This document shows, piece after piece, positions 1 to 64,000 of a stretch of DNA of 64,000 nt. Within the stretch, counting starts at the first letter, position 1; each line of letters begins with the position of its first letter. Position numbers and translations under genes: made by a program. The notes under the pieces are model-generated. The model did no database searches and was not told the DNA's origin. It saw only the letters and a list, made by a program, of their open reading frames with translations. Location of the stretch: positions 62,001 to 126,000 of the forward strand of contig NZ_SOCA01000010.1 in assembly GCF_004364345.1 (NCBI RefSeq), written 5' to 3'. The DNA comes from Prosthecobacter fusiformis. Lineage in GTDB: Bacteria; Verrucomicrobiota; Verrucomicrobiia; Verrucomicrobiales; Verrucomicrobiaceae.

Positions 1-1
1 G

Positions 2-568
2 TTGATGGAAGCGCTGACGGTGGCTGGACTTCAGGTTTTCATGATCCGCCTCGTCATGGGATGGGATGAGCCGACACTGCCCAGTGATGAAAAAGATCTG
101 ATGCTGGCTCTGGAGCAGACGCTTGCATGTCGATACGGAATTCTGGCTTTGGCAGCGCTGGATTTGCTTTGGCTGATGGCCTGGCGTGCCCTCGACGTGC
201 CTGGATATGGATTATCTGACTGGCTGATGGTTGAATCCTCTTTGCTTTTCGCGGGCGTTCCAGTGGTGGTAGCGCGTGTTCGCGGTTCCTGGACCCAAAT
301 GACAGAGGTGCTGGCGCATGTTTTTTTGAAGACGTGGCTGCCCTTGATTGGCTTTGCCCTCACGGCGACGGTTGTGCTGATGCTGGTGCATTTTTCTATG
401 CGCAGTCTTTTTTTCCTGCTGCCCGATGGGCCGATTTGGGGGGGCATGATTCGCATCTTGGTCGCATTGGTGCTTGCCACCGTGCGCAGTTGGCTATTTC
501 TAACTCTTGTGCTGACCCTTATTCGTCATGGTTTAAAATCCTCTGCCTCTTCAGGAGGGGAGAATTGA
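2..568 (+). CDS. Membrane protein, probably 5'-truncated by the window edge
   Basis: I do not recognise the family. The readable 188 residues contain about four hydrophobic segments, roughly at residues 45-60, 78-92, 112-132 and 145-172, separated by short charged loops. This predicts an integral inner-membrane protein. The reading frame is open at the left edge and the first codons are TTG then ATG, so the true start may lie outside the window. The gene ends 9 bp before the squalene/phytoene synthase start, so the two are probably co-transcribed. No catalytic motif is visible. Coding is supported by the even distribution of membrane segments and the close spacing to the next gene. Confidence 0.6.
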   Translation: MMEALTVAGLQVFMIRLVMGWDEPTLPSDEKDLMLALEQTLACRYGILALAALDLLWLMAWRALDVPGYGLSDWLMVESSLLFAGVPVVVARVRGSWTQMTEVLAHVFLKTWLPLIGFALTATVVLMLVHFSMRSLFFLLPDGPIWGGMIRILVALVLATVRSWLFLTLVLTLIRHGLKSSASSGGEN

Positions 569-577
569 CGTGTTCTC

Positions 578-1438
578 ATGACTGACCCCACACTTTCATC
601 CGCCGAAATCGCGCAGCGTGCGAAGTCCAATCTCGCCCTGGCACTGGCCTGCCTGCCTGAGGAGCGGCGGCGTGATATGACCGTCTTTTATGCATTCTGC
701 CGTGTGGTGGATGACATTGCGGACAGCACCAGTCTTGGAGAGGAAGAAAAAGAGAAGGAACTGGCGCACTGGCGTCACTGTGTGAGCACCGGTCAGGCAC
801 CGGGCCATCCCGTGCTGGATGAAGTGGTGCCACTACCTCGCAAATATGGTTTCCCACGTGCCTGGCTGGCGGAAATCATCGACGGCGTGGCCAGCGATGT
901 GGTGCACGTGCGCTATGAAACCTATGAGGAACTGCTGGCCTATTGCTATAAAGTCGCCTCGGTTGTCGGCCTCGTCAGTGCTGAGATTTTTGGTGCCACT
1001 CAGACCCAGTCACGCGAATACGCGATTCAACTCGGCTATGCTTTGCAACTGACCAACATCATCCGCGATGTGGGACAGGATGCGCGGGAAACTGGCCGCA
1101 TCTACCTGCCATTGGAGGATCTAAAGCGCTTTGGGGTGACTGAGCAGGAGATCCTGGAAGGGCGTCACAACCAGCGGTTTGTGCAGCTCATGGATTTCGA
1201 ATATAAACGTGCGCGTGAGATGTATGATACCGCAGCTAAGATGCTGCCTCGCGAGGATCGGGATGCCCTCCTGCCAGCCCGCATGATGGGGCAGGTGTAT
1301 TTTGAGATTCTGGAAAAGCTGCGTCGTGAGCGCTATCCAGTTTTTGCAAAACGTTGCCGTCTGCACCCCCTTCGCAAGATCTGGATCCTGGGCACCTACA
1401 TGGCGCGCTCATGGATAGCACGCTTCCGGCGAAAATAA
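578..1438 (+). CDS. Squalene/phytoene synthase family protein (HpnC/HpnD-like)
   Basis: This is a head-to-head prenyl synthase, which condenses two prenyl diphosphates (farnesyl for squalene or presqualene diphosphate) on the cytoplasmic face of the membrane. At 286 residues it has the size of bacterial HpnC/HpnD and CrtB proteins. Both aspartate-rich Mg-diphosphate motifs are intact: DDIAD at residues 45-49, and D164-x3-D168 in the context NIIRDVGQD. FYAFCRVVDDIAD and GRIYLPLEDLKRFGV are family signatures. HpnD, squalene synthase and phytoene synthase cannot be separated without phylogeny. Other hopanoid or carotenoid genes are not in view. A purine-rich stretch at 553-560 lies 17 bp before the ATG, which is too far for a standard ribosome binding site. 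A hairpin terminator follows at 1487-1518. Confidence 0.9.
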   Translation: MTDPTLSSAEIAQRAKSNLALALACLPEERRRDMTVFYAFCRVVDDIADSTSLGEEEKEKELAHWRHCVSTGQAPGHPVLDEVVPLPRKYGFPRAWLAEIIDGVASDVVHVRYETYEELLAYCYKVASVVGLVSAEIFGATQTQSREYAIQLGYALQLTNIIRDVGQDARETGRIYLPLEDLKRFGVTEQEILEGRHNQRFVQLMDFEYKRAREMYDTAAKMLPREDRDALLPARMMGQVYFEILEKLRRERYPVFAKRCRLHPLRKIWILGTYMARSWIARFRRK

Positions 1439-1486
1439 GAAGAACGGGCCTGAACAATTTTGTCGGCCCAGCCGTCAGAGATTGGT

Positions 1487-1518
1487 AAGGGCTGTCATCC
1501 TCCGTGACCAGCCCTTTT
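1487..1518 (+). terminator. Rho-independent-like terminator after the squalene/phytoene synthase
   Basis: AAGGGCTG at 1487-1494 pairs with CAGCCCTT at 1509-1516. TCA and TGA inside the stem extend the pairing. The stem is followed by a short T run (TTTT including the stem end). It lies about 50 bp after the stop codon. Confidence 0.6.
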
Positions 1519-1581
1519 GGCTGCTGCATCCAGCCAAAGAAACCTCTTGATCCAGACTAAAACTTAAGAAACCTTAACGTT

Positions 1582-2565
1582 ATGAAGACGCATCTACTCC
1601 TTGAGCATGGAACTGGCTCGTTATGGCGAGTCCTGGCTCTGGCCTGTGTGGCGGTGTCTGCCCAGGCTCAGCAGCAGCCCAATTATAACTATCCGCCCCA
1701 AGGCGGGTATGCTCAGCCGCGCTACCAGCAGTATCCCTCCCAGGCACCCGCCTATTCTCAGCAGGGCTATCAGGAGCCCGTGTATCAAACGGAGTATGTG
1801 AGTCCGATCGAGTTTCTGCCAACTGTTGGCCGCAAGTTTGGCAGCATGTTCCGCCGCGTTTTTTACGGCGACTCCCAGCCGCAGGGGTATTCCCCGCATG
1901 GTTATCCGATGCCCGGATCAGGGGGGAATCTGGACAGTGCGCCGCCTTCCTACCAGAGCCACTATGGCCAGCCGCAGACAGGGATCAACCAGCCCCGTTA
2001 TCAGCAACCGCCAGCCTATGCCCAGCCTGGATACCAGCAGCCGCCATCTTCTTACCCGCAGCAGCCCAGATATCAGCAGGCCCCAGGCACCCAGGCACCG
2101 CAGTATCAACTGCCCCCACCGCCGACAAAATCACAAACTCCGCCTCCCAGTGGAAGGGTGAGTAATCCCCCAACTTCCAAATCCACCCCGGCACCCAAGA
2201 CCAGTCAGGCACCGCCGAAGAAATACACTCCACCCACGCTTTCTAAAAAGTCCACACCTGCCATGGAGGAAATGCCTCCGCCTGTAGAAAAAAAGGATAC
2301 GGCTGCTGCTTCCAAGACTGAATACTACCCCTTGCCTGGAGGGAAACCCAAGACAGAAGATGCCAAACCTTCCAGCGCGCCGAGCAAACCGGCCACGGAC
2401 AAGACCGCTGGTAACAATGGCTCCTTTCTCAAGGGCAAAAGGGCCAGCAAAGAAGGCCGTGTCATCAGTCCTTATCCTCCTTATCAGGAGCTCGACGTGA
2501 CCGGACTCAGCAGCGGTTCCTTAGCCCTGGACCCGACGACCCAAAAAGTCTTCGAGGTGCCGTAG
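1582..2565 (+). CDS. Exported Pro/Gln/Tyr-rich low-complexity protein
   Basis: The 327-residue product has an N-terminal hydrophobic segment (about residues 13-28) ending in AQAQQQ, which fits a Sec signal peptide cut near residue 29. Residues 30-60 and 100-180 are built of degenerate Tyr-Gln-Pro units such as PRYQQYP, PGYQQPP and PRYQQAP. A central segment around residues 75-95 (EFLPTVGRKFGSMFRRVFYGD) is not low-complexity. The second half is rich in Pro, Lys, Ser and Thr. The C-terminal 45 residues become ordered-looking again (KGKRASKEGRVISPYPPYQELDV in part). No enzyme motif is visible. It may be a cell-surface or periplasmic structural or linker protein; that is inference. It stands alone between two hairpins. 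Confidence 0.75.
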   Translation: MKTHLLLEHGTGSLWRVLALACVAVSAQAQQQPNYNYPPQGGYAQPRYQQYPSQAPAYSQQGYQEPVYQTEYVSPIEFLPTVGRKFGSMFRRVFYGDSQPQGYSPHGYPMPGSGGNLDSAPPSYQSHYGQPQTGINQPRYQQPPAYAQPGYQQPPSSYPQQPRYQQAPGTQAPQYQLPPPPTKSQTPPPSGRVSNPPTSKSTPAPKTSQAPPKKYTPPTLSKKSTPAMEEMPPPVEKKDTAAASKTEYYPLPGGKPKTEDAKPSSAPSKPATDKTAGNNGSFLKGKRASKEGRVISPYPPYQELDVTGLSSGSLALDPTTQKVFEVP

Positions 2566-2578
2566 CGGTGATTCGGTG

Positions 2579-2601
2579 GGGAGGCTGGATTCCAGCCTCC
2601 C
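2579..2601 (+). terminator. Hairpin, likely terminator
   Basis: GGGAGGCTGG at 2579-2588 and CCAGCCTCCC at 2592-2601 form a perfect 10-bp stem with a 3-nt loop. It starts 13 bp after the stop codon of the Pro/Gln/Tyr-rich protein. There is no strong T run after it, so termination efficiency is uncertain. Confidence 0.5.
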
Positions 2602-2711
2602 TTCACCCTGTCAGGAAATGAGTTCGTGAGAACGCGTGCCAGAGTTCACGTAAACTGCGGCATGGTGATTTCCTTCTCGCATTTCTGTCATCTCCTGCGC
2701 ATCTTGCTTTC

Positions 2712-3089
2712 ATGTCTAACCGCCTCCCCACCGCCTACCAGCGCCGTAGGCATGCCCTCGTCACGGCATGGCGGCGTATGGATGAGGGGCCTGTGCTGGA
2801 CTCACCGCTCAGATCCGTGGCGGACCTCGTCGGCCCCATCGTGGCTCAGGCAGGGATAGGCGACCGCATGAAACTCGAGGAAGTGCTCGGTGCCTGGCGT
2901 GAGATCGTGGGAGATTTTCTTTTTCAACATTCGCGTCCGGATTCCATCCAGCGCGGAGTCCTGATGGTGCGTGTTTTGCAGCCCACCGTCCATCATGTGC
3001 TGGCCATGGAGCGCCCGCGCATCTTGAAAAGGCTGCAGGAGAAGCTGAAGAACTCCGGCATCAAGGACGTAAGGCTCAAGCATGGCTGA
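2712..3089 (+). CDS. DUF721 / DciA-like protein
   Basis: The 125-residue protein matches the DUF721 pattern. A basic N-terminus is followed by a W-R-E-I-V-G core (GAWREIVGDFLFQHSRPDSI) and then a strand-rich region (GVLMVRVLQPTVHHVLAMERPRILKRLQEKL). In family terms DUF721 includes DciA, the replicative-helicase operator used in bacteria without DnaC/DnaI. That role is plausible here but not shown. The ATG start follows a pyrimidine-rich leader with no Shine-Dalgarno sequence. The next gene starts 11 bp downstream, so the pair is probably co-transcribed. Confidence 0.8.
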   Translation: MSNRLPTAYQRRRHALVTAWRRMDEGPVLDSPLRSVADLVGPIVAQAGIGDRMKLEEVLGAWREIVGDFLFQHSRPDSIQRGVLMVRVLQPTVHHVLAMERPRILKRLQEKLKNSGIKDVRLKHG

Positions 3090-3100
3090 ACAGAACGCGC

Positions 3101-4540
3101 ATGGACTGGAATGACTGGCTGAGCATCCTGCGTTGGCGCGCTCTCGAAGAGGGGGATGCGGATGGCGCGATCTTGTCTGAAGACCGGCGCCGGGAGGCGA
3201 CTGCGCGCACACGTGGCGGCTTGACTGCCGATGAGGTGAAGGGCGATCCCGTCACAGAGCGCGAAGCCGTCTTCCTGCGTAAACGTTCCCAGTGGCTTGA
3301 GCGCGAGGTCATCGGCTGGAGTGGCTCCTTGGTTCGTATCATGGACCGGCTGGTCACCTTGCAGGGCCGCTGGTCCTGGGCATTCATCGGCTGGGCTGTG
3401 GCGTTAGTGGTGGGATATGCACTTTCGGGGCTGGGACAGGCGGCTGAGTTTAATCTTCTGGCTCTGCCGCTCGTCGGTGTCCTTTTATGGAATGCCATTA
3501 TCATGGTTCTATCCCTGGTTTGGGAGCTTTGGCCTGCCCCTCAGGCGAGCCGGGGCAGCAGCCTGATGGAGTGGCTGGCTCAACGCGTTTCACCCGTGGG
3601 CAATGAGCGCACGGCCGAAGGCGAAACATTGACCGGTCTGACGGTGGATCAACGATTTGCCTTGCTGGCGAATGCACCGGCCATGGAGCGTTTGCAACGC
3701 CGTCTGCGTTCGTGGATGCACATCGCTGCTGCATTGCTGGCACTGGGCAGCATCATCGGACTCTATGCCCGCGGATGGTCTCAGGAATATCGGGCTGTCT
3801 GGGAGAGCACGCTTCTTTCTGAATCCGGCGCTCAGAAGTTCTTTGGAACCCTGTTTGGGCCAACGGCGGATACGTTGAATCTTGCCTTGCCGTTGGAAGA
3901 CCTGCCGCAGATGCATCGCACTGGGGGGACTACCCTTTCTCCAGCACCGGCCTTACCGTGGATTCACCTGTATGCGGGGACACTATTTTTGTTTGTCATG
4001 GTGCCCCGCATCGGACTGGCAGGGCTTACTCTATGGCGTGCGCATCGCGTCATGAGCAAGCGACTGCGCAAGCTGGGCTGGCGGACCTATCTGAAGCGTA
4101 CACTGCGTGCGGTTGAAGGCGGCCAGGAAGTCATCCCCATCCTCATTCATGCCACCGATGCCACCCCCACTCATCGGGATGTCTGGGCACGCGGAGTCAG
4201 AGAGCGCTTCGGGGCGATGATTGAGCCAGAGATGATTCATATTCCTTTGGGGGATGAGGATGATTTTGTCGCCGGATGGAAGCCTGCCAACGCCCGTGTG
4301 GTGGTCATTTTTAACCTAGCCACCACGCCTGAGCAGGAGGTGCAACGCCAGTTCGTACTAGGTGTCAAACAGGCCCTTGAAACCCATCATCGTGATGCCG
4401 ATCTCATCGTCCTGCTGGATGCCACCAGCATCGGCAACCGCTGGTCTCCAGATAAGGTCGCCAGCAGAGAAAAGCTCTGGACCGATATGCTCCAGGGAGT
4501 CGCCAGTGAAGTCATCATTGCTGCGCAGCGGGGGCATTAG
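3101..4540 (+). CDS. DUF2868-like integral membrane protein
   Basis: The 479-residue protein has a soluble N-terminal helix-rich region (1-85). Two membrane segments lie near residues 92-110 and 118-140, a third near 205-222 and a fourth near 288-308. A cytoplasmic C-terminal domain of about 170 residues follows. The segment IIGLYARGWSQEYRAVWESTLL resembles the conserved post-helix motif of DUF2868 membrane proteins. In many bacteria these are encoded next to a DUF3482 GTPase, but no such partner is present here. Function is unknown. The assignment rests on remembered motif similarity. The start follows the DciA-like gene by 11 bp. Confidence 0.7.
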   Translation: MDWNDWLSILRWRALEEGDADGAILSEDRRREATARTRGGLTADEVKGDPVTEREAVFLRKRSQWLEREVIGWSGSLVRIMDRLVTLQGRWSWAFIGWAVALVVGYALSGLGQAAEFNLLALPLVGVLLWNAIIMVLSLVWELWPAPQASRGSSLMEWLAQRVSPVGNERTAEGETLTGLTVDQRFALLANAPAMERLQRRLRSWMHIAAALLALGSIIGLYARGWSQEYRAVWESTLLSESGAQKFFGTLFGPTADTLNLALPLEDLPQMHRTGGTTLSPAPALPWIHLYAGTLFLFVMVPRIGLAGLTLWRAHRVMSKRLRKLGWRTYLKRTLRAVEGGQEVIPILIHATDATPTHRDVWARGVRERFGAMIEPEMIHIPLGDEDDFVAGWKPANARVVVIFNLATTPEQEVQRQFVLGVKQALETHHRDADLIVLLDATSIGNRWSPDKVASREKLWTDMLQGVASEVIIAAQRGH

Positions 4541-4627
4541 GTTGCCGGTGGTTGCGGCTGTGTGTTTTAAAATGGGATAGGCATGTGGTGAAACATATCA
4601 CTTTCAGCCTCGTTGAGATGAGCACGT

Positions 4628-6091
4628 ATGAAGCGGTTTGTTATTACATGGATGGGTTTAATCGCAATGCAGGTGGTGCAGGCCGCGAGTCCAAATTTTG
4701 TCTGGATTATTGCGGATGACATGTCCCCTGATATCGCGGCGTATGGTGCGCCAGGGGTAAAGACACCGAACCTGGATCGGCTGGCCACGGAGGGGCGGAG
4801 ATATACCCGGGCGTATGCCTCGGCACCTGTGTGCAGTTCCTCCCGTTCGGCTTTTATTCTTGGGTGTTATCAGACTACCACCGGTTTGCAGGCGCATGAT
4901 GTGGAAAACCCACAGCCACTGGCGGCACCTTATAAGCACCTGCCTGGGCTGCTCCGGGAGGCGGGTTATTATGTCACCAATGCTTCGGCACCCGGCGGCA
5001 AGAAAAAGAATCCTAAAACGCACTATAACTTCGCCCACGATGCGAAGGTGATGTTCGATGGCAATGACTGGACTCAGCGGAAGTCTGGACAGCCCTTTTT
5101 CGCTCAGTTTCAGATATCCGAGCCGCATCGTCCGTTTCCGATTCCAGAAAGTTTTGATGAAGAGGTTCTGCGCCAGATCAAGCTGCCGCCGAACTACCCT
5201 GACCATCCTCTGACCCGGCGGGATTGGTATGCATACCTGCGGAGTGTGGAGGTGGTGGACCAGCGGGTCGGAGCCATCCTTGATCAATTGGAAAAGGAAG
5301 GTGTGTTGCAGGATACAGTGGTCATGTTTTTCGCTGACCATGGTCGCCCCATGCCCTGGGGGAAACAATGGCTCAGCGTGGAGGGCCTGCAAGTGCCCCT
5401 GCTGATTCGCGGACCAAACGTGGCTAAAGAAACCGTGGAGGAGCGGCTTGTCAGCCTGATTGATCTGGCTCCATCCATGCTCTCCCTGGCCTCGCTGCCT
5501 GTGCCTGAATGGATGCAGGGGAGTGACGTCCTCAGCGGCAGCTTTCCTGATCGCCCGCAGATTTTTGCCGCCCGTGATCGCTGTGGAGACGCCCAGGACC
5601 GCATCCGTGCGGTCATTACGCCCCGTCAGCTTCTGGTGAAGAATTTTAACCCCGAACTGCCGTACCTGAGCTGGTCCAGCTACAAGGAGACCAGTTATCC
5701 AGGCATGCCTCTGCTGCGTGAATTGAAAAAGACAGGTGTGCTTTCTCCCATGCAGGCCCGTTATGCTGGGGATGACCGTGCGGCTCTGGAGCTATACGAC
5801 CTGGAGTCCGATCCCACAGGGCTCGTGAATGTGGCCAAAGACTCTCAGCAGAAAGACAATCTCATTCATCTCACGACTGAACTGGATGCCTGGTTGGAAA
5901 GCAGCAAGGACAAAGGTGCCCTGCCAGATGCAGCCACTGAGCCGACCATGGAGCAAATCCGGCATGATAAAAAACAGGACTACCTGAAGACCTGGACAAA
6001 GCGTGGCTTCAAGCAAGAGCCAACAGATGCGCAACGCCTCACTTGGTGGATGCTACAATACGGACTGCCTGAAACGATGCAGGTGAATTGA
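4628..6091 (+). CDS. Secreted sulfatase (alkaline-phosphatase superfamily)
   Basis: This is a type I sulfatase predicted to hydrolyse sulfate esters outside the cytoplasm. The signal peptide covers residues 1-19 (…MQVVQA). Metal-binding D30-D31 lies in IIADDMS. The formylglycine motif is C69-S-S-S-R73, followed by SAFILG, so Cys69 would be oxidised by a formylglycine-generating enzyme that is not encoded in the window. A later DHG in FFADHGRPMPWGK supplies further metal ligands. The length of 487 residues suits the family. Ser replaces the usual Pro at the third motif position, which is tolerated in many sulfatases. The substrate cannot be inferred, although PVC bacteria use such enzymes on sulfated glycans. 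It is a solitary gene, 26 kb from the large glycan-like locus in its main part. Confidence 0.93.
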   Translation: MKRFVITWMGLIAMQVVQAASPNFVWIIADDMSPDIAAYGAPGVKTPNLDRLATEGRRYTRAYASAPVCSSSRSAFILGCYQTTTGLQAHDVENPQPLAAPYKHLPGLLREAGYYVTNASAPGGKKKNPKTHYNFAHDAKVMFDGNDWTQRKSGQPFFAQFQISEPHRPFPIPESFDEEVLRQIKLPPNYPDHPLTRRDWYAYLRSVEVVDQRVGAILDQLEKEGVLQDTVVMFFADHGRPMPWGKQWLSVEGLQVPLLIRGPNVAKETVEERLVSLIDLAPSMLSLASLPVPEWMQGSDVLSGSFPDRPQIFAARDRCGDAQDRIRAVITPRQLLVKNFNPELPYLSWSSYKETSYPGMPLLRELKKTGVLSPMQARYAGDDRAALELYDLESDPTGLVNVAKDSQQKDNLIHLTTELDAWLESSKDKGALPDAATEPTMEQIRHDKKQDYLKTWTKRGFKQEPTDAQRLTWWMLQYGLPETMQVN

Positions 6092-6107
6092 GCCCAAGCT
6101 TCTGTGT

Positions 6108-6127
6108 GCTTGAGCATTGACTCAAGC
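6108..6127 (+). terminator. Small hairpin between sulfatase and rsmD
   Basis: GCTTGAG at 6108-6114 pairs with CTCAAGC at 6121-6127 around a 6-nt loop, 17 bp after the sulfatase stop codon. No T run follows, so it may be a weak terminator or only an RNA-stability element. Confidence 0.35.
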
Positions 6128-6163
6128 CCTCGACAAACCCAGTGCTGCCAGCTAGCATCTTGC

Positions 6164-6724
6164 ATGCGGCTTATTTCAGGCAGTGCCGGGGGCATCCCCC
6201 TGGAAGTCCCCAAAAACGTCACCCGTCCAACCCAGGACCGGGTTAAACAGGCCATTTTTAACATGCTGGGGGAGCTTGTGGACGGAGCACGCGTGCTGGA
6301 TGTTTTCGCGGGGTCAGGTGCACTGGGACTTGAATGCCTGAGCCGTGGCGCTGCCAGTGCGCTATTGATTGAGCAGGACCGTGCGGCTTGCGAAGTGATC
6401 CGTAAAAACATCACCAAGACCCGGCTTGAAAATGCTGCTGTGCGCCAGGGAGATGTCTTCAAGGTCCTGCCACAACTGGCGGAGCAGGGGGGCATCTATG
6501 ATCTGGTTTTTGCGGACCCTCCATACGCCAACAAACCGGGGGAAGAGGACCTGAGTTTAAAACTGGCCCTGCTGCCGGATCTGCATCTGCTCATGGCTCC
6601 CGGTGGCAGTTTCATCCTGGAATGCCGCGCCAGCCGCAATTCACCAGCGGAATGGGGGCCGTGGGAGATGGTGCGGGACCGGGAATACGGCAGTACCCGT
6701 ATCCTCTGGTTGAGAAAGCGGTAG
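6164..6724 (+). CDS. rsmD: 16S rRNA (guanine(966)-N2)-methyltransferase RsmD
   Basis: The enzyme methylates G966 of 16S rRNA in the small subunit using S-adenosylmethionine. From the chosen ATG the protein has 186 residues, normal for RsmD. It begins MRLISGSAGGIPLEVP, the typical N-terminus (R-I-I-x-G-x-x-x-G). Longer in-frame starts upstream add a Cys-rich extension without family similarity. The SAM-binding motif DVFAGSGALGLE and the catalytic DPPY (FADPPYANK) are intact, as is the substrate-binding RPTQDRVKQAIFNML. waaA follows downstream, a common sort of housekeeping neighbour. Confidence 0.93.
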   Translation: MRLISGSAGGIPLEVPKNVTRPTQDRVKQAIFNMLGELVDGARVLDVFAGSGALGLECLSRGAASALLIEQDRAACEVIRKNITKTRLENAAVRQGDVFKVLPQLAEQGGIYDLVFADPPYANKPGEEDLSLKLALLPDLHLLMAPGGSFILECRASRNSPAEWGPWEMVRDREYGSTRILWLRKR

Positions 6725-6796
6725 CGTCCACGCTGGCTGGTGGCATGGAATTGCCGCCGTTTTTATTCTATGCCCATTGCCGGGCCGACCTCACGC

Positions 6797-8101
6797 ATGT
6801 CCAAAATCTTCAGTCTTTGCTTTTACAATTTACTGCTCCCAGTCGGGCTGCTGTTCATGTTGCCGAGTGCCATTCGAAAGATGCGCCAGCGCGGCGGTCA
6901 TTGGCGGGATCTGGCTCAGCGGTTCGGGTTTCTTTCTTCATCGCAGATGCAGGCGGTCAATGCCCTGCCTCAGGGGGCAAATCGCTTGTGGATTCATGCG
7001 GTCAGTGTGGGCGAGGTAGGCATTGCCACGAAACTCATCGCGCAGCTTTTAAAATCACGTCCGGAGTCTGGCATCGTCCTCACAACCACCACGCCGACGG
7101 GTTATGCCCAGGCCCAGGAGTTTGCGGTTCGGCAGATGGGGAAGATGGTCGTTCTATACTCGCCGCTGGATCTGCCCGGCGTGGGCTGGAAGCTTCTTCG
7201 TCTCCTGGCTCCTGCTCAGTTAGTTTTAGTGGAGGCCGAAGTGTGGCCAAATCTCGTTTTCGCGGCCTATCGCAGGGGCATCCCCGTTTCGCTGGTGAAT
7301 GCCCGTCTTTCTCCTCGTTCCGCCCGTCGTTTTCAAAAGCTGGGTTTTCTCGTTAAACCCATCTTCGGCATGCTGCACCAAGTAATGGTGCAAGAGCCTG
7401 AAGACGTGCAGCGCTGGCTGGGACTGGGGATCATGCCAGAGCGTGTCCATCACACAGGCAGCATCAAGTTTGACCCTCAAGGCGGGGCAGCAGACCCTGC
7501 CCAGGTGGAATCTCTTCGCCGAGTTTTGCAGGCCGCTGGCATCGGCTCGGATCAGCCCCTCCTGCTGCTCGCTAGCACTCATCCTGGGGAAGAGGTGCTT
7601 TTGGCAAAGGTGGCACAGCGATTACGCATGAAGCATCCTCGTCTGGCTTTGCTAATCGTTCCTCGCCATGTCGAGCGAGCCGCGGCATTGATGCAAGAAC
7701 TGATTTCTATCGGCCTCCACCCTCAACGTCGCAGTCTGATCCAAGCTCGAACGTTAGACCTTCTCATTGATACCACGGGCGAGCTGCGCGCCTGGCAAGA
7801 ACTCGCTACCCTGGTCGTGGTGGGCAAAAGCTTCCTGGCCACCGGCGGGCAAAATCCAGCGGAAGCCGTCATGGCGCGGAAACCCGTGCTTTTTGGCCCT
7901 CACATGGAGAACTTCCAGTCGCTCATTGAGTTGTTGCTCTCTCGCAAAGGTGCTGTGCAGGTGGCTGATGCGGATGCTTTAGAACCGGCTCTCGACACCC
8001 TGCTGAGTGATCCTGCTCAGTGTCAGGAGCTCGGCGAAAATGGTGAGGCTGCTCTCGCGCTACATGAAGGCGCTACCTCGAAGACTGTAGCACTTTTGTA
8101 A
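6797..8101 (+). CDS. waaA: 3-deoxy-D-manno-octulosonic acid transferase (Kdo transferase)
   Basis: WaaA/KdtA transfers Kdo from CMP-Kdo to lipid A precursor at the inner membrane, which implies LPS and a true outer membrane. The chosen ATG at 6797 gives 434 residues and the start MSKIFSLCFYNLLLPVGLL, an N-terminal membrane anchor typical of the family. Starts further upstream (6740, 6770) are possible. Family motifs are WIHAVSVGEV (catalytic Glu region), LTTTTPTGY, LVLVEAEVWPNL, the HTGSIKFD segment, LASTHPGEE and the C-terminal ATGGQNPAEAV followed by FGPHMENFQ. The gene converges with the RND transporter on the other strand, 53 bp away. Confidence 0.93.
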   Translation: MSKIFSLCFYNLLLPVGLLFMLPSAIRKMRQRGGHWRDLAQRFGFLSSSQMQAVNALPQGANRLWIHAVSVGEVGIATKLIAQLLKSRPESGIVLTTTTPTGYAQAQEFAVRQMGKMVVLYSPLDLPGVGWKLLRLLAPAQLVLVEAEVWPNLVFAAYRRGIPVSLVNARLSPRSARRFQKLGFLVKPIFGMLHQVMVQEPEDVQRWLGLGIMPERVHHTGSIKFDPQGGAADPAQVESLRRVLQAAGIGSDQPLLLLASTHPGEEVLLAKVAQRLRMKHPRLALLIVPRHVERAAALMQELISIGLHPQRRSLIQARTLDLLIDTTGELRAWQELATLVVVGKSFLATGGQNPAEAVMARKPVLFGPHMENFQSLIELLLSRKGAVQVADADALEPALDTLLSDPAQCQELGENGEAALALHEGATSKTVALL

Positions 8102-8153
8102 TCGGCTTGGGAAGATTGTAGGTGGGTCTCCGTCTGCCCAGAGCAGTCTCTGT

Positions 8154-11100
8154 TTACGCAGCGACTGCTGTAGCCGTGCCTGCATCTGCAACAGGCTCCT
8201 TTTTCTTCCGTTGGAAATAAACACTCATCTTCTCCATGTAGATGTAAAACACCGGAGTGATGTAAAGCGTCAGCATTTGCGATAATAGCAGGCCACCCAC
8301 AACAGCCAGGCCTAACGGACGCCGGGCTTCTGCTCCTGCACCGAGCCCGAGAGCGATAGGCAGCGCCCCCATGATGGCCGCGAAGGTCGTCATCATGATC
8401 GGCCGAAAACGTACCAGACAGGCTTCGTAGATCGCATCCGCTGGTTTCTTCCCCTCATTCCTTTCGGCCTCCAAAGCAAAGTCGATCATCATGATGGCGT
8501 TTTTCTTCACAATGCCGATGAGCATGAGGACCCCGACGAAACCATAAAGATTGAGTTCGTAACCAAACACCCAAAGCGTCAGCAGAGCACCCACACCTGC
8601 TGAAGGAAGTCCGGAAAGAATGGTCAGCGGATGGATAAAGCTTTCATACAAAATACCCAGCACCAGATAGATGACCACTACTGCCATGACGAGCAGCATG
8701 CCCAGCCCTTGCAGAGAGGATTGGAAAGCCTCAGCCTCACCTTGAAATGCCGTGCTAATGCCTGCAGGCAAGTCTTTGCCCACGGCTTGATTGATGGCGC
8801 TTACTGCTTGTCCAATGGAGACACCCGGTTTGGTCGCAAAGCTGATGGTCACGCTCGGCAACTGCCCGGAATGCGTCACCGTCAAAGGACCAACGGTCCG
8901 GGTAATGTCAGCCACACTGGACAGTGGAACGAGTTCACTGTTGGCTCCCCGGATGTATAGCAGGCCCAGGGATTCCATGTCCGCACGGTAATTCGGATCC
9001 ACTTCCAGAATGACGTAATATTGGTTAGTCGGGGTATAGATGGAGGAGACCTGACGTGAGCCGTAGGCATTATAGAGAGCATTTTCGATCTCCGTCGCCG
9101 TCAGTCCCAATGAAGAGGCTTTGTTTCGATTCACCTCCACATAGACCTGGGGACTGGTGATCAGCAAATCACTCGTCACGTCCGCAAGTTCAGGCAGTGC
9201 CACTAAGGCTGCCTCGATTTTCGGAGCCACTTCAAAGAGCTGTTTCAGATCCACACCGGAGAGTGTGTATTGATACGGGCTTTTGCTGCTGCGACCGCCG
9301 ATGCGGATGCTAGTCGGCACCTGGGGAAAGGCGCGTATGCCCGGGATGGCGGCTAGTTGCGGACGCAGTTGATTCACGACTTCTTGTGCAGTCGGTCGTT
9401 CACTGCGTGGCTTTAAACTCACGAACATGCGCCCGCTATTGCCCGTGGAGCTTGGTCCGCTGGCCCCCACGCTGGAGCTGAAAGCTTGTACATGAGGATT
9501 CCTGGCCAATACTTCGGCCACGGCTTTTTGATGCCGTTCCATGGTCTCAAAGGAGGCATCTTGAGCACCTTCCGTCATGACCTGAATCTGCCCGGTGTCC
9601 TCTGTTGGGATGAATCCCTTGGGAAGATGAACAAAGAGCCAGGCCGTTCCAGCCACCGTTCCCAGCGTCACCAGCATCATGCTGAAACGATGCCGGAGGC
9701 TAAACTTCAACGTGATGTCATAGATGTGGAGCAGGCCGTCAAAGAAACGCTCCGTCGTGCTGTAAAACCAGCCATGATGTTCTTTTTCGACGTGCGGCTT
9801 TAGAAAGCGGCTGCACAGCATCGGAGTCAGTGTCAGCGAGACAAACCCGGAGACCAGAATGGCCACCCCAATGGTGACGGCAAATTCATTGAGGAGCCGC
9901 CCCATAATGCCGCCCATGAACAGTACCGGAAGGAACACCGCCGCGAGTGAGAGGGTCATTGAGATGACTGTGAAGGTGATCTCTCGTGATCCCTTGAGCG
10001 CCGCGTCCCAGACTGATTCACCTTTCTCAATATGCCGGACGATGTTTTCCAATACCACAATGGCATCATCTACAATGAAGCCGACACTCAAGGTCAAGGC
10101 CATCAGCGAGATGTTATTCATGCTAAAGCCCAGCAGATGCATGACAGCAAAGGTCCCCACAATCGAAAGCGGGATGGCAATGCTGGGGATGATCGTTGCG
10201 CGAAAATTGCGCAAAAACATAAAGATGACCACAATCACCAAACCGATGGTCAAAATAAGTGTGAGTTGCACATCGTGTACGGACTCACGGATGGCATGGG
10301 AGCGGTCAATAAGCACGCTCAACTCCATGGCTGCGGGCATTTGAGCATTGACGGAGGGCAGCAGTGCTTTCACTGCATCCACCACTTGCACCGTATTGGC
10401 TCCTGGCTGCCTTTGTACCGCTAGAAGGATTGATCGCTTTCCATCGGTGGCATAGTTGGAGATCTGATTGTCCTCCACACTGTCCAGCACTTTGGCCACC
10501 TGCTCCAGCCTTACGGGTGCACCTTCACGGTAAGCCACGATAAGCGGCCTGAAAGCCTCTGCCGTGACCAGTTTACCACTGGTTTGCAGCGTGAAATTTT
10601 GCTCCGTGCCCTGGAGGACACCTGCAGGAAGATTGCTGTTTCCTGCGGCGATGGCATCCCTCACTTCATCCAAGCTGATGCCAAGCGAGGCCAATTTCAG
10701 CGGGTCCGCCTGCACTCGCACCGCATACTTTTGAGAGCCGAAAACACGCACCTGCGCCACTCCTTCCACCATGCTGATGCGCTGGCCCAAGGCCGTCTGC
10801 GCATACTCATCCACGGTAGAGATGGGAAGCGTATCTGAGCTCAACTGCATGATCAGCACTGGGAAGTCAGCCGGGTTCACCTTTCTAAACGACGGTGGGC
10901 TCGGCATGTCATCCGGGAGGTTTCGTTGAGCGGCGGAAATGGCAGACTGCACATCCAGTGCGGCTCCATCAATGTCGCGGTCCAGATTGAACTGGATGGT
11001 GATGTTTGTATTTCCGAGAGCACTGGTGCTGCTCATCGAATCAATGCCCGCGATGGTGGAAAACTGCTTCTCCAGCGGAGTGGCCACGGAGGCCGCCATC

Positions 11101-11270
11101 GTTTCTGGATTGGCACCTGGAAGTGTGGCCGTGACTGACAATGTGGGGAAGTCCACATTGGGCAGATCATTGACGGGTAACTTTTGAAAAGCCAGCATCC
11201 CAAAGGCGAGGATGCCCGCCATGATGAGAGTGGTCATCACCGGCCGGTGGATGCAGCGCTCGGGTGTCAT
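8154..11270 (-). CDS. RND-family efflux transporter inner-membrane pump (MdtB/MdtC/AcrB-like)
   Basis: This is a proton-driven tripartite efflux pump subunit of 1038 residues, the normal length for AcrB/MexB/MdtB proteins. It shows the first membrane helix (residues 10-28), a large periplasmic porter domain and the TM4 proton-relay pair D401-D402 in GFIVDDAIVVLENI. A second half-repeat ends near residue 1010. The signature ATPLEKQFSTIAGIDSMSS fits the multidrug/metabolite (HAE-type) subfamily rather than the heavy-metal type. The start ATG overlaps the stop of the upstream adaptor gene (ATGA at 11267-11270), so the two are translationally coupled. No outer-membrane channel gene or regulator is adjacent. 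The substrate is unknown. Confidence 0.95.
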   Translation of the reverse strand: MTPERCIHRPVMTTLIMAGILAFGMLAFQKLPVNDLPNVDFPTLSVTATLPGANPETMAASVATPLEKQFSTIAGIDSMSSTSALGNTNITIQFNLDRDIDGAALDVQSAISAAQRNLPDDMPSPPSFRKVNPADFPVLIMQLSSDTLPISTVDEYAQTALGQRISMVEGVAQVRVFGSQKYAVRVQADPLKLASLGISLDEVRDAIAAGNSNLPAGVLQGTEQNFTLQTSGKLVTAEAFRPLIVAYREGAPVRLEQVAKVLDSVEDNQISNYATDGKRSILLAVQRQPGANTVQVVDAVKALLPSVNAQMPAAMELSVLIDRSHAIRESVHDVQLTLILTIGLVIVVIFMFLRNFRATIIPSIAIPLSIVGTFAVMHLLGFSMNNISLMALTLSVGFIVDDAIVVLENIVRHIEKGESVWDAALKGSREITFTVISMTLSLAAVFLPVLFMGGIMGRLLNEFAVTIGVAILVSGFVSLTLTPMLCSRFLKPHVEKEHHGWFYSTTERFFDGLLHIYDITLKFSLRHRFSMMLVTLGTVAGTAWLFVHLPKGFIPTEDTGQIQVMTEGAQDASFETMERHQKAVAEVLARNPHVQAFSSSVGASGPSSTGNSGRMFVSLKPRSERPTAQEVVNQLRPQLAAIPGIRAFPQVPTSIRIGGRSSKSPYQYTLSGVDLKQLFEVAPKIEAALVALPELADVTSDLLITSPQVYVEVNRNKASSLGLTATEIENALYNAYGSRQVSSIYTPTNQYYVILEVDPNYRADMESLGLLYIRGANSELVPLSSVADITRTVGPLTVTHSGQLPSVTISFATKPGVSIGQAVSAINQAVGKDLPAGISTAFQGEAEAFQSSLQGLGMLLVMAVVVIYLVLGILYESFIHPLTILSGLPSAGVGALLTLWVFGYELNLYGFVGVLMLIGIVKKNAIMMIDFALEAERNEGKKPADAIYEACLVRFRPIMMTTFAAIMGALPIALGLGAGAEARRPLGLAVVGGLLLSQMLTLYITPVFYIYMEKMSVYFQRKKKEPVADAGTATAVAA

Positions 11271-12436
11271 GGGATTTCAGCGTGGGACAGTTTTCCTTCT
11301 GCTTCTTCAGCCTGTGGAACGACGCCCACCGGTGGTTTGATTTCCACCCTGCTGCCAGGAATGAGCCGCAACTGGCCATCAATGACCACGACATCTCCCT
11401 TTTTGAGCCCCTTGCGGATGATTGCCATGGTGCCCAACGTGCGGTCAAGTTCCACTGGCTGCATCTCAACGGTGTTGTCTGCTGTAACAAGAAAAACATA
11501 CTGGCCATTTTGGCCGGTTTGTACAGCCGTGGCGGGGGCCACGATCGCATCCGCCTGGGTGGTCAGGGTCAGGGCAATTTCACCATACTGGCCTGGCCAC
11601 AGGGCCAAATCCTCATTCGGCATCGTGGCCTTCACCTCCAGCGTGCCTGTGGTGGGTTTGATGGCATTGTCTACGAATGAAAGTACCCCTGGAATTTCTT
11701 TGGCTGTGCTCCCGCTCGGCGTGATCGTGACCTTGAGTTCACCCCGGCTCATGTAGCTTTGAATGTCCGTGAAATGCTGCTCAGGCACGGAAAAAATCAC
11801 CTCGATAGGGCGGAGTTGATTGATGACCACCAAGTCGGTTTCGTCCGCTTTGACCACATTTCCCGCATCGACCGCCCGCCGTCCTGCACGGCCAGTGATT
11901 GGCGATAAAACGGTGCAAAAACTGAGCTGAAGCTCGGCCTCCTTGACCATCGCTGCGGCGGCTTCGGTGTTTGACCTCGCTGCATCTGCACTGCTTTTAA
12001 AGTTGTCCACCTCCTCACGGGAAACACCTCCGCTTTGGGATAGATTGGCGTATCGATCTGCCTGTTTTTTTGCGATATCGGCCTGGGTTTGCGCCTGGGC
12101 CAGTCGTGCTTTGGCTTGCGCGAGCACCACTTCAAAAGGTGCCGGATCTAATTTGGCCAGGATGTCACCTTCTTTAACATCTTCGCCTTCATTGAAAAAC
12201 ACTTTGGCGATCTGCCCTGTCACCCGTGGTTTCACCGCCACTGTGGATTTAGCTCGGACATTGCCGATAGCCATTAACTGCACCGGAACTGCCTTTTGCT
12301 CCACGGTTGCTGCTACAACTGGTACGGCTGGAGGCGGACGTTTGTCGGCTGAGGCATCGGAATCCTTGGAGGGTGAGCAAGCCGCTAAAAAAGCAGCTAA
12401 GCTAATCGTGACCAGAACTGGCGGGTAAAGATGCAT
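11267..12436 (-). CDS. RND efflux periplasmic adaptor lipoprotein (membrane fusion protein)
   Basis: The adaptor links the RND pump to an outer-membrane channel. The chosen start at 12436 gives MHLYPPVLVTISLAAFLAAC, a lipoprotein signal with lipobox LAAC, so Cys20 would be lipidated. The longer frame start at 12487 adds 17 residues ahead of this signal and is less likely. Domains in order are a hairpin with biotinyl-lipoyl halves (GQIAKVFFNEGEDVKEGDILAKLD, in two parts around the coiled coil), an Ala/Gln-rich coiled coil (about residues 90-165), a beta-barrel (FSVPEQHFTDI) and the membrane-proximal domain. The resulting 389 residues match MdtA-like proteins. The 4-bp overlap with the pump gene supports one operon. 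Confidence 0.93.
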   Translation of the reverse strand: MHLYPPVLVTISLAAFLAACSPSKDSDASADKRPPPAVPVVAATVEQKAVPVQLMAIGNVRAKSTVAVKPRVTGQIAKVFFNEGEDVKEGDILAKLDPAPFEVVLAQAKARLAQAQTQADIAKKQADRYANLSQSGGVSREEVDNFKSSADAARSNTEAAAAMVKEAELQLSFCTVLSPITGRAGRRAVDAGNVVKADETDLVVINQLRPIEVIFSVPEQHFTDIQSYMSRGELKVTITPSGSTAKEIPGVLSFVDNAIKPTTGTLEVKATMPNEDLALWPGQYGEIALTLTTQADAIVAPATAVQTGQNGQYVFLVTADNTVEMQPVELDRTLGTMAIIRKGLKKGDVVVIDGQLRLIPGSRVEIKPPVGVVPQAEEAEGKLSHAEIP

Positions 12437-12599
12437 ATCGTAAAAAGAAAAAGGAAGCTTTTTAAAAGTGAGGGGTGTGGATTCCATAGAACTGCACTCC
12501 GCCTAGCTTTCATTGGGACTGCTTCAACTCGATCTCTATTCATTCGCAGCCCTGTTCTTTTACGCGCGGATCATCGTGAAATTATGCCTAAATTACTTT

Positions 12600-13583
12600 T
12601 CACCCAGGCCTGTGGATCAGATATTTGAAAGCTTCCCCTGCGCCATGTAGATCCATGATAAAGGCAGTCGCTGGATGTGGTGATAATTTCTTTAGATAAG
12701 TCTGTATAAAGACTGATTGGTTTCCATAAGAGATCTCTTTCCAATTTAGCTCCGCAGCCCAGTTTCGGTAGTCGCTGAAGTTTATATCAGCAGTAATGTC
12801 TTGCCGCCCGGGATTCATATAAACAGCCTCTCCTTCCAGTCGTTGCTGGTGCAAATAACCTCTCAGGGTACCGACAGGCCTCCGGTAATAGAGGGCAGGG
12901 AATACATCTCCATAATCTACTGTCAGCATTGCTCCTTGCTTCCAGGCAGGAGCCCACTCCAGCATCCAGTTACGCACGGCCGCATGGATCTCGATGCGTT
13001 GCCGAGCAGCTTTGCCAGGCCAAGCTTGGAGCGCGGTGAAAGGTGCACGCATCGTTTCGTCCCATTCCAGGGGGAGGGATATTTCTCTTCCAGCAGGGGT
13101 AATGTGGACTTCTTGCCATAAACCCTCTTGCCATTGAAGGAGCATCACAGGAAACGCATCCAGCAGTTCATTGTGGTAAAGGAATGCCTTGCCTTCACAG
13201 GTCTCCAAAGCTGCCTTTAAATTTTTATGCCAGGTGACGGAGTCGCCTAAAAGGAGCTTTTGCTGCTTTTGTAAAACTTCAGAAGTTTCAACCACATGCC
13301 AGTGAAACTGCCGCCTTTTCCACCACCCGAGGCTTCGTTTTACGCTTTCCATGAGCACCCCGCTGCCTGCCCCAATTTCGATGACATGCCGCACATTGGT
13401 CTGCAAAGAAGATTCGCTTTTTAGCCAGTTCGCCACGGCTGCTGCAAAATCTGGGGACAAAGTCGCTGAAGTGGAAAAGTCCCCTCTTTTGCCCACGGTC
13501 TTGATCTGGCGCGAGTAGTAACCACGTTCAGGATCATACAAAGCTTGAGCCATGAAAGCGGAAAAGGGTGATGCGCCGGACAT
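12600..13583 (-). CDS. SAM-dependent methyltransferase, MidA/NDUFAF7 (COG1565, DUF185) family
   Basis: NDUFAF7/MidA proteins are class I methyltransferases; the mitochondrial member methylates an arginine of complex I. The bacterial role is not settled. The 327-residue protein carries the family order: FMAQALYDPERGYYS, GDFSTSATLSPDF, the SAM loop VIEIGAGSGVLMES, NELLDAFPV, LTVDYGD, GTLRGYLHQ and GRQDITADINFSD. The ATG at 13583 begins close to the usual family start, with slightly fewer N-terminal residues than many homologues. It runs on the same strand as the RND operon but 16 bp upstream of the next gene's leader region, not clearly in one transcript. Confidence 0.85.
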   Translation of the reverse strand: MSGASPFSAFMAQALYDPERGYYSRQIKTVGKRGDFSTSATLSPDFAAAVANWLKSESSLQTNVRHVIEIGAGSGVLMESVKRSLGWWKRRQFHWHVVETSEVLQKQQKLLLGDSVTWHKNLKAALETCEGKAFLYHNELLDAFPVMLLQWQEGLWQEVHITPAGREISLPLEWDETMRAPFTALQAWPGKAARQRIEIHAAVRNWMLEWAPAWKQGAMLTVDYGDVFPALYYRRPVGTLRGYLHQQRLEGEAVYMNPGRQDITADINFSDYRNWAAELNWKEISYGNQSVFIQTYLKKLSPHPATAFIMDLHGAGEAFKYLIHRPG

Positions 13584-13668
13584 ATCGCCACATCCTAGCC
13601 GAAAGGAATACTGTCGCCAGTGGATGCAATGGTCTTCTGCACTGTGCCAATCCAGGCACGCAGTCGCT

Positions 13669-13693
13669 GGATAGGCGTAAACTTCGCCTATCC
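13669..13693 (-). terminator. Hairpin overlapping the stop codon of the small unknown gene
   Basis: GGATAGGCG at 13669-13677 and CGCCTATCC at 13685-13693 form a 9-bp stem with a 7-nt loop. The TAG stop of the minus-strand gene (13688-13690) lies inside one arm. There is no T run. It may be a terminator or an RNA-stability hairpin, and its position supports reading the small gene on the minus strand. Confidence 0.4.
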
Positions 13694-13990
13694 CTTCGTG
13701 CGACTCATCTTTTTATTTCGCTCGCATCTCCACTCTCCACGGTGGCGTTGTGCCCATTCGTTGAGCGCTCGCTCGAAGCCGATGTCGCGATTCTCTTTTT
13801 CACTCATCAGCCACTTGTGGCGCAGGATCTGCTCGAGTTCGGCTTTGAACTCGATGTAGGCATTCGCTGGGATGGCTGGCATGATTGGGATACGCAGTCT
13901 CGTTCCATCCATGTCGATTGCAAGCTTTCCACGTCCAAGGGCTGCTTCAAAATGGGTTCTGCATGCAGAAACCAAATGACAAAAGCGCAT
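13688..13990 (-). CDS. Small protein of unknown function
   Basis: The 100-residue product is not firmly recognised. The C-terminal half (AELEQILRHKWLMSEKENRDIGFERALNEW, written here only as its keys: KWLMSE, DIGFERAL) resembles a short motif, K-W-x-x-S-E-x-x-x-x-D-x-G, that I associate with small conserved bacterial proteins. The highly basic C-terminus ends NKKMSRTKG. The N-terminus contains two Cys and may begin at a later start. A stem-loop coincides with its stop codon. It is divergent from tRNA-Thr, whose gene begins 40 bp away. An overlapping plus-strand frame (13568-14002) lacks any recognisable feature and is considered a shadow. Confidence 0.6.
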   Translation of the reverse strand: MRFCHLVSACRTHFEAALGRGKLAIDMDGTRLRIPIMPAIPANAYIEFKAELEQILRHKWLMSEKENRDIGFERALNEWAQRHRGEWRCERNKKMSRTKG

Positions 13991-14029
13991 TTTGGGATAT
14001 AACGTCCCTGCTCACCGAAACGTGCATGT

Positions 14030-14104
14030 GCCGAAGTAGCTCAGGGGTAGAGCATCGCATTCGTAATGCGAGGGTCGCGGGTTCAAATCCCGCCTTCGGC
14101 TCCA
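14030..14104 (+). tRNA. tRNA-Thr (anticodon CGT), CCA encoded
   Basis: A complete cloverleaf is visible. Acceptor GCCGAAG (14030-14036) pairs with CTTCGGC (14094-14100). The D stem is GCTC/GAGC. The anticodon stem is TCGCA/TGCGA with loop TTCGTAA, giving anticodon CGT, which reads ACG (threonine). The variable loop is GGGTC and the T stem is GCGGG/CCCGC with loop TTCAAAT. The discriminator T is followed by a genomic CCA. Confidence 0.97.
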
Positions 14105-14117
14105 CTCGTGTCAGGCA

Positions 14118-15017
14118 ATGACTCCAGTTCCAGACAAGCCCCGCGCCAGCCGTAACCGACGGCGGGGTGACACGGTTAATCTTATGCCCCGCCTCGCGGG
14201 AGCCGCCGCTGTGGTAGTGATCGTGGCCGTCGCATTTAACATTGCCATCCACAGCCTGGAGCGCAGCCCACCCGTGCAGCCTGAGTATCAGGTCAAAAAA
14301 ACATCGCTCTTTTCCCCCGCACCCGCGAAAGTCGTCCCGGAGCCTCGCGAGGTGCCCGTGCAGGGAATTTTAAGCATCGAGGAAAAGCGCCCGTTGATTG
14401 AGGCTGCATTGCGCTCTTTTTTCCAAGCTACGACGATTGAGGGGAAATTGGCGTTTTCGCGAGATCCAGACCGCGTGCGCCCTCTCATGCAGCAGTATTA
14501 TGCCGCAAGCCGCATTCAGCCACGGCAGGTCAGCGGTCTCGGCAACTGCCAGTCGGTTTCGGAAAAAGGCCATCGCTTAGGATACATTCAGGTCCGTTTT
14601 TCCCCTGGGGAACCGCTCAGCATCATCGTAGAAGAGGACGCTGAGGGGCGCTTCCGTGCGGATTGGGAAAGCCTCGTTCTTTACGGAGAGATGACCTGGC
14701 AGGACTTTCTCAGCCAAAAACCGCAAACCCCCACTTTGCTGCGTGTGCTGGCATCACATCTCCCGGTTCCCATTTCCGACCAGCGCGAGTGGCTGGAAAT
14801 CACCGTCCCAGGGCAGGCCCGGAGGCTAAAAGCCTATTTTGACCGCAAAGACCCCCAGTTGCAGCCTTTGGTGGAGCAACTTCAGCTTGGAAGTTGGAAA
14901 AATGTTCCGCTAACGCTAAGAGTGTGTTATTCGGAACCAAAATTAAACGCTGACACTGTTCAAATCGTAAGCAGTGAAGGCAAAGGCTGGTTGATACTAA
15001 CAGATAGGAGGAGCTAA
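14118..15017 (+). CDS. Hypothetical single-pass membrane-anchored protein
   Basis: I do not recognise the 299-residue protein. A basic N-terminus (RASRNRRRGD) precedes one hydrophobic helix at about residues 23-44, so it is predicted to be anchored in the inner membrane with the C-terminal domain outside. A Pro-rich linker spans residues 50-80. The remainder has a mixed alpha/beta composition without Cys pairs or catalytic motifs, apart from conserved-looking aromatic stretches such as YGEMTWQDFLSQKP. The start lies 13 bp after tRNA-Thr. The stop codon at 15015-15017 lies within the spacer between the ribosome binding site and the GTG start of the PHP phosphatase, so the two genes are probably coupled. 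Confidence 0.75.
   Translation: MTPVPDKPRASRNRRRGDTVNLMPRLAGAAAVVVIVAVAFNIAIHSLERSPPVQPEYQVKKTSLFSPAPAKVVPEPREVPVQGILSIEEKRPLIEAALRSFFQATTIEGKLAFSRDPDRVRPLMQQYYAASRIQPRQVSGLGNCQSVSEKGHRLGYIQVRFSPGEPLSIIVEEDAEGRFRADWESLVLYGEMTWQDFLSQKPQTPTLLRVLASHLPVPISDQREWLEITVPGQARRLKAYFDRKDPQLQPLVEQLQLGSWKNVPLTLRVCYSEPKLNADTVQIVSSEGKGWLILTDRRS
15006..15013 (+). promoter_or_regulatory. Strong Shine-Dalgarno sequence deciding the GTG start at 15022
   Basis: AGGAGGAG ends 8 nt before a GTG codon that opens the histone-like/PHP protein. It overlaps the last codons of the upstream gene. Such a strong site contrasts with the mostly SD-less genes of this window and supports the non-ATG start. Confidence 0.75.
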
Positions 15018-15021
15018 CCAC

Positions 15022-16464
15022 GTGAGCAAGACCCACCCAAACAAGTCCAAAGCGGCGAAAAAACTGGCCTCAGCCAGCAAGCCTACAGGGAAAACAGCAG
15101 CCAAGAAAGCCGCTGTAAAAGCACCTTCAAAGAAAACGGCTGCTAAATCCGCTTCCACGCCCAAGACCGTTACCAAAAAGCAAACTGCCAAAAAGGCTCC
15201 TGTCGCCCAGAAAGCACCTGCCAAAAAAGCACCGCCTGTAATAAAAAAGGTAGCCGCCAAGAATGCCGTCCCAGTCAAAAAAGCTGTGGTTGGAAAAAAA
15301 ACGGCTCCCGTCAAAAAGTCCGCGCCCACGAAAAAAGCGGCTCCTCAGGCAAAGAAAGCTGCCGCCCCACCGCTGCCGGCCGCAAAAAAGCAAGTCGCTA
15401 AACCCGCCTCCACTAAAGCGGCTGCACCCGCCAAGCCAGCCATCGCTCCTGTTGAAAGTGCCAAGCCTGTAGTTCCGTCAACTTCCAATCTCCCAACTGC
15501 GCCCACTCCTGTCGCTAAAAGCTCTGCCAAAACCACGGCTAAGCAGGCTCCGGCTGTTGTCATCCAGGAGCCCATTGCTCCCCCTAAACCCCCCGTGATC
15601 TCGGATGAAAAGCCGGTTGCTAACAAATCGGGGGCGCTGTTTTTCGATTCACACATGCACACTCCGCTGTGCAAACATGCCGCTGGCGAACCTGAAGAAT
15701 ACGCAGCCCAGGGTCTGAAATCCGGCCTCAAAGGCATCATCTTTACCTGCCACTGCCCGATGCCTGATGGTTTTTGGCCCAGCGTTAGAATGTCCGATAG
15801 CGAATTCGATACCTACGTTTCCATCGTGGATCGTGCGGCCCAGGCCTATCGCGGGAAACTGGATGTCTGTCTGGGACTTGAAAGCGAGTTCTTTCCTGGT
15901 CATGAAAAGTGGATCGAGAATCTCCACAAACGCGCAGATTTTGATTACATCCTCGGCGGTCTGCATTGGCAGTCGAAAGATTACCTGGCCAAGTTCGAGA
16001 CAGGCACCATCGAAAACTTCCGCCGCAGTTATTTCGAGCATTTGGCCCAGAGCGCCGAAAGCGGTCTGTATGATTGCCTCGCGCACCCAGATTTGGTGAA
16101 AAACTATCACCCGGATTCCTGGTGCTTCGCCATCATCAAAAACACGGTGACAACCGTCCTGGATCGCATTGCGAAAACCGGTGTTGCGATGGAACTGAAT
16201 TCATCGGGTCTCAACAAGAGCTACTCCGAGATGAATCCCGGAAATGAAATGCTGCGCATGATGGCCGAGCGTAAAATCCCGATCGTTATCGGCAGCGATG
16301 CCCACAAGCCTTCACGCGTGGGGGAACACTTCATCACCGCATTGAATAACTTGAGTGAGTCAGGCTACGAAGAGGTCAGTTATTTCCAAAAGCGGCAGCG
16401 TATTGATCTGAAGATCAGTGATGTTCTCGCCAGCATTCGGAAAGCAATTGATAACAACTCCTGA
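15022..16464 (+). CDS. PHP-domain histidinol-phosphatase-like protein with histone H1-like N-terminal tail
   Basis: Residues 1 to about 200 are a low-complexity Lys/Ala/Pro/Thr tail with many AKK, KKA and KKAAP units, resembling bacterial histone H1-like tails. From residue 205 a complete PHP phosphoesterase domain follows. D209-S-H-M-H213 and CKHAAGEP form the first metal site, with LGLESEFFPG, GGLHWQ, LAHPDLVKN and SDAHKP as later ligand motifs, in the order seen in HisJ/HisK histidinol phosphatases. The catalytic domain therefore looks active and may act in histidine biosynthesis or on another phosphate ester. The tail would bind nucleic acid or polyanions; that part is inference. The GTG start is fixed by a strong ribosome binding site at 15006-15013. 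Confidence 0.85.
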   Translation: MSKTHPNKSKAAKKLASASKPTGKTAAKKAAVKAPSKKTAAKSASTPKTVTKKQTAKKAPVAQKAPAKKAPPVIKKVAAKNAVPVKKAVVGKKTAPVKKSAPTKKAAPQAKKAAAPPLPAAKKQVAKPASTKAAAPAKPAIAPVESAKPVVPSTSNLPTAPTPVAKSSAKTTAKQAPAVVIQEPIAPPKPPVISDEKPVANKSGALFFDSHMHTPLCKHAAGEPEEYAAQGLKSGLKGIIFTCHCPMPDGFWPSVRMSDSEFDTYVSIVDRAAQAYRGKLDVCLGLESEFFPGHEKWIENLHKRADFDYILGGLHWQSKDYLAKFETGTIENFRRSYFEHLAQSAESGLYDCLAHPDLVKNYHPDSWCFAIIKNTVTTVLDRIAKTGVAMELNSSGLNKSYSEMNPGNEMLRMMAERKIPIVIGSDAHKPSRVGEHFITALNNLSESGYEEVSYFQKRQRIDLKISDVLASIRKAIDNNS

Positions 16465-16529
16465 TTTGTAGTGGATAATTTAGGTATGGGTTCGAATGCG
16501 TGAAAAGTGTGCCAGCCGTTGCTTGCGGT

Positions 16530-16552
16530 TGCCCTTCTCATCGCTAAGGGCA
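16530..16552 (+). promoter_or_regulatory. Small hairpin in the phosphofructokinase leader
   Basis: TGCCCTT at 16530-16536 pairs with AAGGGCA at 16546-16552 around a 9-nt loop, ending 13 bp before the pfk ATG. It could be a short leader structure or a weak terminator of the preceding gene; there is no T run. Confidence 0.3.
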
Positions 16553-16565
16553 CCTGTTCCCAACC

Positions 16566-17711
16566 ATGACTTCTTTCCCTGACAGTCCCGTAGCCGTCCT
16601 TTGCAGTGGCGGTGATGCTCCCGGCATGAATGCCTTCCTTCGCGCCATCGTGCGTTTGGGGCTAAATCGTCATCACGTCCCGGTTCTCGGGATCCGGGAT
16701 GGCTACCGTGGCTTGGTCCGCGCGGCCAAACTGGTGAACGGAGAATCCGGAGAACTGGTGAGACTGAAGCAAGAAATCACCGCGCATGCCGGAAACCGCG
16801 GCCTGATCGACGCGCAGCAATGCATCATCCAGATGGATCACGCGAGCGTCAGCGGCATCATGGGGAAGGGGGGCACGATCCTAGGCTCCGCCCGGTGCAT
16901 GGATTTTCATAAGCCCGAAGTCCGTCGCGGTGCCATTGACCTGCTCGAAAAACTCGGTGTCAAAGCCCTCGTTGTCGTCGGAGGAGACGGCTCCCTAACC
17001 GGAGCGCGCTTGCTGGCCGAAGAAAGCAGCCTGCGGGTCATCGGCGTGCCCGCCACCATTGATAATGACCTCCAGTTTACAGAAATGGCTTTGGGGGTGG
17101 ATACGGCTGTTCACACCCTGGTGTGGGCAGTGGACCATTTCATTGATACAGCTCGCAGCCACCGCCGCGTGATGGTGCTGGAAACGATGGGCCGTGAAAG
17201 CGGTGACCTGGCCCGCATGGCTGCTCTGGCATCCGGTGCGGAAATGGTCATCACGCCTGAGAGCGGTCCGCTGACTGAGCAGGCCATGATGAGCTATGCG
17301 GAAGAGATTGAGGGTGCCATGACCCGTGGGCGTGGTCATGCCATCGTGCTGATCGCTGAAGGCGTCCAGTTTGACCCTCCTCAGACCCGCAATGGCGCCT
17401 ATGTCCTGCGGGATGCTTTTCAGAAATACTTCCAGCGTGAAGGTGCTCCTTTCCAGGATCTCGAGGTGCGTCCTTCCGTCCTGGGTCACCTTCAGCGCGG
17501 TGGCCATTCCACTCCAGGGGATTGCATCCTTGCCGCCCGTTTTGCGGAAGAAGCCTGGAAAGCCATTCTGGATCCTGCCGGGGCCAATGGCATCACGGCC
17601 TTGCAGCACAACAAGGTCCAGATCGTCCCGTTTGGCTGTGAAGACCTGCCTGAGCGTGCCCTGCATTCCCAGGCCATGGATCGTCTTCATGACGACCTAA
17701 GCTCCTGGTGA
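16566..17711 (+). CDS. pfkA: 6-phosphofructokinase, probably ATP-dependent
   Basis: The enzyme phosphorylates fructose 6-phosphate in glycolysis. The 381-residue protein has the N-terminal phosphate loop LCSGGDAPGMNAFLRAIV, GGDGS at residues 139-143, TIDND at 164-168 with the catalytic Asp166, GRESGDLA, and the C-terminal effector/substrate motif VLGHLQRGG. Gly at position 142 (GGDGS rather than GGDDS) and Ala rather than Lys just before TIDND favour ATP over pyrophosphate as donor. It is about 60 residues longer than the E. coli enzyme, partly through a segment around residues 60-105. A palindrome separates it from convergent obg. Confidence 0.92.
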   Translation: MTSFPDSPVAVLCSGGDAPGMNAFLRAIVRLGLNRHHVPVLGIRDGYRGLVRAAKLVNGESGELVRLKQEITAHAGNRGLIDAQQCIIQMDHASVSGIMGKGGTILGSARCMDFHKPEVRRGAIDLLEKLGVKALVVVGGDGSLTGARLLAEESSLRVIGVPATIDNDLQFTEMALGVDTAVHTLVWAVDHFIDTARSHRRVMVLETMGRESGDLARMAALASGAEMVITPESGPLTEQAMMSYAEEIEGAMTRGRGHAIVLIAEGVQFDPPQTRNGAYVLRDAFQKYFQREGAPFQDLEVRPSVLGHLQRGGHSTPGDCILAARFAEEAWKAILDPAGANGITALQHNKVQIVPFGCEDLPERALHSQAMDRLHDDLSSW

Positions 17712-17736
17712 CCGGCTAGATGAAGCCAGCATAAAA

Positions 17737-17766
17737 AATGCTTCTCCCAGATCTGGGAGAAGCATT
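17737..17766 (-). terminator. 30-bp perfect palindrome between convergent pfkA and obg
   Basis: The sequence is perfectly self-complementary around the central AGATCT. Arms read AATGCTTCTCCCAGA and TCTGGGAGAAGCATT. On the minus strand it is followed by TTTTTT (plus-strand A run at 17733-17738), so it is a good intrinsic terminator for obg. It may also stop pfkA transcripts, although the plus-strand T run is poor. Confidence 0.75.
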
Positions 17767-17794
17767 CAAAACTGAGGGCTCCGCTCTTCGGTGC

Positions 17795-18838
17795 TTATTT
17801 CAGCACTTCAAAACGCTGGCCGATTTTCTTATCCAGGAAGTCGCGCAGCTTATCCAGGCCGAGTCCAGTCTCAGCAGAGACGGGAAAGATTCGCACGCGC
17901 TTGAAGCGCTCTTTAAGACGCTCCACGTTTTCCTCGGCACCTTCCACGTCGATCTTGTTGGCCAGGATATGCCAGGGGCGCTTGGAGAGTTCCTTGGAGT
18001 ACAGCGACACTTCCTTGCGCACTGTTTCCAGGTCTTCCACGGGGTCGCGACCTTCCGTGCCGGCGGCATCGACTACGAAGAGCAGGATGCGGCAGCGCAT
18101 GATGTGACGCAGGAAATCGTGGCCCAGACCGATATTCTGGTGAGCACCTTCGATGAGTCCAGGAATGTCTGCCAAGGTTCCCCGGCGATGGTCGCCAAAG
18201 TGAATCACTCCCACCATGGGTTGCAGGGTGGTAAAAGGATAGTTCGCAATCTTTGGCTTGGCCGCGCTTAGCTTGGATAGCATCGTGGACTTGCCCGCAT
18301 TCGGAAAGCCGACAAAACCCGCATCAGCAATGCTGCGAAGTTCAAAGTGGAAGTAGCCTTCATCTCCGTCTTCACCAGGGGTAAATTCCCGTGGAGCCTG
18401 GTGGGTACTGGTTTTGAAGTGGACATTCCCTTTGCCGCCCTTGCCGCCCTTGCACAGGGTGAAGCGTTGTCCCACTTCCGTGAGGTCCGCATAGGGTTCG
18501 TAGCGGGTCACCATTTCGCCTGTCTCGGGATCTTCCTCCTCAATGACTTTTGAAATCACGGTTCCACTGGGTACTTTATAGATCACTTCATCCGCACTGA
18601 TGCCAGAGCACATGTTTCCACCGCCCTTGTGTCCATCTTCGGCGATGAGCTTGGCATTGAAGAAGTACTGGCGCAGACTGTTGGTGCTGGAGTCCACAAG
18701 CAGGATGATATCTCCTCCCTTGCCTCCATCCCCCCCGTCAGGGCCGCCTTTGGGGCGAAATTTGCCCCGGTGAAAGTGCATACTCCCATCCCCACCTTTA
18801 CCGGCGCGGGCATAGACTTTGATTTGATCAACAAACAT
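17795..18838 (-). CDS. obgE: Obg family GTPase
   Basis: Obg is an essential GTPase that binds the 50S subunit and acts in ribosome assembly and stress control. The 347-residue protein starts with the glycine-rich Obg fold (AGKGGDGSMHFHRGKFRPKGG and further GGDGGKGGD). The G domain follows: G1 GFPNAGKS, switch I NYPFTTLQP, G3 DIPG, G4 NKID and G5 SAET. A long C-terminal OCT extension is absent, as in many Gram-negative members. It is transcribed toward pfkA and ends at a palindromic terminator. No rpmA/rplU genes are adjacent. Confidence 0.96.
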   Translation of the reverse strand: MFVDQIKVYARAGKGGDGSMHFHRGKFRPKGGPDGGDGGKGGDIILLVDSSTNSLRQYFFNAKLIAEDGHKGGGNMCSGISADEVIYKVPSGTVISKVIEEEDPETGEMVTRYEPYADLTEVGQRFTLCKGGKGGKGNVHFKTSTHQAPREFTPGEDGDEGYFHFELRSIADAGFVGFPNAGKSTMLSKLSAAKPKIANYPFTTLQPMVGVIHFGDHRRGTLADIPGLIEGAHQNIGLGHDFLRHIMRCRILLFVVDAAGTEGRDPVEDLETVRKEVSLYSKELSKRPWHILANKIDVEGAEENVERLKERFKRVRIFPVSAETGLGLDKLRDFLDKKIGQRFEVLK

Positions 18839-18953
18839 GAACCGGGCATGTAGCCCGAAATTCCACCCGATACAAGCCGTTCGCTAATGAACTTACCTGT
18901 TTGAGGCCCGTTTCCTGCTTTTGTGTGGGCAGATCGGGTGGTAAATTTCTCGC

Positions 18954-20417
18954 ATGCGAGCTTTTTGCCTCAGTTTTTTCATACCTCTGACGGTCTGGGC
19001 CGCACCTGAGGACTGGTTTGGAATCCAAGTGGTGGATGCCAAATCTGGGCGCGGAGTACCCCTCATCAGTCTCACGACAACCAATCACCAGACCTATGTG
19101 ACGGACAGTGCGGGCTGGATCGCCTTTCAGGAGCCGGGCCTCATGAATACGGAGGTGTATTTCCACATTCATGGCCCTGGATATTCAGTTCCAAAAGATG
19201 GCTTTGGCTATGCTGGAATTCGGCTGAAGCCCAAAGCGGGTGAAAAGACGGAGATCAAAGTGCTGCGTCATAACATCGCCGAGCGTCTTTATCGCGTCAC
19301 CGGTCAGGGCATCTACAGGGACTCCACTCTGCTAGGCCTGGATAGCCCTCTCCCACGTCCCAACCTCAATGTGGGGGTGACTGGCCAGGACAGTGTGCAA
19401 GCTCTGTCATGGAAAGGCCGTCTCTTCTGGTTATGGGGAGATACCAACCGCGCCAGCTATCCGCTGGGGCATTTTCACTGCACATCTGCTTGGTCAGACC
19501 TGCCGACAGCAGGCGGTCTGGAACCCAGCCAGGGAGTGCATTTGGAATACCTCACCGACGGCTCAGGCCAGATGCGTAAAATGGCCCCTTCACAGGAACC
19601 CGGTGTCGTCTGGATTTTTGGCCTAGTCACCGTTGCAGATCCCGGCGGAACGGACCGTTTGTTAGGCCATTACGGCCGCTATGCCAGCCTGGATAAACGG
19701 GTGGAACATGGCCTCGTCGAGTTTGATGAGGCCCAGGGCTGCTTCGTCCCGATGCTGCAACTTGGCGATGAATTTACCTGGCAACATCCTGAGGGTAACT
19801 CGGTGCGTGTTACCCTGCCTGAAGGTGACTATGTCTACTTCACCGGCAGCTTTGCGGTCACTCGAGTCAAGGCTGACTACGGCAGCATCTTGAACCCGGG
19901 TGCTTATGAGGCCCTGGCATGGTCTGAAGAGACCGGGCAATATCAGTGGCAGAAAACACTGCCTCCCGCCACCCAGGAAGGGGAAGCTCAATTGATCCGC
20001 GCAGCCAAAATTCCCGTGGAAAAGGCGCACTTCCAAGTCACCGACGCTGCTTCTGGCTTACCTGTGATCATCCATCGCGCCAGTATCCAATGGAATGCCC
20101 ACCGCCAGCGCTGGATCATGATCGCCACGCAGAACTTTGGCCAGCCCTCCATGTTGGGGGAGGTCTGGTATTCTGAAGCATCTTCTCCCCAAGGCCCTTG
20201 GAAAAAAGCAGTCAAGGTGGCCAGCCATCCCAAATACAGCTTTTACAATCCACGGCAGCATTCCTTCTTTGATGAAGAGGGTGGACGCATCATCTATTTT
20301 GAGGGCACCTATGCTGAAACCTTTTCAGGAAATCCAGTCCCCACCGCACGCTACGACTATAACCAGATCATGTATCGTCTGGATCTGGGGGATGAACGGC
20401 TGGCAGTGTTTGAATGA
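18954..20417 (+). CDS. Secreted beta-propeller-like protein (DUF4185-like)
   Basis: The 487-residue protein begins with a signal peptide (residues 1-16, …LTVWA/A). A region of about 85 residues resembles a carboxypeptidase-regulatory-like beta-sandwich (VVDAKSGRGVPLISLTTTNHQT). From residue 115 the pattern VTGQDSVQALSWKGRLFWLWGDTN matches the first blade of DUF4185-type propellers (G-Q-D … G-D-T). Trp- and Gly-rich blades follow. A glycan-directed binding or hydrolytic role is inferred from family context only. It is the first of fifteen consecutive plus-strand genes for exported proteins. The next gene's start lies 86 bp on. Confidence 0.75.
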   Translation: MRAFCLSFFIPLTVWAAPEDWFGIQVVDAKSGRGVPLISLTTTNHQTYVTDSAGWIAFQEPGLMNTEVYFHIHGPGYSVPKDGFGYAGIRLKPKAGEKTEIKVLRHNIAERLYRVTGQGIYRDSTLLGLDSPLPRPNLNVGVTGQDSVQALSWKGRLFWLWGDTNRASYPLGHFHCTSAWSDLPTAGGLEPSQGVHLEYLTDGSGQMRKMAPSQEPGVVWIFGLVTVADPGGTDRLLGHYGRYASLDKRVEHGLVEFDEAQGCFVPMLQLGDEFTWQHPEGNSVRVTLPEGDYVYFTGSFAVTRVKADYGSILNPGAYEALAWSEETGQYQWQKTLPPATQEGEAQLIRAAKIPVEKAHFQVTDAASGLPVIIHRASIQWNAHRQRWIMIATQNFGQPSMLGEVWYSEASSPQGPWKKAVKVASHPKYSFYNPRQHSFFDEEGGRIIYFEGTYAETFSGNPVPTARYDYNQIMYRLDLGDERLAVFE

Positions 20418-20503
20418 TACCTGAGTGCTGTCTTGTCAGCGCTTTTCCGACTCATACTTTCCTGATGAGTTGTGCACTCTGGTCTCGTATAGCCTCTCCC
20501 ACC

Positions 20504-22201
20504 ATGCGCGCTTTCCTGTTTTCTTGTCTCTGTCTTTGCCTGCTTCCCCTGCACGCCGCCTTACCGGAGGCTCAACGCATCCTTTTCCTTGGGGACAGCA
20601 TCACCTATGGAGGAACTTATGTTCAGATCGTCGAGGCTGCTCTCATCGCCCAGCATCCTGAAAAACATTATGAGGTGATGAACCTGGGACTGGCCAGTGA
20701 AACTGTCTCTGGCCTTTCCGAGGATGGACATGCCGGCGGAAAGTTCCCTCGTCCCGATCTGCATGAGCGTCTAGACCGCGTGCTCGCCAAGACCCGGCCA
20801 CAACTCGTCATCGCCTGCTATGGCATGAATGATGGCATCTATTATCCACTCAGCCCCGAACGGATGAAGGCCTATCAGGATGGCATGATCAAGCTCCGGG
20901 CCAAAGTGGCTGCTATGGGCGCAGACATCATTCACCTCACTCCTGCCGCTTTTGACCCACAGCCTATCCAGGTCCGTCTGCTCCCAGCCGGTTTGAAGGA
21001 CTATCCCCAGCCCTATGCCGGTTATGACGAAGTGCTCACCGCCTATAGCGAATGGCTGCTAGATCAGCAAAAAGACGGCTGGCAGGTGCTGGATGTCCAT
21101 GGTGCCATGGTCCAGGCGCTCGCTCAAAAGCGCGAGAAAGATCCTCAATTCACTTTTTCCAAAGACGGTATTCATCCCAATGCAGAAGGCCATCTGGTGA
21201 TGGCCGGCCCGCTGCTGAAGCATTGGGGACTCAATGCTGCTCCTGACGGCAAGCCCGAACATGCCGAGGGCGCTGCCATCTATGAAGTTGTGCAAAAGAA
21301 GGTTAATCTTTTGCGTGATGCGTGGCTGACTGAAACTGGACACATTCGTCCAGGTGTCAAAGCTGGGCTACCTATGCCGGAGGCACAAAATCAGGCCACC
21401 CTACTGGATGCCAAGGCAAGGGATCTTGCCCTGGGCAAAGCCTCCGTTTCACCACAGTCCGCCTTTCCAGGCAAACCCTCCGATTGGAATGGTTACGCAA
21501 AATATGATTTCACAGTGGATGGCGTAGCCGCCCTGGTTGTCGCGCCCAAGCAGGCGGCTGCTGGGATGCCCTGGGTCTGGCATGGTGAATTTTTTGGCCA
21601 CAAGCCTGCGCCGGACATCGCCCTCCTGGGAAAAGGATATCACATCGCCTATTTGAAGGTGCAGGACATGCTGGGTTCACCACCTGCGGTGAAACATTGG
21701 AACGCCTTTTACGCAGAGCTCACCAACCGTTATGGGTTCAGTAAAAAGCCTTGTTTAGTGGGGCTTAGCCGAGGCGGTTTATACTGCTATAATTGGGCCG
21801 CAGCGAATCCTGAAAAAGTCTCCTGCATCTATGCCGATGCCCCTGTGTGTGATTTTAAAAGCTGGCCGGGCGGCAAAGGGAAGGGGAAGGGCGATCCGAA
21901 AAACTGGGCGCGGATTCTTTCCCTGTGGGGATTTAAAGACGAAAAGGAGGCGCTATCTGCCAAGGTGAATCCCGTGGACCAACTGGCTCCCCTGGCAAAA
22001 AACCGCGTGCCTTTGCTGCACGTTTATGGAGATGCGGATGAGGTGGTGCCCTGGGAGGAGAATACCGGCGTCATCGCTGAGCGCTATAAAGCCCTGGGGG
22101 GCAGCATCACACTCATCGTCAAACCGGGCGTCGGGCATCATCCACACGGGCTGGATGACAGTGCTCCCATCATAGATTTTATTGTCAAAAATACGCGGTG
22201 A
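20504..22201 (+). CDS. Secreted SGNH/GDSL hydrolase fused to an alpha/beta hydrolase
   Basis: From the ATG at 20504 the product has 565 residues and starts with a clear signal peptide (MRAFLFSCLCLCLLPLHAA). The longer frame from 20414 places 30 residues before it and overlaps the upstream gene, so it is rejected. The N-terminal domain has SGNH block I GDSITYGG (residues 30-37, nucleophile Ser32), the CYGMNDG block III and the FSKDGIHPNAEGH block V. The C-terminal half is an alpha/beta hydrolase: GLSRGG nucleophile elbow, YGDADEVV acid region and PGVGHHPHG with the histidine. Two esterase folds in one chain suggest sequential deacylation of a decorated glycan (inference). Confidence 0.85.
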   Translation: MRAFLFSCLCLCLLPLHAALPEAQRILFLGDSITYGGTYVQIVEAALIAQHPEKHYEVMNLGLASETVSGLSEDGHAGGKFPRPDLHERLDRVLAKTRPQLVIACYGMNDGIYYPLSPERMKAYQDGMIKLRAKVAAMGADIIHLTPAAFDPQPIQVRLLPAGLKDYPQPYAGYDEVLTAYSEWLLDQQKDGWQVLDVHGAMVQALAQKREKDPQFTFSKDGIHPNAEGHLVMAGPLLKHWGLNAAPDGKPEHAEGAAIYEVVQKKVNLLRDAWLTETGHIRPGVKAGLPMPEAQNQATLLDAKARDLALGKASVSPQSAFPGKPSDWNGYAKYDFTVDGVAALVVAPKQAAAGMPWVWHGEFFGHKPAPDIALLGKGYHIAYLKVQDMLGSPPAVKHWNAFYAELTNRYGFSKKPCLVGLSRGGLYCYNWAAANPEKVSCIYADAPVCDFKSWPGGKGKGKGDPKNWARILSLWGFKDEKEALSAKVNPVDQLAPLAKNRVPLLHVYGDADEVVPWEENTGVIAERYKALGGSITLIVKPGVGHHPHGLDDSAPIIDFIVKNTR

Positions 22202-22285
22202 ACTGCCAAATCATCGCTCGGTAAAGGACCACTGGTATATTGAAATGACCAGATAGCACTATACTAGCGGCCGCGTGTTTAATAC

Positions 22286-25200
22286 ATGCTCCGTTCGTTC
22301 GCTGCCTTACCAACCCTGTTTGTTTCACTGGTCGCCAGTTCCATGCTTCATGGAGCAGATCACCCGCCAGTCCTTGATCTTTCTTCGGATACCTCGCGCC
22401 ATGTCATCATTGCCCAGGGAACGCCTGAGGTTTATCAGGGGCACCCCACCACTTTGCTCCTCCCTGATGGCAAGACCATGTATGTGGTGTGGACCTACGG
22501 TCATGGTGGCGGCTGCGGGCCCATGAAGCGCAGTGATGACGGCGGCAAGACTTGGAGTGATCTGCTGCCCGTTCCGGAAAACTGGAAGGACACCCGCAAT
22601 TGCCCGGCTCTCTATCGTCTTACGGATCCGCAGGGCGTTTCACGCCTGTTCGTCTTTGCCGGGCAGGGGCCTGGCGGGACTCGCCAACCGGACAATGGCA
22701 CCATGAACCAGTCTTATTCCATGGATGATGGAAAAACCTGGACCCCCATGAAAAGCAATGACCTGAACTGTGTCATGCCTTTTTGCACCATCATGCCCGT
22801 GGATGGTGGCAAGCGCCTCATTGGCCTTTCTAACATTCGCCGCCCTGGTGAAACCAAAGACACGAAGTCAAACATCATCACACAAAGTGAATCCACCGAT
22901 GGCGGCCTCACCTGGAGTCCCTGGCGCGTGCTTGTGGACCTAGGGGATCTGAAACCTTGCGAGCCAGAAGTCGTGCGTTCTCCGGATGGCAAACAGCTCC
23001 TCTGCCTCATCCGCGAAAACATCCGCAGTCACGACAGCCACTACATCATCAGCAATGATGAGGGCCGCAACTGGTCGGATGTGAAATCTCTGCCTCCTGG
23101 CCTGCATGGCGACCGCCACAAGGCCCAGTATGCCCCCGATGGTCGCCTGGTGGTCACCTTTCGCGACATGGGGGCCAAGAGTCCTACACGCAATCACTTC
23201 GTCGCCTGGGTGGGCCGTTACGAGGACATTCAGTCAGGCAAAGACGGCGAATATAAGATCAAGCTGCTCCATAGCTATGCTCGCAGTGACTGCGGGTATC
23301 CAGGACTCGAAGTGCTGCCGGATGGCACCTTCGTGGCCACCACCTATGTCAAATATCGCGAAGGCCCTGAAAAGCACTCCGTCGTAAGCACACGTTTCTT
23401 GCTGAAGGAGACGGATGCCATGGAAAAAAAGGTGATCGAAGTCCCCGCAGGAAAAACTTCCAAAGTGGCTGGTATTCTCCTGGATGACGATAAGGCGAAA
23501 TACACGGGCAAGTGGATCAATGGCGGAGACAAACGGGACCTTCTGGTGGGCGGTGGTTATCGCACCACGAATGGCGATGGTGCCGCTACATTCACTCCTG
23601 ACATTCCTGCTGCGGGTCGCTATGAACTGCGCCTGCTTTATGTGCCTTCTGGCAATCGGAGTGATGCTGTGTCAGTGACCATCCACAGTGCAGAAGGTAA
23701 AAAAACAGTAACGCAGAATCAACGCGAGAATTGCTTGGAGGAAAGCATTCCCCGCTCACTGGGAGTGTATGAATTTGCCAAAGGCAAGGCGGGTTCTGTG
23801 CAGATCGCAGCCAAAGCCAAGGCCGGTTTTGTGGTCGTGGATGGCCTGCAGATCGTGCCTGAGGCGGATGCCAAAGTGGAACGCAACACACGTGCGGACG
23901 CCGGTTTCCCGGTCATGATCGAGACACCGAAACCCACGGTCAAAATACCGGCCCCTATGACCCTAAAGTCAGCTGCCAAAGCTGCGGATGTGGATGGCAA
24001 AAGCTATGATTTGGTCGTCATCGGCGGCACACCTGGAGGTATTGCCACGGCCGTGCGTGCCGCTCGCGAAGGACTCAAAGTGCTTTTGGTAAACCACACT
24101 CAGCATTTGGGTGGTTTCATCACCAGTGGGGCTGGTGGCTGGGAGGCTCCTTATGACGGCCTGCGCGCCCCATTGTATGGGGAAATGCTCACGGGCGCGG
24201 CCTCCTATTACAGTAAGACATACGGTGAAAATTCGCCCCAGCATCTGGCCTCCATGCCGGACGCCAAAAGCAGGGCGCACATTGACCGGCCAAAAGTCGA
24301 GCCGCGCATCGCTGAGATGCTTTTTAACCAGATGGTGGAAAAAGAAAAATCACTGACTGTCTTGTTAGGTCACACCGTCAAGGATGCCGTACGGGATGGC
24401 GCATTGCTAAAGAGCGTGACCCTCCAGCCAATGCACGGCAAAGGCAGCGTGAAGGTCAGTGCCACTCTCTTTGCCGATGGCATGTATGAAGGGGATCTCA
24501 TCGCAGCCGCAGGTGTAAAATCACAGATCGGGCGTGAGGCTCGCAGCCAGTATAATGAACCTCATGCCGGAGTCATCTATACCGCAGAGCGCAAGAAGGA
24601 ACCGGGCCAGCGTGGCTTTCCCAAGGATGCGGACGAAGGCCGTTTGAACATCCGTTACAACAGCCACGCGACAGCAGAAATCATTGAAGGACCGCAGAGC
24701 GGTGAGGCGGATGGCTCCGTCATGGCCTACAATTATCGCCTCATTCTCACCCGTGACCCGGCCAATAAGATCATGGTGGAAAAGCATCCCAAGTATGATG
24801 TGGAGATGGCCAAAATGGCTGGCGGCAGCGGATTTGTGCCGAATCTGCCTAACAATAAAGTCGCCTGGAATGGCGGGCGTCTCATCGGTCCCCAGAATGA
24901 GTATCCCGGCGGCGACTGGCCCACTCGTGAAAAAATCAGCCGACTGTACATGGACACCATGCGCATGCGCCTTTGGTATTTTCAAAATGACCCAGCCGTC
25001 CCGGAGAAAGAACGCAAATACTGGGAAGGTTGGGGACTGGCTGCTGATGAATTCCCGGATAACAACCATGAGCCTTATGAGATTTACGTCCGCGAAGCGC
25101 GCCGCTTGGTAGGCCGCGCTGTTTTTACCGAGCATGACAATAAGGTCCCCGCAGGCATCGGACGCACACCCATTAATACGGACAGCATTGCCATCACTGA

Positions 25201-25816
25201 TTGGCCGGTGGACTCCGTCGCCTGCTTGAAACGCAAGGTTCCTGGTGGACATGAGGATGGCATTTTTTTCCTGGGAGAGGAAAGCCGCCCAGCTCAGGTC
25301 CCTTACCGCTGCCTGCTGGCCCAGGATTTGGATAACCTACTGGTGTCTGTGGCCATTTCAGCTTCGCATGTCGGCTGGGGATCCATCCGCTTAGAACCGG
25401 TGTGGATGCAGATGGGAGAGTCCGCCGGTTTTGCCGCCGCCTTGGCGATTAAAAACAAGACCACACCAGGAAAGCTTAATCCGGATTTGCTCATCCGTGC
25501 CCTGGTTAAAAACAGGGTCATGATCAGCTTCTTCAATGATGTCGATGTAACCTCCGATGATCCTCGTGTACCTGCTGCGCAATACTTCGGCAGCAAAGGT
25601 TTCTTCAGCACTTATGACGCGCGATTGGATGAGCCGCTCAGCGAGAGTGAAAAGGCGGTCTGGATGGACGGCTTTGAGCAACTCCAAAAAGGCACTTTGG
25701 ATCCGATGCAACTTGCCAAAGCTGTGCACGCCTCAAGCACAAACGCGACTCCTCAAACGAAACAAACACGTGGAGCGGCTTTGCTGGCTATGTGGAACGA
25801 ACTGGAGGCTCAATAA
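22286..25816 (+). CDS. Secreted fusion: sialidase-type propeller + golvesin/xanthan-lyase-like beta domain + FAD oxidoreductase
   Basis: This 1176-residue protein has three parts. After a signal peptide (residues 1-24) comes a sialidase/neuraminidase-like propeller with Asp boxes at residues 83-90 (SDDGGKTW), 145-152 (SMDDGKTW), 203-210 (STDGGLTW) and 256-263 (SNDEGRNW). Residues of about 385-530 form a beta domain like the golvesin/xanthan-lyase-associated module (GRYELRLLYVPSGNRSDAVSVT, then FVVVDGLQIVPE). From residue 574 a complete PF12831-type FAD oxidoreductase follows with GGTPGG at 580-585, YEGDL and the C-terminal FFNDVDVTSDDPR signature. It opens the packed thirteen-gene block. The next gene starts directly after its stop. 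The substrate is unknown. Confidence 0.85.
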   Translation: MLRSFAALPTLFVSLVASSMLHGADHPPVLDLSSDTSRHVIIAQGTPEVYQGHPTTLLLPDGKTMYVVWTYGHGGGCGPMKRSDDGGKTWSDLLPVPENWKDTRNCPALYRLTDPQGVSRLFVFAGQGPGGTRQPDNGTMNQSYSMDDGKTWTPMKSNDLNCVMPFCTIMPVDGGKRLIGLSNIRRPGETKDTKSNIITQSESTDGGLTWSPWRVLVDLGDLKPCEPEVVRSPDGKQLLCLIRENIRSHDSHYIISNDEGRNWSDVKSLPPGLHGDRHKAQYAPDGRLVVTFRDMGAKSPTRNHFVAWVGRYEDIQSGKDGEYKIKLLHSYARSDCGYPGLEVLPDGTFVATTYVKYREGPEKHSVVSTRFLLKETDAMEKKVIEVPAGKTSKVAGILLDDDKAKYTGKWINGGDKRDLLVGGGYRTTNGDGAATFTPDIPAAGRYELRLLYVPSGNRSDAVSVTIHSAEGKKTVTQNQRENCLEESIPRSLGVYEFAKGKAGSVQIAAKAKAGFVVVDGLQIVPEADAKVERNTRADAGFPVMIETPKPTVKIPAPMTLKSAAKAADVDGKSYDLVVIGGTPGGIATAVRAAREGLKVLLVNHTQHLGGFITSGAGGWEAPYDGLRAPLYGEMLTGAASYYSKTYGENSPQHLASMPDAKSRAHIDRPKVEPRIAEMLFNQMVEKEKSLTVLLGHTVKDAVRDGALLKSVTLQPMHGKGSVKVSATLFADGMYEGDLIAAAGVKSQIGREARSQYNEPHAGVIYTAERKKEPGQRGFPKDADEGRLNIRYNSHATAEIIEGPQSGEADGSVMAYNYRLILTRDPANKIMVEKHPKYDVEMAKMAGGSGFVPNLPNNKVAWNGGRLIGPQNEYPGGDWPTREKISRLYMDTMRMRLWYFQNDPAVPEKERKYWEGWGLAADEFPDNNHEPYEIYVREARRLVGRAVFTEHDNKVPAGIGRTPINTDSIAITDWPVDSVACLKRKVPGGHEDGIFFLGEESRPAQVPYRCLLAQDLDNLLVSVAISASHVGWGSIRLEPVWMQMGESAGFAAALAIKNKTTPGKLNPDLLIRALVKNRVMISFFNDVDVTSDDPRVPAAQYFGSKGFFSTYDARLDEPLSESEKAVWMDGFEQLQKGTLDPMQLAKAVHASSTNATPQTKQTRGAALLAMWNELEAQ

Positions 25817-27298
25817 ATGATGAAGCAAGCTATTCTCACTATCCTTTTCGGTGCCACACTTTGTTCGGCATCTGCCGCAGGCCCGACGGACTCTAAAGCC
25901 CCTACGGAGGGTGCCACCGGTTTTGAATTGCGGGTTCCGGCTCCCGGACCGGATTCCATTGCTGATGCCATACTTCAGGAGGCTATCGACAAAGTCGCCT
26001 CGGCTGGCGGTGGCGTGGTGCTGCTTGGGGCCGGAGATTTTATGCTCTCACGCCATGACGATGACGAAACAGTCGTGATTAAAAGTAACGTGACTTTGCG
26101 CGGCCAGGGCTACGCAACGCACATCTACCTTGATCCAAAAACTCCGCCCAATGACCTGCGCTACTTCCCGATGAGAATCGGTAGTGCAAAGGTGCCTGCT
26201 CACAATGTGGTCATTGAGCATCTGCGCTACACGGGCAATGACAATGCCATCGGCGGCGGCTCTATCATGGGCTTCAATGCCCGTTTAGATGAACCTGAAT
26301 CGCTCTTGCTTTCTTGCGACAACATTACCGTCCGCAATTGCTGGATCTATGATGCCAAACAGGCCGCTGGCTGCACCAAGGCTGCGACTGCGATGTACCT
26401 GGTCAAGCATGTCATCAGCCCGGAGGAAGCGAAGATCGCTGCCGGTGAAACTGAAAACATTCGCACGGGTTATTTCGATGCCAACCGCATGGACTCCCAG
26501 TTCAAAAATTGGCAGGTTTATAACAACTACATCGAGACCTGCGGCAACAAAGGAATCGAGCTCGCGGAATGCAATGGCGGTCTCATCGCAGATAACCACA
26601 TCGTTAATGTCGTTGATGGACCTCAAGTGATCTTTGGCAGCCGCAATGTGCAGATCCGTGACAACATCGTGTATTTCACCAAGAGCGGCATCAATATCAC
26701 CGAGGGCTCGCATCACATCCGCGTCAGCGGCAATCATGTGGAGCCTATGCCGGAGGTTGCTGAGAAAGCGCTTGTGCCCTGCCTGATCTTCCGGACGGAA
26801 CCGCTGGCCCTTCATTCAAAGATCAGCGATGTGGTGGTCACTGGAAACACCTTCCGCAAGCACAATTGCACAATGCGTTTTGTGACCCGTCCAGAGGCTC
26901 TCTCTTGCGTGTATGAGGGCATCGTACTCACGGGCAATGTATTCGACGGAGATGTCCAGTTTTTCGACGAACGCAATCCAGCCCGGACCACTATCCGGGA
27001 CATTCATTTTTCAGACAATGTCTGTGAAGGCATGCTGCTCTCGGATCCCCAGGAAGCGATGGCTTCGAGCCATATCGTGGTTCGAGGTAACATGCTTCGC
27101 CGACCTGGAACCATGATCTTGAACGCAAGCAACTGGATTTGGACTGGCAACACCCATGTGAACGGATCACTCGAAATCGCCGCAGGTGCCAAGGGGAACA
27201 TCGTCCGCGACAATGTCACCTCTGCTCCCATCACTGACAAGGGCGCGGAAAATGTACTGTCGGGCAATGTTGTACTGAAAAAAGCCGACGCTCCATGA
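25817..27298 (+). CDS. Secreted right-handed parallel beta-helix protein (copy 1)
   Basis: The signal peptide covers residues 1-21 (…ATLCSASAA). The first third has the N-terminal pectin-lyase-fold pattern: GGGVVLLGAGDF, VIKSNVTLRGQG, HNVVIEHLRY. Repeating coils follow, each with N-V/I-x-I-R-D-N or I-x-V-S-G-N ladders (NVQIRDNIVYFTKSGINI, HHIRVSGNHVEP). This fold is used by polysaccharide lyases, glycosidases and epimerases. No lyase-specific catalytic set can be assigned. The ATG abuts the stop of the previous gene and the end overlaps the next gene by 4 bp. It is a close paralogue of the gene at 30708. It differs by a longer loop after GCTKA (38 residues against 12). Confidence 0.85.
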   Translation: MMKQAILTILFGATLCSASAAGPTDSKAPTEGATGFELRVPAPGPDSIADAILQEAIDKVASAGGGVVLLGAGDFMLSRHDDDETVVIKSNVTLRGQGYATHIYLDPKTPPNDLRYFPMRIGSAKVPAHNVVIEHLRYTGNDNAIGGGSIMGFNARLDEPESLLLSCDNITVRNCWIYDAKQAAGCTKAATAMYLVKHVISPEEAKIAAGETENIRTGYFDANRMDSQFKNWQVYNNYIETCGNKGIELAECNGGLIADNHIVNVVDGPQVIFGSRNVQIRDNIVYFTKSGINITEGSHHIRVSGNHVEPMPEVAEKALVPCLIFRTEPLALHSKISDVVVTGNTFRKHNCTMRFVTRPEALSCVYEGIVLTGNVFDGDVQFFDERNPARTTIRDIHFSDNVCEGMLLSDPQEAMASSHIVVRGNMLRRPGTMILNASNWIWTGNTHVNGSLEIAAGAKGNIVRDNVTSAPITDKGAENVLSGNVVLKKADAP

Positions 27299-28761
27299 GA
27301 AATTGGCCATACTTTCTCTTGGTGCTGCTGACCTGTCTTCCTTCGTTGGCCGGACAGGCTTCGGCGCAGCCATTGCGTCATCTTTTTCTAGATCCCGCTT
27401 TCCTCGTGGAAACGTCTGGAAACGTCACGTTGCGTGTGAATCCGCCGGAACGGCGCGAAACGGTCATCCGTGCGGACAAGCCTTGGGAACAACTGATGAT
27501 CAGTTTCTTCCTCACTGTGCGCGAAGAGGAAGGAAAGCTGCGGATGTGGTACATCTGTCGCGACAAGGAGAACCTGCCTAATCTTGCCTATGCTGAATCC
27601 ACCGACGGGGTCACGTGGATAAAACCCAACCTGGGGCTGGTCACTTATCACGGCTCCACTGACAATAATCTGGTGGGAGTCCCCGGCGTAGAAGGTGTCG
27701 TTTTTCAAGATCCCAAAGCGCGCACCCCGGAGGAAAAGTATGTCTATGTCACACGCCTGAAAAGGTCGTCCATCTATCGCTACTTTTCGCCGGATGGATT
27801 GCGCTGGCAGCGGGATCCCCAGGCTTTTCTTGGCATTTCCAGCGATACACAGAATGTGATCTTCTGGGATGAAAATATCGGTCGTTATGTGATCTACCTG
27901 CGCGGCATGGGAAAGAAATCTGGCGTAGAAGGACTGTGGAGGACGGTCACCCGCGTAACCGCTGATGACCTCACCAAGCCGCTACTGCTGGATTTTCCAA
28001 AGGACAAAGAAGCACTTAAACAGAAGGGGAATCTACCGATGGTTCTACAAGCCGATGGGGCCGATCCCGAGGAAAGCGATGTCTATAATATCTCGGCCCA
28101 GCCCTACCCCCTTGATCCCCGTTGGTATGTGGGATTTCCATCCTTCTTCCAGCGCCAGACCAATCCGGCCAACCGAGACGCGACCAACTATGGTCGTGTG
28201 GAGGTCCAGTTTGTCGGCAGCCGTGATGGTATTCGCTGGGAGCGCTATGACCGCCAGTCCTATGCCCGTCCCGGCCTGGTCGGTTCCGAAAACGCCAACG
28301 TCATTTTCATGGGGACGGGCATGGTTGTCCGCGGAAATGAAATCTGGCAATACGGGACCGGGTATCACTCGCATCACGGCGATGTCGAGGCCAGGAAGAA
28401 AAAGACCGACGGCGTCATCCAACGTTATGTGCAGCGTGTGGATGGTTTTGTCTCACTGGACTTCGATGCCGAAGCGGGCCGCGCTATCACTAAGCCAGTG
28501 AAGGTGGAAGGATCGCAGCTTGCACTGAATCTCGATGTGGCCGTGCTGGGTCATTTACGCGTTGGCTTATCTGACGCCGAAGGCAAGGCAATGGAAGGTT
28601 TCAGCCCTGAAGATTGCCAGATTCTGCGCACCAATTCAACCCGTGCACTCGTCACATGGAATGGCGCTGCCGACCTGACTGCATTAAACGGTCGTGATGT
28701 TCGGCTGACCTTCAAGGGTGCACGCGCCAAGCTCTACAGCTTCTATTTCACTCAAGAATGA
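27295..28761 (+). CDS. Secreted glycosidase-like beta-propeller protein (copy 1)
   Basis: The 488-residue protein has a signal peptide to about residue 25 (…SLAGQASAQ). It shows repeated propeller blades with S-x-D-G-x-x-W elements: AESTDGVTWIKPNL, FSPDGLRWQRDP, GSRDGIRWERYD. These are the hallmark of GH32/GH43-like or sialidase-like five-bladed propellers common in PVC genomes. The C-terminal 110 residues (RVDGFVSLDFDAEAGRA, then the closing LTFKGARAKLYSFYF) form a beta-sandwich shared with its two paralogues. Catalytic acids cannot be assigned safely. It overlaps both neighbours by ATGA, which indicates translational coupling in a module with the beta-helix protein and the FAD oxidoreductase. 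Confidence 0.8.
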   Translation: MRNWPYFLLVLLTCLPSLAGQASAQPLRHLFLDPAFLVETSGNVTLRVNPPERRETVIRADKPWEQLMISFFLTVREEEGKLRMWYICRDKENLPNLAYAESTDGVTWIKPNLGLVTYHGSTDNNLVGVPGVEGVVFQDPKARTPEEKYVYVTRLKRSSIYRYFSPDGLRWQRDPQAFLGISSDTQNVIFWDENIGRYVIYLRGMGKKSGVEGLWRTVTRVTADDLTKPLLLDFPKDKEALKQKGNLPMVLQADGADPEESDVYNISAQPYPLDPRWYVGFPSFFQRQTNPANRDATNYGRVEVQFVGSRDGIRWERYDRQSYARPGLVGSENANVIFMGTGMVVRGNEIWQYGTGYHSHHGDVEARKKKTDGVIQRYVQRVDGFVSLDFDAEAGRAITKPVKVEGSQLALNLDVAVLGHLRVGLSDAEGKAMEGFSPEDCQILRTNSTRALVTWNGAADLTALNGRDVRLTFKGARAKLYSFYFTQE

Positions 28762-30704
28762 GTGCCAGTTTCATGAAGCCGCCCCTCATCCTCATTCTCG
28801 CTTTTATTGTCAGCATCGCCTCTGCTGCTGAACCGGTGCGCACTTATGACCTCGTGGTCTTTGGCGGCACCGCTCCAGGCATTGTAGCGGCGGTCAGGGC
28901 AGCCCGAGAGGGGCTGAATGTCGCGCTCGTTTCTCGCAGCAAGCATCTGGGTGGCAGCCTGCCTTCACTCGGCGCGGTGGAGACGCACTATGCGGGAAAT
29001 CGAGCCCCCTTGCTTGATGAGTTTGTGGCTAAAGTGAAGGCCCATTACCGAGCCAAGGATGGCGAGGATTCAGATAACTACCGTGCATGTGCTGGTGGAC
29101 GCATGATCACTTATGAACCTCAAGTGGCGGAGGCGATCCTTGAGCGAATGCTTGCCGCAGAATCGCGCATCAAGGTATATCGCGAGTTTACTCCCACCAA
29201 AGTGGAGAAAGAGGGCAAACTCATCACCGCCGTGCAGTTTGTCGCCATGAATAAAAGCGAGACGCTAAGATTGGCTGCCCGTTCATTCATGGAAGCTGGT
29301 TACGAAGGTGACCTCATGGCCGCTGCCGGGGTGAAATATCGCGTCGGGCGCGAATCCCGCTCTGAATATAATGAGCCACGTGCGGGGCGGGTCTTCACTC
29401 ATTGGCTCACCGGTCAGCATCCTCTCGCCGCAGTGGAGGGACGTCTGAATCTGGTCATCTCTGGAGCCACGACTTCTGATCCTCTGCCAGGGAGCACGGG
29501 CGAGGGAGACGATAACATCCAATCCTACAGCTACAGGCTCTGCATCACCGATGATCCCGCGAACCGCCGCCTTCTCGATTCTCCTCCTGTCGGCTATGAC
29601 CGCGCTCGCTTTGCGCCTATCCTGCTGAGCGTCGAAGAAAAAGCGCGCCTGTCACTGCCGTTTCATCATCGTTTCCAGATCTATCCCCTCCAGGAGATGG
29701 TGGAGCGTGACCACATTTTCCATGGGCACGCTTTGCCTAACCGAAAGCGCAGTTGGAATGCTACCAATCTCACAGGTGGCGGCAAAGCCTATCCTGAAGC
29801 GGATGAAGCGACGCGCCGACTGATCGAAAAGCAACATCGCGACCATGCGCTTGGCCTCATGTGGTTTTTGCAAAACGATCCTGGCATGCCCGATGCACTG
29901 CGGTCCAAGGCCCGTGAGTGGGGGCTGGCTAAGGACGAGTTTGCCGATACGGACAACATTCCTTCACAACTCTATGTGCGGGAAGCGCGGCGTCTGGTGG
30001 GCCGTGCTGTTTTCACAGAAAACGATGCACTGCTATCCCCAGGCCTTGGGCGCGCACCGGTTCATACCGACTCCATCGGCATCACCGAATTTTCTCTCGA
30101 CTCATTGGCCTGCACCACCGAGCGCCTCGGCGATTCGCTTTGTGATGGGCAGCTTTTTCAAATGGAAGTCTCCCGTCCCGGCCAAGTGCCGTGGAACTCG
30201 CTCCTCCCTCAGGAATATGAAAATCTGGTCGTCGTCACCACGCTATCAGCCACTCACGTTGGCTGGGGAGCTATCCGTCTCCCGCCCACCTGGATGCATC
30301 TCGCAGAATCGGCTGCCTGGGCCATTGTTCTCGCCAATCAGGCAGACATAGCGCCAGCCCAGGTGAGCGTGGATCAACTCCAACAGCGGCTCGCCATCAG
30401 CCATGTCATGATCAGCTTCTTCAATGATGTGGATGTGGCCTCGGACGATCCTCGGGTGCCGGCTGCGCAATACTTCGGAACGAAGGGCTTTTTCAGCGAT
30501 TACGATGGGCGTTTGGATGACATGCTTACCGAGGGTGAAAAAGCTGCTTGGGACGGCGGGTTTGAGCAGCTCAAAAAAGGAATACTAAAATCCATACAAC
30601 TCGCCAAAGCCGTTCACGTCGCCGCAGCGAAACAAACTCCCAAAACAAAACAAACACGCGGCGCGGCGCTGCTGGAGATGTGGAATGCCCTGAATCCGCA
30701 GTAA
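28758..30704 (+). CDS. Exported FAD-dependent oxidoreductase (PF12831 type, module 1)
   Basis: The 648-residue protein has a Sec-type signal (residues 6-23, IASAAEP) without twin arginines. The dinucleotide-binding strand is YDLVVFGGTAPG (GGTAPG at 36-41). Family signatures follow in order: SKHLGG, FMEAGYEGDLMAAAGVKYRVGRESRSEYNEPRAG, YVREARRLVGRAVFTEND, DSIGITEFSLDS, SRPGQVPWNSLLP, TLSATHVGWGAIRLPPTWMHL and the C-terminal FFNDVDVASDDPRVPAAQYFG. Such proteins are often misannotated as xanthan lyase. The predicted reaction is FAD-dependent oxidation of an alcohol or sugar position, inferred only from the fold. Translation may start at 28758 (ATGA overlap) or at the ATG at 28773. Confidence 0.88.
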   Translation: MSASFMKPPLILILAFIVSIASAAEPVRTYDLVVFGGTAPGIVAAVRAAREGLNVALVSRSKHLGGSLPSLGAVETHYAGNRAPLLDEFVAKVKAHYRAKDGEDSDNYRACAGGRMITYEPQVAEAILERMLAAESRIKVYREFTPTKVEKEGKLITAVQFVAMNKSETLRLAARSFMEAGYEGDLMAAAGVKYRVGRESRSEYNEPRAGRVFTHWLTGQHPLAAVEGRLNLVISGATTSDPLPGSTGEGDDNIQSYSYRLCITDDPANRRLLDSPPVGYDRARFAPILLSVEEKARLSLPFHHRFQIYPLQEMVERDHIFHGHALPNRKRSWNATNLTGGGKAYPEADEATRRLIEKQHRDHALGLMWFLQNDPGMPDALRSKAREWGLAKDEFADTDNIPSQLYVREARRLVGRAVFTENDALLSPGLGRAPVHTDSIGITEFSLDSLACTTERLGDSLCDGQLFQMEVSRPGQVPWNSLLPQEYENLVVVTTLSATHVGWGAIRLPPTWMHLAESAAWAIVLANQADIAPAQVSVDQLQQRLAISHVMISFFNDVDVASDDPRVPAAQYFGTKGFFSDYDGRLDDMLTEGEKAAWDGGFEQLKKGILKSIQLAKAVHVAAAKQTPKTKQTRGAALLEMWNALNPQ

Positions 30705-30707
30705 GTT

Positions 30708-32126
30708 ATGAAAAAAGCCATCGTCCTTACCTCTTTATTCGCCTTCATTGGCAGTCCCATTGGAGCCGTCGGTCCGACCGAATCTGACCCAATCTTGGCT
30801 CAACCTGCCAGTGGGTTTGAAGTGCGGGTCTCAGCACCCGGACCCGATGTCAGCGCCGACGATGTGCTTCAAGCTGCCATCGACAAGGTCTCCACAAGAG
30901 GCGGCGGGGTGGTGCTGCTCGGGGCAGGGGACTTTAAGCTGTCCCGCAAGCAGGGGGAGCAAACCGTTGTCATCAAAAGCAACGTGACCCTGCGCGGCCA
31001 GGGGCACGCGACGCACATTTATCTTGATCCAAAGACGCCCTCTAATCCTGAGCGTTATTATCCCGTGCGTATCGGCACGGACGCGGTGCCAGCACACAAT
31101 GTCGTCATCGAAAATCTGCGTTACACCGGCAATGACAAGGCCATCGGCGGCGGCTCCATCATGGGGTTCAACGCGCGCCTGGATGCCCCTGAATCGCTCC
31201 TGCTGTCCTGCGACAACATCACCGTCCGCCACTGCTGGATCTATGATGCGAAACAGGCGGTCGGCTGCACCAAGGCGACTGCCTTTTACATGCAGGCTGA
31301 CCGGATCGTCGCCCAGTTCAAGAACTGGCAGGTGCATCACAACTTCATCGATACCTGTGGCAACAAGGCGATTGAACTGGGCGAATGCAATGGCGGACTC
31401 ATTGCGGACAATCACATCATCAATACTGTGGACGGGCCGCAGGTGATCTTCGGCACCCGTAATGTGCAGATTCGCGATAACGTCGTCTTTTTTACCCGGA
31501 CCGGTATCAACGTCAGCGAAGGCTCCCATCACATCCGCGTCAGCGGCAACCACGTCGAGCCGATGCCGGGCCGCGATCATGCCCAGATGGCGACCTGCCT
31601 CCTCTTGCGCACCGAACCGAAGCGGCTTCACACGAGAATCTCGGACGTTGGGGTGACTGGAAACATCTTCCGCAACCAGAGCACTCCTTCTAAATGTACG
31701 GTCTCTTTCCTGACGAATATTGACGCCCTTTCTTGTGTCTATGAAGGCCTCACTTTCACCAGCAATGTGTTCGATGGTGATGTCCAGTTATTTGATAAGC
31801 GCATGCCCGACAAGACAACGATCAAAGACATCGTCTTCGCTGACAACATCTGTGAAGGGGATCTTCTTTCCGAATCACAAGGGAAGATGATGTCCAGCCA
31901 TGTGATGGTCCGGGCCAATGTGCTGCGCAAGGCTGGAGTATGCACTCTCAATGCGAGCCAGTGGATCTGGACAGGCAATACGCATGTGAACGGCACGCTT
32001 AAAATCGCTCCTGGTGCCAAGGATAACATCATCCGTGACAATGTGACCGCCAGCCCGATCACGGATCAAGACGATGGAAATAGCCTCGTCGGCAATGTGG
32101 TGATGAAGAAGACTGTTACCCCATGA
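30708..32126 (+). CDS. Secreted right-handed parallel beta-helix protein (copy 2)
   Basis: This 472-residue paralogue of the gene at 25817 has the same signal-peptide type (FAFIGSPIGAVGPTES) and fold. It shares long near-identical segments with copy 1, such as VVIKSNVTLRGQG and AIGGGSIMGFNARLD. After GCTKA the loop is only 12 residues long before QFKNWQVHHN, against 38 in copy 1. The coil region NVQIRDNVVFFTRTGINVSEG is conserved. The gene starts 3 bp after the FAD oxidoreductase stop and overlaps the next gene by 4 bp, repeating the spacing pattern of module 1. The function is probably the same or a related lyase, epimerase or binding activity. Confidence 0.85.
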   Translation: MKKAIVLTSLFAFIGSPIGAVGPTESDPILAQPASGFEVRVSAPGPDVSADDVLQAAIDKVSTRGGGVVLLGAGDFKLSRKQGEQTVVIKSNVTLRGQGHATHIYLDPKTPSNPERYYPVRIGTDAVPAHNVVIENLRYTGNDKAIGGGSIMGFNARLDAPESLLLSCDNITVRHCWIYDAKQAVGCTKATAFYMQADRIVAQFKNWQVHHNFIDTCGNKAIELGECNGGLIADNHIINTVDGPQVIFGTRNVQIRDNVVFFTRTGINVSEGSHHIRVSGNHVEPMPGRDHAQMATCLLLRTEPKRLHTRISDVGVTGNIFRNQSTPSKCTVSFLTNIDALSCVYEGLTFTSNVFDGDVQLFDKRMPDKTTIKDIVFADNICEGDLLSESQGKMMSSHVMVRANVLRKAGVCTLNASQWIWTGNTHVNGTLKIAPGAKDNIIRDNVTASPITDQDDGNSLVGNVVMKKTVTP

Positions 32127-33598
32127 AAAAATACTCCCCCCATGTGTTTATGATTTTGTTAGGCTGCCTTCACGGGCTGGCTGGACAGATGACTGCGCAG
32201 CCACTTCGCCACCTGTTTCTGGATCCCGCTTTTGTGGAGAAGTCGGAAAAAGTGGCCTTGCATGTGAATCCACCGCAGCAGCGGGAAGTCGTCATCCGTC
32301 CAGACAAGCCCTGGGAGCAGCTCATGATCAGCCTTTTCCTGACCGTCCTGGATGAAGGCGACAAGGTGCGCATGTGGTACATCTGCCGGGACAAAAATAA
32401 CGTGCCCAATGTGGCCTATGCAGAGTCCACCGACGGAGTGAACTGGATCAAGCCTAACCTGGACATTGTCGAATACGAAGGCAGCACGGATAACAATCTC
32501 GTCGGCATGAGTTCCCTGGAGGGCACGGTTTATCGCGATGAGCGCGCGCCTGCGGATGAGCGCTACATCTACCTGACCCATCTCCTCGAGAAAGACGGCG
32601 GCATGGTCCGGTTTTATTCTCCCGATGGTCTGTGCTGGAAACGCGATGCGGAGCCGTTAGTAAAATTCGGTGCCGATAGCCAAGCCGTGACGTTCTGGGA
32701 TGAGCGGGTAGGAAAATACGCGCTCTACTTGCGGGGCTGGGAGCAGCGTGCAGACAGTTACCTCTATCGTACGGTGGTGCGTGTTGATCTACCCAGCCTC
32801 ACTTCCCCACTGGCGGTGGTGCCCACTGAAAAAAGCCGACGTTTGTGGGGAAAAGAAAATCCGGCTGTGATCGATACCGAATTCCCCAAGGTACTCGCCA
32901 CCGACGAAGCAGATCCACCCAACAGCGATGTCTATACCATTTCAGCTCAACCCTATCCGCTGGATCCGCGCTGGTATGTGGGCTTTCCTTCGTTTTTCCA
33001 ACGCATAGACGCCCGTAAAAAAGGCCGGTTGGATGTCCAGTTCGTCGGCAGTCGTGATGGTTTCCAGTGGCATCGTTATGATCGTCAATCCTATGCCAAT
33101 CCAGGCATCGTGGGGAGTGGCAGCGAAGGCATGGTATTTATGGGACCTAACCTCGTCGTGCGTGGTGACGAACTCTGGCAATACGGCACAGGTTTCTACT
33201 CGATTCACGGTGACAGTGAATCTCGCAAACAAAAAGCTGACGGTCTCATTTTCCGTTATGTCCAGCGTGTGGACGGATTCGTTTCATTGGACTTTGAAGC
33301 CGAAGGTGGCCGTGCAATGACGGCACCAGTGAAGGTGGACGGCTCGCAGCTTGCACTCAATGTGGACACGTCAGTTCTTGGCACCCTACGCGCTGGATTG
33401 GCTGATGCGGAAGGCAATGTCATCGAAGGATTCAGTGCTGAAGATTGTGAAATTTTACGCACCAATTCCACCCATGCACGGGTGACGTGGAAAGGCGGCT
33501 CTAATTTGGTTTCTCTTCAAGGCCGCGATGTCCGACTCATCTTCACAGGCGCACGCGCCAAGCTTTACAGCTTTTATTTCACCTCAGACCAACAGTAA
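32123..33598 (+). CDS. Secreted glycosidase-like beta-propeller protein (copy 2)
   Basis: This 491-residue paralogue of the gene at 27295 has a signal peptide ending near residue 25 (GLAGQMTAQ). The architecture is the same: PLRHLFLDPAF at the start of the mature protein, RMWYICRDKNNVPNVAYAESTDGVNW, FYSPDGLCWKRD, the conserved stretch NSDVYTISAQPYPLDPRWYVG, FVGSRDGFQWHRYD, and a C-terminal beta-sandwich ending ARAKLYSFYF. The conserved D, E and W positions are shared with copy 1, which suggests the same catalytic or binding site. It overlaps the upstream beta-helix gene by ATGA. The FAD oxidoreductase gene begins 12 bp after its stop. Confidence 0.8.
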   Translation: MKKYSPHVFMILLGCLHGLAGQMTAQPLRHLFLDPAFVEKSEKVALHVNPPQQREVVIRPDKPWEQLMISLFLTVLDEGDKVRMWYICRDKNNVPNVAYAESTDGVNWIKPNLDIVEYEGSTDNNLVGMSSLEGTVYRDERAPADERYIYLTHLLEKDGGMVRFYSPDGLCWKRDAEPLVKFGADSQAVTFWDERVGKYALYLRGWEQRADSYLYRTVVRVDLPSLTSPLAVVPTEKSRRLWGKENPAVIDTEFPKVLATDEADPPNSDVYTISAQPYPLDPRWYVGFPSFFQRIDARKKGRLDVQFVGSRDGFQWHRYDRQSYANPGIVGSGSEGMVFMGPNLVVRGDELWQYGTGFYSIHGDSESRKQKADGLIFRYVQRVDGFVSLDFEAEGGRAMTAPVKVDGSQLALNVDTSVLGTLRAGLADAEGNVIEGFSAEDCEILRTNSTHARVTWKGGSNLVSLQGRDVRLIFTGARAKLYSFYFTSDQQ

Positions 33599-33610
33599 AT
33601 TTTTCCCCAC

Positions 33611-35479
33611 ATGAAATTAATCACACTTCTTTTTGCCTTTCTAGGCAGCATTGCCACTGCGGCGGATCCTGTTCGCAGTTATGATCTCGTCGTCATCGGT
33701 GGCACACCTGGAGGCATCGCCTGTGCGGTGCGTGGTGCCCGCGAAGGTCTGACCGTACTTTTAGTTAACCGTCACGAGCATATCGGAGGCATTATGTCTA
33801 GCGGCTTAGGCGTTTGGGATTCGCAATGGGAGGGGAAACGCTCGCCTATTTACGATGAGACACGCGCCGCTTTTCTTGAGCATTATCGCACGACTTATGG
33901 TGAGGATTCGCAGCAGTATCGCGATGCATTGCCAGGCAAGACAGGTCATACAAATGGCCGCTATGAACCGCATATTGCGGAACAGTTTTTCAACGGCCTT
34001 GTGGCCCGTGAAAAGAACATCACGGTTCTGAAAAACTTCATTCCCGCGTCAGTTTCGGTTGAAGGCGCTTTGGTGAAATCAGTGACCCTGAAAGCAGTGG
34101 GCAGCCAGGACGAGCTTACCGTCCAGGCACAAACCTTCGCTGATTGCACCTATGAGGGCGATCTTGCGGCACTGGCCAAAGTTCCTTATCGCATTGCGCG
34201 AGAAGCACGCTCCGAATTCAATGAACCTCACGCCGGTCTCATTTTTATGCGGCCGGTGATGGAGGCTCCAGATGCGGAAACAGCCAGGCTGTCGAAGCTG
34301 CGTGATGCCTTGAATCTGCGCAAGTTCAGCGGCTTTCAGCAGATCCTGTTGCCGCAGAGCACCGGCGCTGCGGATCCTGCGGTGCAGGCTTGCAACTACC
34401 GCACCATGCTGACAACAGATCCTGCCAACCGCGTGCCGATTGAGAAGCCGGCGAATTATGATCAATACTTTCTCAAATCGCTGGAGATCTTTTCTGGCGT
34501 GGAGTCCATACCTAACGGAAAGTTTGGTTGGAACCGTCCGCAGATCGTGGGCCGTCAAACGGCGTATGTAGATGCCACCTGGGAGGAGAGGCAGCGCATC
34601 ATGGACGAGCATTGGGAAGCCACTCTGGGACTGCTGTACTTTTTACAGAATGACCTCACTGTGCCTCTGCTTGTGAGGAAGGCATGGTTGGAATATGGAC
34701 TGGCCAAAGACGAGTTTGCCGATAACGGCCATCGCCCTTATGAAATGTATGTGCGCGAGCTCCGTCGTATCAAAGGCCGCGCGATTTATACCCAGCACGA
34801 TGCCACGTTGCCCCCTGGCCTGGATCGTGCCCCGGCACATGCTGACAGTGTGGCAATGACGGAGTGGTACATGGACAGTCATTCCTGCACACCAGCCCGC
34901 ATCGCTGGAATGTTGGAGGAGGGTAAGGTCATGTTGCATCAAGAGACATTCCCCGGTCAGATTCCTTACCGCTGCTTGTTGCCGGAGCAACTGGACAATC
35001 TCATCGTTCCCATCTGTATCAGCGCCACCCATGTGGCCTGGGGCACCGTGCGGCTTGAGCCAGTCTTTATGCAGCTGGGAGAAAGCGCCGGATACGCCGC
35101 CGCACTTGCAGCGCAGGGAAATACCACTCTAGGCGCACTGGACCCTGACCTTTTGGTCCGCAAACTCGCGACCAGCCACACCACCATCAGCTTTTTCAAT
35201 GATGTGGACATCACCTCCGATGCTCCCCAGGTGGCCGCGTCTCAGTATTTCGGAACCAAGGGCTTTTTTGCCGGTTACAATGCCAGACTGGAAGCCCCTC
35301 TTTCTGAGGCTGTAAAGGCTGTGTGGCAGGACGCTGCCACGAAGCTCCAATCAGGTGCCTTGGACCCAATACAACTGGCCAAGATCATTCAGGTGGCTGA
35401 GGCGCAGGAGTCGCCCGCCACCTCGGAGACTCGCGGGGCGTTTTTGAGCGCATTGTTTGCTAAACTCACCCACCCCTAA
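33611..35479 (+). CDS. Exported FAD-dependent oxidoreductase (PF12831 type, module 2)
   Basis: The 622-residue protein has a short Sec signal (MKLITLLFAFLGSIATA, residues 1-17). GGTPGG lies at residues 30-35 in YDLVVIGGTPGG. Signatures are EHIGGIMSSGLGVWDSQWEG, PGKTGHTNGRYEP, DCTYEGDLAALAKVPYRIARE, DSVAMTEWYMDSHSC, PGQIPYRCLLPEQLDNLIVP and FFNDVDITSDAPQ. Its central GHTNGRYEP and VWDS segments resemble the oxidoreductase at 43847 more closely than module 1's, so it is not a simple copy of the gene at 28758. No twin arginine is present. It closes the second beta-helix / propeller / oxidoreductase module. Confidence 0.88.
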   Translation: MKLITLLFAFLGSIATAADPVRSYDLVVIGGTPGGIACAVRGAREGLTVLLVNRHEHIGGIMSSGLGVWDSQWEGKRSPIYDETRAAFLEHYRTTYGEDSQQYRDALPGKTGHTNGRYEPHIAEQFFNGLVAREKNITVLKNFIPASVSVEGALVKSVTLKAVGSQDELTVQAQTFADCTYEGDLAALAKVPYRIAREARSEFNEPHAGLIFMRPVMEAPDAETARLSKLRDALNLRKFSGFQQILLPQSTGAADPAVQACNYRTMLTTDPANRVPIEKPANYDQYFLKSLEIFSGVESIPNGKFGWNRPQIVGRQTAYVDATWEERQRIMDEHWEATLGLLYFLQNDLTVPLLVRKAWLEYGLAKDEFADNGHRPYEMYVRELRRIKGRAIYTQHDATLPPGLDRAPAHADSVAMTEWYMDSHSCTPARIAGMLEEGKVMLHQETFPGQIPYRCLLPEQLDNLIVPICISATHVAWGTVRLEPVFMQLGESAGYAAALAAQGNTTLGALDPDLLVRKLATSHTTISFFNDVDITSDAPQVAASQYFGTKGFFAGYNARLEAPLSEAVKAVWQDAATKLQSGALDPIQLAKIIQVAEAQESPATSETRGAFLSALFAKLTHP

Positions 35480-35556
35480 TATCGCCCTCTCCCCACCACT
35501 TCGTTCGTCGTCTTGGGGATCTCGGACTCCTTTGTATTTCCGCTTTTTAACCAGCC

Positions 35557-37350
35557 ATGACTCTTTCTCGCCACTCCCGCCGCAACTTTTTGCAGACCCT
35601 GATGACAGCCGCTCCAGGCATGGCTTTTCTGCCGCAGCTTGGTGCGCAAATTCAGTCTGAGATTCCCGGAACGACCATCGGTCGTGAAATGCAGGCGGAT
35701 GTAGTCGTGATTGGCGGCAGCCTCGGCGGAGTGGCCGCGGCGCTGGCTACCGCCCGTATGGGCAAGCGGGTCATTCTCACTGAGGAAACCACCTGGATCG
35801 GCGGTCAGGCCACCGCCCAGGGTATCCCTCTTGATGAACATCCCTGGAGCGAGAAATTTGGTCGCACTCAAAGTTATGCAGATTTCAGGGAAGGTGTGCG
35901 TGACTACTATCGTAGCCATTACCCTCTCACTGCGGAAGCGCGGGCCGACCGCTACCTCAATCCAGGTGCGGGTTGGGTCAGCAAGCTTTGTTTTGAGCCG
36001 CGCGTCGGTCTGGCGGTGCTTTACGAAATGCTGGCTCCACATCTTTCCGCCGGGCGCATCGTGATCCTCCTTCGCCATCTGCCAGTCTCTGTGTCGATGG
36101 ACGGTGATTACGCCCGCTCTGTCACAGTAAGGGATGAGATTCAGCAAGTGGATCGCACGCTCACGGCCCCTTACATCCTGGATGCCACCGAGCTGGGAGA
36201 TTTGCTGGAACTGGGTAAGATCGAATCGGTCATCGGCGCTGAGTCACAGTCTGAGACCGGAGAGCCACTGGCTGTGGACGGACCTGCCGAGCCGCATGAG
36301 CAAATGGTCTTCACCCATGTCTTTGCACTCGATCACCTCCCTGGCGAGGAGCACATCATCCCGAAACCACGCGACTACGATTTCTGGAAACAGGCGAAGA
36401 GTCATCGCGGCGATTTTCCAAAGCTGACCCTGCCGGATCTTTTTGGGGCTCAGCATGACCACCTGGGCCGCGTTCCTAAAGCAGGAAGCTACGTAGCCAG
36501 CACCTGGAATTTTCGCCGGATGCTCTGCCAGAGCAATTTTGTGCCTGGCGCTTTCCCGAGCGATGTGACCGTGGCCATCTGGCCGACCAATGAGTATCAT
36601 CTCGGTGTGCTTTGCGGCGTTTCTCCTGAGGAACGGCGCAAGCATCTCGATGCCGCACGCCAGTTGAGTCTCAGCACCATTCACTGGCTTCAGACGGAAG
36701 CCCCCAATCCTGCGACCGGGGGGCAGGGTTATCCTGGTTTGCGTCCACGTGGTGATTTCTTCGGCACCGAGGATGGTCTTGCTCAGGCACCGTACATTCG
36801 CGAATCACGTCGCATCAAAGCGGAGTTCACCGTGCTGGAGCAGCATTTCCGTACGGATCAGCCAGAGACGAAAGATGGCCCTTTAAAGTACCATGATAGC
36901 GTCGGCCTTAGCGGCTATCGGGTGGACATTCACAAGCCCACAGCTCCGGGTAAACCCAGCATTACGGAGGTCGCTCATGGTAAACATTGGTTACAGCAGA
37001 TTCCGCTTGGTGCGCTCATCCCTGTCCGGGTGGAAAACCTTCTGCCCGCCTGCAAAAACCTTGGGGTCACCCACATCACCAACGGTGCTTTTCGCGTCCA
37101 TCCAACGGAGTGGAATATTGGCGAGTCCGCCGGTGCTCTGGCTGCCTTTTGTCTGGACCGTAAACTCTCACCACGCCAAGTCCGCAACACCGCAGCGCAT
37201 CTCACCGATTTCCAGCGGGAACTGGAGCGCCAGGGAGTGGAACTTGACTGGCCGCGAATGGAGACGTCGCGCTCCTATTACAGTCATCACAACCTCGACC
37301 TCAAAGATGCCGATACCTTCCATTTCGGCGAAGCTTGGCGCTTAAAATAG
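35557..37350 (+). CDS. Tat-exported FAD-dependent oxidoreductase, divergent member
   Basis: The 597-residue protein carries a Tat-type signal, SRRNFLQ at residues 7-13, with a modest hydrophobic stretch to about residue 30, so it would be exported folded with FAD bound. The nucleotide-binding motif is VIGGSLGG (GGSLGG at 53-58). TWIGGQATAQGIPLDEHPW, CFEPRVGLAVLYEML, DATELGDLLEL and ESRRIKAEFTVLEQH are typical of a separate PF12831 branch. The C-terminal FNDVD signature shared by the five other oxidoreductases here is missing. It ends soon after TNGAFRVHPTEWNIGESAGALAAF. The gap of 77 bp to the previous gene is the largest inside the block, so a promoter could lie there. Confidence 0.85.
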   Translation: MTLSRHSRRNFLQTLMTAAPGMAFLPQLGAQIQSEIPGTTIGREMQADVVVIGGSLGGVAAALATARMGKRVILTEETTWIGGQATAQGIPLDEHPWSEKFGRTQSYADFREGVRDYYRSHYPLTAEARADRYLNPGAGWVSKLCFEPRVGLAVLYEMLAPHLSAGRIVILLRHLPVSVSMDGDYARSVTVRDEIQQVDRTLTAPYILDATELGDLLELGKIESVIGAESQSETGEPLAVDGPAEPHEQMVFTHVFALDHLPGEEHIIPKPRDYDFWKQAKSHRGDFPKLTLPDLFGAQHDHLGRVPKAGSYVASTWNFRRMLCQSNFVPGAFPSDVTVAIWPTNEYHLGVLCGVSPEERRKHLDAARQLSLSTIHWLQTEAPNPATGGQGYPGLRPRGDFFGTEDGLAQAPYIRESRRIKAEFTVLEQHFRTDQPETKDGPLKYHDSVGLSGYRVDIHKPTAPGKPSITEVAHGKHWLQQIPLGALIPVRVENLLPACKNLGVTHITNGAFRVHPTEWNIGESAGALAAFCLDRKLSPRQVRNTAAHLTDFQRELERQGVELDWPRMETSRSYYSHHNLDLKDADTFHFGEAWRLK

Positions 37351-37380
37351 CTGTTATCCAAGGCCACAACCTTCCTTTCC

Positions 37381-38937
37381 ATGATATTTCCTCCATCACT
37401 AAAAATCCCGGTTCTAAGCTTCGGCTTAGCCATGTTAAGTCCCGTGCTTTTGTTTTCTCAACAGAGCACATCCACCCGTCCGGCTGCGCCTTTGCTCAAA
37501 AAGGGAGAAAAGCAGCTTTTCGTTGACGATCTGATGATCAAAAAGAAACGAGGCCTAACAAGAGTTGTTCATCCTGCAAAGAAGCTTGAACGTCCTGTCC
37601 TGGAGGCGGAAATGCCTTGGGAAATAAAGGATAAAGAAGGTTTCCTGGACAAGCGCGTCAACATTTATGGGACGGTGCTGCGCGATGAAAAAACAGGGTC
37701 CTTCAGGATGTGGTATGCTGACTCCGGCAGCGTGCTTTTCGCCACCTCCCAAGACGGCGTTCAGTGGGAACGGCCTATTCTCAAGATCATGGGAAAAAAT
37801 AACGAAATAAATCTTCACCTGCACAGTCACAGCATCATTGAGGACAAATTCGAAACCGATCCTCAAAAGCGATACAAGGCAGTCGGCAATGCAAGCAAGG
37901 GTGTCGATGAAGCCAAGCTTCAAAGACTGAAGGATAAGTTTGAATTGGTCGATTGGTATCGGGACAAAGACCATCGTCTATATTATTCGGCGTATTCAGC
38001 CGACGGCCTGCGTTGGACAATTGAACCCGAACCTATTTTGCTTGGCTGCGACACCATCACCCTGTCGCAGGATCCGGTGACTGGCGAATACCTCGCCTTT
38101 CACAAGCGGCAGGGCGATCCCCGAGTGCTGGGCATACGTCAGGTCTTCCTATCGGTCAGCAAAGACATGGAAAACTGGTCCGAACCTCAGCCCGTCATGG
38201 TGGCAGATGAAATGGACAACCGTGCTGCTCGTAAACTCAAAGGCGGTACCTATTCAGAATTTTACAATCTCTCTGCCTTTGCCTATGCCGGTCAGTGGCT
38301 TGGGTTTGCCACGCCTTTCCGAAGAGTTGAACCACCCTCGGCTTTGTTTGGCAACGATGAGGTCGATGGACGGAAAAGATCCGCCACTGGAATCCTGGAT
38401 GTGCAGTTGGTCCATAGTCGCGATGGTCGCCATTGGCACCGGTGTTCGGATCGCAGTCCAGTCATTCCTTTGGGACCGCATCCATATGATTCAGGGAGCA
38501 TCTTTGGCCTCTGCAATACACCCGTTTTTGTCGGCGATGAAATGTGGATGTATTACACCGCCGTGACCACGCCTCATGGAGGTCTTGGACCTGAAAAACA
38601 ACAGTCCATCGCCCGGGCAGTCTGGCGTATCGATGGCCTGGCTTCGTTGCAGGCAAAAGAGAAATCAGGCACCCTCGAAACTCACGCTTTTATCCCAGAG
38701 GGACAGCGCCTTCACATCAATGCCGATGTAAAGAATGGCAGCCTCATGGTGGAAGTCCTGGATGCTGCGGGTGAGGTCATCGCAGGTTATGAAAAGGAAA
38801 TCAGCCTCATTGAAAAGCAGGATTCCGTAAAGCTGCCCGTTCAATGGAAGCAGACGGAAGCCCTTCCTGCGGGTGTCCCCATTCGCCTCAGATTTCATCT
38901 CAACAATGGGGATCTGTTTAGCTACGTGATTAATTGA
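37381..38937 (+). CDS. Secreted glycosidase-like beta-propeller protein (copy 3, divergent)
   Basis: The 518-residue protein has a signal peptide to about residue 26 (VLLFSQQS). The mature start KQLFVDDLMIKKKRGLTRVVHP is typical of PVC propeller proteins of the GH32/GH43-like group. Blades show RMWYADSGSVLFATSQDGVQW, YSAYSADGLRWTIEP and VHSRDGRHWHRCSD. Long conserved elements LRVGL- or YSFYF-type at the C-terminus are replaced by a related beta-sandwich ending DLFSYVIN. It has the same general plan as the genes at 27295 and 32123 but is clearly more distant. Spacing to both neighbours is 30 bp. Activity is unassigned. Confidence 0.78.
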   Translation: MIFPPSLKIPVLSFGLAMLSPVLLFSQQSTSTRPAAPLLKKGEKQLFVDDLMIKKKRGLTRVVHPAKKLERPVLEAEMPWEIKDKEGFLDKRVNIYGTVLRDEKTGSFRMWYADSGSVLFATSQDGVQWERPILKIMGKNNEINLHLHSHSIIEDKFETDPQKRYKAVGNASKGVDEAKLQRLKDKFELVDWYRDKDHRLYYSAYSADGLRWTIEPEPILLGCDTITLSQDPVTGEYLAFHKRQGDPRVLGIRQVFLSVSKDMENWSEPQPVMVADEMDNRAARKLKGGTYSEFYNLSAFAYAGQWLGFATPFRRVEPPSALFGNDEVDGRKRSATGILDVQLVHSRDGRHWHRCSDRSPVIPLGPHPYDSGSIFGLCNTPVFVGDEMWMYYTAVTTPHGGLGPEKQQSIARAVWRIDGLASLQAKEKSGTLETHAFIPEGQRLHINADVKNGSLMVEVLDAAGEVIAGYEKEISLIEKQDSVKLPVQWKQTEALPAGVPIRLRFHLNNGDLFSYVIN

Positions 38938-38967
38938 TCTCGCCGATCACAAGCAAACTTTCCAACC

Positions 38968-40539
38968 ATGACTCCTTCCCGCCGAAGCTTTCTCAAGCTT
39001 TCTTCAAGTGCGCTCGTGACCAGCGCTTTGCCTGCCATTGCTCAAAGTGACGAGAATGCCCCGCGCTTTCATCCCACAGTAGCGTCAACTAACTACAAGT
39101 GTATCTTCAATCACGAACTGTTGGTCGTCGCGGGAAAAAAGGACAACAACCCGGAATACATCGGCTCATTCATTGACAAGTTGAAGGACACCGATGTGGA
39201 TGCAGTCATGTGCTGCCCGACCATGTGGCGCACCAATTTGTATCCTTCGGAGATTGATCCTCAGTGGAAAAAATACACGCCAGGCCAGTCATCCAAGTTC
39301 CCGTCCTTCGACAGGATGATGGCCTACATCCACGGCGGTGGTGATCCGGTGAAGGAGACTCTGGAAGCCTGTCGGCGTAACAAAAAGGATTTTTTCATCT
39401 GCTATCGGATGAATGATCAGCACTACGTGGCTGATCTCGCATGGCCAACTCACAATGCCATCTGGCGGGAGCATCCCGAATACTGGCTAGGCGATTCTGA
39501 GATCCCTCCAGCCAAGGGCGGAGACAATGTCCGGCTCTTCAACTACATGGTCCCAGAAGTGCGTGAATACTTCTTCTCCATTGTGAAAGAGCTTTGCACA
39601 AACTACGATGTGGATGGCGTCGAACTCGATTTCCAACGTTTTCCCAAGTTCTTCCGCAGCGCTGATCTGGAAGAAGGACGCGGCGTAATGACCGCATTCG
39701 TAAAGCGAATCAAGACCATGATGAACGATATCGGTCGCGAGCGTGGAAAATCCCTCAAGCTAAGCATCCGCATTCCGGAAACATTGGCCAAATGCGAGGC
39801 CGCCGGGCTGGACATCCCCGAGTGGGACAAACAGCATTTGGTGGAGATGATCAATATTTCCTCGTTCTATGTCCACACCATCGAACTGGGCATCGAAGGA
39901 TTCCGTGCTGCCACCAGCTATGGCAAGCTTTACGGGGAAATGAACTACCTCACCTTCCAGGAGTCAGGCCAAGTCAAAGGTTCCGGCCGCCGATATACGA
40001 CCTTCGAAACTTATCGAGCTTCGGCGCTGAATCTCTTCACCCGAGGTGTGGATGGATTGAGCCTCTTTAATTACGATTACGTTCCCTCCGACAAGCGGTT
40101 GGCGATGGCGGAAGGCCTCAAGCAGATCACGGATCTCGATTTCCTCAGGCAGGCGTCGAAAAATTATGTGATCTCTCCCGGCTTCGGCACTTTCCCCGCG
40201 AAGAACGACAAAGAAATCGACCTCATCATCCCAGATGACACCACTCAGGTCCACTTTGATCGAGCCATCCTGCGCATAGAGACCAAGCTGGATTGCACCA
40301 AACTGCAAATAGGTGTCTGGCTGAATGGCGAAGCCTTGGAGCCCCTGGCTCATGAGGGAACCGAACTCTTCGTCCCGGTGTCGCAAAACTCCGCCTATCC
40401 CACGCCCCAGGTATTGAAGTTTTATACCGTTCCTCTGGCCCGCATCATCGCAGGAAAAAACACCATCAAGATCAGCAACCTTGATCGGAAAAAAGGCAAC
40501 TGTGATCTTCGCTCGATGGAGCTCGCCCTTTATCGTTAA
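38968..40539 (+). CDS. Tat-exported TIM-barrel-like protein, putative glycoside hydrolase
   Basis: The N-terminus SRRSFLK (residues 4-10) is an almost canonical Tat motif followed by SSSALVTSALPAIAQ. The body looks like an (alpha/beta)8 barrel: FFICYRMNDQHY, PEVREYFFSIVKELCTNYDVDGVELDFQRFPKFF (keys: DGVELDFQR), LKLSIRIPET, FYVHTIELGIEG, GVDGLSLFNYDY. The strand motif DGVELDFQR resembles the catalytic-acid-bearing strand of GHL-type and GH18/GH-like barrels. A beta-sandwich of about 110 residues follows. No GH family can be assigned from sequence alone. Tat export of an apparently cofactor-free barrel is unusual unless it binds a metal or travels in complex. Neighbours are 30 and 18 bp away. 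Confidence 0.75.
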   Translation: MTPSRRSFLKLSSSALVTSALPAIAQSDENAPRFHPTVASTNYKCIFNHELLVVAGKKDNNPEYIGSFIDKLKDTDVDAVMCCPTMWRTNLYPSEIDPQWKKYTPGQSSKFPSFDRMMAYIHGGGDPVKETLEACRRNKKDFFICYRMNDQHYVADLAWPTHNAIWREHPEYWLGDSEIPPAKGGDNVRLFNYMVPEVREYFFSIVKELCTNYDVDGVELDFQRFPKFFRSADLEEGRGVMTAFVKRIKTMMNDIGRERGKSLKLSIRIPETLAKCEAAGLDIPEWDKQHLVEMINISSFYVHTIELGIEGFRAATSYGKLYGEMNYLTFQESGQVKGSGRRYTTFETYRASALNLFTRGVDGLSLFNYDYVPSDKRLAMAEGLKQITDLDFLRQASKNYVISPGFGTFPAKNDKEIDLIIPDDTTQVHFDRAILRIETKLDCTKLQIGVWLNGEALEPLAHEGTELFVPVSQNSAYPTPQVLKFYTVPLARIIAGKNTIKISNLDRKKGNCDLRSMELALYR

Positions 40540-40557
40540 GCCCTATTTGTATCCTGT

Positions 40558-42492
40558 ATGACCATTCATCTGCGCCTTGCCTCAATCTTCCTGTTTTCAT
40601 GCGCGGCCTTGCTATCCTTGCCTGCCGCCACGCCCGCGCCGCAGCGAAAACCTCTTCAGGTGGAGCCTGTGCGTGCTGCGGAAGCGGGGCAGGTGAATGG
40701 CCAAGCGTACGATCTCATCGTCATCGGAGGAACTCCCGGCGGCATTGCCTGCGCCGTTCGTGCTGCGCGTGAGGGATTATCCGTTCTCATCGTTCAGCAC
40801 AACCGTCACATCGGCGGCATGATCACCAATGGGCTTATGCAATGGGATGCACTATACGCAGGCCACCGCGCCCCCATTTTCAATGAAGTCGCTGGCATGA
40901 TCGGCGACTATTACTTGAAGACCTACGGCGAGGATTCGCCTCAGTATAAAACCGCGCGTTTCACCCAGACTCATTATCCGATGAGCCTGTTTGAGTCCTC
41001 AGTGGCAGAGCACCTGTTTAACAAACTGGTCTCGGCTGAAAAGAACATCACCACACTGCTTTCTCATTACCCTGTGGACTCCTCTCGGGATGCAGCCATT
41101 CTCACAGGCCTCACCCTTCGTAAATATGGCACATCAGAAGACATCCAGGTTAAAGGCAAAGTCTTCGCAGATGCCACCTATGAAGGGGATCTCGCCGCCC
41201 TGGTTAAGGTGCCTTATCGTATCGGTCGTGAAGGCCGTGACGAATACGGTGAACCGCACGCAGGGAAAGTATTCACCAACATCTCTTCCGAAAAAGGTCC
41301 CAAAGAAGCGTTGGATGGCACTCTCAATATTCACCCTTACGGCCACGTCCAGGGGACCATTGATCCCAATAGCCCCTTCACCGCAGATGGAGCCGTACAG
41401 GCCTACAATTATCGTTTCTGCCTGACCAAGGAAGAGGGCAACCGCCTGCTTCCCGAAAAGCCCCCGGGTTACAATCGCGAAGAGTTTGTGAACTACTATC
41501 GCAAGGGCCTTGGCGGCGGTCGTCTCAATGGCAAAGGCACGTTTAATAACCCCATCCTCCCCGGAGAAAATCACGCCTATCCCGATGCCTCCTGGCCGGA
41601 GCGTGAGAAGATCATCGAGCGCCACAAGAACTTCGCGTTAGGCCTCATGTATTTCCTTCAAAATGACGAATCCCTGTCCGAGGCCAAGCGTGCCGGTTAT
41701 CGCCAGTCAGGTTTGCCTCTCGATGAATATCCAGACAACGGCCACATCCCCTATGAAATGTATGTCCGTGAAGGCCGTCGCATCGTTGGGCGTTACGTGT
41801 TCAAGGAACAGGACAACCGCCTCGCCGCAGCTTATGGCCGCTCTCCTGTAATGACCGATAGCATCGCCATCACCGACTGGTCCATGGATTCCCACGACTG
41901 CACCTGGGACCGTAGCCCTGGCTATGCATATGATGGCAAGCTCATCCTGACAGAGGAATCCCGACCTGCGCAGATCCCCTGGCGCAGCCTGCTGCCACAG
42001 GGCGTGGACAATCTCATCGTCCCTGTCTGTCTCAGCGCCACCCATGTCGCCTGGGGCGCAGTCCGCCTGGAGCCTGTGTGGATGCAGCTCGGTGAATCCG
42101 CCGGTTTTGCCGCCGCACTTTCCGTCAAAAAGAACCAAGCACCAGCTTTCCTAGATCCCGCACTGCTGATCCAGTCACTCGTTAAAAACCGCATGATGAT
42201 CACGTTCCTCAATGACGTGGACGTGGCCTCCAATGATCCTCAGGTGATGGCCGCGCAATACTTCGGTAGCAAAGGTTTCTTCAGCGATTACAACGCGGGG
42301 TTGGACCTACCCTTATCCACCCACCTCAAAACCGTTTGGCAGGGTGGATTTGATCAACTTCAAAACGGCACGCTTGATGTGGAAAAGCTCGCTATTGCCG
42401 TTCATCAAGCTTCTGCCGAAACATCGGAGGATACGGGAATGAAACGTGGCGAGTTTCTGGTTCAGTTGTGGTCAAAACTCACACAGCCCTGA
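40558..42492 (+). CDS. Exported FAD-dependent oxidoreductase (PF12831 type)
   Basis: The 644-residue protein has a Sec-type signal (residues 1-25, SLPAATPA) and a short Pro-rich linker. YDLIVIGGTPGG lies at residues 51-62. Signatures are NRHIGGMITNGLMQWDALYAG, DATYEGDLAALVKVPYRIGREGRDEYGEPHAG, NGHIPYEMYVREGRRIVGRYVF, DSIAITDWSMDSHDC, SRPAQIPWRSLLPQGVDNLIVPVC and FLNDVDVASNDPQ. The pre-domain residues 32-50 resemble the linker before the FAD domain of the 1176-residue fusion at 22286, which suggests a close relation between those two. The predicted role is periplasmic or surface oxidation of a carbohydrate-type substrate; the electron acceptor is unknown. Confidence 0.88.
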   Translation: MTIHLRLASIFLFSCAALLSLPAATPAPQRKPLQVEPVRAAEAGQVNGQAYDLIVIGGTPGGIACAVRAAREGLSVLIVQHNRHIGGMITNGLMQWDALYAGHRAPIFNEVAGMIGDYYLKTYGEDSPQYKTARFTQTHYPMSLFESSVAEHLFNKLVSAEKNITTLLSHYPVDSSRDAAILTGLTLRKYGTSEDIQVKGKVFADATYEGDLAALVKVPYRIGREGRDEYGEPHAGKVFTNISSEKGPKEALDGTLNIHPYGHVQGTIDPNSPFTADGAVQAYNYRFCLTKEEGNRLLPEKPPGYNREEFVNYYRKGLGGGRLNGKGTFNNPILPGENHAYPDASWPEREKIIERHKNFALGLMYFLQNDESLSEAKRAGYRQSGLPLDEYPDNGHIPYEMYVREGRRIVGRYVFKEQDNRLAAAYGRSPVMTDSIAITDWSMDSHDCTWDRSPGYAYDGKLILTEESRPAQIPWRSLLPQGVDNLIVPVCLSATHVAWGAVRLEPVWMQLGESAGFAAALSVKKNQAPAFLDPALLIQSLVKNRMMITFLNDVDVASNDPQVMAAQYFGSKGFFSDYNAGLDLPLSTHLKTVWQGGFDQLQNGTLDVEKLAIAVHQASAETSEDTGMKRGEFLVQLWSKLTQP

Positions 42493-42533
42493 CCCCCACA
42501 CCACAACCATTGTGTAAAAGGCATTGCGTATTT

Positions 42534-43823
42534 ATGAAATTGTTCACCGTTCTTTTGACAGGTTGCTTATTGTCATCTGTCTTGTTAGCCCAGCCTGGCG
42601 TCAGCCATGCCGACGGTCTCTTTCTTGAGCTACCGTTGCAGCCTGGGGAAGGGGATCGCTTCCAGCTCGCCGATTTTTCTTTTTGGCTCGCGGACCCTTC
42701 TCAGCCTGTTCGTGGTGTCATCATTCACCAGCACGGATGCACCAATGCCTCACCGGCCAAGCATCCGCCTGTCACCCATGATTTCCACTGGCGTGCCTTG
42801 GCCCGCAAGCATCATTTCGCGCTCCTGTCACCGCAATATCAAGTCGCTGGCAAGTGCGATGAATGGAACAATCCCGATAGCGGCTCCGAACGTGCGCTCC
42901 TGACAGCTCTGAGCGATTTCGCCACACGTTCCAAGCGCCCGGAGCTCTCCGATGTTCCCTGGGTCCTGTGGGGGCATTCCGGTGGCTCCAGTTGGTCCGC
43001 GCAGATGATCACCCGTCATCCACAGCGCGTGCTTGCTGCCTCCTTTCGCGGTGGATGTCACAAGCAGTTTGGTGATCCAGCCTTTCGCGCCAGTTTTGCA
43101 CCACTGGCCAAGGATATTCCCATGCTTTTTGTTTGGGGAAAACGGGAGACTGCCCGCACTTCCAGTCACTATGTTTCCTGGGAGCCCATGAATGCCATGC
43201 GTCAGGACCTTCGCTCCCTCGGTGGCCACGTTGCACGGGTCATTGATCCACGCTCTGAGCACGGTTGTGATGACTCCCGTCTGCTCGTCATCCCGTTCTT
43301 TGATGCGGTGCTCAGCGCCCGTTTGTCGGGTCAGACAATGCCCGGTGCGCTGGTGGACATGGCCTCCATAGAAACTTTACCGGTCACTCCTGAAAACACC
43401 CGGAATCCTGAGCTGGGCTGGCTGCCCAATCGTGAGATTGCCGCCTTGTGGCAAGAGTTTTCCAAAACGGGCACGCTTAGCCCCTCCACCCCTCCTCATA
43501 TCGCCCCCACCCTCACCGCCACCCGCTTGGCAGACGGCACTGTCAGCCTGAACTGGGGTATTGTTCCAGAACTCGCAGGCGGCCTACGCGCCATCCGTCT
43601 CAATCGAGATGGCAAGCTTTTGAAGGAACTCGGTGTCAAGCCCGATGCCTATATTGCCACCAGCCGCGATGCTCCGCCTGAAGGCCTGCGTGCACCTTCC
43701 TTTATCGATGCCTCCCCCGCTTCAGGGACAGATCCTGTTTACACCCTCACCTTTCTGGATGCTGCGGGTCATGAGTCACCACCTAGCCCGCCTGCTAAAG
43801 TCATGCCGGCTTCCCACCAGTGA
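42534..43823 (+). CDS. Secreted alpha/beta hydrolase with C-terminal beta-sandwich
   Basis: The ATG at 42534 gives 429 residues starting MKLFTVLLTGCLLSSVLLAQ, a clear signal peptide. The longer frame from 42468 overlaps the upstream gene and is rejected. The hydrolase domain has the oxyanion-type segment IIHQHGCTNASP, nucleophile elbow WGHSGGSSW (G-H-S-G-G), and late motifs MLFVWGKRETAR and DPRSEHGCDDS supplying the histidine. The last 100 residues (TRLADGTVSLNWG through TLTFLDAAGHESPPS) look like a fibronectin type III-like domain. It is probably a carbohydrate esterase or feruloyl-type esterase (inference). It ends 23 bp before the start chosen for the next oxidoreductase. Confidence 0.82.
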   Translation: MKLFTVLLTGCLLSSVLLAQPGVSHADGLFLELPLQPGEGDRFQLADFSFWLADPSQPVRGVIIHQHGCTNASPAKHPPVTHDFHWRALARKHHFALLSPQYQVAGKCDEWNNPDSGSERALLTALSDFATRSKRPELSDVPWVLWGHSGGSSWSAQMITRHPQRVLAASFRGGCHKQFGDPAFRASFAPLAKDIPMLFVWGKRETARTSSHYVSWEPMNAMRQDLRSLGGHVARVIDPRSEHGCDDSRLLVIPFFDAVLSARLSGQTMPGALVDMASIETLPVTPENTRNPELGWLPNREIAALWQEFSKTGTLSPSTPPHIAPTLTATRLADGTVSLNWGIVPELAGGLRAIRLNRDGKLLKELGVKPDAYIATSRDAPPEGLRAPSFIDASPASGTDPVYTLTFLDAAGHESPPSPPAKVMPASHQ

Positions 43824-43846
43824 CCAGCCTCCCTCTTCGCTTCATT

Positions 43847-45802
43847 ATGAAACATCTTTTGGTTAGCCTGTTTTTAAATATGACGCTCTGGTTTTTACCG
43901 GCGTCCACCATCCATGCAGCGGAGCCGCCTGCCGCCACTTATGATCTCATCGTCATTGAGGCCACCCCCGGCGGTATAGCCACTGCCGTCCGTGCTGCGC
44001 GTGAAGGCTTGAACGTCCTCCTGGTCAATCGCACCCAGCATCTGGGCGGCATCGTCGCCAACGGTCTCGGTGTTTGGGACACATTATATGAAGGCAGGCG
44101 CTCCCCCATTTATGATGAAGTGCGCCGCTCCATCATTGAGCACTATCGTCTGACCTACGGTGAAGGTTCATCTCAGCACATCGCCGCGCTTCCAGGTAAA
44201 AGTGGGCACACCAATGGGCGTTTCGAGCCAAGCATCGCAGAAAAGTTTCTGACGGAGCTTGTGGTTAGGGAAAAGAACATCACCCTCCTGAAAGGTTACG
44301 TCCCCGCATCGGTGATGCGTGAAGACCGCATGATCCAGGGCATCACGTTCCAGCAATTTCAAGGAAGAGAAACTCGCACCTTCGTTGCGCGATTTTTTGC
44401 CGACTGCACTTACGAAGGAGATCTGTTGCCCCTTACCGGAGTGACTTACCGGGTCGGACGCGAATCTCGGGCTGAATTTAACGAACACCACGCCGGTAAA
44501 ATCTATCTCCGCCCTGTCAAAGACGCCCCCACACCCGAAGCTGCCTCAATGGCTGCCATGCATGACCGGTTAAATCTGCGCAAGTTTCCCGGTTTCCAGG
44601 AGATCGTCTCGCCCGCAAGCACGGGGGAAGGGGACCTCAATGTCCAGGCGTTTAACTACCGCACCATCCTCACTTCAAATCCTTCCAATCGTCTTCCTGT
44701 GGAAAAACCGGCAGACTACGATCCCGAATTCCTCAGCACTCTGGAGTTTGGTTCGATTGTCTCACCGTTGCCTAACAAGAAGATCGGCTGGAACCGCCCT
44801 CAACTCGTCGGCCCTCATCAGGCCTATGTAGAAGGGGACTGGCCCACACGTCTGAAAGTGATGGAGCAACACTGGCAGGCCACCATGGGCCTTCTTTACT
44901 ACCTGCAAAACGATCCCGCCGTGCCGGAGGAGCGCCGCCGTTTTTTCAGCACCTATGGCTTGGCCAAAGACGAATTTGCGGACAATGCCCACCGTCCACA
45001 TGAGTTCTATGTCCGTGAAGCCCGTCGTCTAACGGGTCGTCACATCATCAGCCAGCACGATTTCACCCCTGTCAAAGGAACCTCCCGCACTCCCATCCAA
45101 CATGACAGCATTGCTTTCGCCGATTGGTACATGGACGCCCATGCCTGCACGCTAGGTAAATCCCAGGGCAGCCTTGATGAAGGTAAAATGATGCTTCACG
45201 CCGAAACATTCCCGGCCCAGATCCCTTACCGTGCACTTCTTTCCCCAGACCTGGATAATCTCCTCGTCCCCGTTTGTCTCAGCAGTACACACGTCGCCTG
45301 GGGAGCCATCCGTCTTGAACCCACCTGGATGCAGGTGGGAGAATCCGCCGGTTACGCCTGTGCGCTCGCCAAAAACACCGGGACCACTCCCGCATCCCTG
45401 GATTCTGCGCGACTCGTCCGCACACTTTCTGCGAATCACTCCATGATCACCTTTTTTAATGATGTGGATATCTCCCTGGATGATCCCTCCATCGTCGCCG
45501 CGCAGGTTTTCTCCACACAGGGTTTTTTTCACGATTACGATGCCCGGCTGGACCATCCATTGAAAACAGCCACGGCTAAAGTCTGGCTACAGACTTTACA
45601 ATCTCGTGTCTCAGGTCCTGATGCAGTGCAAAAGACCGCAGCGGCCGTTGCCAGCGCCGAGGCCGGATATTCGTCGGCGATCACACCCGAAGCTTGGCAT
45701 GAAATGCTGGTCCTTTTGGGTCACAAAACGGCCCCAGTCCCAGCAGGCTCTGAAATCACCCGTGGCAGGGCACTTCGGGACTTAAACAGCGCAGGACAAT
45801 GA
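43847..45802 (+). CDS. Exported FAD-dependent oxidoreductase with altered dinucleotide motif
   Basis: From the ATG at 43847 the protein has 651 residues with a Sec-type signal to about residue 24 (STIHAAEP). A GTG start at 43820 would add nine residues before the signal. It is a close relative of the gene at 33611 (HLGGIVANGLGVWDTLYEGRRSPIYDEV, keys GLGVWD; PGKSGHTNGRFEP; DSIAFADWYMDAHAC). The FAD motif reads YDLIVIEATPGG: Glu38-Ala39 replace the Gly-Gly present in four of the five other oxidoreductases at that place. The C-terminal signature is also changed (AAQVFSTQGFF instead of AAQYFGxKGFF) and followed by about 70 extra residues. It may bind FAD poorly or differently. It is the last gene of the locus. 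Confidence 0.85.
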   Translation: MKHLLVSLFLNMTLWFLPASTIHAAEPPAATYDLIVIEATPGGIATAVRAAREGLNVLLVNRTQHLGGIVANGLGVWDTLYEGRRSPIYDEVRRSIIEHYRLTYGEGSSQHIAALPGKSGHTNGRFEPSIAEKFLTELVVREKNITLLKGYVPASVMREDRMIQGITFQQFQGRETRTFVARFFADCTYEGDLLPLTGVTYRVGRESRAEFNEHHAGKIYLRPVKDAPTPEAASMAAMHDRLNLRKFPGFQEIVSPASTGEGDLNVQAFNYRTILTSNPSNRLPVEKPADYDPEFLSTLEFGSIVSPLPNKKIGWNRPQLVGPHQAYVEGDWPTRLKVMEQHWQATMGLLYYLQNDPAVPEERRRFFSTYGLAKDEFADNAHRPHEFYVREARRLTGRHIISQHDFTPVKGTSRTPIQHDSIAFADWYMDAHACTLGKSQGSLDEGKMMLHAETFPAQIPYRALLSPDLDNLLVPVCLSSTHVAWGAIRLEPTWMQVGESAGYACALAKNTGTTPASLDSARLVRTLSANHSMITFFNDVDISLDDPSIVAAQVFSTQGFFHDYDARLDHPLKTATAKVWLQTLQSRVSGPDAVQKTAAAVASAEAGYSSAITPEAWHEMLVLLGHKTAPVPAGSEITRGRALRDLNSAGQ

Positions 45803-46173
45803 CTTGCCTCATTGTTAGACCGTCTTAGGCAACCAACCTTATCCTGAGATCCCAACTCCCTTTGTCATGCGCCCCTTGGTGGTTATGGAGAAATAGTCGC
45901 AATAACCGCTTCAACGATAACGCATTCGCAAATCAGGGCTAAACTTTTCGCTGAGTGCTGCGCGGGTTCCTTCACCAGATTTCATCATCCCAAGGCCCCT
46001 CAAATGACCACTTAGCGAGCCGTTTTTTTGGAATTTATTCACAAAGCCGAAAAGTCGTCGGAACCCTGTAAAATAAGGGCACGGATGACTTTGTGAAATT
46101 TTTCACAAATAAGTCTTGCCTCTCCCCGCCCGGCTGCTAAAACACTCTCCGCCGACCCGGCCCGTTTTTTGCT
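45803..46173 (+). other. Intergenic region between the oxidoreductase locus and the atp operon
   Basis: 371 bp contain no supported gene. Features are an inverted repeat (46090-46109), a further half-site TTCACAAA (46038-46045) and AT-rich stretches, including TAAAAT at 46069-46074, that could be a -10 element. No clear intrinsic terminator for the preceding 26-kb locus was found. Confidence 0.7.
46090..46109. promoter_or_regulatory. 9-2-9 inverted repeat upstream of atpB
   Basis: TTTGTGAAA and TTTCACAAA form a perfect inverted repeat with a 2-bp spacer, ending 64 bp before atpB. A third copy of the half-site, TTCACAAA, lies at 46038-46045, 64 bp from the equivalent half-site of the repeat. 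The form suits a dimeric transcription factor. The regulator is unknown. Confidence 0.5.
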
Positions 46174-47076
46174 ATGGACGTAAGTTTTACCTTTCCCTCA
46201 TCCGCCATTGTGCTCGCTGAAGTGAGCCGCAAGGCCGTGTCTCTGCTTGGTGGCGAGCGGGAGAGTTTCTGGCATTTCGTCACCAACTCCTGTTTCGTGG
46301 CTGCTATTGTCACTGGCATCATCATTTGGATGGCTAACAAGGCCACCTCCAAAATGACTCTAATTCCGCACCCGTGGCAGAACTTCTTCGAGTCGATCAT
46401 TGAGGCTGTCTATAATCAGGTGGAAGCCATCGTTGGGCCCAAGCAGGCGCCCCGTGCTTTCCCTCTGTTGGCGACTCTTTTTATCTTCATTCTTGTTTCT
46501 AACTATTTCGGCCTCCTTCCAGGCGTTGGGACCATTGGCTGGGGCCATGGCCACGGCATGTTCAGCCTGGACCATATCACGGCTCCTCTGCTTCGCCCCG
46601 CAACTGCTGACCTCAACATGACGCTTGGCATGGCTTTGTGCTTCATGCTCATCTGGCTTTATCTCACCATTCGTGAACTGGGTGTCTGGGGTTTCATCAA
46701 GCATACATTCGGGCCAAAAGGTGGCGCAAAGGGGTTGATGGGCGTCTTCATCGCTCTCGTCTTCCTTCTGGTGGGTGCGATTGAAATCGTCTCCATCATG
46801 TTCCGTCCGGGTTCGCTTTCTCTTCGTCTCTTTGGTAACATCTATGCGGGTGAAACTCTCCTGCACACCATGATGACCCTGGGTGATATGTTTGGTTTGG
46901 GCAGCGTGGGTAAGTTCATCATCGCCACCATTGCTCCGATTCCCTTCTACTTTATGGAGCTCCTGGTCGGCCTTCTCCAGGCTGCCGTTTTCACCCTCCT
47001 TTGCGCCGTTTATATCCAGCTCTCCACCACTCATGATGAACATCATGATGAGGGGCACGATCACGATCACCACTGA
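46174..47076 (+). CDS. atpB: F0F1 ATP synthase subunit a
   Basis: Subunit a forms the proton half-channels beside the c-ring. The 300-residue protein has the essential Arg218 in SLSLRLFGNIYAGE, plus HPWQNFFESIIEAVYNQVE and helices matching the five to six membrane spans of the family. The last 14 residues (287-300) are almost only His, Asp and Glu, an unusual cytoplasmic or periplasmic tail. The start ATG at 46174 has no Shine-Dalgarno sequence. First gene of an eight-gene operon; no atpI is seen upstream. Confidence 0.96.
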   Translation: MDVSFTFPSSAIVLAEVSRKAVSLLGGERESFWHFVTNSCFVAAIVTGIIIWMANKATSKMTLIPHPWQNFFESIIEAVYNQVEAIVGPKQAPRAFPLLATLFIFILVSNYFGLLPGVGTIGWGHGHGMFSLDHITAPLLRPATADLNMTLGMALCFMLIWLYLTIRELGVWGFIKHTFGPKGGAKGLMGVFIALVFLLVGAIEIVSIMFRPGSLSLRLFGNIYAGETLLHTMMTLGDMFGLGSVGKFIIATIAPIPFYFMELLVGLLQAAVFTLLCAVYIQLSTTHDEHHDEGHDHDHH

Positions 47077-47154
47077 AGCCTTTGGCCGTCGGGACCATGC
47101 CTATGAGTGTGGGCGGCGGCCAGATCAACCAAATACAAAAAAGACTAATACACT

Positions 47155-47418
47155 ATGATGATGGAAATCATGTCCATGGCAGCTGAAGTTGCTGCCGTCG
47201 TTCCTGCCGCTCCTGTCGGCATCTCCGGTTCCCTTACCCTGGGTCTCGCCGGTGCTGGTGCCGCTATCGGCATCGGTCTTATCGGTGGCAAGGCAGTGGA
47301 AGCTGTCGGCCGTAACCCAGGCGCTGCTGGCAGCATCCAGACTCTGGCCATCATCGGCATGGCGCTGGCTGAAGCCGTCGCTATTTACGCTCTGATCATC
47401 GCGTTCCAGGGCCGTTAA
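47155..47418 (+). CDS. atpE: F0F1 ATP synthase subunit c
   Basis: This is the rotor-ring proteolipid of 87 residues: two hydrophobic helices joined by the polar loop RNP (residues 53-55, GRNPGA). The proton-binding carboxylate is Glu73 in MALAEAVAIYAL. The residue after Glu is Ala, not Ser or Thr, and the Gln of sodium-type rings is absent, so proton specificity is expected. The N-terminus starts with three consecutive Met codons, so the exact start (47155, 47158 or 47161) is ambiguous. About 22 residues precede the usual family start, possibly a signal-like extension as in some other bacteria. Confidence 0.95.
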   Translation: MMMEIMSMAAEVAAVVPAAPVGISGSLTLGLAGAGAAIGIGLIGGKAVEAVGRNPGAAGSIQTLAIIGMALAEAVAIYALIIAFQGR

Positions 47419-47487
47419 TCCTCCCCCGGAGGTGGCGGTCACTCGCTGGCCGCCACCTCCACCCCCGCTCACTCATTTGATTTTGTC

Positions 47488-48009
47488 ATGACCACGACCT
47501 TCCTCGCAGCCTCCGACATTGCAGACCAGTTTGGCCTCGAATTGCCAAAACTGATCGCGCAGGTCCTGATTTTCCTTGTCGTGTTTTATGTCCTCAAGAC
47601 CAAGGCCTTTGGTCCTATCCTGGCCATGCTTGAGCAGCGTCGTCAGCGCATTTCCGATGGTGAGTCCAAGCTCGAAAAAATCGCTCGTGACCTCGCTGAA
47701 GCTGAGAAGAATGCTCAGGCCATCGTGGATAAGGCCAACGACGATGCCAACCGTCTCGTTAAAGAGGCTGGTGACAGCGCTAAATCCCTCGCTGAAAAGC
47801 GTCAGCAGGAAGCCATTCAGGAAGCTGGTCAGATCCTCGCCAAAGCCCGCGAAGCCGCCAATCTGGAGCACGCGCAGCTCATGGCACAGCTTAAGAGCGA
47901 ATTCGGCCGCATGGTTTCGGATGCCACCACCCGCGTCACTGGCAAGGTCCTTAACACCGACGACCAGGCTCGCATCAACCAGGAAACCTCCACTCAGGTC
48001 AGCCTGTAA
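47488..48009 (+). CDS. atpF: F0F1 ATP synthase subunit b
   Basis: Peripheral stalk subunit of 173 residues. One N-terminal membrane helix (residues 20-37, KLIAQVLIFLVVFYVLK) is followed by a long charged alpha-helical coiled coil (LEQRRQRISDGESKLEKIARD and onward), ending with a delta-binding region. Length and charge pattern are normal. It lies between atpE (69 bp) and atpH (21 bp). No second b-type gene is present. Confidence 0.95.
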   Translation: MTTTFLAASDIADQFGLELPKLIAQVLIFLVVFYVLKTKAFGPILAMLEQRRQRISDGESKLEKIARDLAEAEKNAQAIVDKANDDANRLVKEAGDSAKSLAEKRQQEAIQEAGQILAKAREAANLEHAQLMAQLKSEFGRMVSDATTRVTGKVLNTDDQARINQETSTQVSL

Positions 48010-48030
48010 TTTTTCCTCGCCCTCACGATC

Positions 48031-48426
48031 ATGAAAATCAGCAAGGAAGTCCGCCGCACCTCTCGCCAGCTTTTCCGCGTCTGCCTTGTGGACGGCAAGC
48101 TGGATGAGTCCCGCGTGCGTCTGGTCGTGAACAAAATCATCACCAGCAAGCCGCGTGGCTACCTTGGGATGCTGGATGCTTTCGCTTCCCTGATCCGTCA
48201 TGAGACAGAAGGTCAGCGCGCCATCGTTGAGAGCGCTACTTTCCTGACCGCCGACATTCAGGCCGGCCTCAAATCCAGTCTTTCCCAGAAATACGGTCGC
48301 GAACTCGCTCTCGAATTTCACATCAATCCTGATCTTCTTGGCGGCATTCGCGTCAAGGTTGGTAGCGATGTCTGGGACGGCTCTGTCAAAGCCCGTCTCG
48401 AAGCCCTCAAGGCCTCTCTTTCCTAA
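48031..48426 (+). CDS. atpH: F0F1 ATP synthase subunit delta (short form)
   Basis: The C-terminal signature GGIRVKVGSDVWDGSVKARLEALK identifies the delta/OSCP subunit; only its core GSDVWDGSVKARLE is needed for recognition. At 131 residues it is about 45 shorter than the E. coli protein. The N-terminal six-helix domain that clamps the top of the alpha subunits is reduced. The reading frame and neighbours leave no room for a longer start without entering atpF. Position between atpF and atpA is canonical. Confidence 0.92.
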   Translation: MKISKEVRRTSRQLFRVCLVDGKLDESRVRLVVNKIITSKPRGYLGMLDAFASLIRHETEGQRAIVESATFLTADIQAGLKSSLSQKYGRELALEFHINPDLLGGIRVKVGSDVWDGSVKARLEALKASLS

Positions 48427-48481
48427 GCGTTAACGTTCGGCACCCGACCCTCACTTTCCCTTTTCAAAACCAGCAGTTATC

Positions 48482-50011
<1,530 letters not shown>

Positions 50012-50117
50012 TTTGTCCGTTAACTGGTAACGCCCTGCAACAGCACTCTTTTTCATTCTTTGGTTCCCGCCATCAGTGTCCATAAGTGATAATTAGTGGT
50101 TTAAAGTCTCTTCTCCC

Positions 50118-50999
50118 ATGCCCTCCACCCGCGACATCCGCCGCCGAATCAAATCGGTAAAAAACACGGCCCAGATCACCAAGGCCATGCAGCTCGTCGC
50201 GGCTGCAAAGATGAAGAAGGCGCAGGACCAGGCCTCCAATGGCCGTGCCTATGCCGAGTTGATGAACAAGATTCTCGTCAGCCTCAAAACCAGTGCAGAA
50301 GAGGGGATTCATCCTTTCTTCTCTGAAGGTGCGGGCAACAAGACCCTCGTTCTTGTCATTGCTACCGACAAAGGTCTTTGCGGTGCTTTGAATACCAACC
50401 TTCTCAAGAAGCTGGTCAATACCCCGATTGAGGGTGAGGTCGAATACGTCACCATCGGTCGTAAAGCCAGCATGGGACTCAGCCGTCTCCGCAAGACCCT
50501 GATCGCCGATTTCCCGATCAAGGATCCTGCCAAATTTGTTGAAACCCGCGTCGTCGGGAAATTTCTTCAGGAAAAGTTTCTCACTGGTGAATACAAGAAG
50601 GTGCTCGTCGCCTTCAACAACTACATCAACGTCGTCACCCAGGTGCCTTCCATTGAGCAGGTCCTGCCTGTCAATCCGGTGACCCTGGGCGGTAAGCGTA
50701 ACTTTGATGAAACCTCGGCAGAGGTTAACGCCGCAGACGTTCCAGATTATACCTTTGAGCCGGATGCAGCCACTGTCTTTGAAACCGTGCTGCCTCAGTA
50801 TGTCAATGGCACCATCTTCCAGATGGTCCTCGAAGCCCGCGCTTCAGAGCACAGCAGCCGGATGGTGGCCATGAAAAATGCCACCGACAACGCCAAGCAG
50901 ATGCTCAAGGATCTCAGCCTCGAATACAACAAACTGCGCCAGGCAGCGATCACCAACGAACTTCTCGAAATCACCACCGCCAAGATGGCTCTTGAGTAA
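50118..50999 (+). CDS. atpG: F0F1 ATP synthase subunit gamma
   Basis: This is the central rotor shaft, 293 residues. The N-terminal helix RDIRRRIKSVKNTAQITKAMQLVAAAKM is the family hallmark (keys: I-T-K-A-M-x-x-V-A-x-x-K). The globular middle includes TDKGLCGALNTN. The C-terminal helix has EHSSRMVAMKNATDNAKQML and ends RQAAITNELLEIT. There are 106 bp between atpA and this start, longer than elsewhere in the operon, with no detectable gene. Confidence 0.97.
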   Translation: MPSTRDIRRRIKSVKNTAQITKAMQLVAAAKMKKAQDQASNGRAYAELMNKILVSLKTSAEEGIHPFFSEGAGNKTLVLVIATDKGLCGALNTNLLKKLVNTPIEGEVEYVTIGRKASMGLSRLRKTLIADFPIKDPAKFVETRVVGKFLQEKFLTGEYKKVLVAFNNYINVVTQVPSIEQVLPVNPVTLGGKRNFDETSAEVNAADVPDYTFEPDAATVFETVLPQYVNGTIFQMVLEARASEHSSRMVAMKNATDNAKQMLKDLSLEYNKLRQAAITNELLEITTAKMALE

Positions 51000-52493
<1,494 letters not shown>

Positions 52494-52509
52494 GCCGGCC
52501 CGGTCAAAG

Positions 52510-52550
52510 GTCAAGGTGGTCACCCCGTCAAGACAGTTCACCACCTTGAC
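52510..52550 (+). promoter_or_regulatory. Intercistronic inverted repeat between atpD and atpC
   Basis: GTCAAGGTGGT at 52510-52520 and ACCACCTTGAC at 52540-52550 form an 11-bp perfect stem around a 19-nt loop. Imperfect pairing continues outward (CAAAGG against CCTTTG flanks). It lies inside the operon, 16 bp after the beta-subunit stop and 42 bp before the epsilon start. It could be a partial attenuator or an RNA-processing or stability element. There is no T run. Confidence 0.6.
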
Positions 52551-52592
52551 ACCCTTTGGCCTCCTGACCCACTTGATTCTCCGACCTTTCCC

Positions 52593-53009
52593 ATGCCCAT
52601 CAAACTCGAAATCGTTACTCCTGAAGCTCGCATCTTTTCAGATGAAGTAGATTCAGTCGTGCTCCCAGGATACGATGGGGAGATCGGCGTCCTGCCTGCT
52701 CATGCCCCGCTGGTGACGACTCTTCAGTATGGCGAACTGCGCTACACAAAAAGTGGCAAGACCACGGAACTCGCCGTCGGCGAAGGCCTCGTCGAAGTGA
52801 CCGGCAGCACTGCCCGTGTGCTCACCGACATGGCCGTCAATAGCGACGACATTGATGAGAAAGCCGTCGAGGAAGCTCTGGCCCGCGCCAAGCAGTCCCT
52901 CGATAGCATCAAGCCAGGCGAACAGCAGGAAGAAGTTGCCGCCGTCATGGCCATGATCCAGCGCAGCACCGCTCAGTTGAACGTCAAGCGTAAGCGCAAG
53001 ACCATCTGA
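52593..53009 (+). CDS. atpC: F0F1 ATP synthase subunit epsilon
   Basis: This is the rotor and inhibitory subunit, 138 residues. The N-terminal beta-sandwich has LEIVTPEARIFSDEVDSVVLPGYDGEIGVLPAHAPLVT (keys: VTPE, GEIGVLPAHAPL). The C-terminal two-helix domain starts near residue 88. It is the last gene of the operon, followed 31 bp later by a bidirectional terminator. Confidence 0.96.
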   Translation: MPIKLEIVTPEARIFSDEVDSVVLPGYDGEIGVLPAHAPLVTTLQYGELRYTKSGKTTELAVGEGLVEVTGSTARVLTDMAVNSDDIDEKAVEEALARAKQSLDSIKPGEQQEEVAAVMAMIQRSTAQLNVKRKRKTI

Positions 53010-53040
53010 TCCATCCCCTGGGTTGAACTAACCAATTATT

Positions 53041-53079
53041 AAAAAACCTCTGTGCGGTCTGTCCGCCCAGAGGTTTTTT
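53041..53079. terminator. Bidirectional terminator between atpC and the VOC gene
   Basis: AAAAAA, an 11-bp stem with one mismatch (CCTCTGTGCGG / CCGCCCAGAGG), a 5-nt loop and TTTTTT form a symmetric intrinsic terminator. It serves both the atp operon (plus) and the convergent VOC gene (minus). Confidence 0.9.
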
Positions 53080-53105
53080 ATTACCTTTGCAAATCGAACT
53101 CAGAG

Positions 53106-53450
53106 CTACCTTTTTCGGGTGAGCATGATCTCGTTGCCTTCTGGATCCACGCACATAGCCAGATGCGGCGGCTCGTCATCCTCGGGCTGCGGTTCACGAG
53201 TCAACTGGCCACCTGCGGCGACGATCTCGGCGGCTCCTGCGATCACATCCGGGACTTGGAAGGTGAGTCCAGTCCAGGTTTTTGCTCCTTCGCCGCCGCC
53301 ATGGATGGACAGGATGCCGTTGCAGATCTCCATTTCAATGATGTGGGCGTTCTGCTTGATGACTTTGGCTCCGAAGACTTCTGTATAGAACTTCATGGCT
53401 CGCGTCATGTCAGCGGCCCAGATGGTGTATTTGAATCGTTCAACTAGCAT
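53106..53450 (-). CDS. VOC (glyoxalase/bleomycin-resistance fold) family protein
   Basis: The 114-residue protein shows the duplicated beta-alpha-beta-beta-beta pattern of one VOC module: FKYTIWAADMTRAMKFYTEVFGAKV at the N-terminus, GGGEGAKTWTGLTFQVPDV in the middle, CVDPEGNEIMLTRKR at the C-terminus. The terminal DPEGN segment carries a likely metal-ligand Glu. VOC proteins include glyoxalases, dioxygenases and resistance proteins. The substrate cannot be assigned. It is a single gene, convergent with atpC across a shared terminator. Confidence 0.85.
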   Translation of the reverse strand: MLVERFKYTIWAADMTRAMKFYTEVFGAKVIKQNAHIIEMEICNGILSIHGGGEGAKTWTGLTFQVPDVIAGAAEIVAAGGQLTREPQPEDDEPPHLAMCVDPEGNEIMLTRKR

Positions 53451-53493
53451 CCGCGCTGATAGTGTTGCCTATACTCCGTTTCCACTGCGAATA

Positions 53494-56493
53494 TCATTCA
53501 CGGGTGATGAATTCGTCCATGTTCAGGAGAATACGTGTCGTGGCGATCCAGGCTGCGGTTTCAGAGTCCGGTATATCCTTAACTGTATAGGCTCCCACAG
53601 ATGTTTTGGCCTCTTCGGCTGAGGATTGATAGTGGTATCGGGCTTCCTTCAGCAGTTCAGAAAGTGCATTCAGTTCATGAGGGGCTGGTATACGGCTGAC
53701 ACAGAGGCGGAAGGCGCGGGTCAGACGCTCTGCATCGGTCGTGTATTCCTCTTGCAGCACCCTTCGCGCCAGGGCCTGCGCGCTCTCGTTGTAGGGTTGG
53801 GCATTCAAGGTGGTCAGTGCCTGTAGCGGTGTATTCGATACGGTGCGTTTGACGTTGGCCACATTGGAGTCTGGGCAGTCAAAAGTGGTCAGGTCCGGGT
53901 ACGGGGAGGTGCGTTTGAAAAAGGTATACAGCCCGCGCCGGTAACGGTCTTCTCCAGGGCTCGTCGTCCACTTGAAGTTATTGGCATAACTCAAAGCGGC
54001 GACATCCGCGGGCATCGGTGGAAACACGCTAGGGCCACCGACTTTCGGGGCCAGCAAGCCGCTGGTTGCTAACCCTAGATCTCGCATGATTTCGGCTTCT
54101 ACACGCAGCCGGTTCTGCTTCCATAGCAGTTCATTCTTCGGATCTTTCGCAGAGGCTTCCTCCCGGTCTCTGGACTGCTGACGATAGGTGTCGCTCATCA
54201 TGATGTTTTTGATCAGCGTCTTTCGGCTCCATTTCTGGTCCATAAAATCAGCAGCCAACCAGTCCAGCAGTTCCGGGTGAGTCGGGCGGTCACCGCGCAC
54301 CCCAAAATCGGCTGACGTTTTTACCAGTCCTTCACCGAACAGCTTGCCCCAGATGTGGTTTACCGTGACCCTAGATGTCAATGGGTTATCCCGGCTGACA
54401 AGCCACTTGGCCAGATCCAGCCGAGTCCCATTTGCGGCCTTCTTTTTGGGAAGGACATCAAGCGTGGCTGGCACGACTTTGTTCGTCGGTTGCAGGAAGT
54501 CGCCGCGATAGAGAATATGGGTCTGCCGAGAATCCTTACGCTGAGCGAGAACGCGAACATCCATCAGGGGCGGTGCGGGCAGTTTGTCCTGGGCTGCCTT
54601 CAAGGCGGAGGCGGCAGCGATGACTCGCGGATCCGTCTTCTCCATCCAGTCATAGAGAGCCTGAATCACCACGGGATTTCGGCGGCGCGGTTCTTCATCC
54701 AGGATCTTCACTACCGCTGCTGGTGCGATGGAATCTTCAGTTTCTACACTGGAAGCAAGAACTCGGAAGCAACCTAGATTATGGTCGTTTCGCCCGTAGT
54801 TTTGATCAAGGTGCAGGGTGATCTTGTGCTTGGGGGGAATGGGTTCAGCCAGTTGGATGGTCAGGGTGCTGGACTTGCCGAGCTTGCCTTTAACAGCCCA
54901 GCCTGTGTCTGGCTTGCCGTCAATCGTAGCAGTTGCCTTGAAGCTGCTCTGCTCAAAGTCCGCCGAGGGCGAATGAAGGAGCCATACTTTGCCAGCCGAA
55001 GAAAGACTAACTTCACTGAGCACAAAGTTTCCGCTTGGGCTGCGTCCGGGGCCTTTGCCAGGGAGGGTATCATGAGCGAGGGCCTGTATTTGGATGGCGT
55101 ACACTGGCTGGTCGGTGGCCTGTATTTCCAGGGTGTAGCGGTCTGAATTGGCCTGCTTACCAGAGGCCAGCACGGAGCCATCATCCAAGATCTTGAAAGT
55201 ACTTCCTGCTTTGCTTTTGACCGTTGTAATCTTGACTGGTGCAAAGGCGGCTATGGCCTGGTTTTCGCGGGCTTGCTTCAGTCGTGTCTGGATGGCGGGC
55301 TCCCATTGGGGCAGGGTTTCTGGCACATGGGTCCTGGCTTCATCCAGCGCCTTTTGAAGAGGGATCAGTTTGCGGGTGGATGCTCCGTTTGCTTTTTCAT
55401 AACGGCTCCATTCCTCAGGAGAAACGGGAGCCTGCCGCACCACCTCATCGCCATTGTTGAAGTAAGCGAAGAGCTGGAAGTACTCCCGGTGGGTGATCTG
55501 ATCGTATTTGTGCGTGTGACATCTTGCACAACCGACGGTTAGGCCGAGCCACACGGCTCCCACGGTTTCGGTGCGGTCCATGCAGGCTTCGATCCGGAAT
55601 TGCTCCTGGTCCGTGCCGCCTTCGGTATTCGTCAGTGTCTGCCGGTTAAAAGCGGTGGCCACGATTTGCTCCGGGGTTGGGTTTGGCAGCAGGTCACCGG
55701 CGAGCTGCTCAATGGTGAACTGGTCAAAGGGCAGATCGTTATTGATGGCACGAATCACCCAGTCACGGTAACGCCAGGCATCGGGGCGTGGGCGGTCCTT
55801 TTCATAACCGTCGCTATCTGCATAGCGGGCCATGTCCAGCCAGTGGCGGCCCCAGCGCTCACCAAAATGCGGGCTGGCGAGCGCCTGATCAAGCATGGAC
55901 TCATAAGCTGCGGGTGACTTGTCAGCCACAAACGAATCCACCTCTTCCGGTGTGGGTGGCAGGCCTAACAAATCATAATGAACGCGCCGGATGAGGGTGA
56001 TGCGGTCGGCCTCAGGCGAGGGTTTCAATCCTTCAGCCGCAAGGCGGGTGCGGACAAAGGAATCCACCGGGTGATCAAACTTCGGCACGGCTGGCTTGAC
56101 GACCGGTTTGTAGGCCCAATGCAGTTCATACTTTGCCCCTTCGGCGATCCATTGGCGAAGCAGTTCCGTCTCACGTTGGGTGATGGGTTTTTTGGCCCGA
56201 TGTTTGGGCGGAGGCATCTGCTCATCCGGGTCATCGCTCGTCACCCGGGCGACCACTTCGCTTTGTTCAGGCTTGCCCGGAACGATGCCGTGCGCTCCGC
56301 TTTCAAGGGCTTTCAGGGCTTGTTCTCGGGAGGTCAAGGTAAGGCCGCCCTTGGAGTCATCCGGGCCATGGCATTCCAGGCAATGCTCAGCAAAGATGGG
56401 CTGAATGTCACGGGCATAGTCCACCGAAGCGCCTGCGAGGGGCAGGGCCGACATGCAGGCCAAAGCGAGGGCGGATCGAATACAGAATGCCAT
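53494..56493 (-). CDS. PSD1 / DUF1549 / DUF1553 protein with planctomycete-type cytochrome c domain
   Basis: The 999-residue protein starts with a signal peptide (to about residue 22, PLAGAS). The PF07635 cytochrome domain follows with haem motif C38-L-E-C41-H42 and a Met in DEQMPPPKHR as likely distal ligand. DUF1549 follows (PVDSFVRTRLAAEGLKPSPEA, HFGERWGRHWLDMARYADSDG) and contains a second C-x-x-C-H (CARCHTHKYD). A beta-sandwich insert is next, then C-terminal DUF1553 (RLDLAKWLVSRDNPLTSRVTVNHIW, LGLATSGLL, NTPLQALTTLN). These giant proteins are typical of Planctomycetes and Verrucomicrobia and are often paired with a DUF1501 gene; no such partner lies here. Their redox role is not established. 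Confidence 0.93.
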   Translation of the reverse strand: MAFCIRSALALACMSALPLAGASVDYARDIQPIFAEHCLECHGPDDSKGGLTLTSREQALKALESGAHGIVPGKPEQSEVVARVTSDDPDEQMPPPKHRAKKPITQRETELLRQWIAEGAKYELHWAYKPVVKPAVPKFDHPVDSFVRTRLAAEGLKPSPEADRITLIRRVHYDLLGLPPTPEEVDSFVADKSPAAYESMLDQALASPHFGERWGRHWLDMARYADSDGYEKDRPRPDAWRYRDWVIRAINNDLPFDQFTIEQLAGDLLPNPTPEQIVATAFNRQTLTNTEGGTDQEQFRIEACMDRTETVGAVWLGLTVGCARCHTHKYDQITHREYFQLFAYFNNGDEVVRQAPVSPEEWSRYEKANGASTRKLIPLQKALDEARTHVPETLPQWEPAIQTRLKQARENQAIAAFAPVKITTVKSKAGSTFKILDDGSVLASGKQANSDRYTLEIQATDQPVYAIQIQALAHDTLPGKGPGRSPSGNFVLSEVSLSSAGKVWLLHSPSADFEQSSFKATATIDGKPDTGWAVKGKLGKSSTLTIQLAEPIPPKHKITLHLDQNYGRNDHNLGCFRVLASSVETEDSIAPAAVVKILDEEPRRRNPVVIQALYDWMEKTDPRVIAAASALKAAQDKLPAPPLMDVRVLAQRKDSRQTHILYRGDFLQPTNKVVPATLDVLPKKKAANGTRLDLAKWLVSRDNPLTSRVTVNHIWGKLFGEGLVKTSADFGVRGDRPTHPELLDWLAADFMDQKWSRKTLIKNIMMSDTYRQQSRDREEASAKDPKNELLWKQNRLRVEAEIMRDLGLATSGLLAPKVGGPSVFPPMPADVAALSYANNFKWTTSPGEDRYRRGLYTFFKRTSPYPDLTTFDCPDSNVANVKRTVSNTPLQALTTLNAQPYNESAQALARRVLQEEYTTDAERLTRAFRLCVSRIPAPHELNALSELLKEARYHYQSSAEEAKTSVGAYTVKDIPDSETAAWIATTRILLNMDEFITRE

Positions 56494-56524
56494 GGTTGTC
56501 TAAACGTTCACTGAAGTCGCGACT

Positions 56525-56875
56525 TTACCAACTCCTGCCAAGATCCCGACAGCCAGTCACGGGAAAGAGGTAGCGGTATCCCTCCACTTGCAGTTCATCA
56601 TGAGGTGGAAGCATGGGGATACGCTCTCGGGCATACTCCCCGCCTTCAATGTCCTCAAGCGCATCCAGCCGGCCCAGACCATCGGTATTCACCTCCCAGA
56701 TCTCACCGCTGATGCTCAAGCCATCGGACTCCGCGGCTACCATGCCCGGATATCCGCCCAGGTCATAAAGTCGATACTTCGGGAGCGTATCCGCTTCAGC
56801 GATGAACTGCTGTCCGCGCATGTATCCATGGTTGGATCCGCCGCGTTTTAAGGTGCCGTACACGAAGATGAGCAT
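56525..56875 (-). CDS. Gamma-glutamylcyclotransferase-like (AIG2/GGCT fold) protein
   Basis: From the ATG at 56875 the product is 116 residues and starts MLIFVYGTLKRGGSNHGYM, the standard family N-terminus with substrate-binding YGTLxxG. The longer frame adds nine residues that overlap the upstream gene. RLDALEDIEGGEYARE contains the region expected to hold the catalytic Glu. GGCT-fold enzymes cyclise gamma-glutamyl amines or amino acids. The exact substrate is unknown. It is the last gene of a four-gene minus-strand unit, 16 bp after the lipoyl/octanoyl transferase-like gene. Confidence 0.85.
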   Translation of the reverse strand: MLIFVYGTLKRGGSNHGYMRGQQFIAEADTLPKYRLYDLGGYPGMVAAESDGLSISGEIWEVNTDGLGRLDALEDIEGGEYARERIPMLPPHDELQVEGYRYLFPVTGCRDLGRSW

Positions 56876-56891
56876 GACAAGGGAGAGTGCT

Positions 56892-57614
56892 TCAGCGGCC
56901 AATCAGATCATCCCTTTCCGCAAGCCACTGCGGCAGGGAATAGCGTTTCTGTTCCAGCTCAATGGCGCGTGTCATTACCGGTTGAGGCGCGGTATTCACA
57001 ATGAGTACTTCCTTAGCCAGACGGGAGGCCCATTGAGGCCAGAACTCGGGCGACAGGATGACCTGCTGTACGCTGCCCTGATGCAATAGACCCAGCTTAC
57101 CCCGACGCTGGCCGGCCCCGGCCACCTTTGAGGTGCCCCGGATGACATCATGCACAGCAGGGGCGACAAAACAAAAGGGTGCCTCAATGACATCCTCTTG
57201 AAGGGCTAGCCTACACCCAGGATGGTCATTGGCACTCAACGCTTCTGCAAGGGAGCCATGGATACGTCGATAGCTCTCCAGAGCAGTAGTTTCCGACCAT
57301 GGGTCCGCAGGCGGTACGATGACTGAATAGGTATAGTCTTCCTGATGCAGGACCACACCGCCCCCTGTCCAGCGCCTCACCACCGGCCAACCAGGAAGGG
57401 CATCCTGGAGTTTCGGCAGGCTCTGCGCATACCCCAGCGTCACTGTCGGCTGATCCCAGGTATAAATCCGAAGTACGGGGACCGTGCTATGCTCCAGCCA
57501 GGCCTGGTCCACCGCCATATTCATCGGCCCGGCATGAGTGCCGTCGAGATGGAGAATGAGTTGGTTAAAAAAGGGTTCGCCGAAGCTTTTGTTACATTCT
57601 CCTGGTATCATCAT
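56892..57614 (-). CDS. Lipoate-protein ligase / octanoyltransferase family protein (LplA/LipM-like)
   Basis: The 240-residue protein has the BPL_LplA_LipB fold signature RRWTGGGVVLHQEDYTYS (residues 80-97) and the lysine-containing segment K163-VAGAGQRR. A C148-F149 pair sits where LipM-type octanoyltransferases carry their catalytic Cys, so octanoyl transfer to lipoyl domains is at least as likely as ATP-dependent lipoate ligation. It is shorter than E. coli LplA and lacks that enzyme's C-terminal domain. It sits between a GGCT-like gene and a chorismate-lyase-like gene, 9 bp after the latter. Confidence 0.85.
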   Translation of the reverse strand: MMIPGECNKSFGEPFFNQLILHLDGTHAGPMNMAVDQAWLEHSTVPVLRIYTWDQPTVTLGYAQSLPKLQDALPGWPVVRRWTGGGVVLHQEDYTYSVIVPPADPWSETTALESYRRIHGSLAEALSANDHPGCRLALQEDVIEAPFCFVAPAVHDVIRGTSKVAGAGQRRGKLGLLHQGSVQQVILSPEFWPQWASRLAKEVLIVNTAPQPVMTRAIELEQKRYSLPQWLAERDDLIGR

Positions 57615-57623
57615 CAGGCGTTT

Positions 57624-58196
57624 CTACATCCCTCTTGGCAGGACCTCAACCACATCAGCGAGAACACGGCCGGTGCCGTGGCGGAGTTCGTTGCAGCGGC
57701 CGAAGAGGATCTGGCCGCTGGTGGCACCGAGGAGTTCAGCGAGGCGGGCATCCACGGCGATGCGGAAGAACCCGCGAGGGTGGCTGCTGTGGGGGACCTG
57801 GTAACGTTCCAGAATAGCCCCGAAGGGAACACGGCCTTCGATGACGAGGGCCTGGGCTTCTTCCGGTAACAGGTCGAGGTGAATGCCGATGGCACCAAAT
57901 TCAACGGGCTTGCCATCGCTGCGGCGGTTGAGGACGCTGGCACGGACGAGGTAGTTGCCAATGCGGGCGCGGGCATGGACGTCGAGGTCAATGTCGCAGC
58001 CATGACCGTCCCGAAGGCGGGGAGTCATGTCAATGTCATGAACGAGGAGCCAGCGCTCGTGCTCTGGAAGCTCCTCCGGCTCCACAAAGGTCACACGGGG
58101 GCGGGCGCTGCCGATGCCATAAAAGAACACCAGCGGTGCCAGATCATCTTCACGGACGGCTTCAGACCGTTGGGGAGCATCAAGTGTAGCGGGCAT
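57624..58196 (-). CDS. Chorismate-lyase-like (UbiC/DUF98 superfamily) protein
   Basis: The 190-residue protein shows the pattern of chorismate pyruvate-lyase-like proteins: LLVHDIDMTPRLRDGHG (D-M-T-x-x-L), an Arg in NYLVRASVL, VEFGAIGIHLDLLP (conserved E-x-G-x-I), and VPFGAILERYQV (P-x-G-x-I-L). This suggests cleavage of chorismate to 4-hydroxybenzoate and pyruvate, or binding of a related ligand. The superfamily also contains non-enzymatic sensors. The start overlaps the end of the radical SAM gene by 17 bp, implying coupled expression. There are no ubiquinone genes nearby. Confidence 0.7.
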   Translation of the reverse strand: MPATLDAPQRSEAVREDDLAPLVFFYGIGSARPRVTFVEPEELPEHERWLLVHDIDMTPRLRDGHGCDIDLDVHARARIGNYLVRASVLNRRSDGKPVEFGAIGIHLDLLPEEAQALVIEGRVPFGAILERYQVPHSSHPRGFFRIAVDARLAELLGATSGQILFGRCNELRHGTGRVLADVVEVLPRGM

Positions 58197-59526
58197 ACTG
58201 GCGGTGCTGGGGCAGGAAGAAATCGTGCAACAGACGGTCCACTTGCAGCAGGCCGTCGCGAGTCAGCGTGATGTCTTTATCGGTGAGCTTGGCAAAACCC
58301 TCGCTCTGCAGGTAGTTCAACTGAGGGGCGAAGAAGGTTAAAGGATCCTGGCCAAATTTCTCCTGGTAGTATCCAAATTCACTGTGGCCGAGCTTCAGCT
58401 TGAGGATGAATTCGCGGACGAAGCGTTCTTCGTGGCTGGTTTCATAGGCCCGGAAGATGGGGAGCTGGCCAGCATCCACAGCTTGCATGTAGGGTCCCAC
58501 TTCAGCCTGATTTTGATAGTGAACACCGCCGAGGTGGCCAAAAGAGGCAACGCCACAGCTCAGCAGATCAGCACCTTCCCAAAGGGCATCGCGGTAAACG
58601 AATTTGATGCGCTCAGGGTCTTTGACCACGGTATAGGCACTGGTGACGGTATAACCATTTTTGACGAATTCATCAAAGGCGTAGCTGACCCAGTCGCGCT
58701 TGGTCTGCCAGTCGGCCACCGGGGCGGTGACTTTGCCCTCCTCCTTCATCTGCTTATACATGGTGGTGTTATAAGGCACCTCCATCTGATAGATGGTGAC
58801 GGCATCAGGCCCGAGAGCGATGCCCTTAGCGACGGTATCTTTCCAGTTTTCCCAGGTCTCATTCATCATCCCGGCGATGAGGTCGATATTGATGTGTTCG
58901 AAACCAAGGGTGCGGGCGAAGTGATAGGCTTTATTTACCTCACCACTGCGATGGGCTCGGCCATTGCTTTCCAGGATGTGATCATCAAAGTTCTCCACGC
59001 CGAGGCTCAGGCGGGTGACGCCGACTTCACGAATACCGGTGAGCTTTTTCTCGTTGAGAGTACCCGGCTCAGCTTCGAAGGCGACTTCCGCAGCGCCATC
59101 CCAACTAACGAGATCCTTCATCCGGTTGGTGAGGTCGTTCAGTTGGGGGATGCTCAGGTAGCTGGGGGTGCCACCGCCGAAATAGACGAAGTGGGCCTTG
59201 CGCCCGGAAATGTAAGGCTGCTTGGCGAAGCGCTCCATCTCACGCATGCCTGCATCGATGTAGGCCTTGATCTCGGAGGCGTTCTTATCGGTATAGACCT
59301 TGAAGTAGCAGAAGTGGCAACGCTTGCGGCAAAAAGGGATGTGGAAATAGACTCCCAGGGGGATGTCTGTGGGCGCGGGTCTGGCGAGTACGCCCTCAAC
59401 GACAGGCACCTGGTCCGGCTTCCAAAAGGAGAACGGGGGATAATTGCTGACGAAATAATTGCCGGCTTCGGTCTGCTCGACCTTTTTCTCAGCGGTGTGA
59501 GGGGGGGATTCCAGGGTGGTGGACAT
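58180..59526 (-). CDS. HemW/HemN-like radical SAM protein
   Basis: The 448-residue protein has the radical SAM cluster motif C66-R-K-R-C70-H-F-C73 in VYFHIPFCRKRCHFCYF. The motif continues with Phe rather than the fourth Cys of HemN, as in HemW-type proteins. FVYFGGGTPSYL, EAEPGTL, RLSLGVENF and INIDLIAGM follow the coproporphyrinogen-oxidase-like order. A C-terminal HemN-type domain covers about residues 350-440. The role could be haem chaperone or an unrelated radical reaction. First gene of a unit with chorismate-lyase-like, lipoyl transferase-like and GGCT-like genes. Its upstream region holds several CCCC/GGGG palindromes. Confidence 0.9.
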   Translation of the reverse strand: MSTTLESPPHTAEKKVEQTEAGNYFVSNYPPFSFWKPDQVPVVEGVLARPAPTDIPLGVYFHIPFCRKRCHFCYFKVYTDKNASEIKAYIDAGMREMERFAKQPYISGRKAHFVYFGGGTPSYLSIPQLNDLTNRMKDLVSWDGAAEVAFEAEPGTLNEKKLTGIREVGVTRLSLGVENFDDHILESNGRAHRSGEVNKAYHFARTLGFEHINIDLIAGMMNETWENWKDTVAKGIALGPDAVTIYQMEVPYNTTMYKQMKEEGKVTAPVADWQTKRDWVSYAFDEFVKNGYTVTSAYTVVKDPERIKFVYRDALWEGADLLSCGVASFGHLGGVHYQNQAEVGPYMQAVDAGQLPIFRAYETSHEERFVREFILKLKLGHSEFGYYQEKFGQDPLTFFAPQLNYLQSEGFAKLTDKDITLTRDGLLQVDRLLHDFFLPQHRQYARYT

Positions 59527-59679
59527 GACAGAGGTATGAACAGGGAACGCGGGATGTCGTTCACTTCTAAGCGTTAAACGTGCCGGAGACCAGTCTCTGC
59601 ACAGAGGTAGGACGTTGGAATGGGTGATTTATTGCTCTGAGGGTTGGAATTGGGGGATGGGGAAGCGAATTTAATTTTT

Positions 59680-59798
59680 CCCCATATGGGGATTTTTCAA
59701 TGTATGTCTTTGATAATGAAGGGTTTGTGATGGGGATTTGATGGGGATGGAGTTCCCCATGGGGGGGTGATTTTCCCCACGCGGGGATTTTTTCCCCA
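59680..59798. repeat. Cluster of CCCC-N2/4-GGGG palindromes
   Basis: CCCCATATGGGG lies at 59680-59691, CCCCATGGGG at 59755-59764 and CCCCACGCGGGG at 59775-59786. A further CCCCATGG follows at 59794. Each palindrome is flanked by TTTT or ATTTT, and extra GGGGAT units occur between them (59732-59748). The cluster lies 150-270 bp upstream of the radical SAM start on the minus strand. It may be an array of operator sites or a structure-forming leader. Confidence 0.6.
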
Positions 59799-59961
59799 TG
59801 GCATGAGTTGTCGTTTGGCGTGGGGTGAGATGAGCAACCAGCATCCTGACCCACATTCGGTGCGGCCAGGGGAGGTGGCAAGGGAGTGGGATGCCGAGTT
59901 GGGCCAAGTGGCGAAAATGCTTTCTTGCCGACACTCTTTGGATAGGACAGGCCCCGATATG

Positions 59962-59993
59962 AAAAAACCCACCTGCGAATGATCACAGGTGGG
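59962..59993 (-). terminator. Intrinsic terminator of the exported thioredoxin gene
   Basis: On the minus strand CCCACCTG and CAGGTGGG (plus positions 59986-59993 and 59968-59975) form an 8-bp stem with a 10-nt loop. TTTTTT follows (plus-strand A run 59962-59967). It lies 25 bp after the stop codon. Confidence 0.85.
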
Positions 59994-60017
59994 CCAGGTG
60001 GGAAGAATGAGCTGGGA

Positions 60018-60437
60018 TTATTTGGTCTTGCTCAGGACTTTTTCCAAAGTGCCTGCGAATTCAGGGGAACTGCTGCTGCCGACCTGGTTACCCAGGTCTT
60101 TGCCATCGGCTCCGACGAACTGGATATGGGGGATGCCTTCGACATTGTATTTAGTAGCAGCCGTGGAATTGGCTTCTTGATCAATGTCCAGGTAAGCCCA
60201 GACGAATTTGTCATGAAGGGGGGTGACTTCCTTGCTCGGATAAACCGTCTTTTTCATGGACTGGCAAGGGCCACACCAAGCGGCAGAGAAGACCAGGATG
60301 ACGGGTTTGTTTTCCTTTTTGGCCTGTTCCAGCGCAGCATTGTAGTCTGTGCCGAATTTTGGGCTGCCTTCAGGGAAATCAGCGGCGAGCAGAGGAAGGG
60401 CAATCGCGGCGGCTAGGAGAGTGATCAGTTTTTTCAT
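60018..60437 (-). CDS. Exported thioredoxin-fold protein
   Basis: The 139-residue protein has a signal peptide (residues 1-19, LPLLAA). A thioredoxin domain follows with active site W54-C55-G-P-C58 and the cis-Pro loop GIPHIQF. The pattern resembles DsbD-gamma / thioredoxin_7-type proteins (PVILVFSAAWCGPCQSMKKTV). It is predicted to reduce or isomerise disulfides in the periplasm, or to act on cytochrome c maturation. It is followed by its own terminator. The ABC exporter ends 51 bp upstream of its start region on the same strand. Confidence 0.9.
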   Translation of the reverse strand: MKKLITLLAAAIALPLLAADFPEGSPKFGTDYNAALEQAKKENKPVILVFSAAWCGPCQSMKKTVYPSKEVTPLHDKFVWAYLDIDQEANSTAATKYNVEGIPHIQFVGADGKDLGNQVGSSSSPEFAGTLEKVLSKTK

Positions 60438-60488
60438 GGGTTAGGAATGTGTGTTCAGCACGCTCATAAGACGGGGCATGCTGTCTTT

Positions 60489-62267
60489 TTATTCCAACTG
60501 TAAACGAGCCAGGGTACCGTAAAGGCTGCCTTCTTTGCCAACGAGTTCTTCATGAGTGCCACGCTCGACGATGGTCCCCGCGCTGAGGACGAGGATCTGA
60601 TCACACCGGCGAACGGTGGAAAGGCGGTGGGCGATGATGATGGAGGTACGGTTTTCCATGAGCTTGTCCAAGGCATCCTGGACTAGGCGTTCGCTCTCGG
60701 CATCCAGACTGCTGGTGGCTTCATCGAGGATGAGGATAGCTGGATCCGCGAGAATGGCGCGAGCGATGGCGATGCGCTGCCGCTGACCACCGGAGAGCTG
60801 GGTGCCGCGCTCGCCGACGAGGGTGTCATACCCTTCCGGCAGCTTTTCAATGAAGAGATGAGCATTGGCCTTCTTGGCCGCTTCGATGATCTCCGCTTCA
60901 CTGGCATCAGGTTTGCCGTAAGCGATGTTTTCCCGGATGCTGCCACCAAAGAGGAGCACCTCCTGAGGGACGAGGGCTAGGTTGCGCCGTAAAGTCGGTA
61001 GAGGCATGGTTGCAATGGGCTGACCATCCACCATGATGCGACCGCTGGTCGGCTCGTAAAAACGATAAAGCAGGGCAACGGCGGTGGTCTTGCCGCTGCC
61101 GCTGGGGCCGACGAGGGCAATGCGCTGGCCGGCTTTGGCATTCAGTGAAAATTCTCTTAAAACGGGCGCATCAGGACGGGTGGCATAAGCAAAGCTGATG
61201 TCCTCCATGGCGATCTCCCCCCGGAAACGAGTTTTGGGTGCATCAAGTGCTTCCGGCTCGGTCGGCTCCTGAAGAATCTCGCGCACACGATCTGTCGCCC
61301 CCAAGGTGCGCTGGAGTTGGGTGAAGAGTTCAGAAAACTGGGCAAAGGAGGCACCGATCAAACCGCTGAGGGCGGCGAAACGGGAAAGCTCCGCCGCAGG
61401 AATTTCGCCTTTGCTGAGCATGGTCAAGGCAACCCAGGTGACGACGATGAGGGCGAGGCTGAAAGCAAAAATGATGAATGAAACGAAAGCTGCCCGAGGA
61501 GCGGCGGCGCGAATGGCCGTGGTGAGGAAATTGCCCAGATTTTGGTTATAGCGGGCGATCTCATGGCTTTCATTGGCAAACGCTTTGACGCTGATGATGC
61601 TCTGAAGGCTTTCTTCAACGATGACCTGAGAGGTTGCCAGATTGTCCTGCGCTTTGCGCGTCAACTTACGGATGCGAGCGCCGAAGATGGCGATCATGAC
61701 AATGACGACCGGGATGGTGCCGATCATAACGAGGGCCAGCTTGACCGAGATCTGTAATACCAAGATGAGACAGCCCAGTAGCATCACGGTATGGCGGATG
61801 AGCATCGGGATGGTTAGGACCAGCGTCTCGCGCATGGACTCCACGTCATTGGCAAGGCGGGAACCGAGTTCACCTACACGCCGCACATTTAGCGTGCCCA
61901 TTGGCAGCCGAATGATGCGGCTAAAAGTCTCCATACGCAGGGCCCCGAGGGCTCGCTCGCTGGCTTTGGCGAAAAGCATGATGCGCCAAAAGGCGATGAA
62001 GGCCTGTGTGGCGACGATGGCGACCATGATGAGGACGGATTGCTTCAGCTCCGCCATCCATTCGGGGCCCTGGGCACCGCCGAGGCCTTTGCCTGCCACT
62101 TCTGCCAGGAGATTGATAAAAATGACCGTCAGAACTGCCGTGAGGGCAAGAGCGATCAAGGCTGGAATGAACACATTGAAGTGAGGACGAAGGTAGCGCA
62201 GGAAAAAGGCGGCATCCTTCCAGGCGGTGCGGTCCCAGAGTTTCTTGGTGGTGGTAGGTTCGGGCAT
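60489..62267 (-). CDS. ABC exporter, fused permease and ATPase (MsbA/type IV-like)
   Basis: The 592-residue half-transporter has six membrane helices in residues 25-300 and a C-terminal ATPase. Walker A GPSGSGKT is at 387-394, the Q-loop is in ALVPQEV, LSGGQ at 491-495, Walker B ILILDE at 511-516, and the H-loop His is in AHRLST. It works as a homodimer. Candidate substrates are lipid A-type lipids or drugs, since MsbA-like sequences cannot be resolved by eye. The start ATG at 62267 lies 223 bp from the divergent FAD dehydrogenase gene, so promoters for both should lie between them. Confidence 0.94.
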   Translation of the reverse strand: MPEPTTTKKLWDRTAWKDAAFFLRYLRPHFNVFIPALIALALTAVLTVIFINLLAEVAGKGLGGAQGPEWMAELKQSVLIMVAIVATQAFIAFWRIMLFAKASERALGALRMETFSRIIRLPMGTLNVRRVGELGSRLANDVESMRETLVLTIPMLIRHTVMLLGCLILVLQISVKLALVMIGTIPVVIVMIAIFGARIRKLTRKAQDNLATSQVIVEESLQSIISVKAFANESHEIARYNQNLGNFLTTAIRAAAPRAAFVSFIIFAFSLALIVVTWVALTMLSKGEIPAAELSRFAALSGLIGASFAQFSELFTQLQRTLGATDRVREILQEPTEPEALDAPKTRFRGEIAMEDISFAYATRPDAPVLREFSLNAKAGQRIALVGPSGSGKTTAVALLYRFYEPTSGRIMVDGQPIATMPLPTLRRNLALVPQEVLLFGGSIRENIAYGKPDASEAEIIEAAKKANAHLFIEKLPEGYDTLVGERGTQLSGGQRQRIAIARAILADPAILILDEATSSLDAESERLVQDALDKLMENRTSIIIAHRLSTVRRCDQILVLSAGTIVERGTHEELVGKEGSLYGTLARLQLE

Positions 62268-62388
62268 CGTTGAGCGGAAGGGTCAGAAAATGAATCGGCA
62301 GATACTCAAGATCGAGTTATTCACCCGCCAAAGACGAATTTTTGCAAGGCAGGCATTCGCCCTGGATGGCGGGTTTGGAAAAAAGGAT

Positions 62389-62493
62389 CATGAGGGGCGG
62401 CAGTGTGGAAGGGAAGAGCCGCAATGGCAAGGACGTCAGTCATCTGGTTGCAACAATGGCAGGAATGAACGAACGGAACCGCCGCCCCTCATG
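62389..62493 (+). promoter_or_regulatory. Long-range inverted repeat including the start codon of the FAD dehydrogenase
   Basis: CATGAGGGGCGGC at 62389-62401 is the exact reverse complement of GCCGCCCCTCATG at 62481-62493. The second arm ends with the ATG start codon (62491-62493). In an mRNA beginning before 62389, the 13-bp stem would close a 79-nt loop and hide the start region. No Shine-Dalgarno sequence is present. Confidence 0.5.
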
Positions 62494-64000
62494 CTGCAAG
62501 TTTCTCAACTCAATCTCCCTGTGGACCATACCGATGCCGACCTGCGTGCGGCCTTGCTGAAACGTCTTGGAGTGAAGGAGGCGAACTATACGGTGAAGCA
62601 GCGTGCGATTGATGCCCGGCGTGGGCATGTGAATTTCAGCTATACTCTCCTGGTGGAGGTGGCGGATGAGGCGCGGGTATTGAAAGCGCTGAAGGAGGAC
62701 ACGAAGGTTATTTTGGCACCGGATGAGACTTATGTGGAGGTCAAGGTTGGTCAAGGCGGTCAAGGCGGTCAAGCAGCGGGGGGGCAGGGGAGGCCGGTGA
62801 TTGTGGGGACGGGGCCTTGTGGATTATTCGCGGGGCTGCTGCTGGCGCGGGCGGGTTTAAAACCGATCCTGCTGGAGCGGGGCAAGGCGGCGGGGGACCG
62901 GGCACGTGATGTGACGGGCTTTTGGCGGCGGGGCTGGGACTTTAATCCAGAATCCAATGTGCAGTATGGGGAAGGGGGCGCGGGTACCTTTTCCGATGGA
63001 AAGCTGTATACGCAGATCCGTGACCGGGAGCATCGTATCCCCTGGCTGCTGAAGGAGATGGTGGCGGCGGGTGCGCCTGAGGATATTTTGATCAAAGCAC
63101 GGCCGCACATCGGCACGGACCGGCTGATCAAAGTGGTGAGGCATGTGCGGGAGGAGATCATCTCCCTGGGAGGCGAAGTGAGGTTCGGCTCGCGGGTGAG
63201 TGATGTGGTGATCGAAAACGGTGTGATGCGCGCGGTGGTGCTGGCGGACGGGGCGGTGATCGAGGGCAGCCCAGTGGTCTTTGCCATCGGCCATAGCAGC
63301 CGGGATACCTTTGCGATGTTGCATGAGCGCGGGATCCCTTTTGACCCGAAGCCGTTCTCGGTGGGGGTGCGCATTGAGCATCCGCAGCGGCTGGTGGATA
63401 AGATGCTGTTTGGCAAATGGGCGGGGCATGAGCGGCTGGGCTCGGCACCGTATAAGTTTGTGGCGCACTGCGATACTGAACGCAGCGCGTATAGCTTTTG
63501 CATGTGCCCAGGGGGGCTGGTGGTGGCGGCGACGTCAGAACCGGGAACGGTGGTGACCAATGGCATGAGCAGCTATGCGCGAGCTGAGGCGAATGCGAAT
63601 GCGGGATTCATGGTTGAGGTGGGACCCCAGGACTATGGGCAAGCGCACCCGCTGGCGGGCATCGAGTTCCAGCGGCAGATCGAGCGTCGGGCCTATGAAG
63701 CGGGTGGCAGTAACTATCACGCCCCGGCGCAGCTTTTGGGGGATTTCCTTGCCGGGCGCGCCTCGACCAGCCAGGGATCAGTGAAGCCCTCGTATGAGCC
63801 TGGGGTAGTGTGGACAGATCTGCGTGAGGTGCTGCCCGAATCCGTGATTGCGACGCTGAAGGAAGCGGTGCCTCGCATCAACAAAAGTCTGCCCGGATTT
63901 GACCTGGAAGATGCGGTACTGACGGGCGCGGAGACACGCAGTTCGGCCCCGGTGCGCATTCCGCGGGATCCGGTGAGCTATGAGTGTGTCTCGCTGAAGA
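62491..64000 (+). CDS. COG2509-type FAD-dependent dehydrogenase, 3'-truncated by the window edge
   Basis: The frame from the ATG at 62491 stays open to the right edge (503 codons). A small N-terminal domain of about 85 residues (LQVSQLNLPVDHTDADLRAA in its first part) precedes the Rossmann loop GTGPCGLFAGLLLARAG. After the loop come EGGAGTFSDGKLYTQI and RPHIGTDRL, then VFAIGHSSRDTF, FSVGVRIEHPQ and CMCPGG, the order known for the uncharacterised FAD-dependent dehydrogenases of COG2509. A Gly-Gln-rich linker (VGQGGQGGQAAGGQG) between the two parts is encoded by a 9-bp tandem repeat at 62739-62773. Start choice follows the domain pattern. Confidence 0.88.
   Translation, partial: MLQVSQLNLPVDHTDADLRAALLKRLGVKEANYTVKQRAIDARRGHVNFSYTLLVEVADEARVLKALKEDTKVILAPDETYVEVKVGQGGQGGQAAGGQGRPVIVGTGPCGLFAGLLLARAGLKPILLERGKAAGDRARDVTGFWRRGWDFNPESNVQYGEGGAGTFSDGKLYTQIRDREHRIPWLLKEMVAAGAPEDILIKARPHIGTDRLIKVVRHVREEIISLGGEVRFGSRVSDVVIENGVMRAVVLADGAVIEGSPVVFAIGHSSRDTFAMLHERGIPFDPKPFSVGVRIEHPQRLVDKMLFGKWAGHERLGSAPYKFVAHCDTERSAYSFCMCPGGLVVAATSEPGTVVTNGMSSYARAEANANAGFMVEVGPQDYGQAHPLAGIEFQRQIERRAYEAGGSNYHAPAQLLGDFLAGRASTSQGSVKPSYEPGVVWTDLREVLPESVIATLKEAVPRINKSLPGFDLEDAVLTGAETRSSAPVRIPRDPVSYECVSLK
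62739..62773 (+). repeat. 9-bp tandem repeat GGTCAAGGC inside a coding linker
   Basis: Four consecutive units read GGTCAAGGTT, GGTCAAGGC, GGTCAAGGC and GGTCAAGC. They encode the Gly-Gln linker of the FAD dehydrogenase. The same GGTCAAGG core occurs in the inverted repeat between atpD and atpC. Confidence 0.6.

Follow-up and report, generated by a model that had tools for sequence, protein, structure and literature searches.

Among the described systems closest to the locus considered here is EnvSia156 (ORF12p), a GH156 enzyme to whose catalytic residues, including a carboxylate triad and the acid His134, roles are assigned in PMC6811678. The saccharide cluster around it is described in PMC6254351 as one that departs from the PUL pattern. 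A homologue in Prosthecobacter fusiformis keeps the triad and the acid His, but the company differs, consisting of GH29 and GH20 in the EnvSia156 fosmid cluster and of flavoproteins, propellers, and β-helices here; the word 'oxidoreductase' is absent from the main text of PMC6254351. The lactose 3-dehydrogenase LacABC with its DUF1080 (PF06439) hydrolase is similar in that, according to PMC9007349, a sugar is oxidized outside the cytoplasm beside an exported hydrolase, and it is different in that the P. fusiformis locus has no PF06439 gene. Bacteroidota PULs likewise comprise co-oriented, exported CAZyme-like genes, and TonB receptors accompany the system in Opitutae relatives; in contrast to PULs, no TonB receptor, SusD-like protein, or SusC/SusD pair is found by Pfam among the 15 locus genes. 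Lastly, GH130/GH43-type five-bladed propellers share the modeled fold of one locus protein (Z up to 24.3), although its sequence identity to the solved structures listed is 7–18% and it falls into no Pfam family.

Within the window, that is, the whole 64-kb stretch of P. fusiformis DNA that was analyzed, the ORF list places thirteen ORFs, all on the + strand, at 22286–45802 (g03 to g15), with two further exported-protein genes upstream at 18954–22201 (g01 and g02, also +). The twelve intergenic gaps of the thirteen are, in order, 0, −4, −4, +3, −4, +12, +77, +30, +30, +18, −25, and −4 bp, the last two becoming +41 and +23 if internal Met starts at 42534 (g14) and 43847 (g15) are used, which appear the likelier starts. 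No + strand terminator-like site occurs within any intergenic gap of the locus, and it is thus possible that the whole locus is carried on one transcript. Terminator-like sites on both strands number 25 against 17.4 expected and 11 against 10.4 expected, and promoter-like sites are without excess (7 found against 10.1 expected; 4 against 6.6). The initial annotation had listed for the thirteen genes six PF12831 oxidoreductases, three propellers, two β-helix proteins, one TIM barrel, and one α/β hydrolase, and this inventory is borne out by Pfam, one structural model, and homology; absent from it were the three-domain make-up of g03, the tandem duplicates of β-helix and propeller, and the kinship of g12 with GH156. 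Pfam gives no match for five of the 15 proteins. It also detects no sulfatase inside the 15-gene locus, one being present elsewhere in the window (4628–6091), and no cytochrome or other electron acceptor is encoded in the locus. Export signals had been claimed for every gene, and a home-made Kyte–Doolittle scan, not SignalP, agrees by finding an N-terminal hydrophobic stretch in 15/15 proteins, the two preceding genes included, although it discriminates weakly, with 10 of the 21 other ORFs of the window reaching 1.35, the minimum among the fifteen. Several of those ten are membrane or secreted proteins. The twin-arginine pattern is present in g10 (35557) and g12 (38968) and in 1/21 other window ORFs; by elimination, the remaining 13 proteins are predicted to be Sec-like.

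The six flavoproteins of the locus are g03 (22286–25816), g06 (28758–30704), g09 (33611–35479), the divergent, Tat-like g10 (35557–37350), g13 (40558–42492), and g15 (43820–45802), with g06, g09, and g13 being Sec-like. Their assignment to PF12831 is secure, each matching the family with 258–302 bits (cut-off 27) from model position 1 to at least 413 of 416, and from family and motifs they are predicted to bind FAD and transfer electrons. All six have an R-E-x-R-R motif in common, and the dinucleotide motif, GGTPGG, varies to GGTAPG in g06, GGSLGG in g10, and EATPGG in g15, where Glu-Ala replaces the first Gly pair, as it also does in the g15 orthologue. PF12831 flavoproteins are numerous in this organism, whose genome holds 21 full-length copies, six in the locus and 15 others. 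Five of the six locus proteins form a single clade, separate from those 15, and each of the five has its own orthologue elsewhere; an alignment of the flavoproteins, from which one relative (L041) was left out since the stretch chosen lacks the flavin domain, reveals a clade-specific change at position 424. In the largest of them, g03 (1176 aa), PF12831 is joined to a golvesin C-terminal domain and a BNR_2 sialidase-like propeller, the latter recognized by Pfam at 43.5 bits and by weak sialidase matches in the PDB of about 3e-4, and in homologues of g13 the fusion partner is BNR/golvesin or another flavin domain. The AlphaFold2 model of g09 gives general fold matches in Foldseek (TM 0.15–0.33 on the query, among the matches listed), and equally general ones to MnmG, Thi4, and fumarate reductase in a second structure comparison (Z 15.5–18.3 over 216–316 of 622 residues); PDB sequence searches with the flavoproteins were set aside as a clue to identity, as they return mainly Rossmann-motif matches. 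Proteins like g09 are rare in the wider phylum (9/288 genomes, own included), an orthologue of g10 (74%) occurs in an Opitutaceae MAG, and two Opitutae MAGs carry orthologues of g06, with TonB receptors in the vicinity. We know of no activity for any PF12831 enzyme of the locus clade, and LacA is presumably a flavoprotein of another family. Among the open literature searched, the term PF12831 appears only in a Brucella flavoproteome survey. The proposal that several oxidoreductases act on different positions, a conjecture as to both substrate and reaction, is rendered plausible by distinct old clades, two-domain fusions, and the change at position 424.

A pointer to the substrate comes from g12 (38968–40539), a Tat-like TIM barrel that matches the Pfam family GHL10 and is homologous to the exosialidase EnvSia156 (E = 1.9e-34; 98/312 aligned residues identical). 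Of 12 EnvSia156 residues compared, nine recur in g12, among them the carboxylate triad (Arg129, Arg202, and Asn346, corresponding to Arg147, Arg224, and Asn368 in g12) and the acid His134 (His152 in g12). Cys53, Trp164, and Trp279 are changed, and Tyr20 aligns with Leu52. The general base Asp14 falls beyond the phmmer alignments with g12, also in a second phmmer search from a distant relative, and in MAFFT the residue of g12 opposite the Asp found in five distant relatives is Glu50, which leaves some doubt that g12 is catalytic. It is thus a GH156 homologue with putative exosialidase activity, and its grouping with GH156 sialidases points to an ulosonic-acid (sialic-acid-like) unit on the substrate side. 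The genome has a second GH156-like gene; g12 has a paralogue there of 81% identity, at C1:1428677–1430230. An accompanying Nan pathway is not supported, given that the three matches to the sialic-acid lyase NanA in this genome are all under the cut-off, which NanA passes in only 1/14 control genomes.

The three predicted propellers, g05 (27295–28761), g08 (32123–33598), and g11 (37381–38937), are exported proteins without a Pfam match at E ≤ 0.01, but the model of g05 (pLDDT 90) is indeed a five-bladed propeller of GH130/GH43-type fold, the GH130 label being taken from the title of 5a7v, and g08 and g11 are homologous to it (62% and 26% identity, g11 being 26–27% identical to the other two). 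The best solved match of g05 is the mannoside phosphorylase 9fj8 (Z 24.3, rmsd 2.5 over 264 residues), and a profile match to 4onz (E = 3.6e-7) spans about 70 positions; g11 reaches 21 bits against a mannobiose phosphorylase model whose cut-off is 450. BT_0996 we take to be GH137. Outside the family, g08 is rare (in the phylum, 7/288 genomes pass E ≤ 1e-50, counting the own one). Pfam Beta_helix confirms the right-handed β-helix protein g04 (25817–27298) and the β-helix protein g07 (30708–32126); a weak β-helix similarity to mannuronan epimerase was observed (E = 0.004). The two helices are 64% identical and, like the propellers g05 and g08, are tandem duplicates; duplication of helix, propeller, and flavoprotein as a single block is rejected on the ground that g06 falls in one old clade and g09 in another. 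Candidate esterases are g02 (20414–22201, likely start Met 31), an exported protein with GDSL/SGNH esterase and prolyl-oligopeptidase-like α/β hydrolase domains, and g14 (42468–43823), exported and weakly PHA-depolymerase/esterase-like, for which the α/β hydrolase label holds on weak matches far under the cut-off. The exported 487-aa g01 (18954–20417) has no Pfam/NCBIfam match; in a planctomycete MAG (L053), a homologue (46%) is found close to a gene for a propeller.

That these genes belong together is indicated by their neighborhoods in the 67 other genomes of the family, which were searched genome-wide for each gene separately, with the own genome excluded and uniform placement as the expectation. 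Flavin-domain matches, defined by E ≤ 1e-100 to g09 in a search that misses the own g06, number at least 60, with up to 18 candidates scored per genome; left out were GH156-like matches that fell short of E = 5.7e-11, the second fragments of one β-helix, and its weakest matches. Among the matches listed, 12/60 have a GH156-like gene within 10 kb, in 10 genomes (0.29 expected), and 12/60 have a β-helix gene within 10 kb, again in 10 genomes (0.11 expected), compared with 1/60 for atpB, but the 60 include fragments and pairs from a single ORF, and common ancestry links related genomes, which means that the counts are not independent events. Of the β-helix genes, 10/26 have a GH156-like gene within 15 kb (0.19 expected). 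The other 48 of the 60 flavin matches listed have no detected GH156-like gene within 10 kb, to which short contigs contribute. Orthologues of g11 (76–84%) follow the β-helix in seven relatives' loci, and natural fusions recur: two-flavin-domain ORFs of 1215–1269 aa in 4 genomes, BNR–flavin ORFs as in g03, and a single ORF matching both flavoprotein and β-helix (L079). Neighbors of the β-helix in relatives include BNR_2 (17/90) and sulfatase (7/90), as against 2/60 and 1/60 around the 15 PF12831 genes that the own genome has outside the locus (two per side, both strands); SASA esterase, TonB receptors, and GntR/LacI-type sensors are also found near relatives' loci. Locus genes are therefore found as neighbors in further genomes and across genera, and the initial annotation's dedicated secreted glycan-processing locus gains support from this neighborhood and from the relatives' sulfatases, sialidase-like propellers, and TonB receptors, its oxidative part being conjectural. 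Upstream of atpB, part of the system is kept in 2/6 relatives examined, as a g15 orthologue (70%) in G035 and as a β-helix (76%) with a flavoprotein of another clade in G013; insertion into a clean obgE–atpB site is rejected, as the genes upstream of atpB differ among the six and obgE has no match in the stretches read there.

Taken together, the most likely role of the fifteen exported-protein genes is the degradation of an acidic sugar polymer. With a probability of roughly 0.53, the locus is catabolic and exported, is directed at an acidic glycan that bears ulosonic acid and may be sulfated, and uses cleavage and flavin-dependent oxidation side by side. In such a scheme, g12, alone or together with the BNR_2 domain of g03, would remove or bind a sialic-acid-like cap, as homology and conserved residues suggest, and the putative esterases g02 and g14, with sulfatases in relatives, may strip ester groups. 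PF12831 paralogues would then oxidize hydroxyls of the exposed sugars, in succession as the natural two-flavin-domain proteins suggest. The GH130/GH43-fold propellers, one of them modeled, and the β-helices could split the remaining or oxidized linkages by hydrolysis or elimination, and the products would be taken up by transporters outside the locus, TonB receptors being linked to it in Opitutae relatives.

Less probable, although the strongest competitor, is a hydrolytic glycan locus whose PF12831 proteins leave the glycan itself unoxidized and act downstream, for instance on monosaccharides, lactones, or aglycones once these are set free, or serve to reduce unsaturated products of lyases. 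The hydrolytic parts stand without the need of an oxidation step, β-helix proteins are often lyases or epimerases, and the flavin fold matches include small C=C enzymes (fumarate, urocanate, and ketosteroid reductases/dehydrogenases); however, the flavin domain is fused directly to golvesin domains and sialidase-like propellers, which suggests action on the polymer or at the cell surface, and reductases that are exported would call for an electron donor that is exported as well, which the locus does not encode. It is improbable that the locus serves envelope or exopolysaccharide maturation, with epimerase-like β-helices and oxidoreductases altering the cell's own glycan. All products appear exported, β-helix proteins include mannuronan C5-epimerases, and a polysaccharide pyruvyl transferase adjoins the locus in one relative (L072), but no glycosyltransferase, flippase, or export gene is found among the 15 by Pfam (five without a match), the company in relatives, GntR/LacI regulators included, is degradative, and presence is patchy (β-helix in 28/68 family genomes, own included). 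As doubtful is a 3-ketoglycoside pathway, in which PF12831 would stand in for the usual periplasmic 3-dehydrogenase ahead of a PF06439 3-keto-hydrolase: periplasmic oxidize-then-hydrolyze pathways are proposed in PMC9007349, 26 matches to PF06439 in the own genome exceed the cut-off and a weak one lies near that genome's second GH156-like gene, and in one relative (L196) a 1444-aa kinase–PF06439–LRR ORF lies directly downstream of a two-flavin ORF on the same strand, but over-cut-off PF06439 is absent from the 64-kb window and lies less than 13 kb, start to start, from 0/21 full-length PF12831 genes of the own genome (nearest, 13 kb), so the link is rejected for this genome, with L196 as the contrary case.

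Returning to combined cleavage and oxidation, its boldest form, a new oxidative depolymerization pathway of Verrucomicrobiota, is tentative and rather unlikely; in it, Sec-exported PF12831 proteins, some joined to one another or to sialidase-like propellers, would oxidize one position after another of a sulfated ulosonic-acid glycan, GH130-fold propellers and β-helices would then cut the oxidized sugar by elimination, and a GH156-family enzyme would decap. What appears to be new is that one PF12831 clade is tied to GH156-like genes and to natural fusions. Given that the chemistry of GH156 is known, this link, together with the fusions, provides concrete substrates and enzyme pairs for work on PF12831, and, if the oxidation is real, flavin-driven glycan breakdown would join hydrolase, lyase, and 3-keto chemistry as a further route.

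The thirteen same-strand genes of the initial annotation (g03-g15, 22286-45802) and their content are borne out by ORF and Pfam analysis, and they form a real, conserved, multi-flavoprotein glycan locus, classed here as a variant of PUL-like clusters. Judged from the reading frames, the last two genes, encoding the alpha/beta hydrolase g14 (42468) and the flavoprotein g15, probably start internally at 42534 and 43847, so that the apparent 25-base overlap disappears. Export signals, claimed for all, are likewise predicted as export-like N-termini in 15 of 15 proteins (18954-45802, including the preceding g01 and g02) by a simple, coarse hydrophobicity scan that discriminates weakly, 10 of 21 other window ORFs equaling or exceeding the lowest value of the fifteen. 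A twin-arginine pattern is found in two of the fifteen, flavoprotein g10 (35557) and g12 (38968), and in one of the 21 others. Should the export prediction hold, Sec would carry five of the six PF12831 flavoproteins, which would have to acquire flavin outside the cytoplasm. According to Pfam, g03 (22286-25816) unites a BNR_2 propeller, golvesin and PF12831 in one chain. The only tandem duplicates in the locus are the beta-helix pair (g04, 25817, and g07, 30708; 64%) and a propeller pair (62%).

The expected conservation of this neighborhood in relatives holds, as flavin, GH156-like and beta-helix genes are co-located above expectation in family genomes. The beta-helix is present in 28 of 68 family genomes, P. 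fusiformis included; among 27 stretches around beta-helix matches, a g03 orthologue (69-83%) occurs in 10 and is the next same-strand gene upstream in 7, and a propeller lies directly downstream in 11, three of these being merely 33-37% identical. A less biased test is provided by three separate genome-wide searches (flavin, GH156-like, beta-helix), with the P. fusiformis genome left out. Flavin-domain matches (E<=1e-100 to g09, clade membership judged by score) number 60 in 32 genomes, drawn from a list that is a lower bound, even P. fusiformis g06 being missed, and in which an ORF with two flavin domains scores as two matches. Twelve of them, in 10 genomes, lie <=10 kb from a GH156-like gene and 12, in 10 genomes, <=10 kb from a beta-helix (0.29 and 0.11 expected under uniform placement), and 10 of 26 beta-helices lie <=15 kb from a GH156-like gene (0.19 expected, own genome excluded); for the comparison gene atpB, the count is 1/60 within 10 kb. 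The genes immediately upstream of atpB (46174) vary among six relatives, with parts of the locus system there in two.

In twenty further stretches, mostly picked for g09-like flavoproteins, L185 and L187 share the order GH156-like, flavoprotein, 528-530-aa gene (PALP-type in L185), BNR-flavoprotein, alpha/beta hydrolase, flavoprotein, and an alpha/beta hydrolase homologue occurs in seven (L184, L185, L187, L193, L195, L196, L198). ORFs with two PF12831 domains, one g09-like (58-60%) and one g13-like (63-70%), are found in four genomes (L181, L184, L195, L196). Outside the family, two Opitutae MAGs (L045, L047) carry genes resembling g06, propeller B and g10 together with TonB receptors, plus a sulfatase nearby in L047 and a GntR/LacI-type sensor in L045. 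Across the phylum, propeller B (g08, 32123) and g09-like proteins are rare (7/288 and 9/288 genomes, own included). Very large ORFs ending in a BNR-flavoprotein unit occur at L199:5878-13536 (2552 aa) and L200:8787-14966 (2059 aa), and at L079:9064-12225 a single 1053-aa ORF, apparently a natural fusion, has similarity to a PF12831 flavoprotein as well as to the beta-helix protein.

In a 56-row tree, the flavin domains of g03, g06 (28758), g09 (33611), g13 (40558) and g15 and their orthologues constitute one 22-row clade (100/98), without any of the genome's 15 other full-length PF12831 proteins; given that most non-own rows come from loci fetched via the propeller or beta-helix, this own-genome comparison alone is free of that bias. 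g10 falls outside, with Opitutaceae orthologues reaching 74%. For each clade flavoprotein a separate orthologue exists in other genomes: that of g03 occurs in 10 family loci, that of g06 in two Opitutae MAGs, that of g09 in L039, that of g13 in L040 and L042, and that of g15 in G014. The locus thus gathers several old paralogues. Fold comparison of the g09 model (pLDDT 86, 20 rows) yields MnmG, Thi4 and enzymes of the fumarate-reductase type, at Z 15.5-18.3 across 216-316 of its 622 residues; Foldseek TM-scores on the query do not exceed 0.33. All six flavoproteins keep an R-E-x-R-R motif, Asp412, Asp422, Arg481, Pro484 and Glu491 (g09 numbering), positions mostly common to the wider PF12831 family; at position 424, four of them have His, g03 has Val and g06 has Leu. 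In the dinucleotide-binding motif, g15 (43820-45802) and its L061 orthologue have Glu-Ala in place of the Gly-Gly of most clade members, a change conserved between species and hence not simple decay.

The TIM barrel g12 (38968-40539) resembles the GH156 exosialidase EnvSia156 (6rzd; E=1.9e-34), with 98 identities in 312 positions of the printed alignment. Arg129, Asp132, His134, Tyr135, Arg202, Phe203, Arg246, Phe278 and Asn346 are kept; by the same mapping, Cys53, Trp164 and Trp279 are not, and Leu52 of g12 faces Tyr20. PMC6811678 assigns EnvSia156 a carboxylate triad (Arg129/Arg202/Asn346), acid His134 and base Asp14. Asp14 lies beyond the range of the alignment; MAFFT aligns g12 Glu50 with Asp of five distant relatives, a placement that is at most suggestive. 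The EnvSia156 gene clusters with GH29 and GH20 genes, according to PMC6254351. A second GH156-like gene in the genome (L104, C1:1420000-1439999; 81% identity to g12) neighbors a propeller gene (24% to g11) and a weak PF06439 match (C1:1426115), while the opposite strand there encodes a 1414-aa ThuA-GDSL-DUF7133-cytochrome c protein. The propellers g05, g08 and g11 (37381) match no Pfam family; the g05 (27295-28761) model (pLDDT 90, 30 rows) has a five-bladed fold shared with GH130 mannoside phosphorylases (Z 24.3, rmsd 2.5, 264 residues), BT_0996 (Z 23.0), and GH62 and GH43 enzymes.

Relatives' same-strand beta-helix neighbors, genes like the window's own excluded, include BNR_2 (17/90) and sulfatase (7/90), compared with 2/60 and 1/60 on both strands around the 15 other PF12831 genes of P. 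fusiformis; SASA acetylesterase and RraA-like and HpcH/HpaI aldolases are also seen in relatives' loci. Together with GH156, these families suggest that the glycan is acidic and carries ulosonic-acid units, with sulfation possible; candidates would be sialic-acid-bearing exopolymers, pectic RG-II and Kdo-rich algal walls. Elsewhere in the window lie a sulfatase (4628-6091) and a PSCyt1-PSCyt2-PSD1 protein of planctomycete cytochrome type (53494-56493).

The homologies, one propeller fold and the co-location are direct observations, and oxidation of glycan by the flavoproteins is our inference. At slightly better than even odds (about 0.53), a secreted process, either periplasmic or surface-located, would decap the glycan, de-esterify it, oxidize it in a flavin-dependent step and finally cleave it. 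A 3-keto route with a PF06439 hydrolase is improbable and finds no support in the own-genome gene order; a 1444-aa protein-kinase/PF06439/leucine-rich-repeat ORF (L196:1534-5868) directly downstream of a two-flavin ORF makes it slightly less improbable, and the sequence from secreted decapping to cleavage slightly less probable. PF06439 (DUF1080) is linked to xanthan breakdown in PMC5673643, whose main text has 0 occurrences of 'FAD'. Envelope biosynthesis is unlikely because Pfam finds no synthesis genes in the locus. In the open literature searched, 'PF12831' appears in PMC9045290 alone, and no such locus is described in titles or abstract openings among the matches listed; as this coverage is partial, with subscription journals and bioRxiv mostly outside its scope, no priority is claimed. 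With secreted decapping, de-esterification, oxidation and cleavage as the favored reading, the oxidation step and the question of the substrate are now testable with named enzymes.
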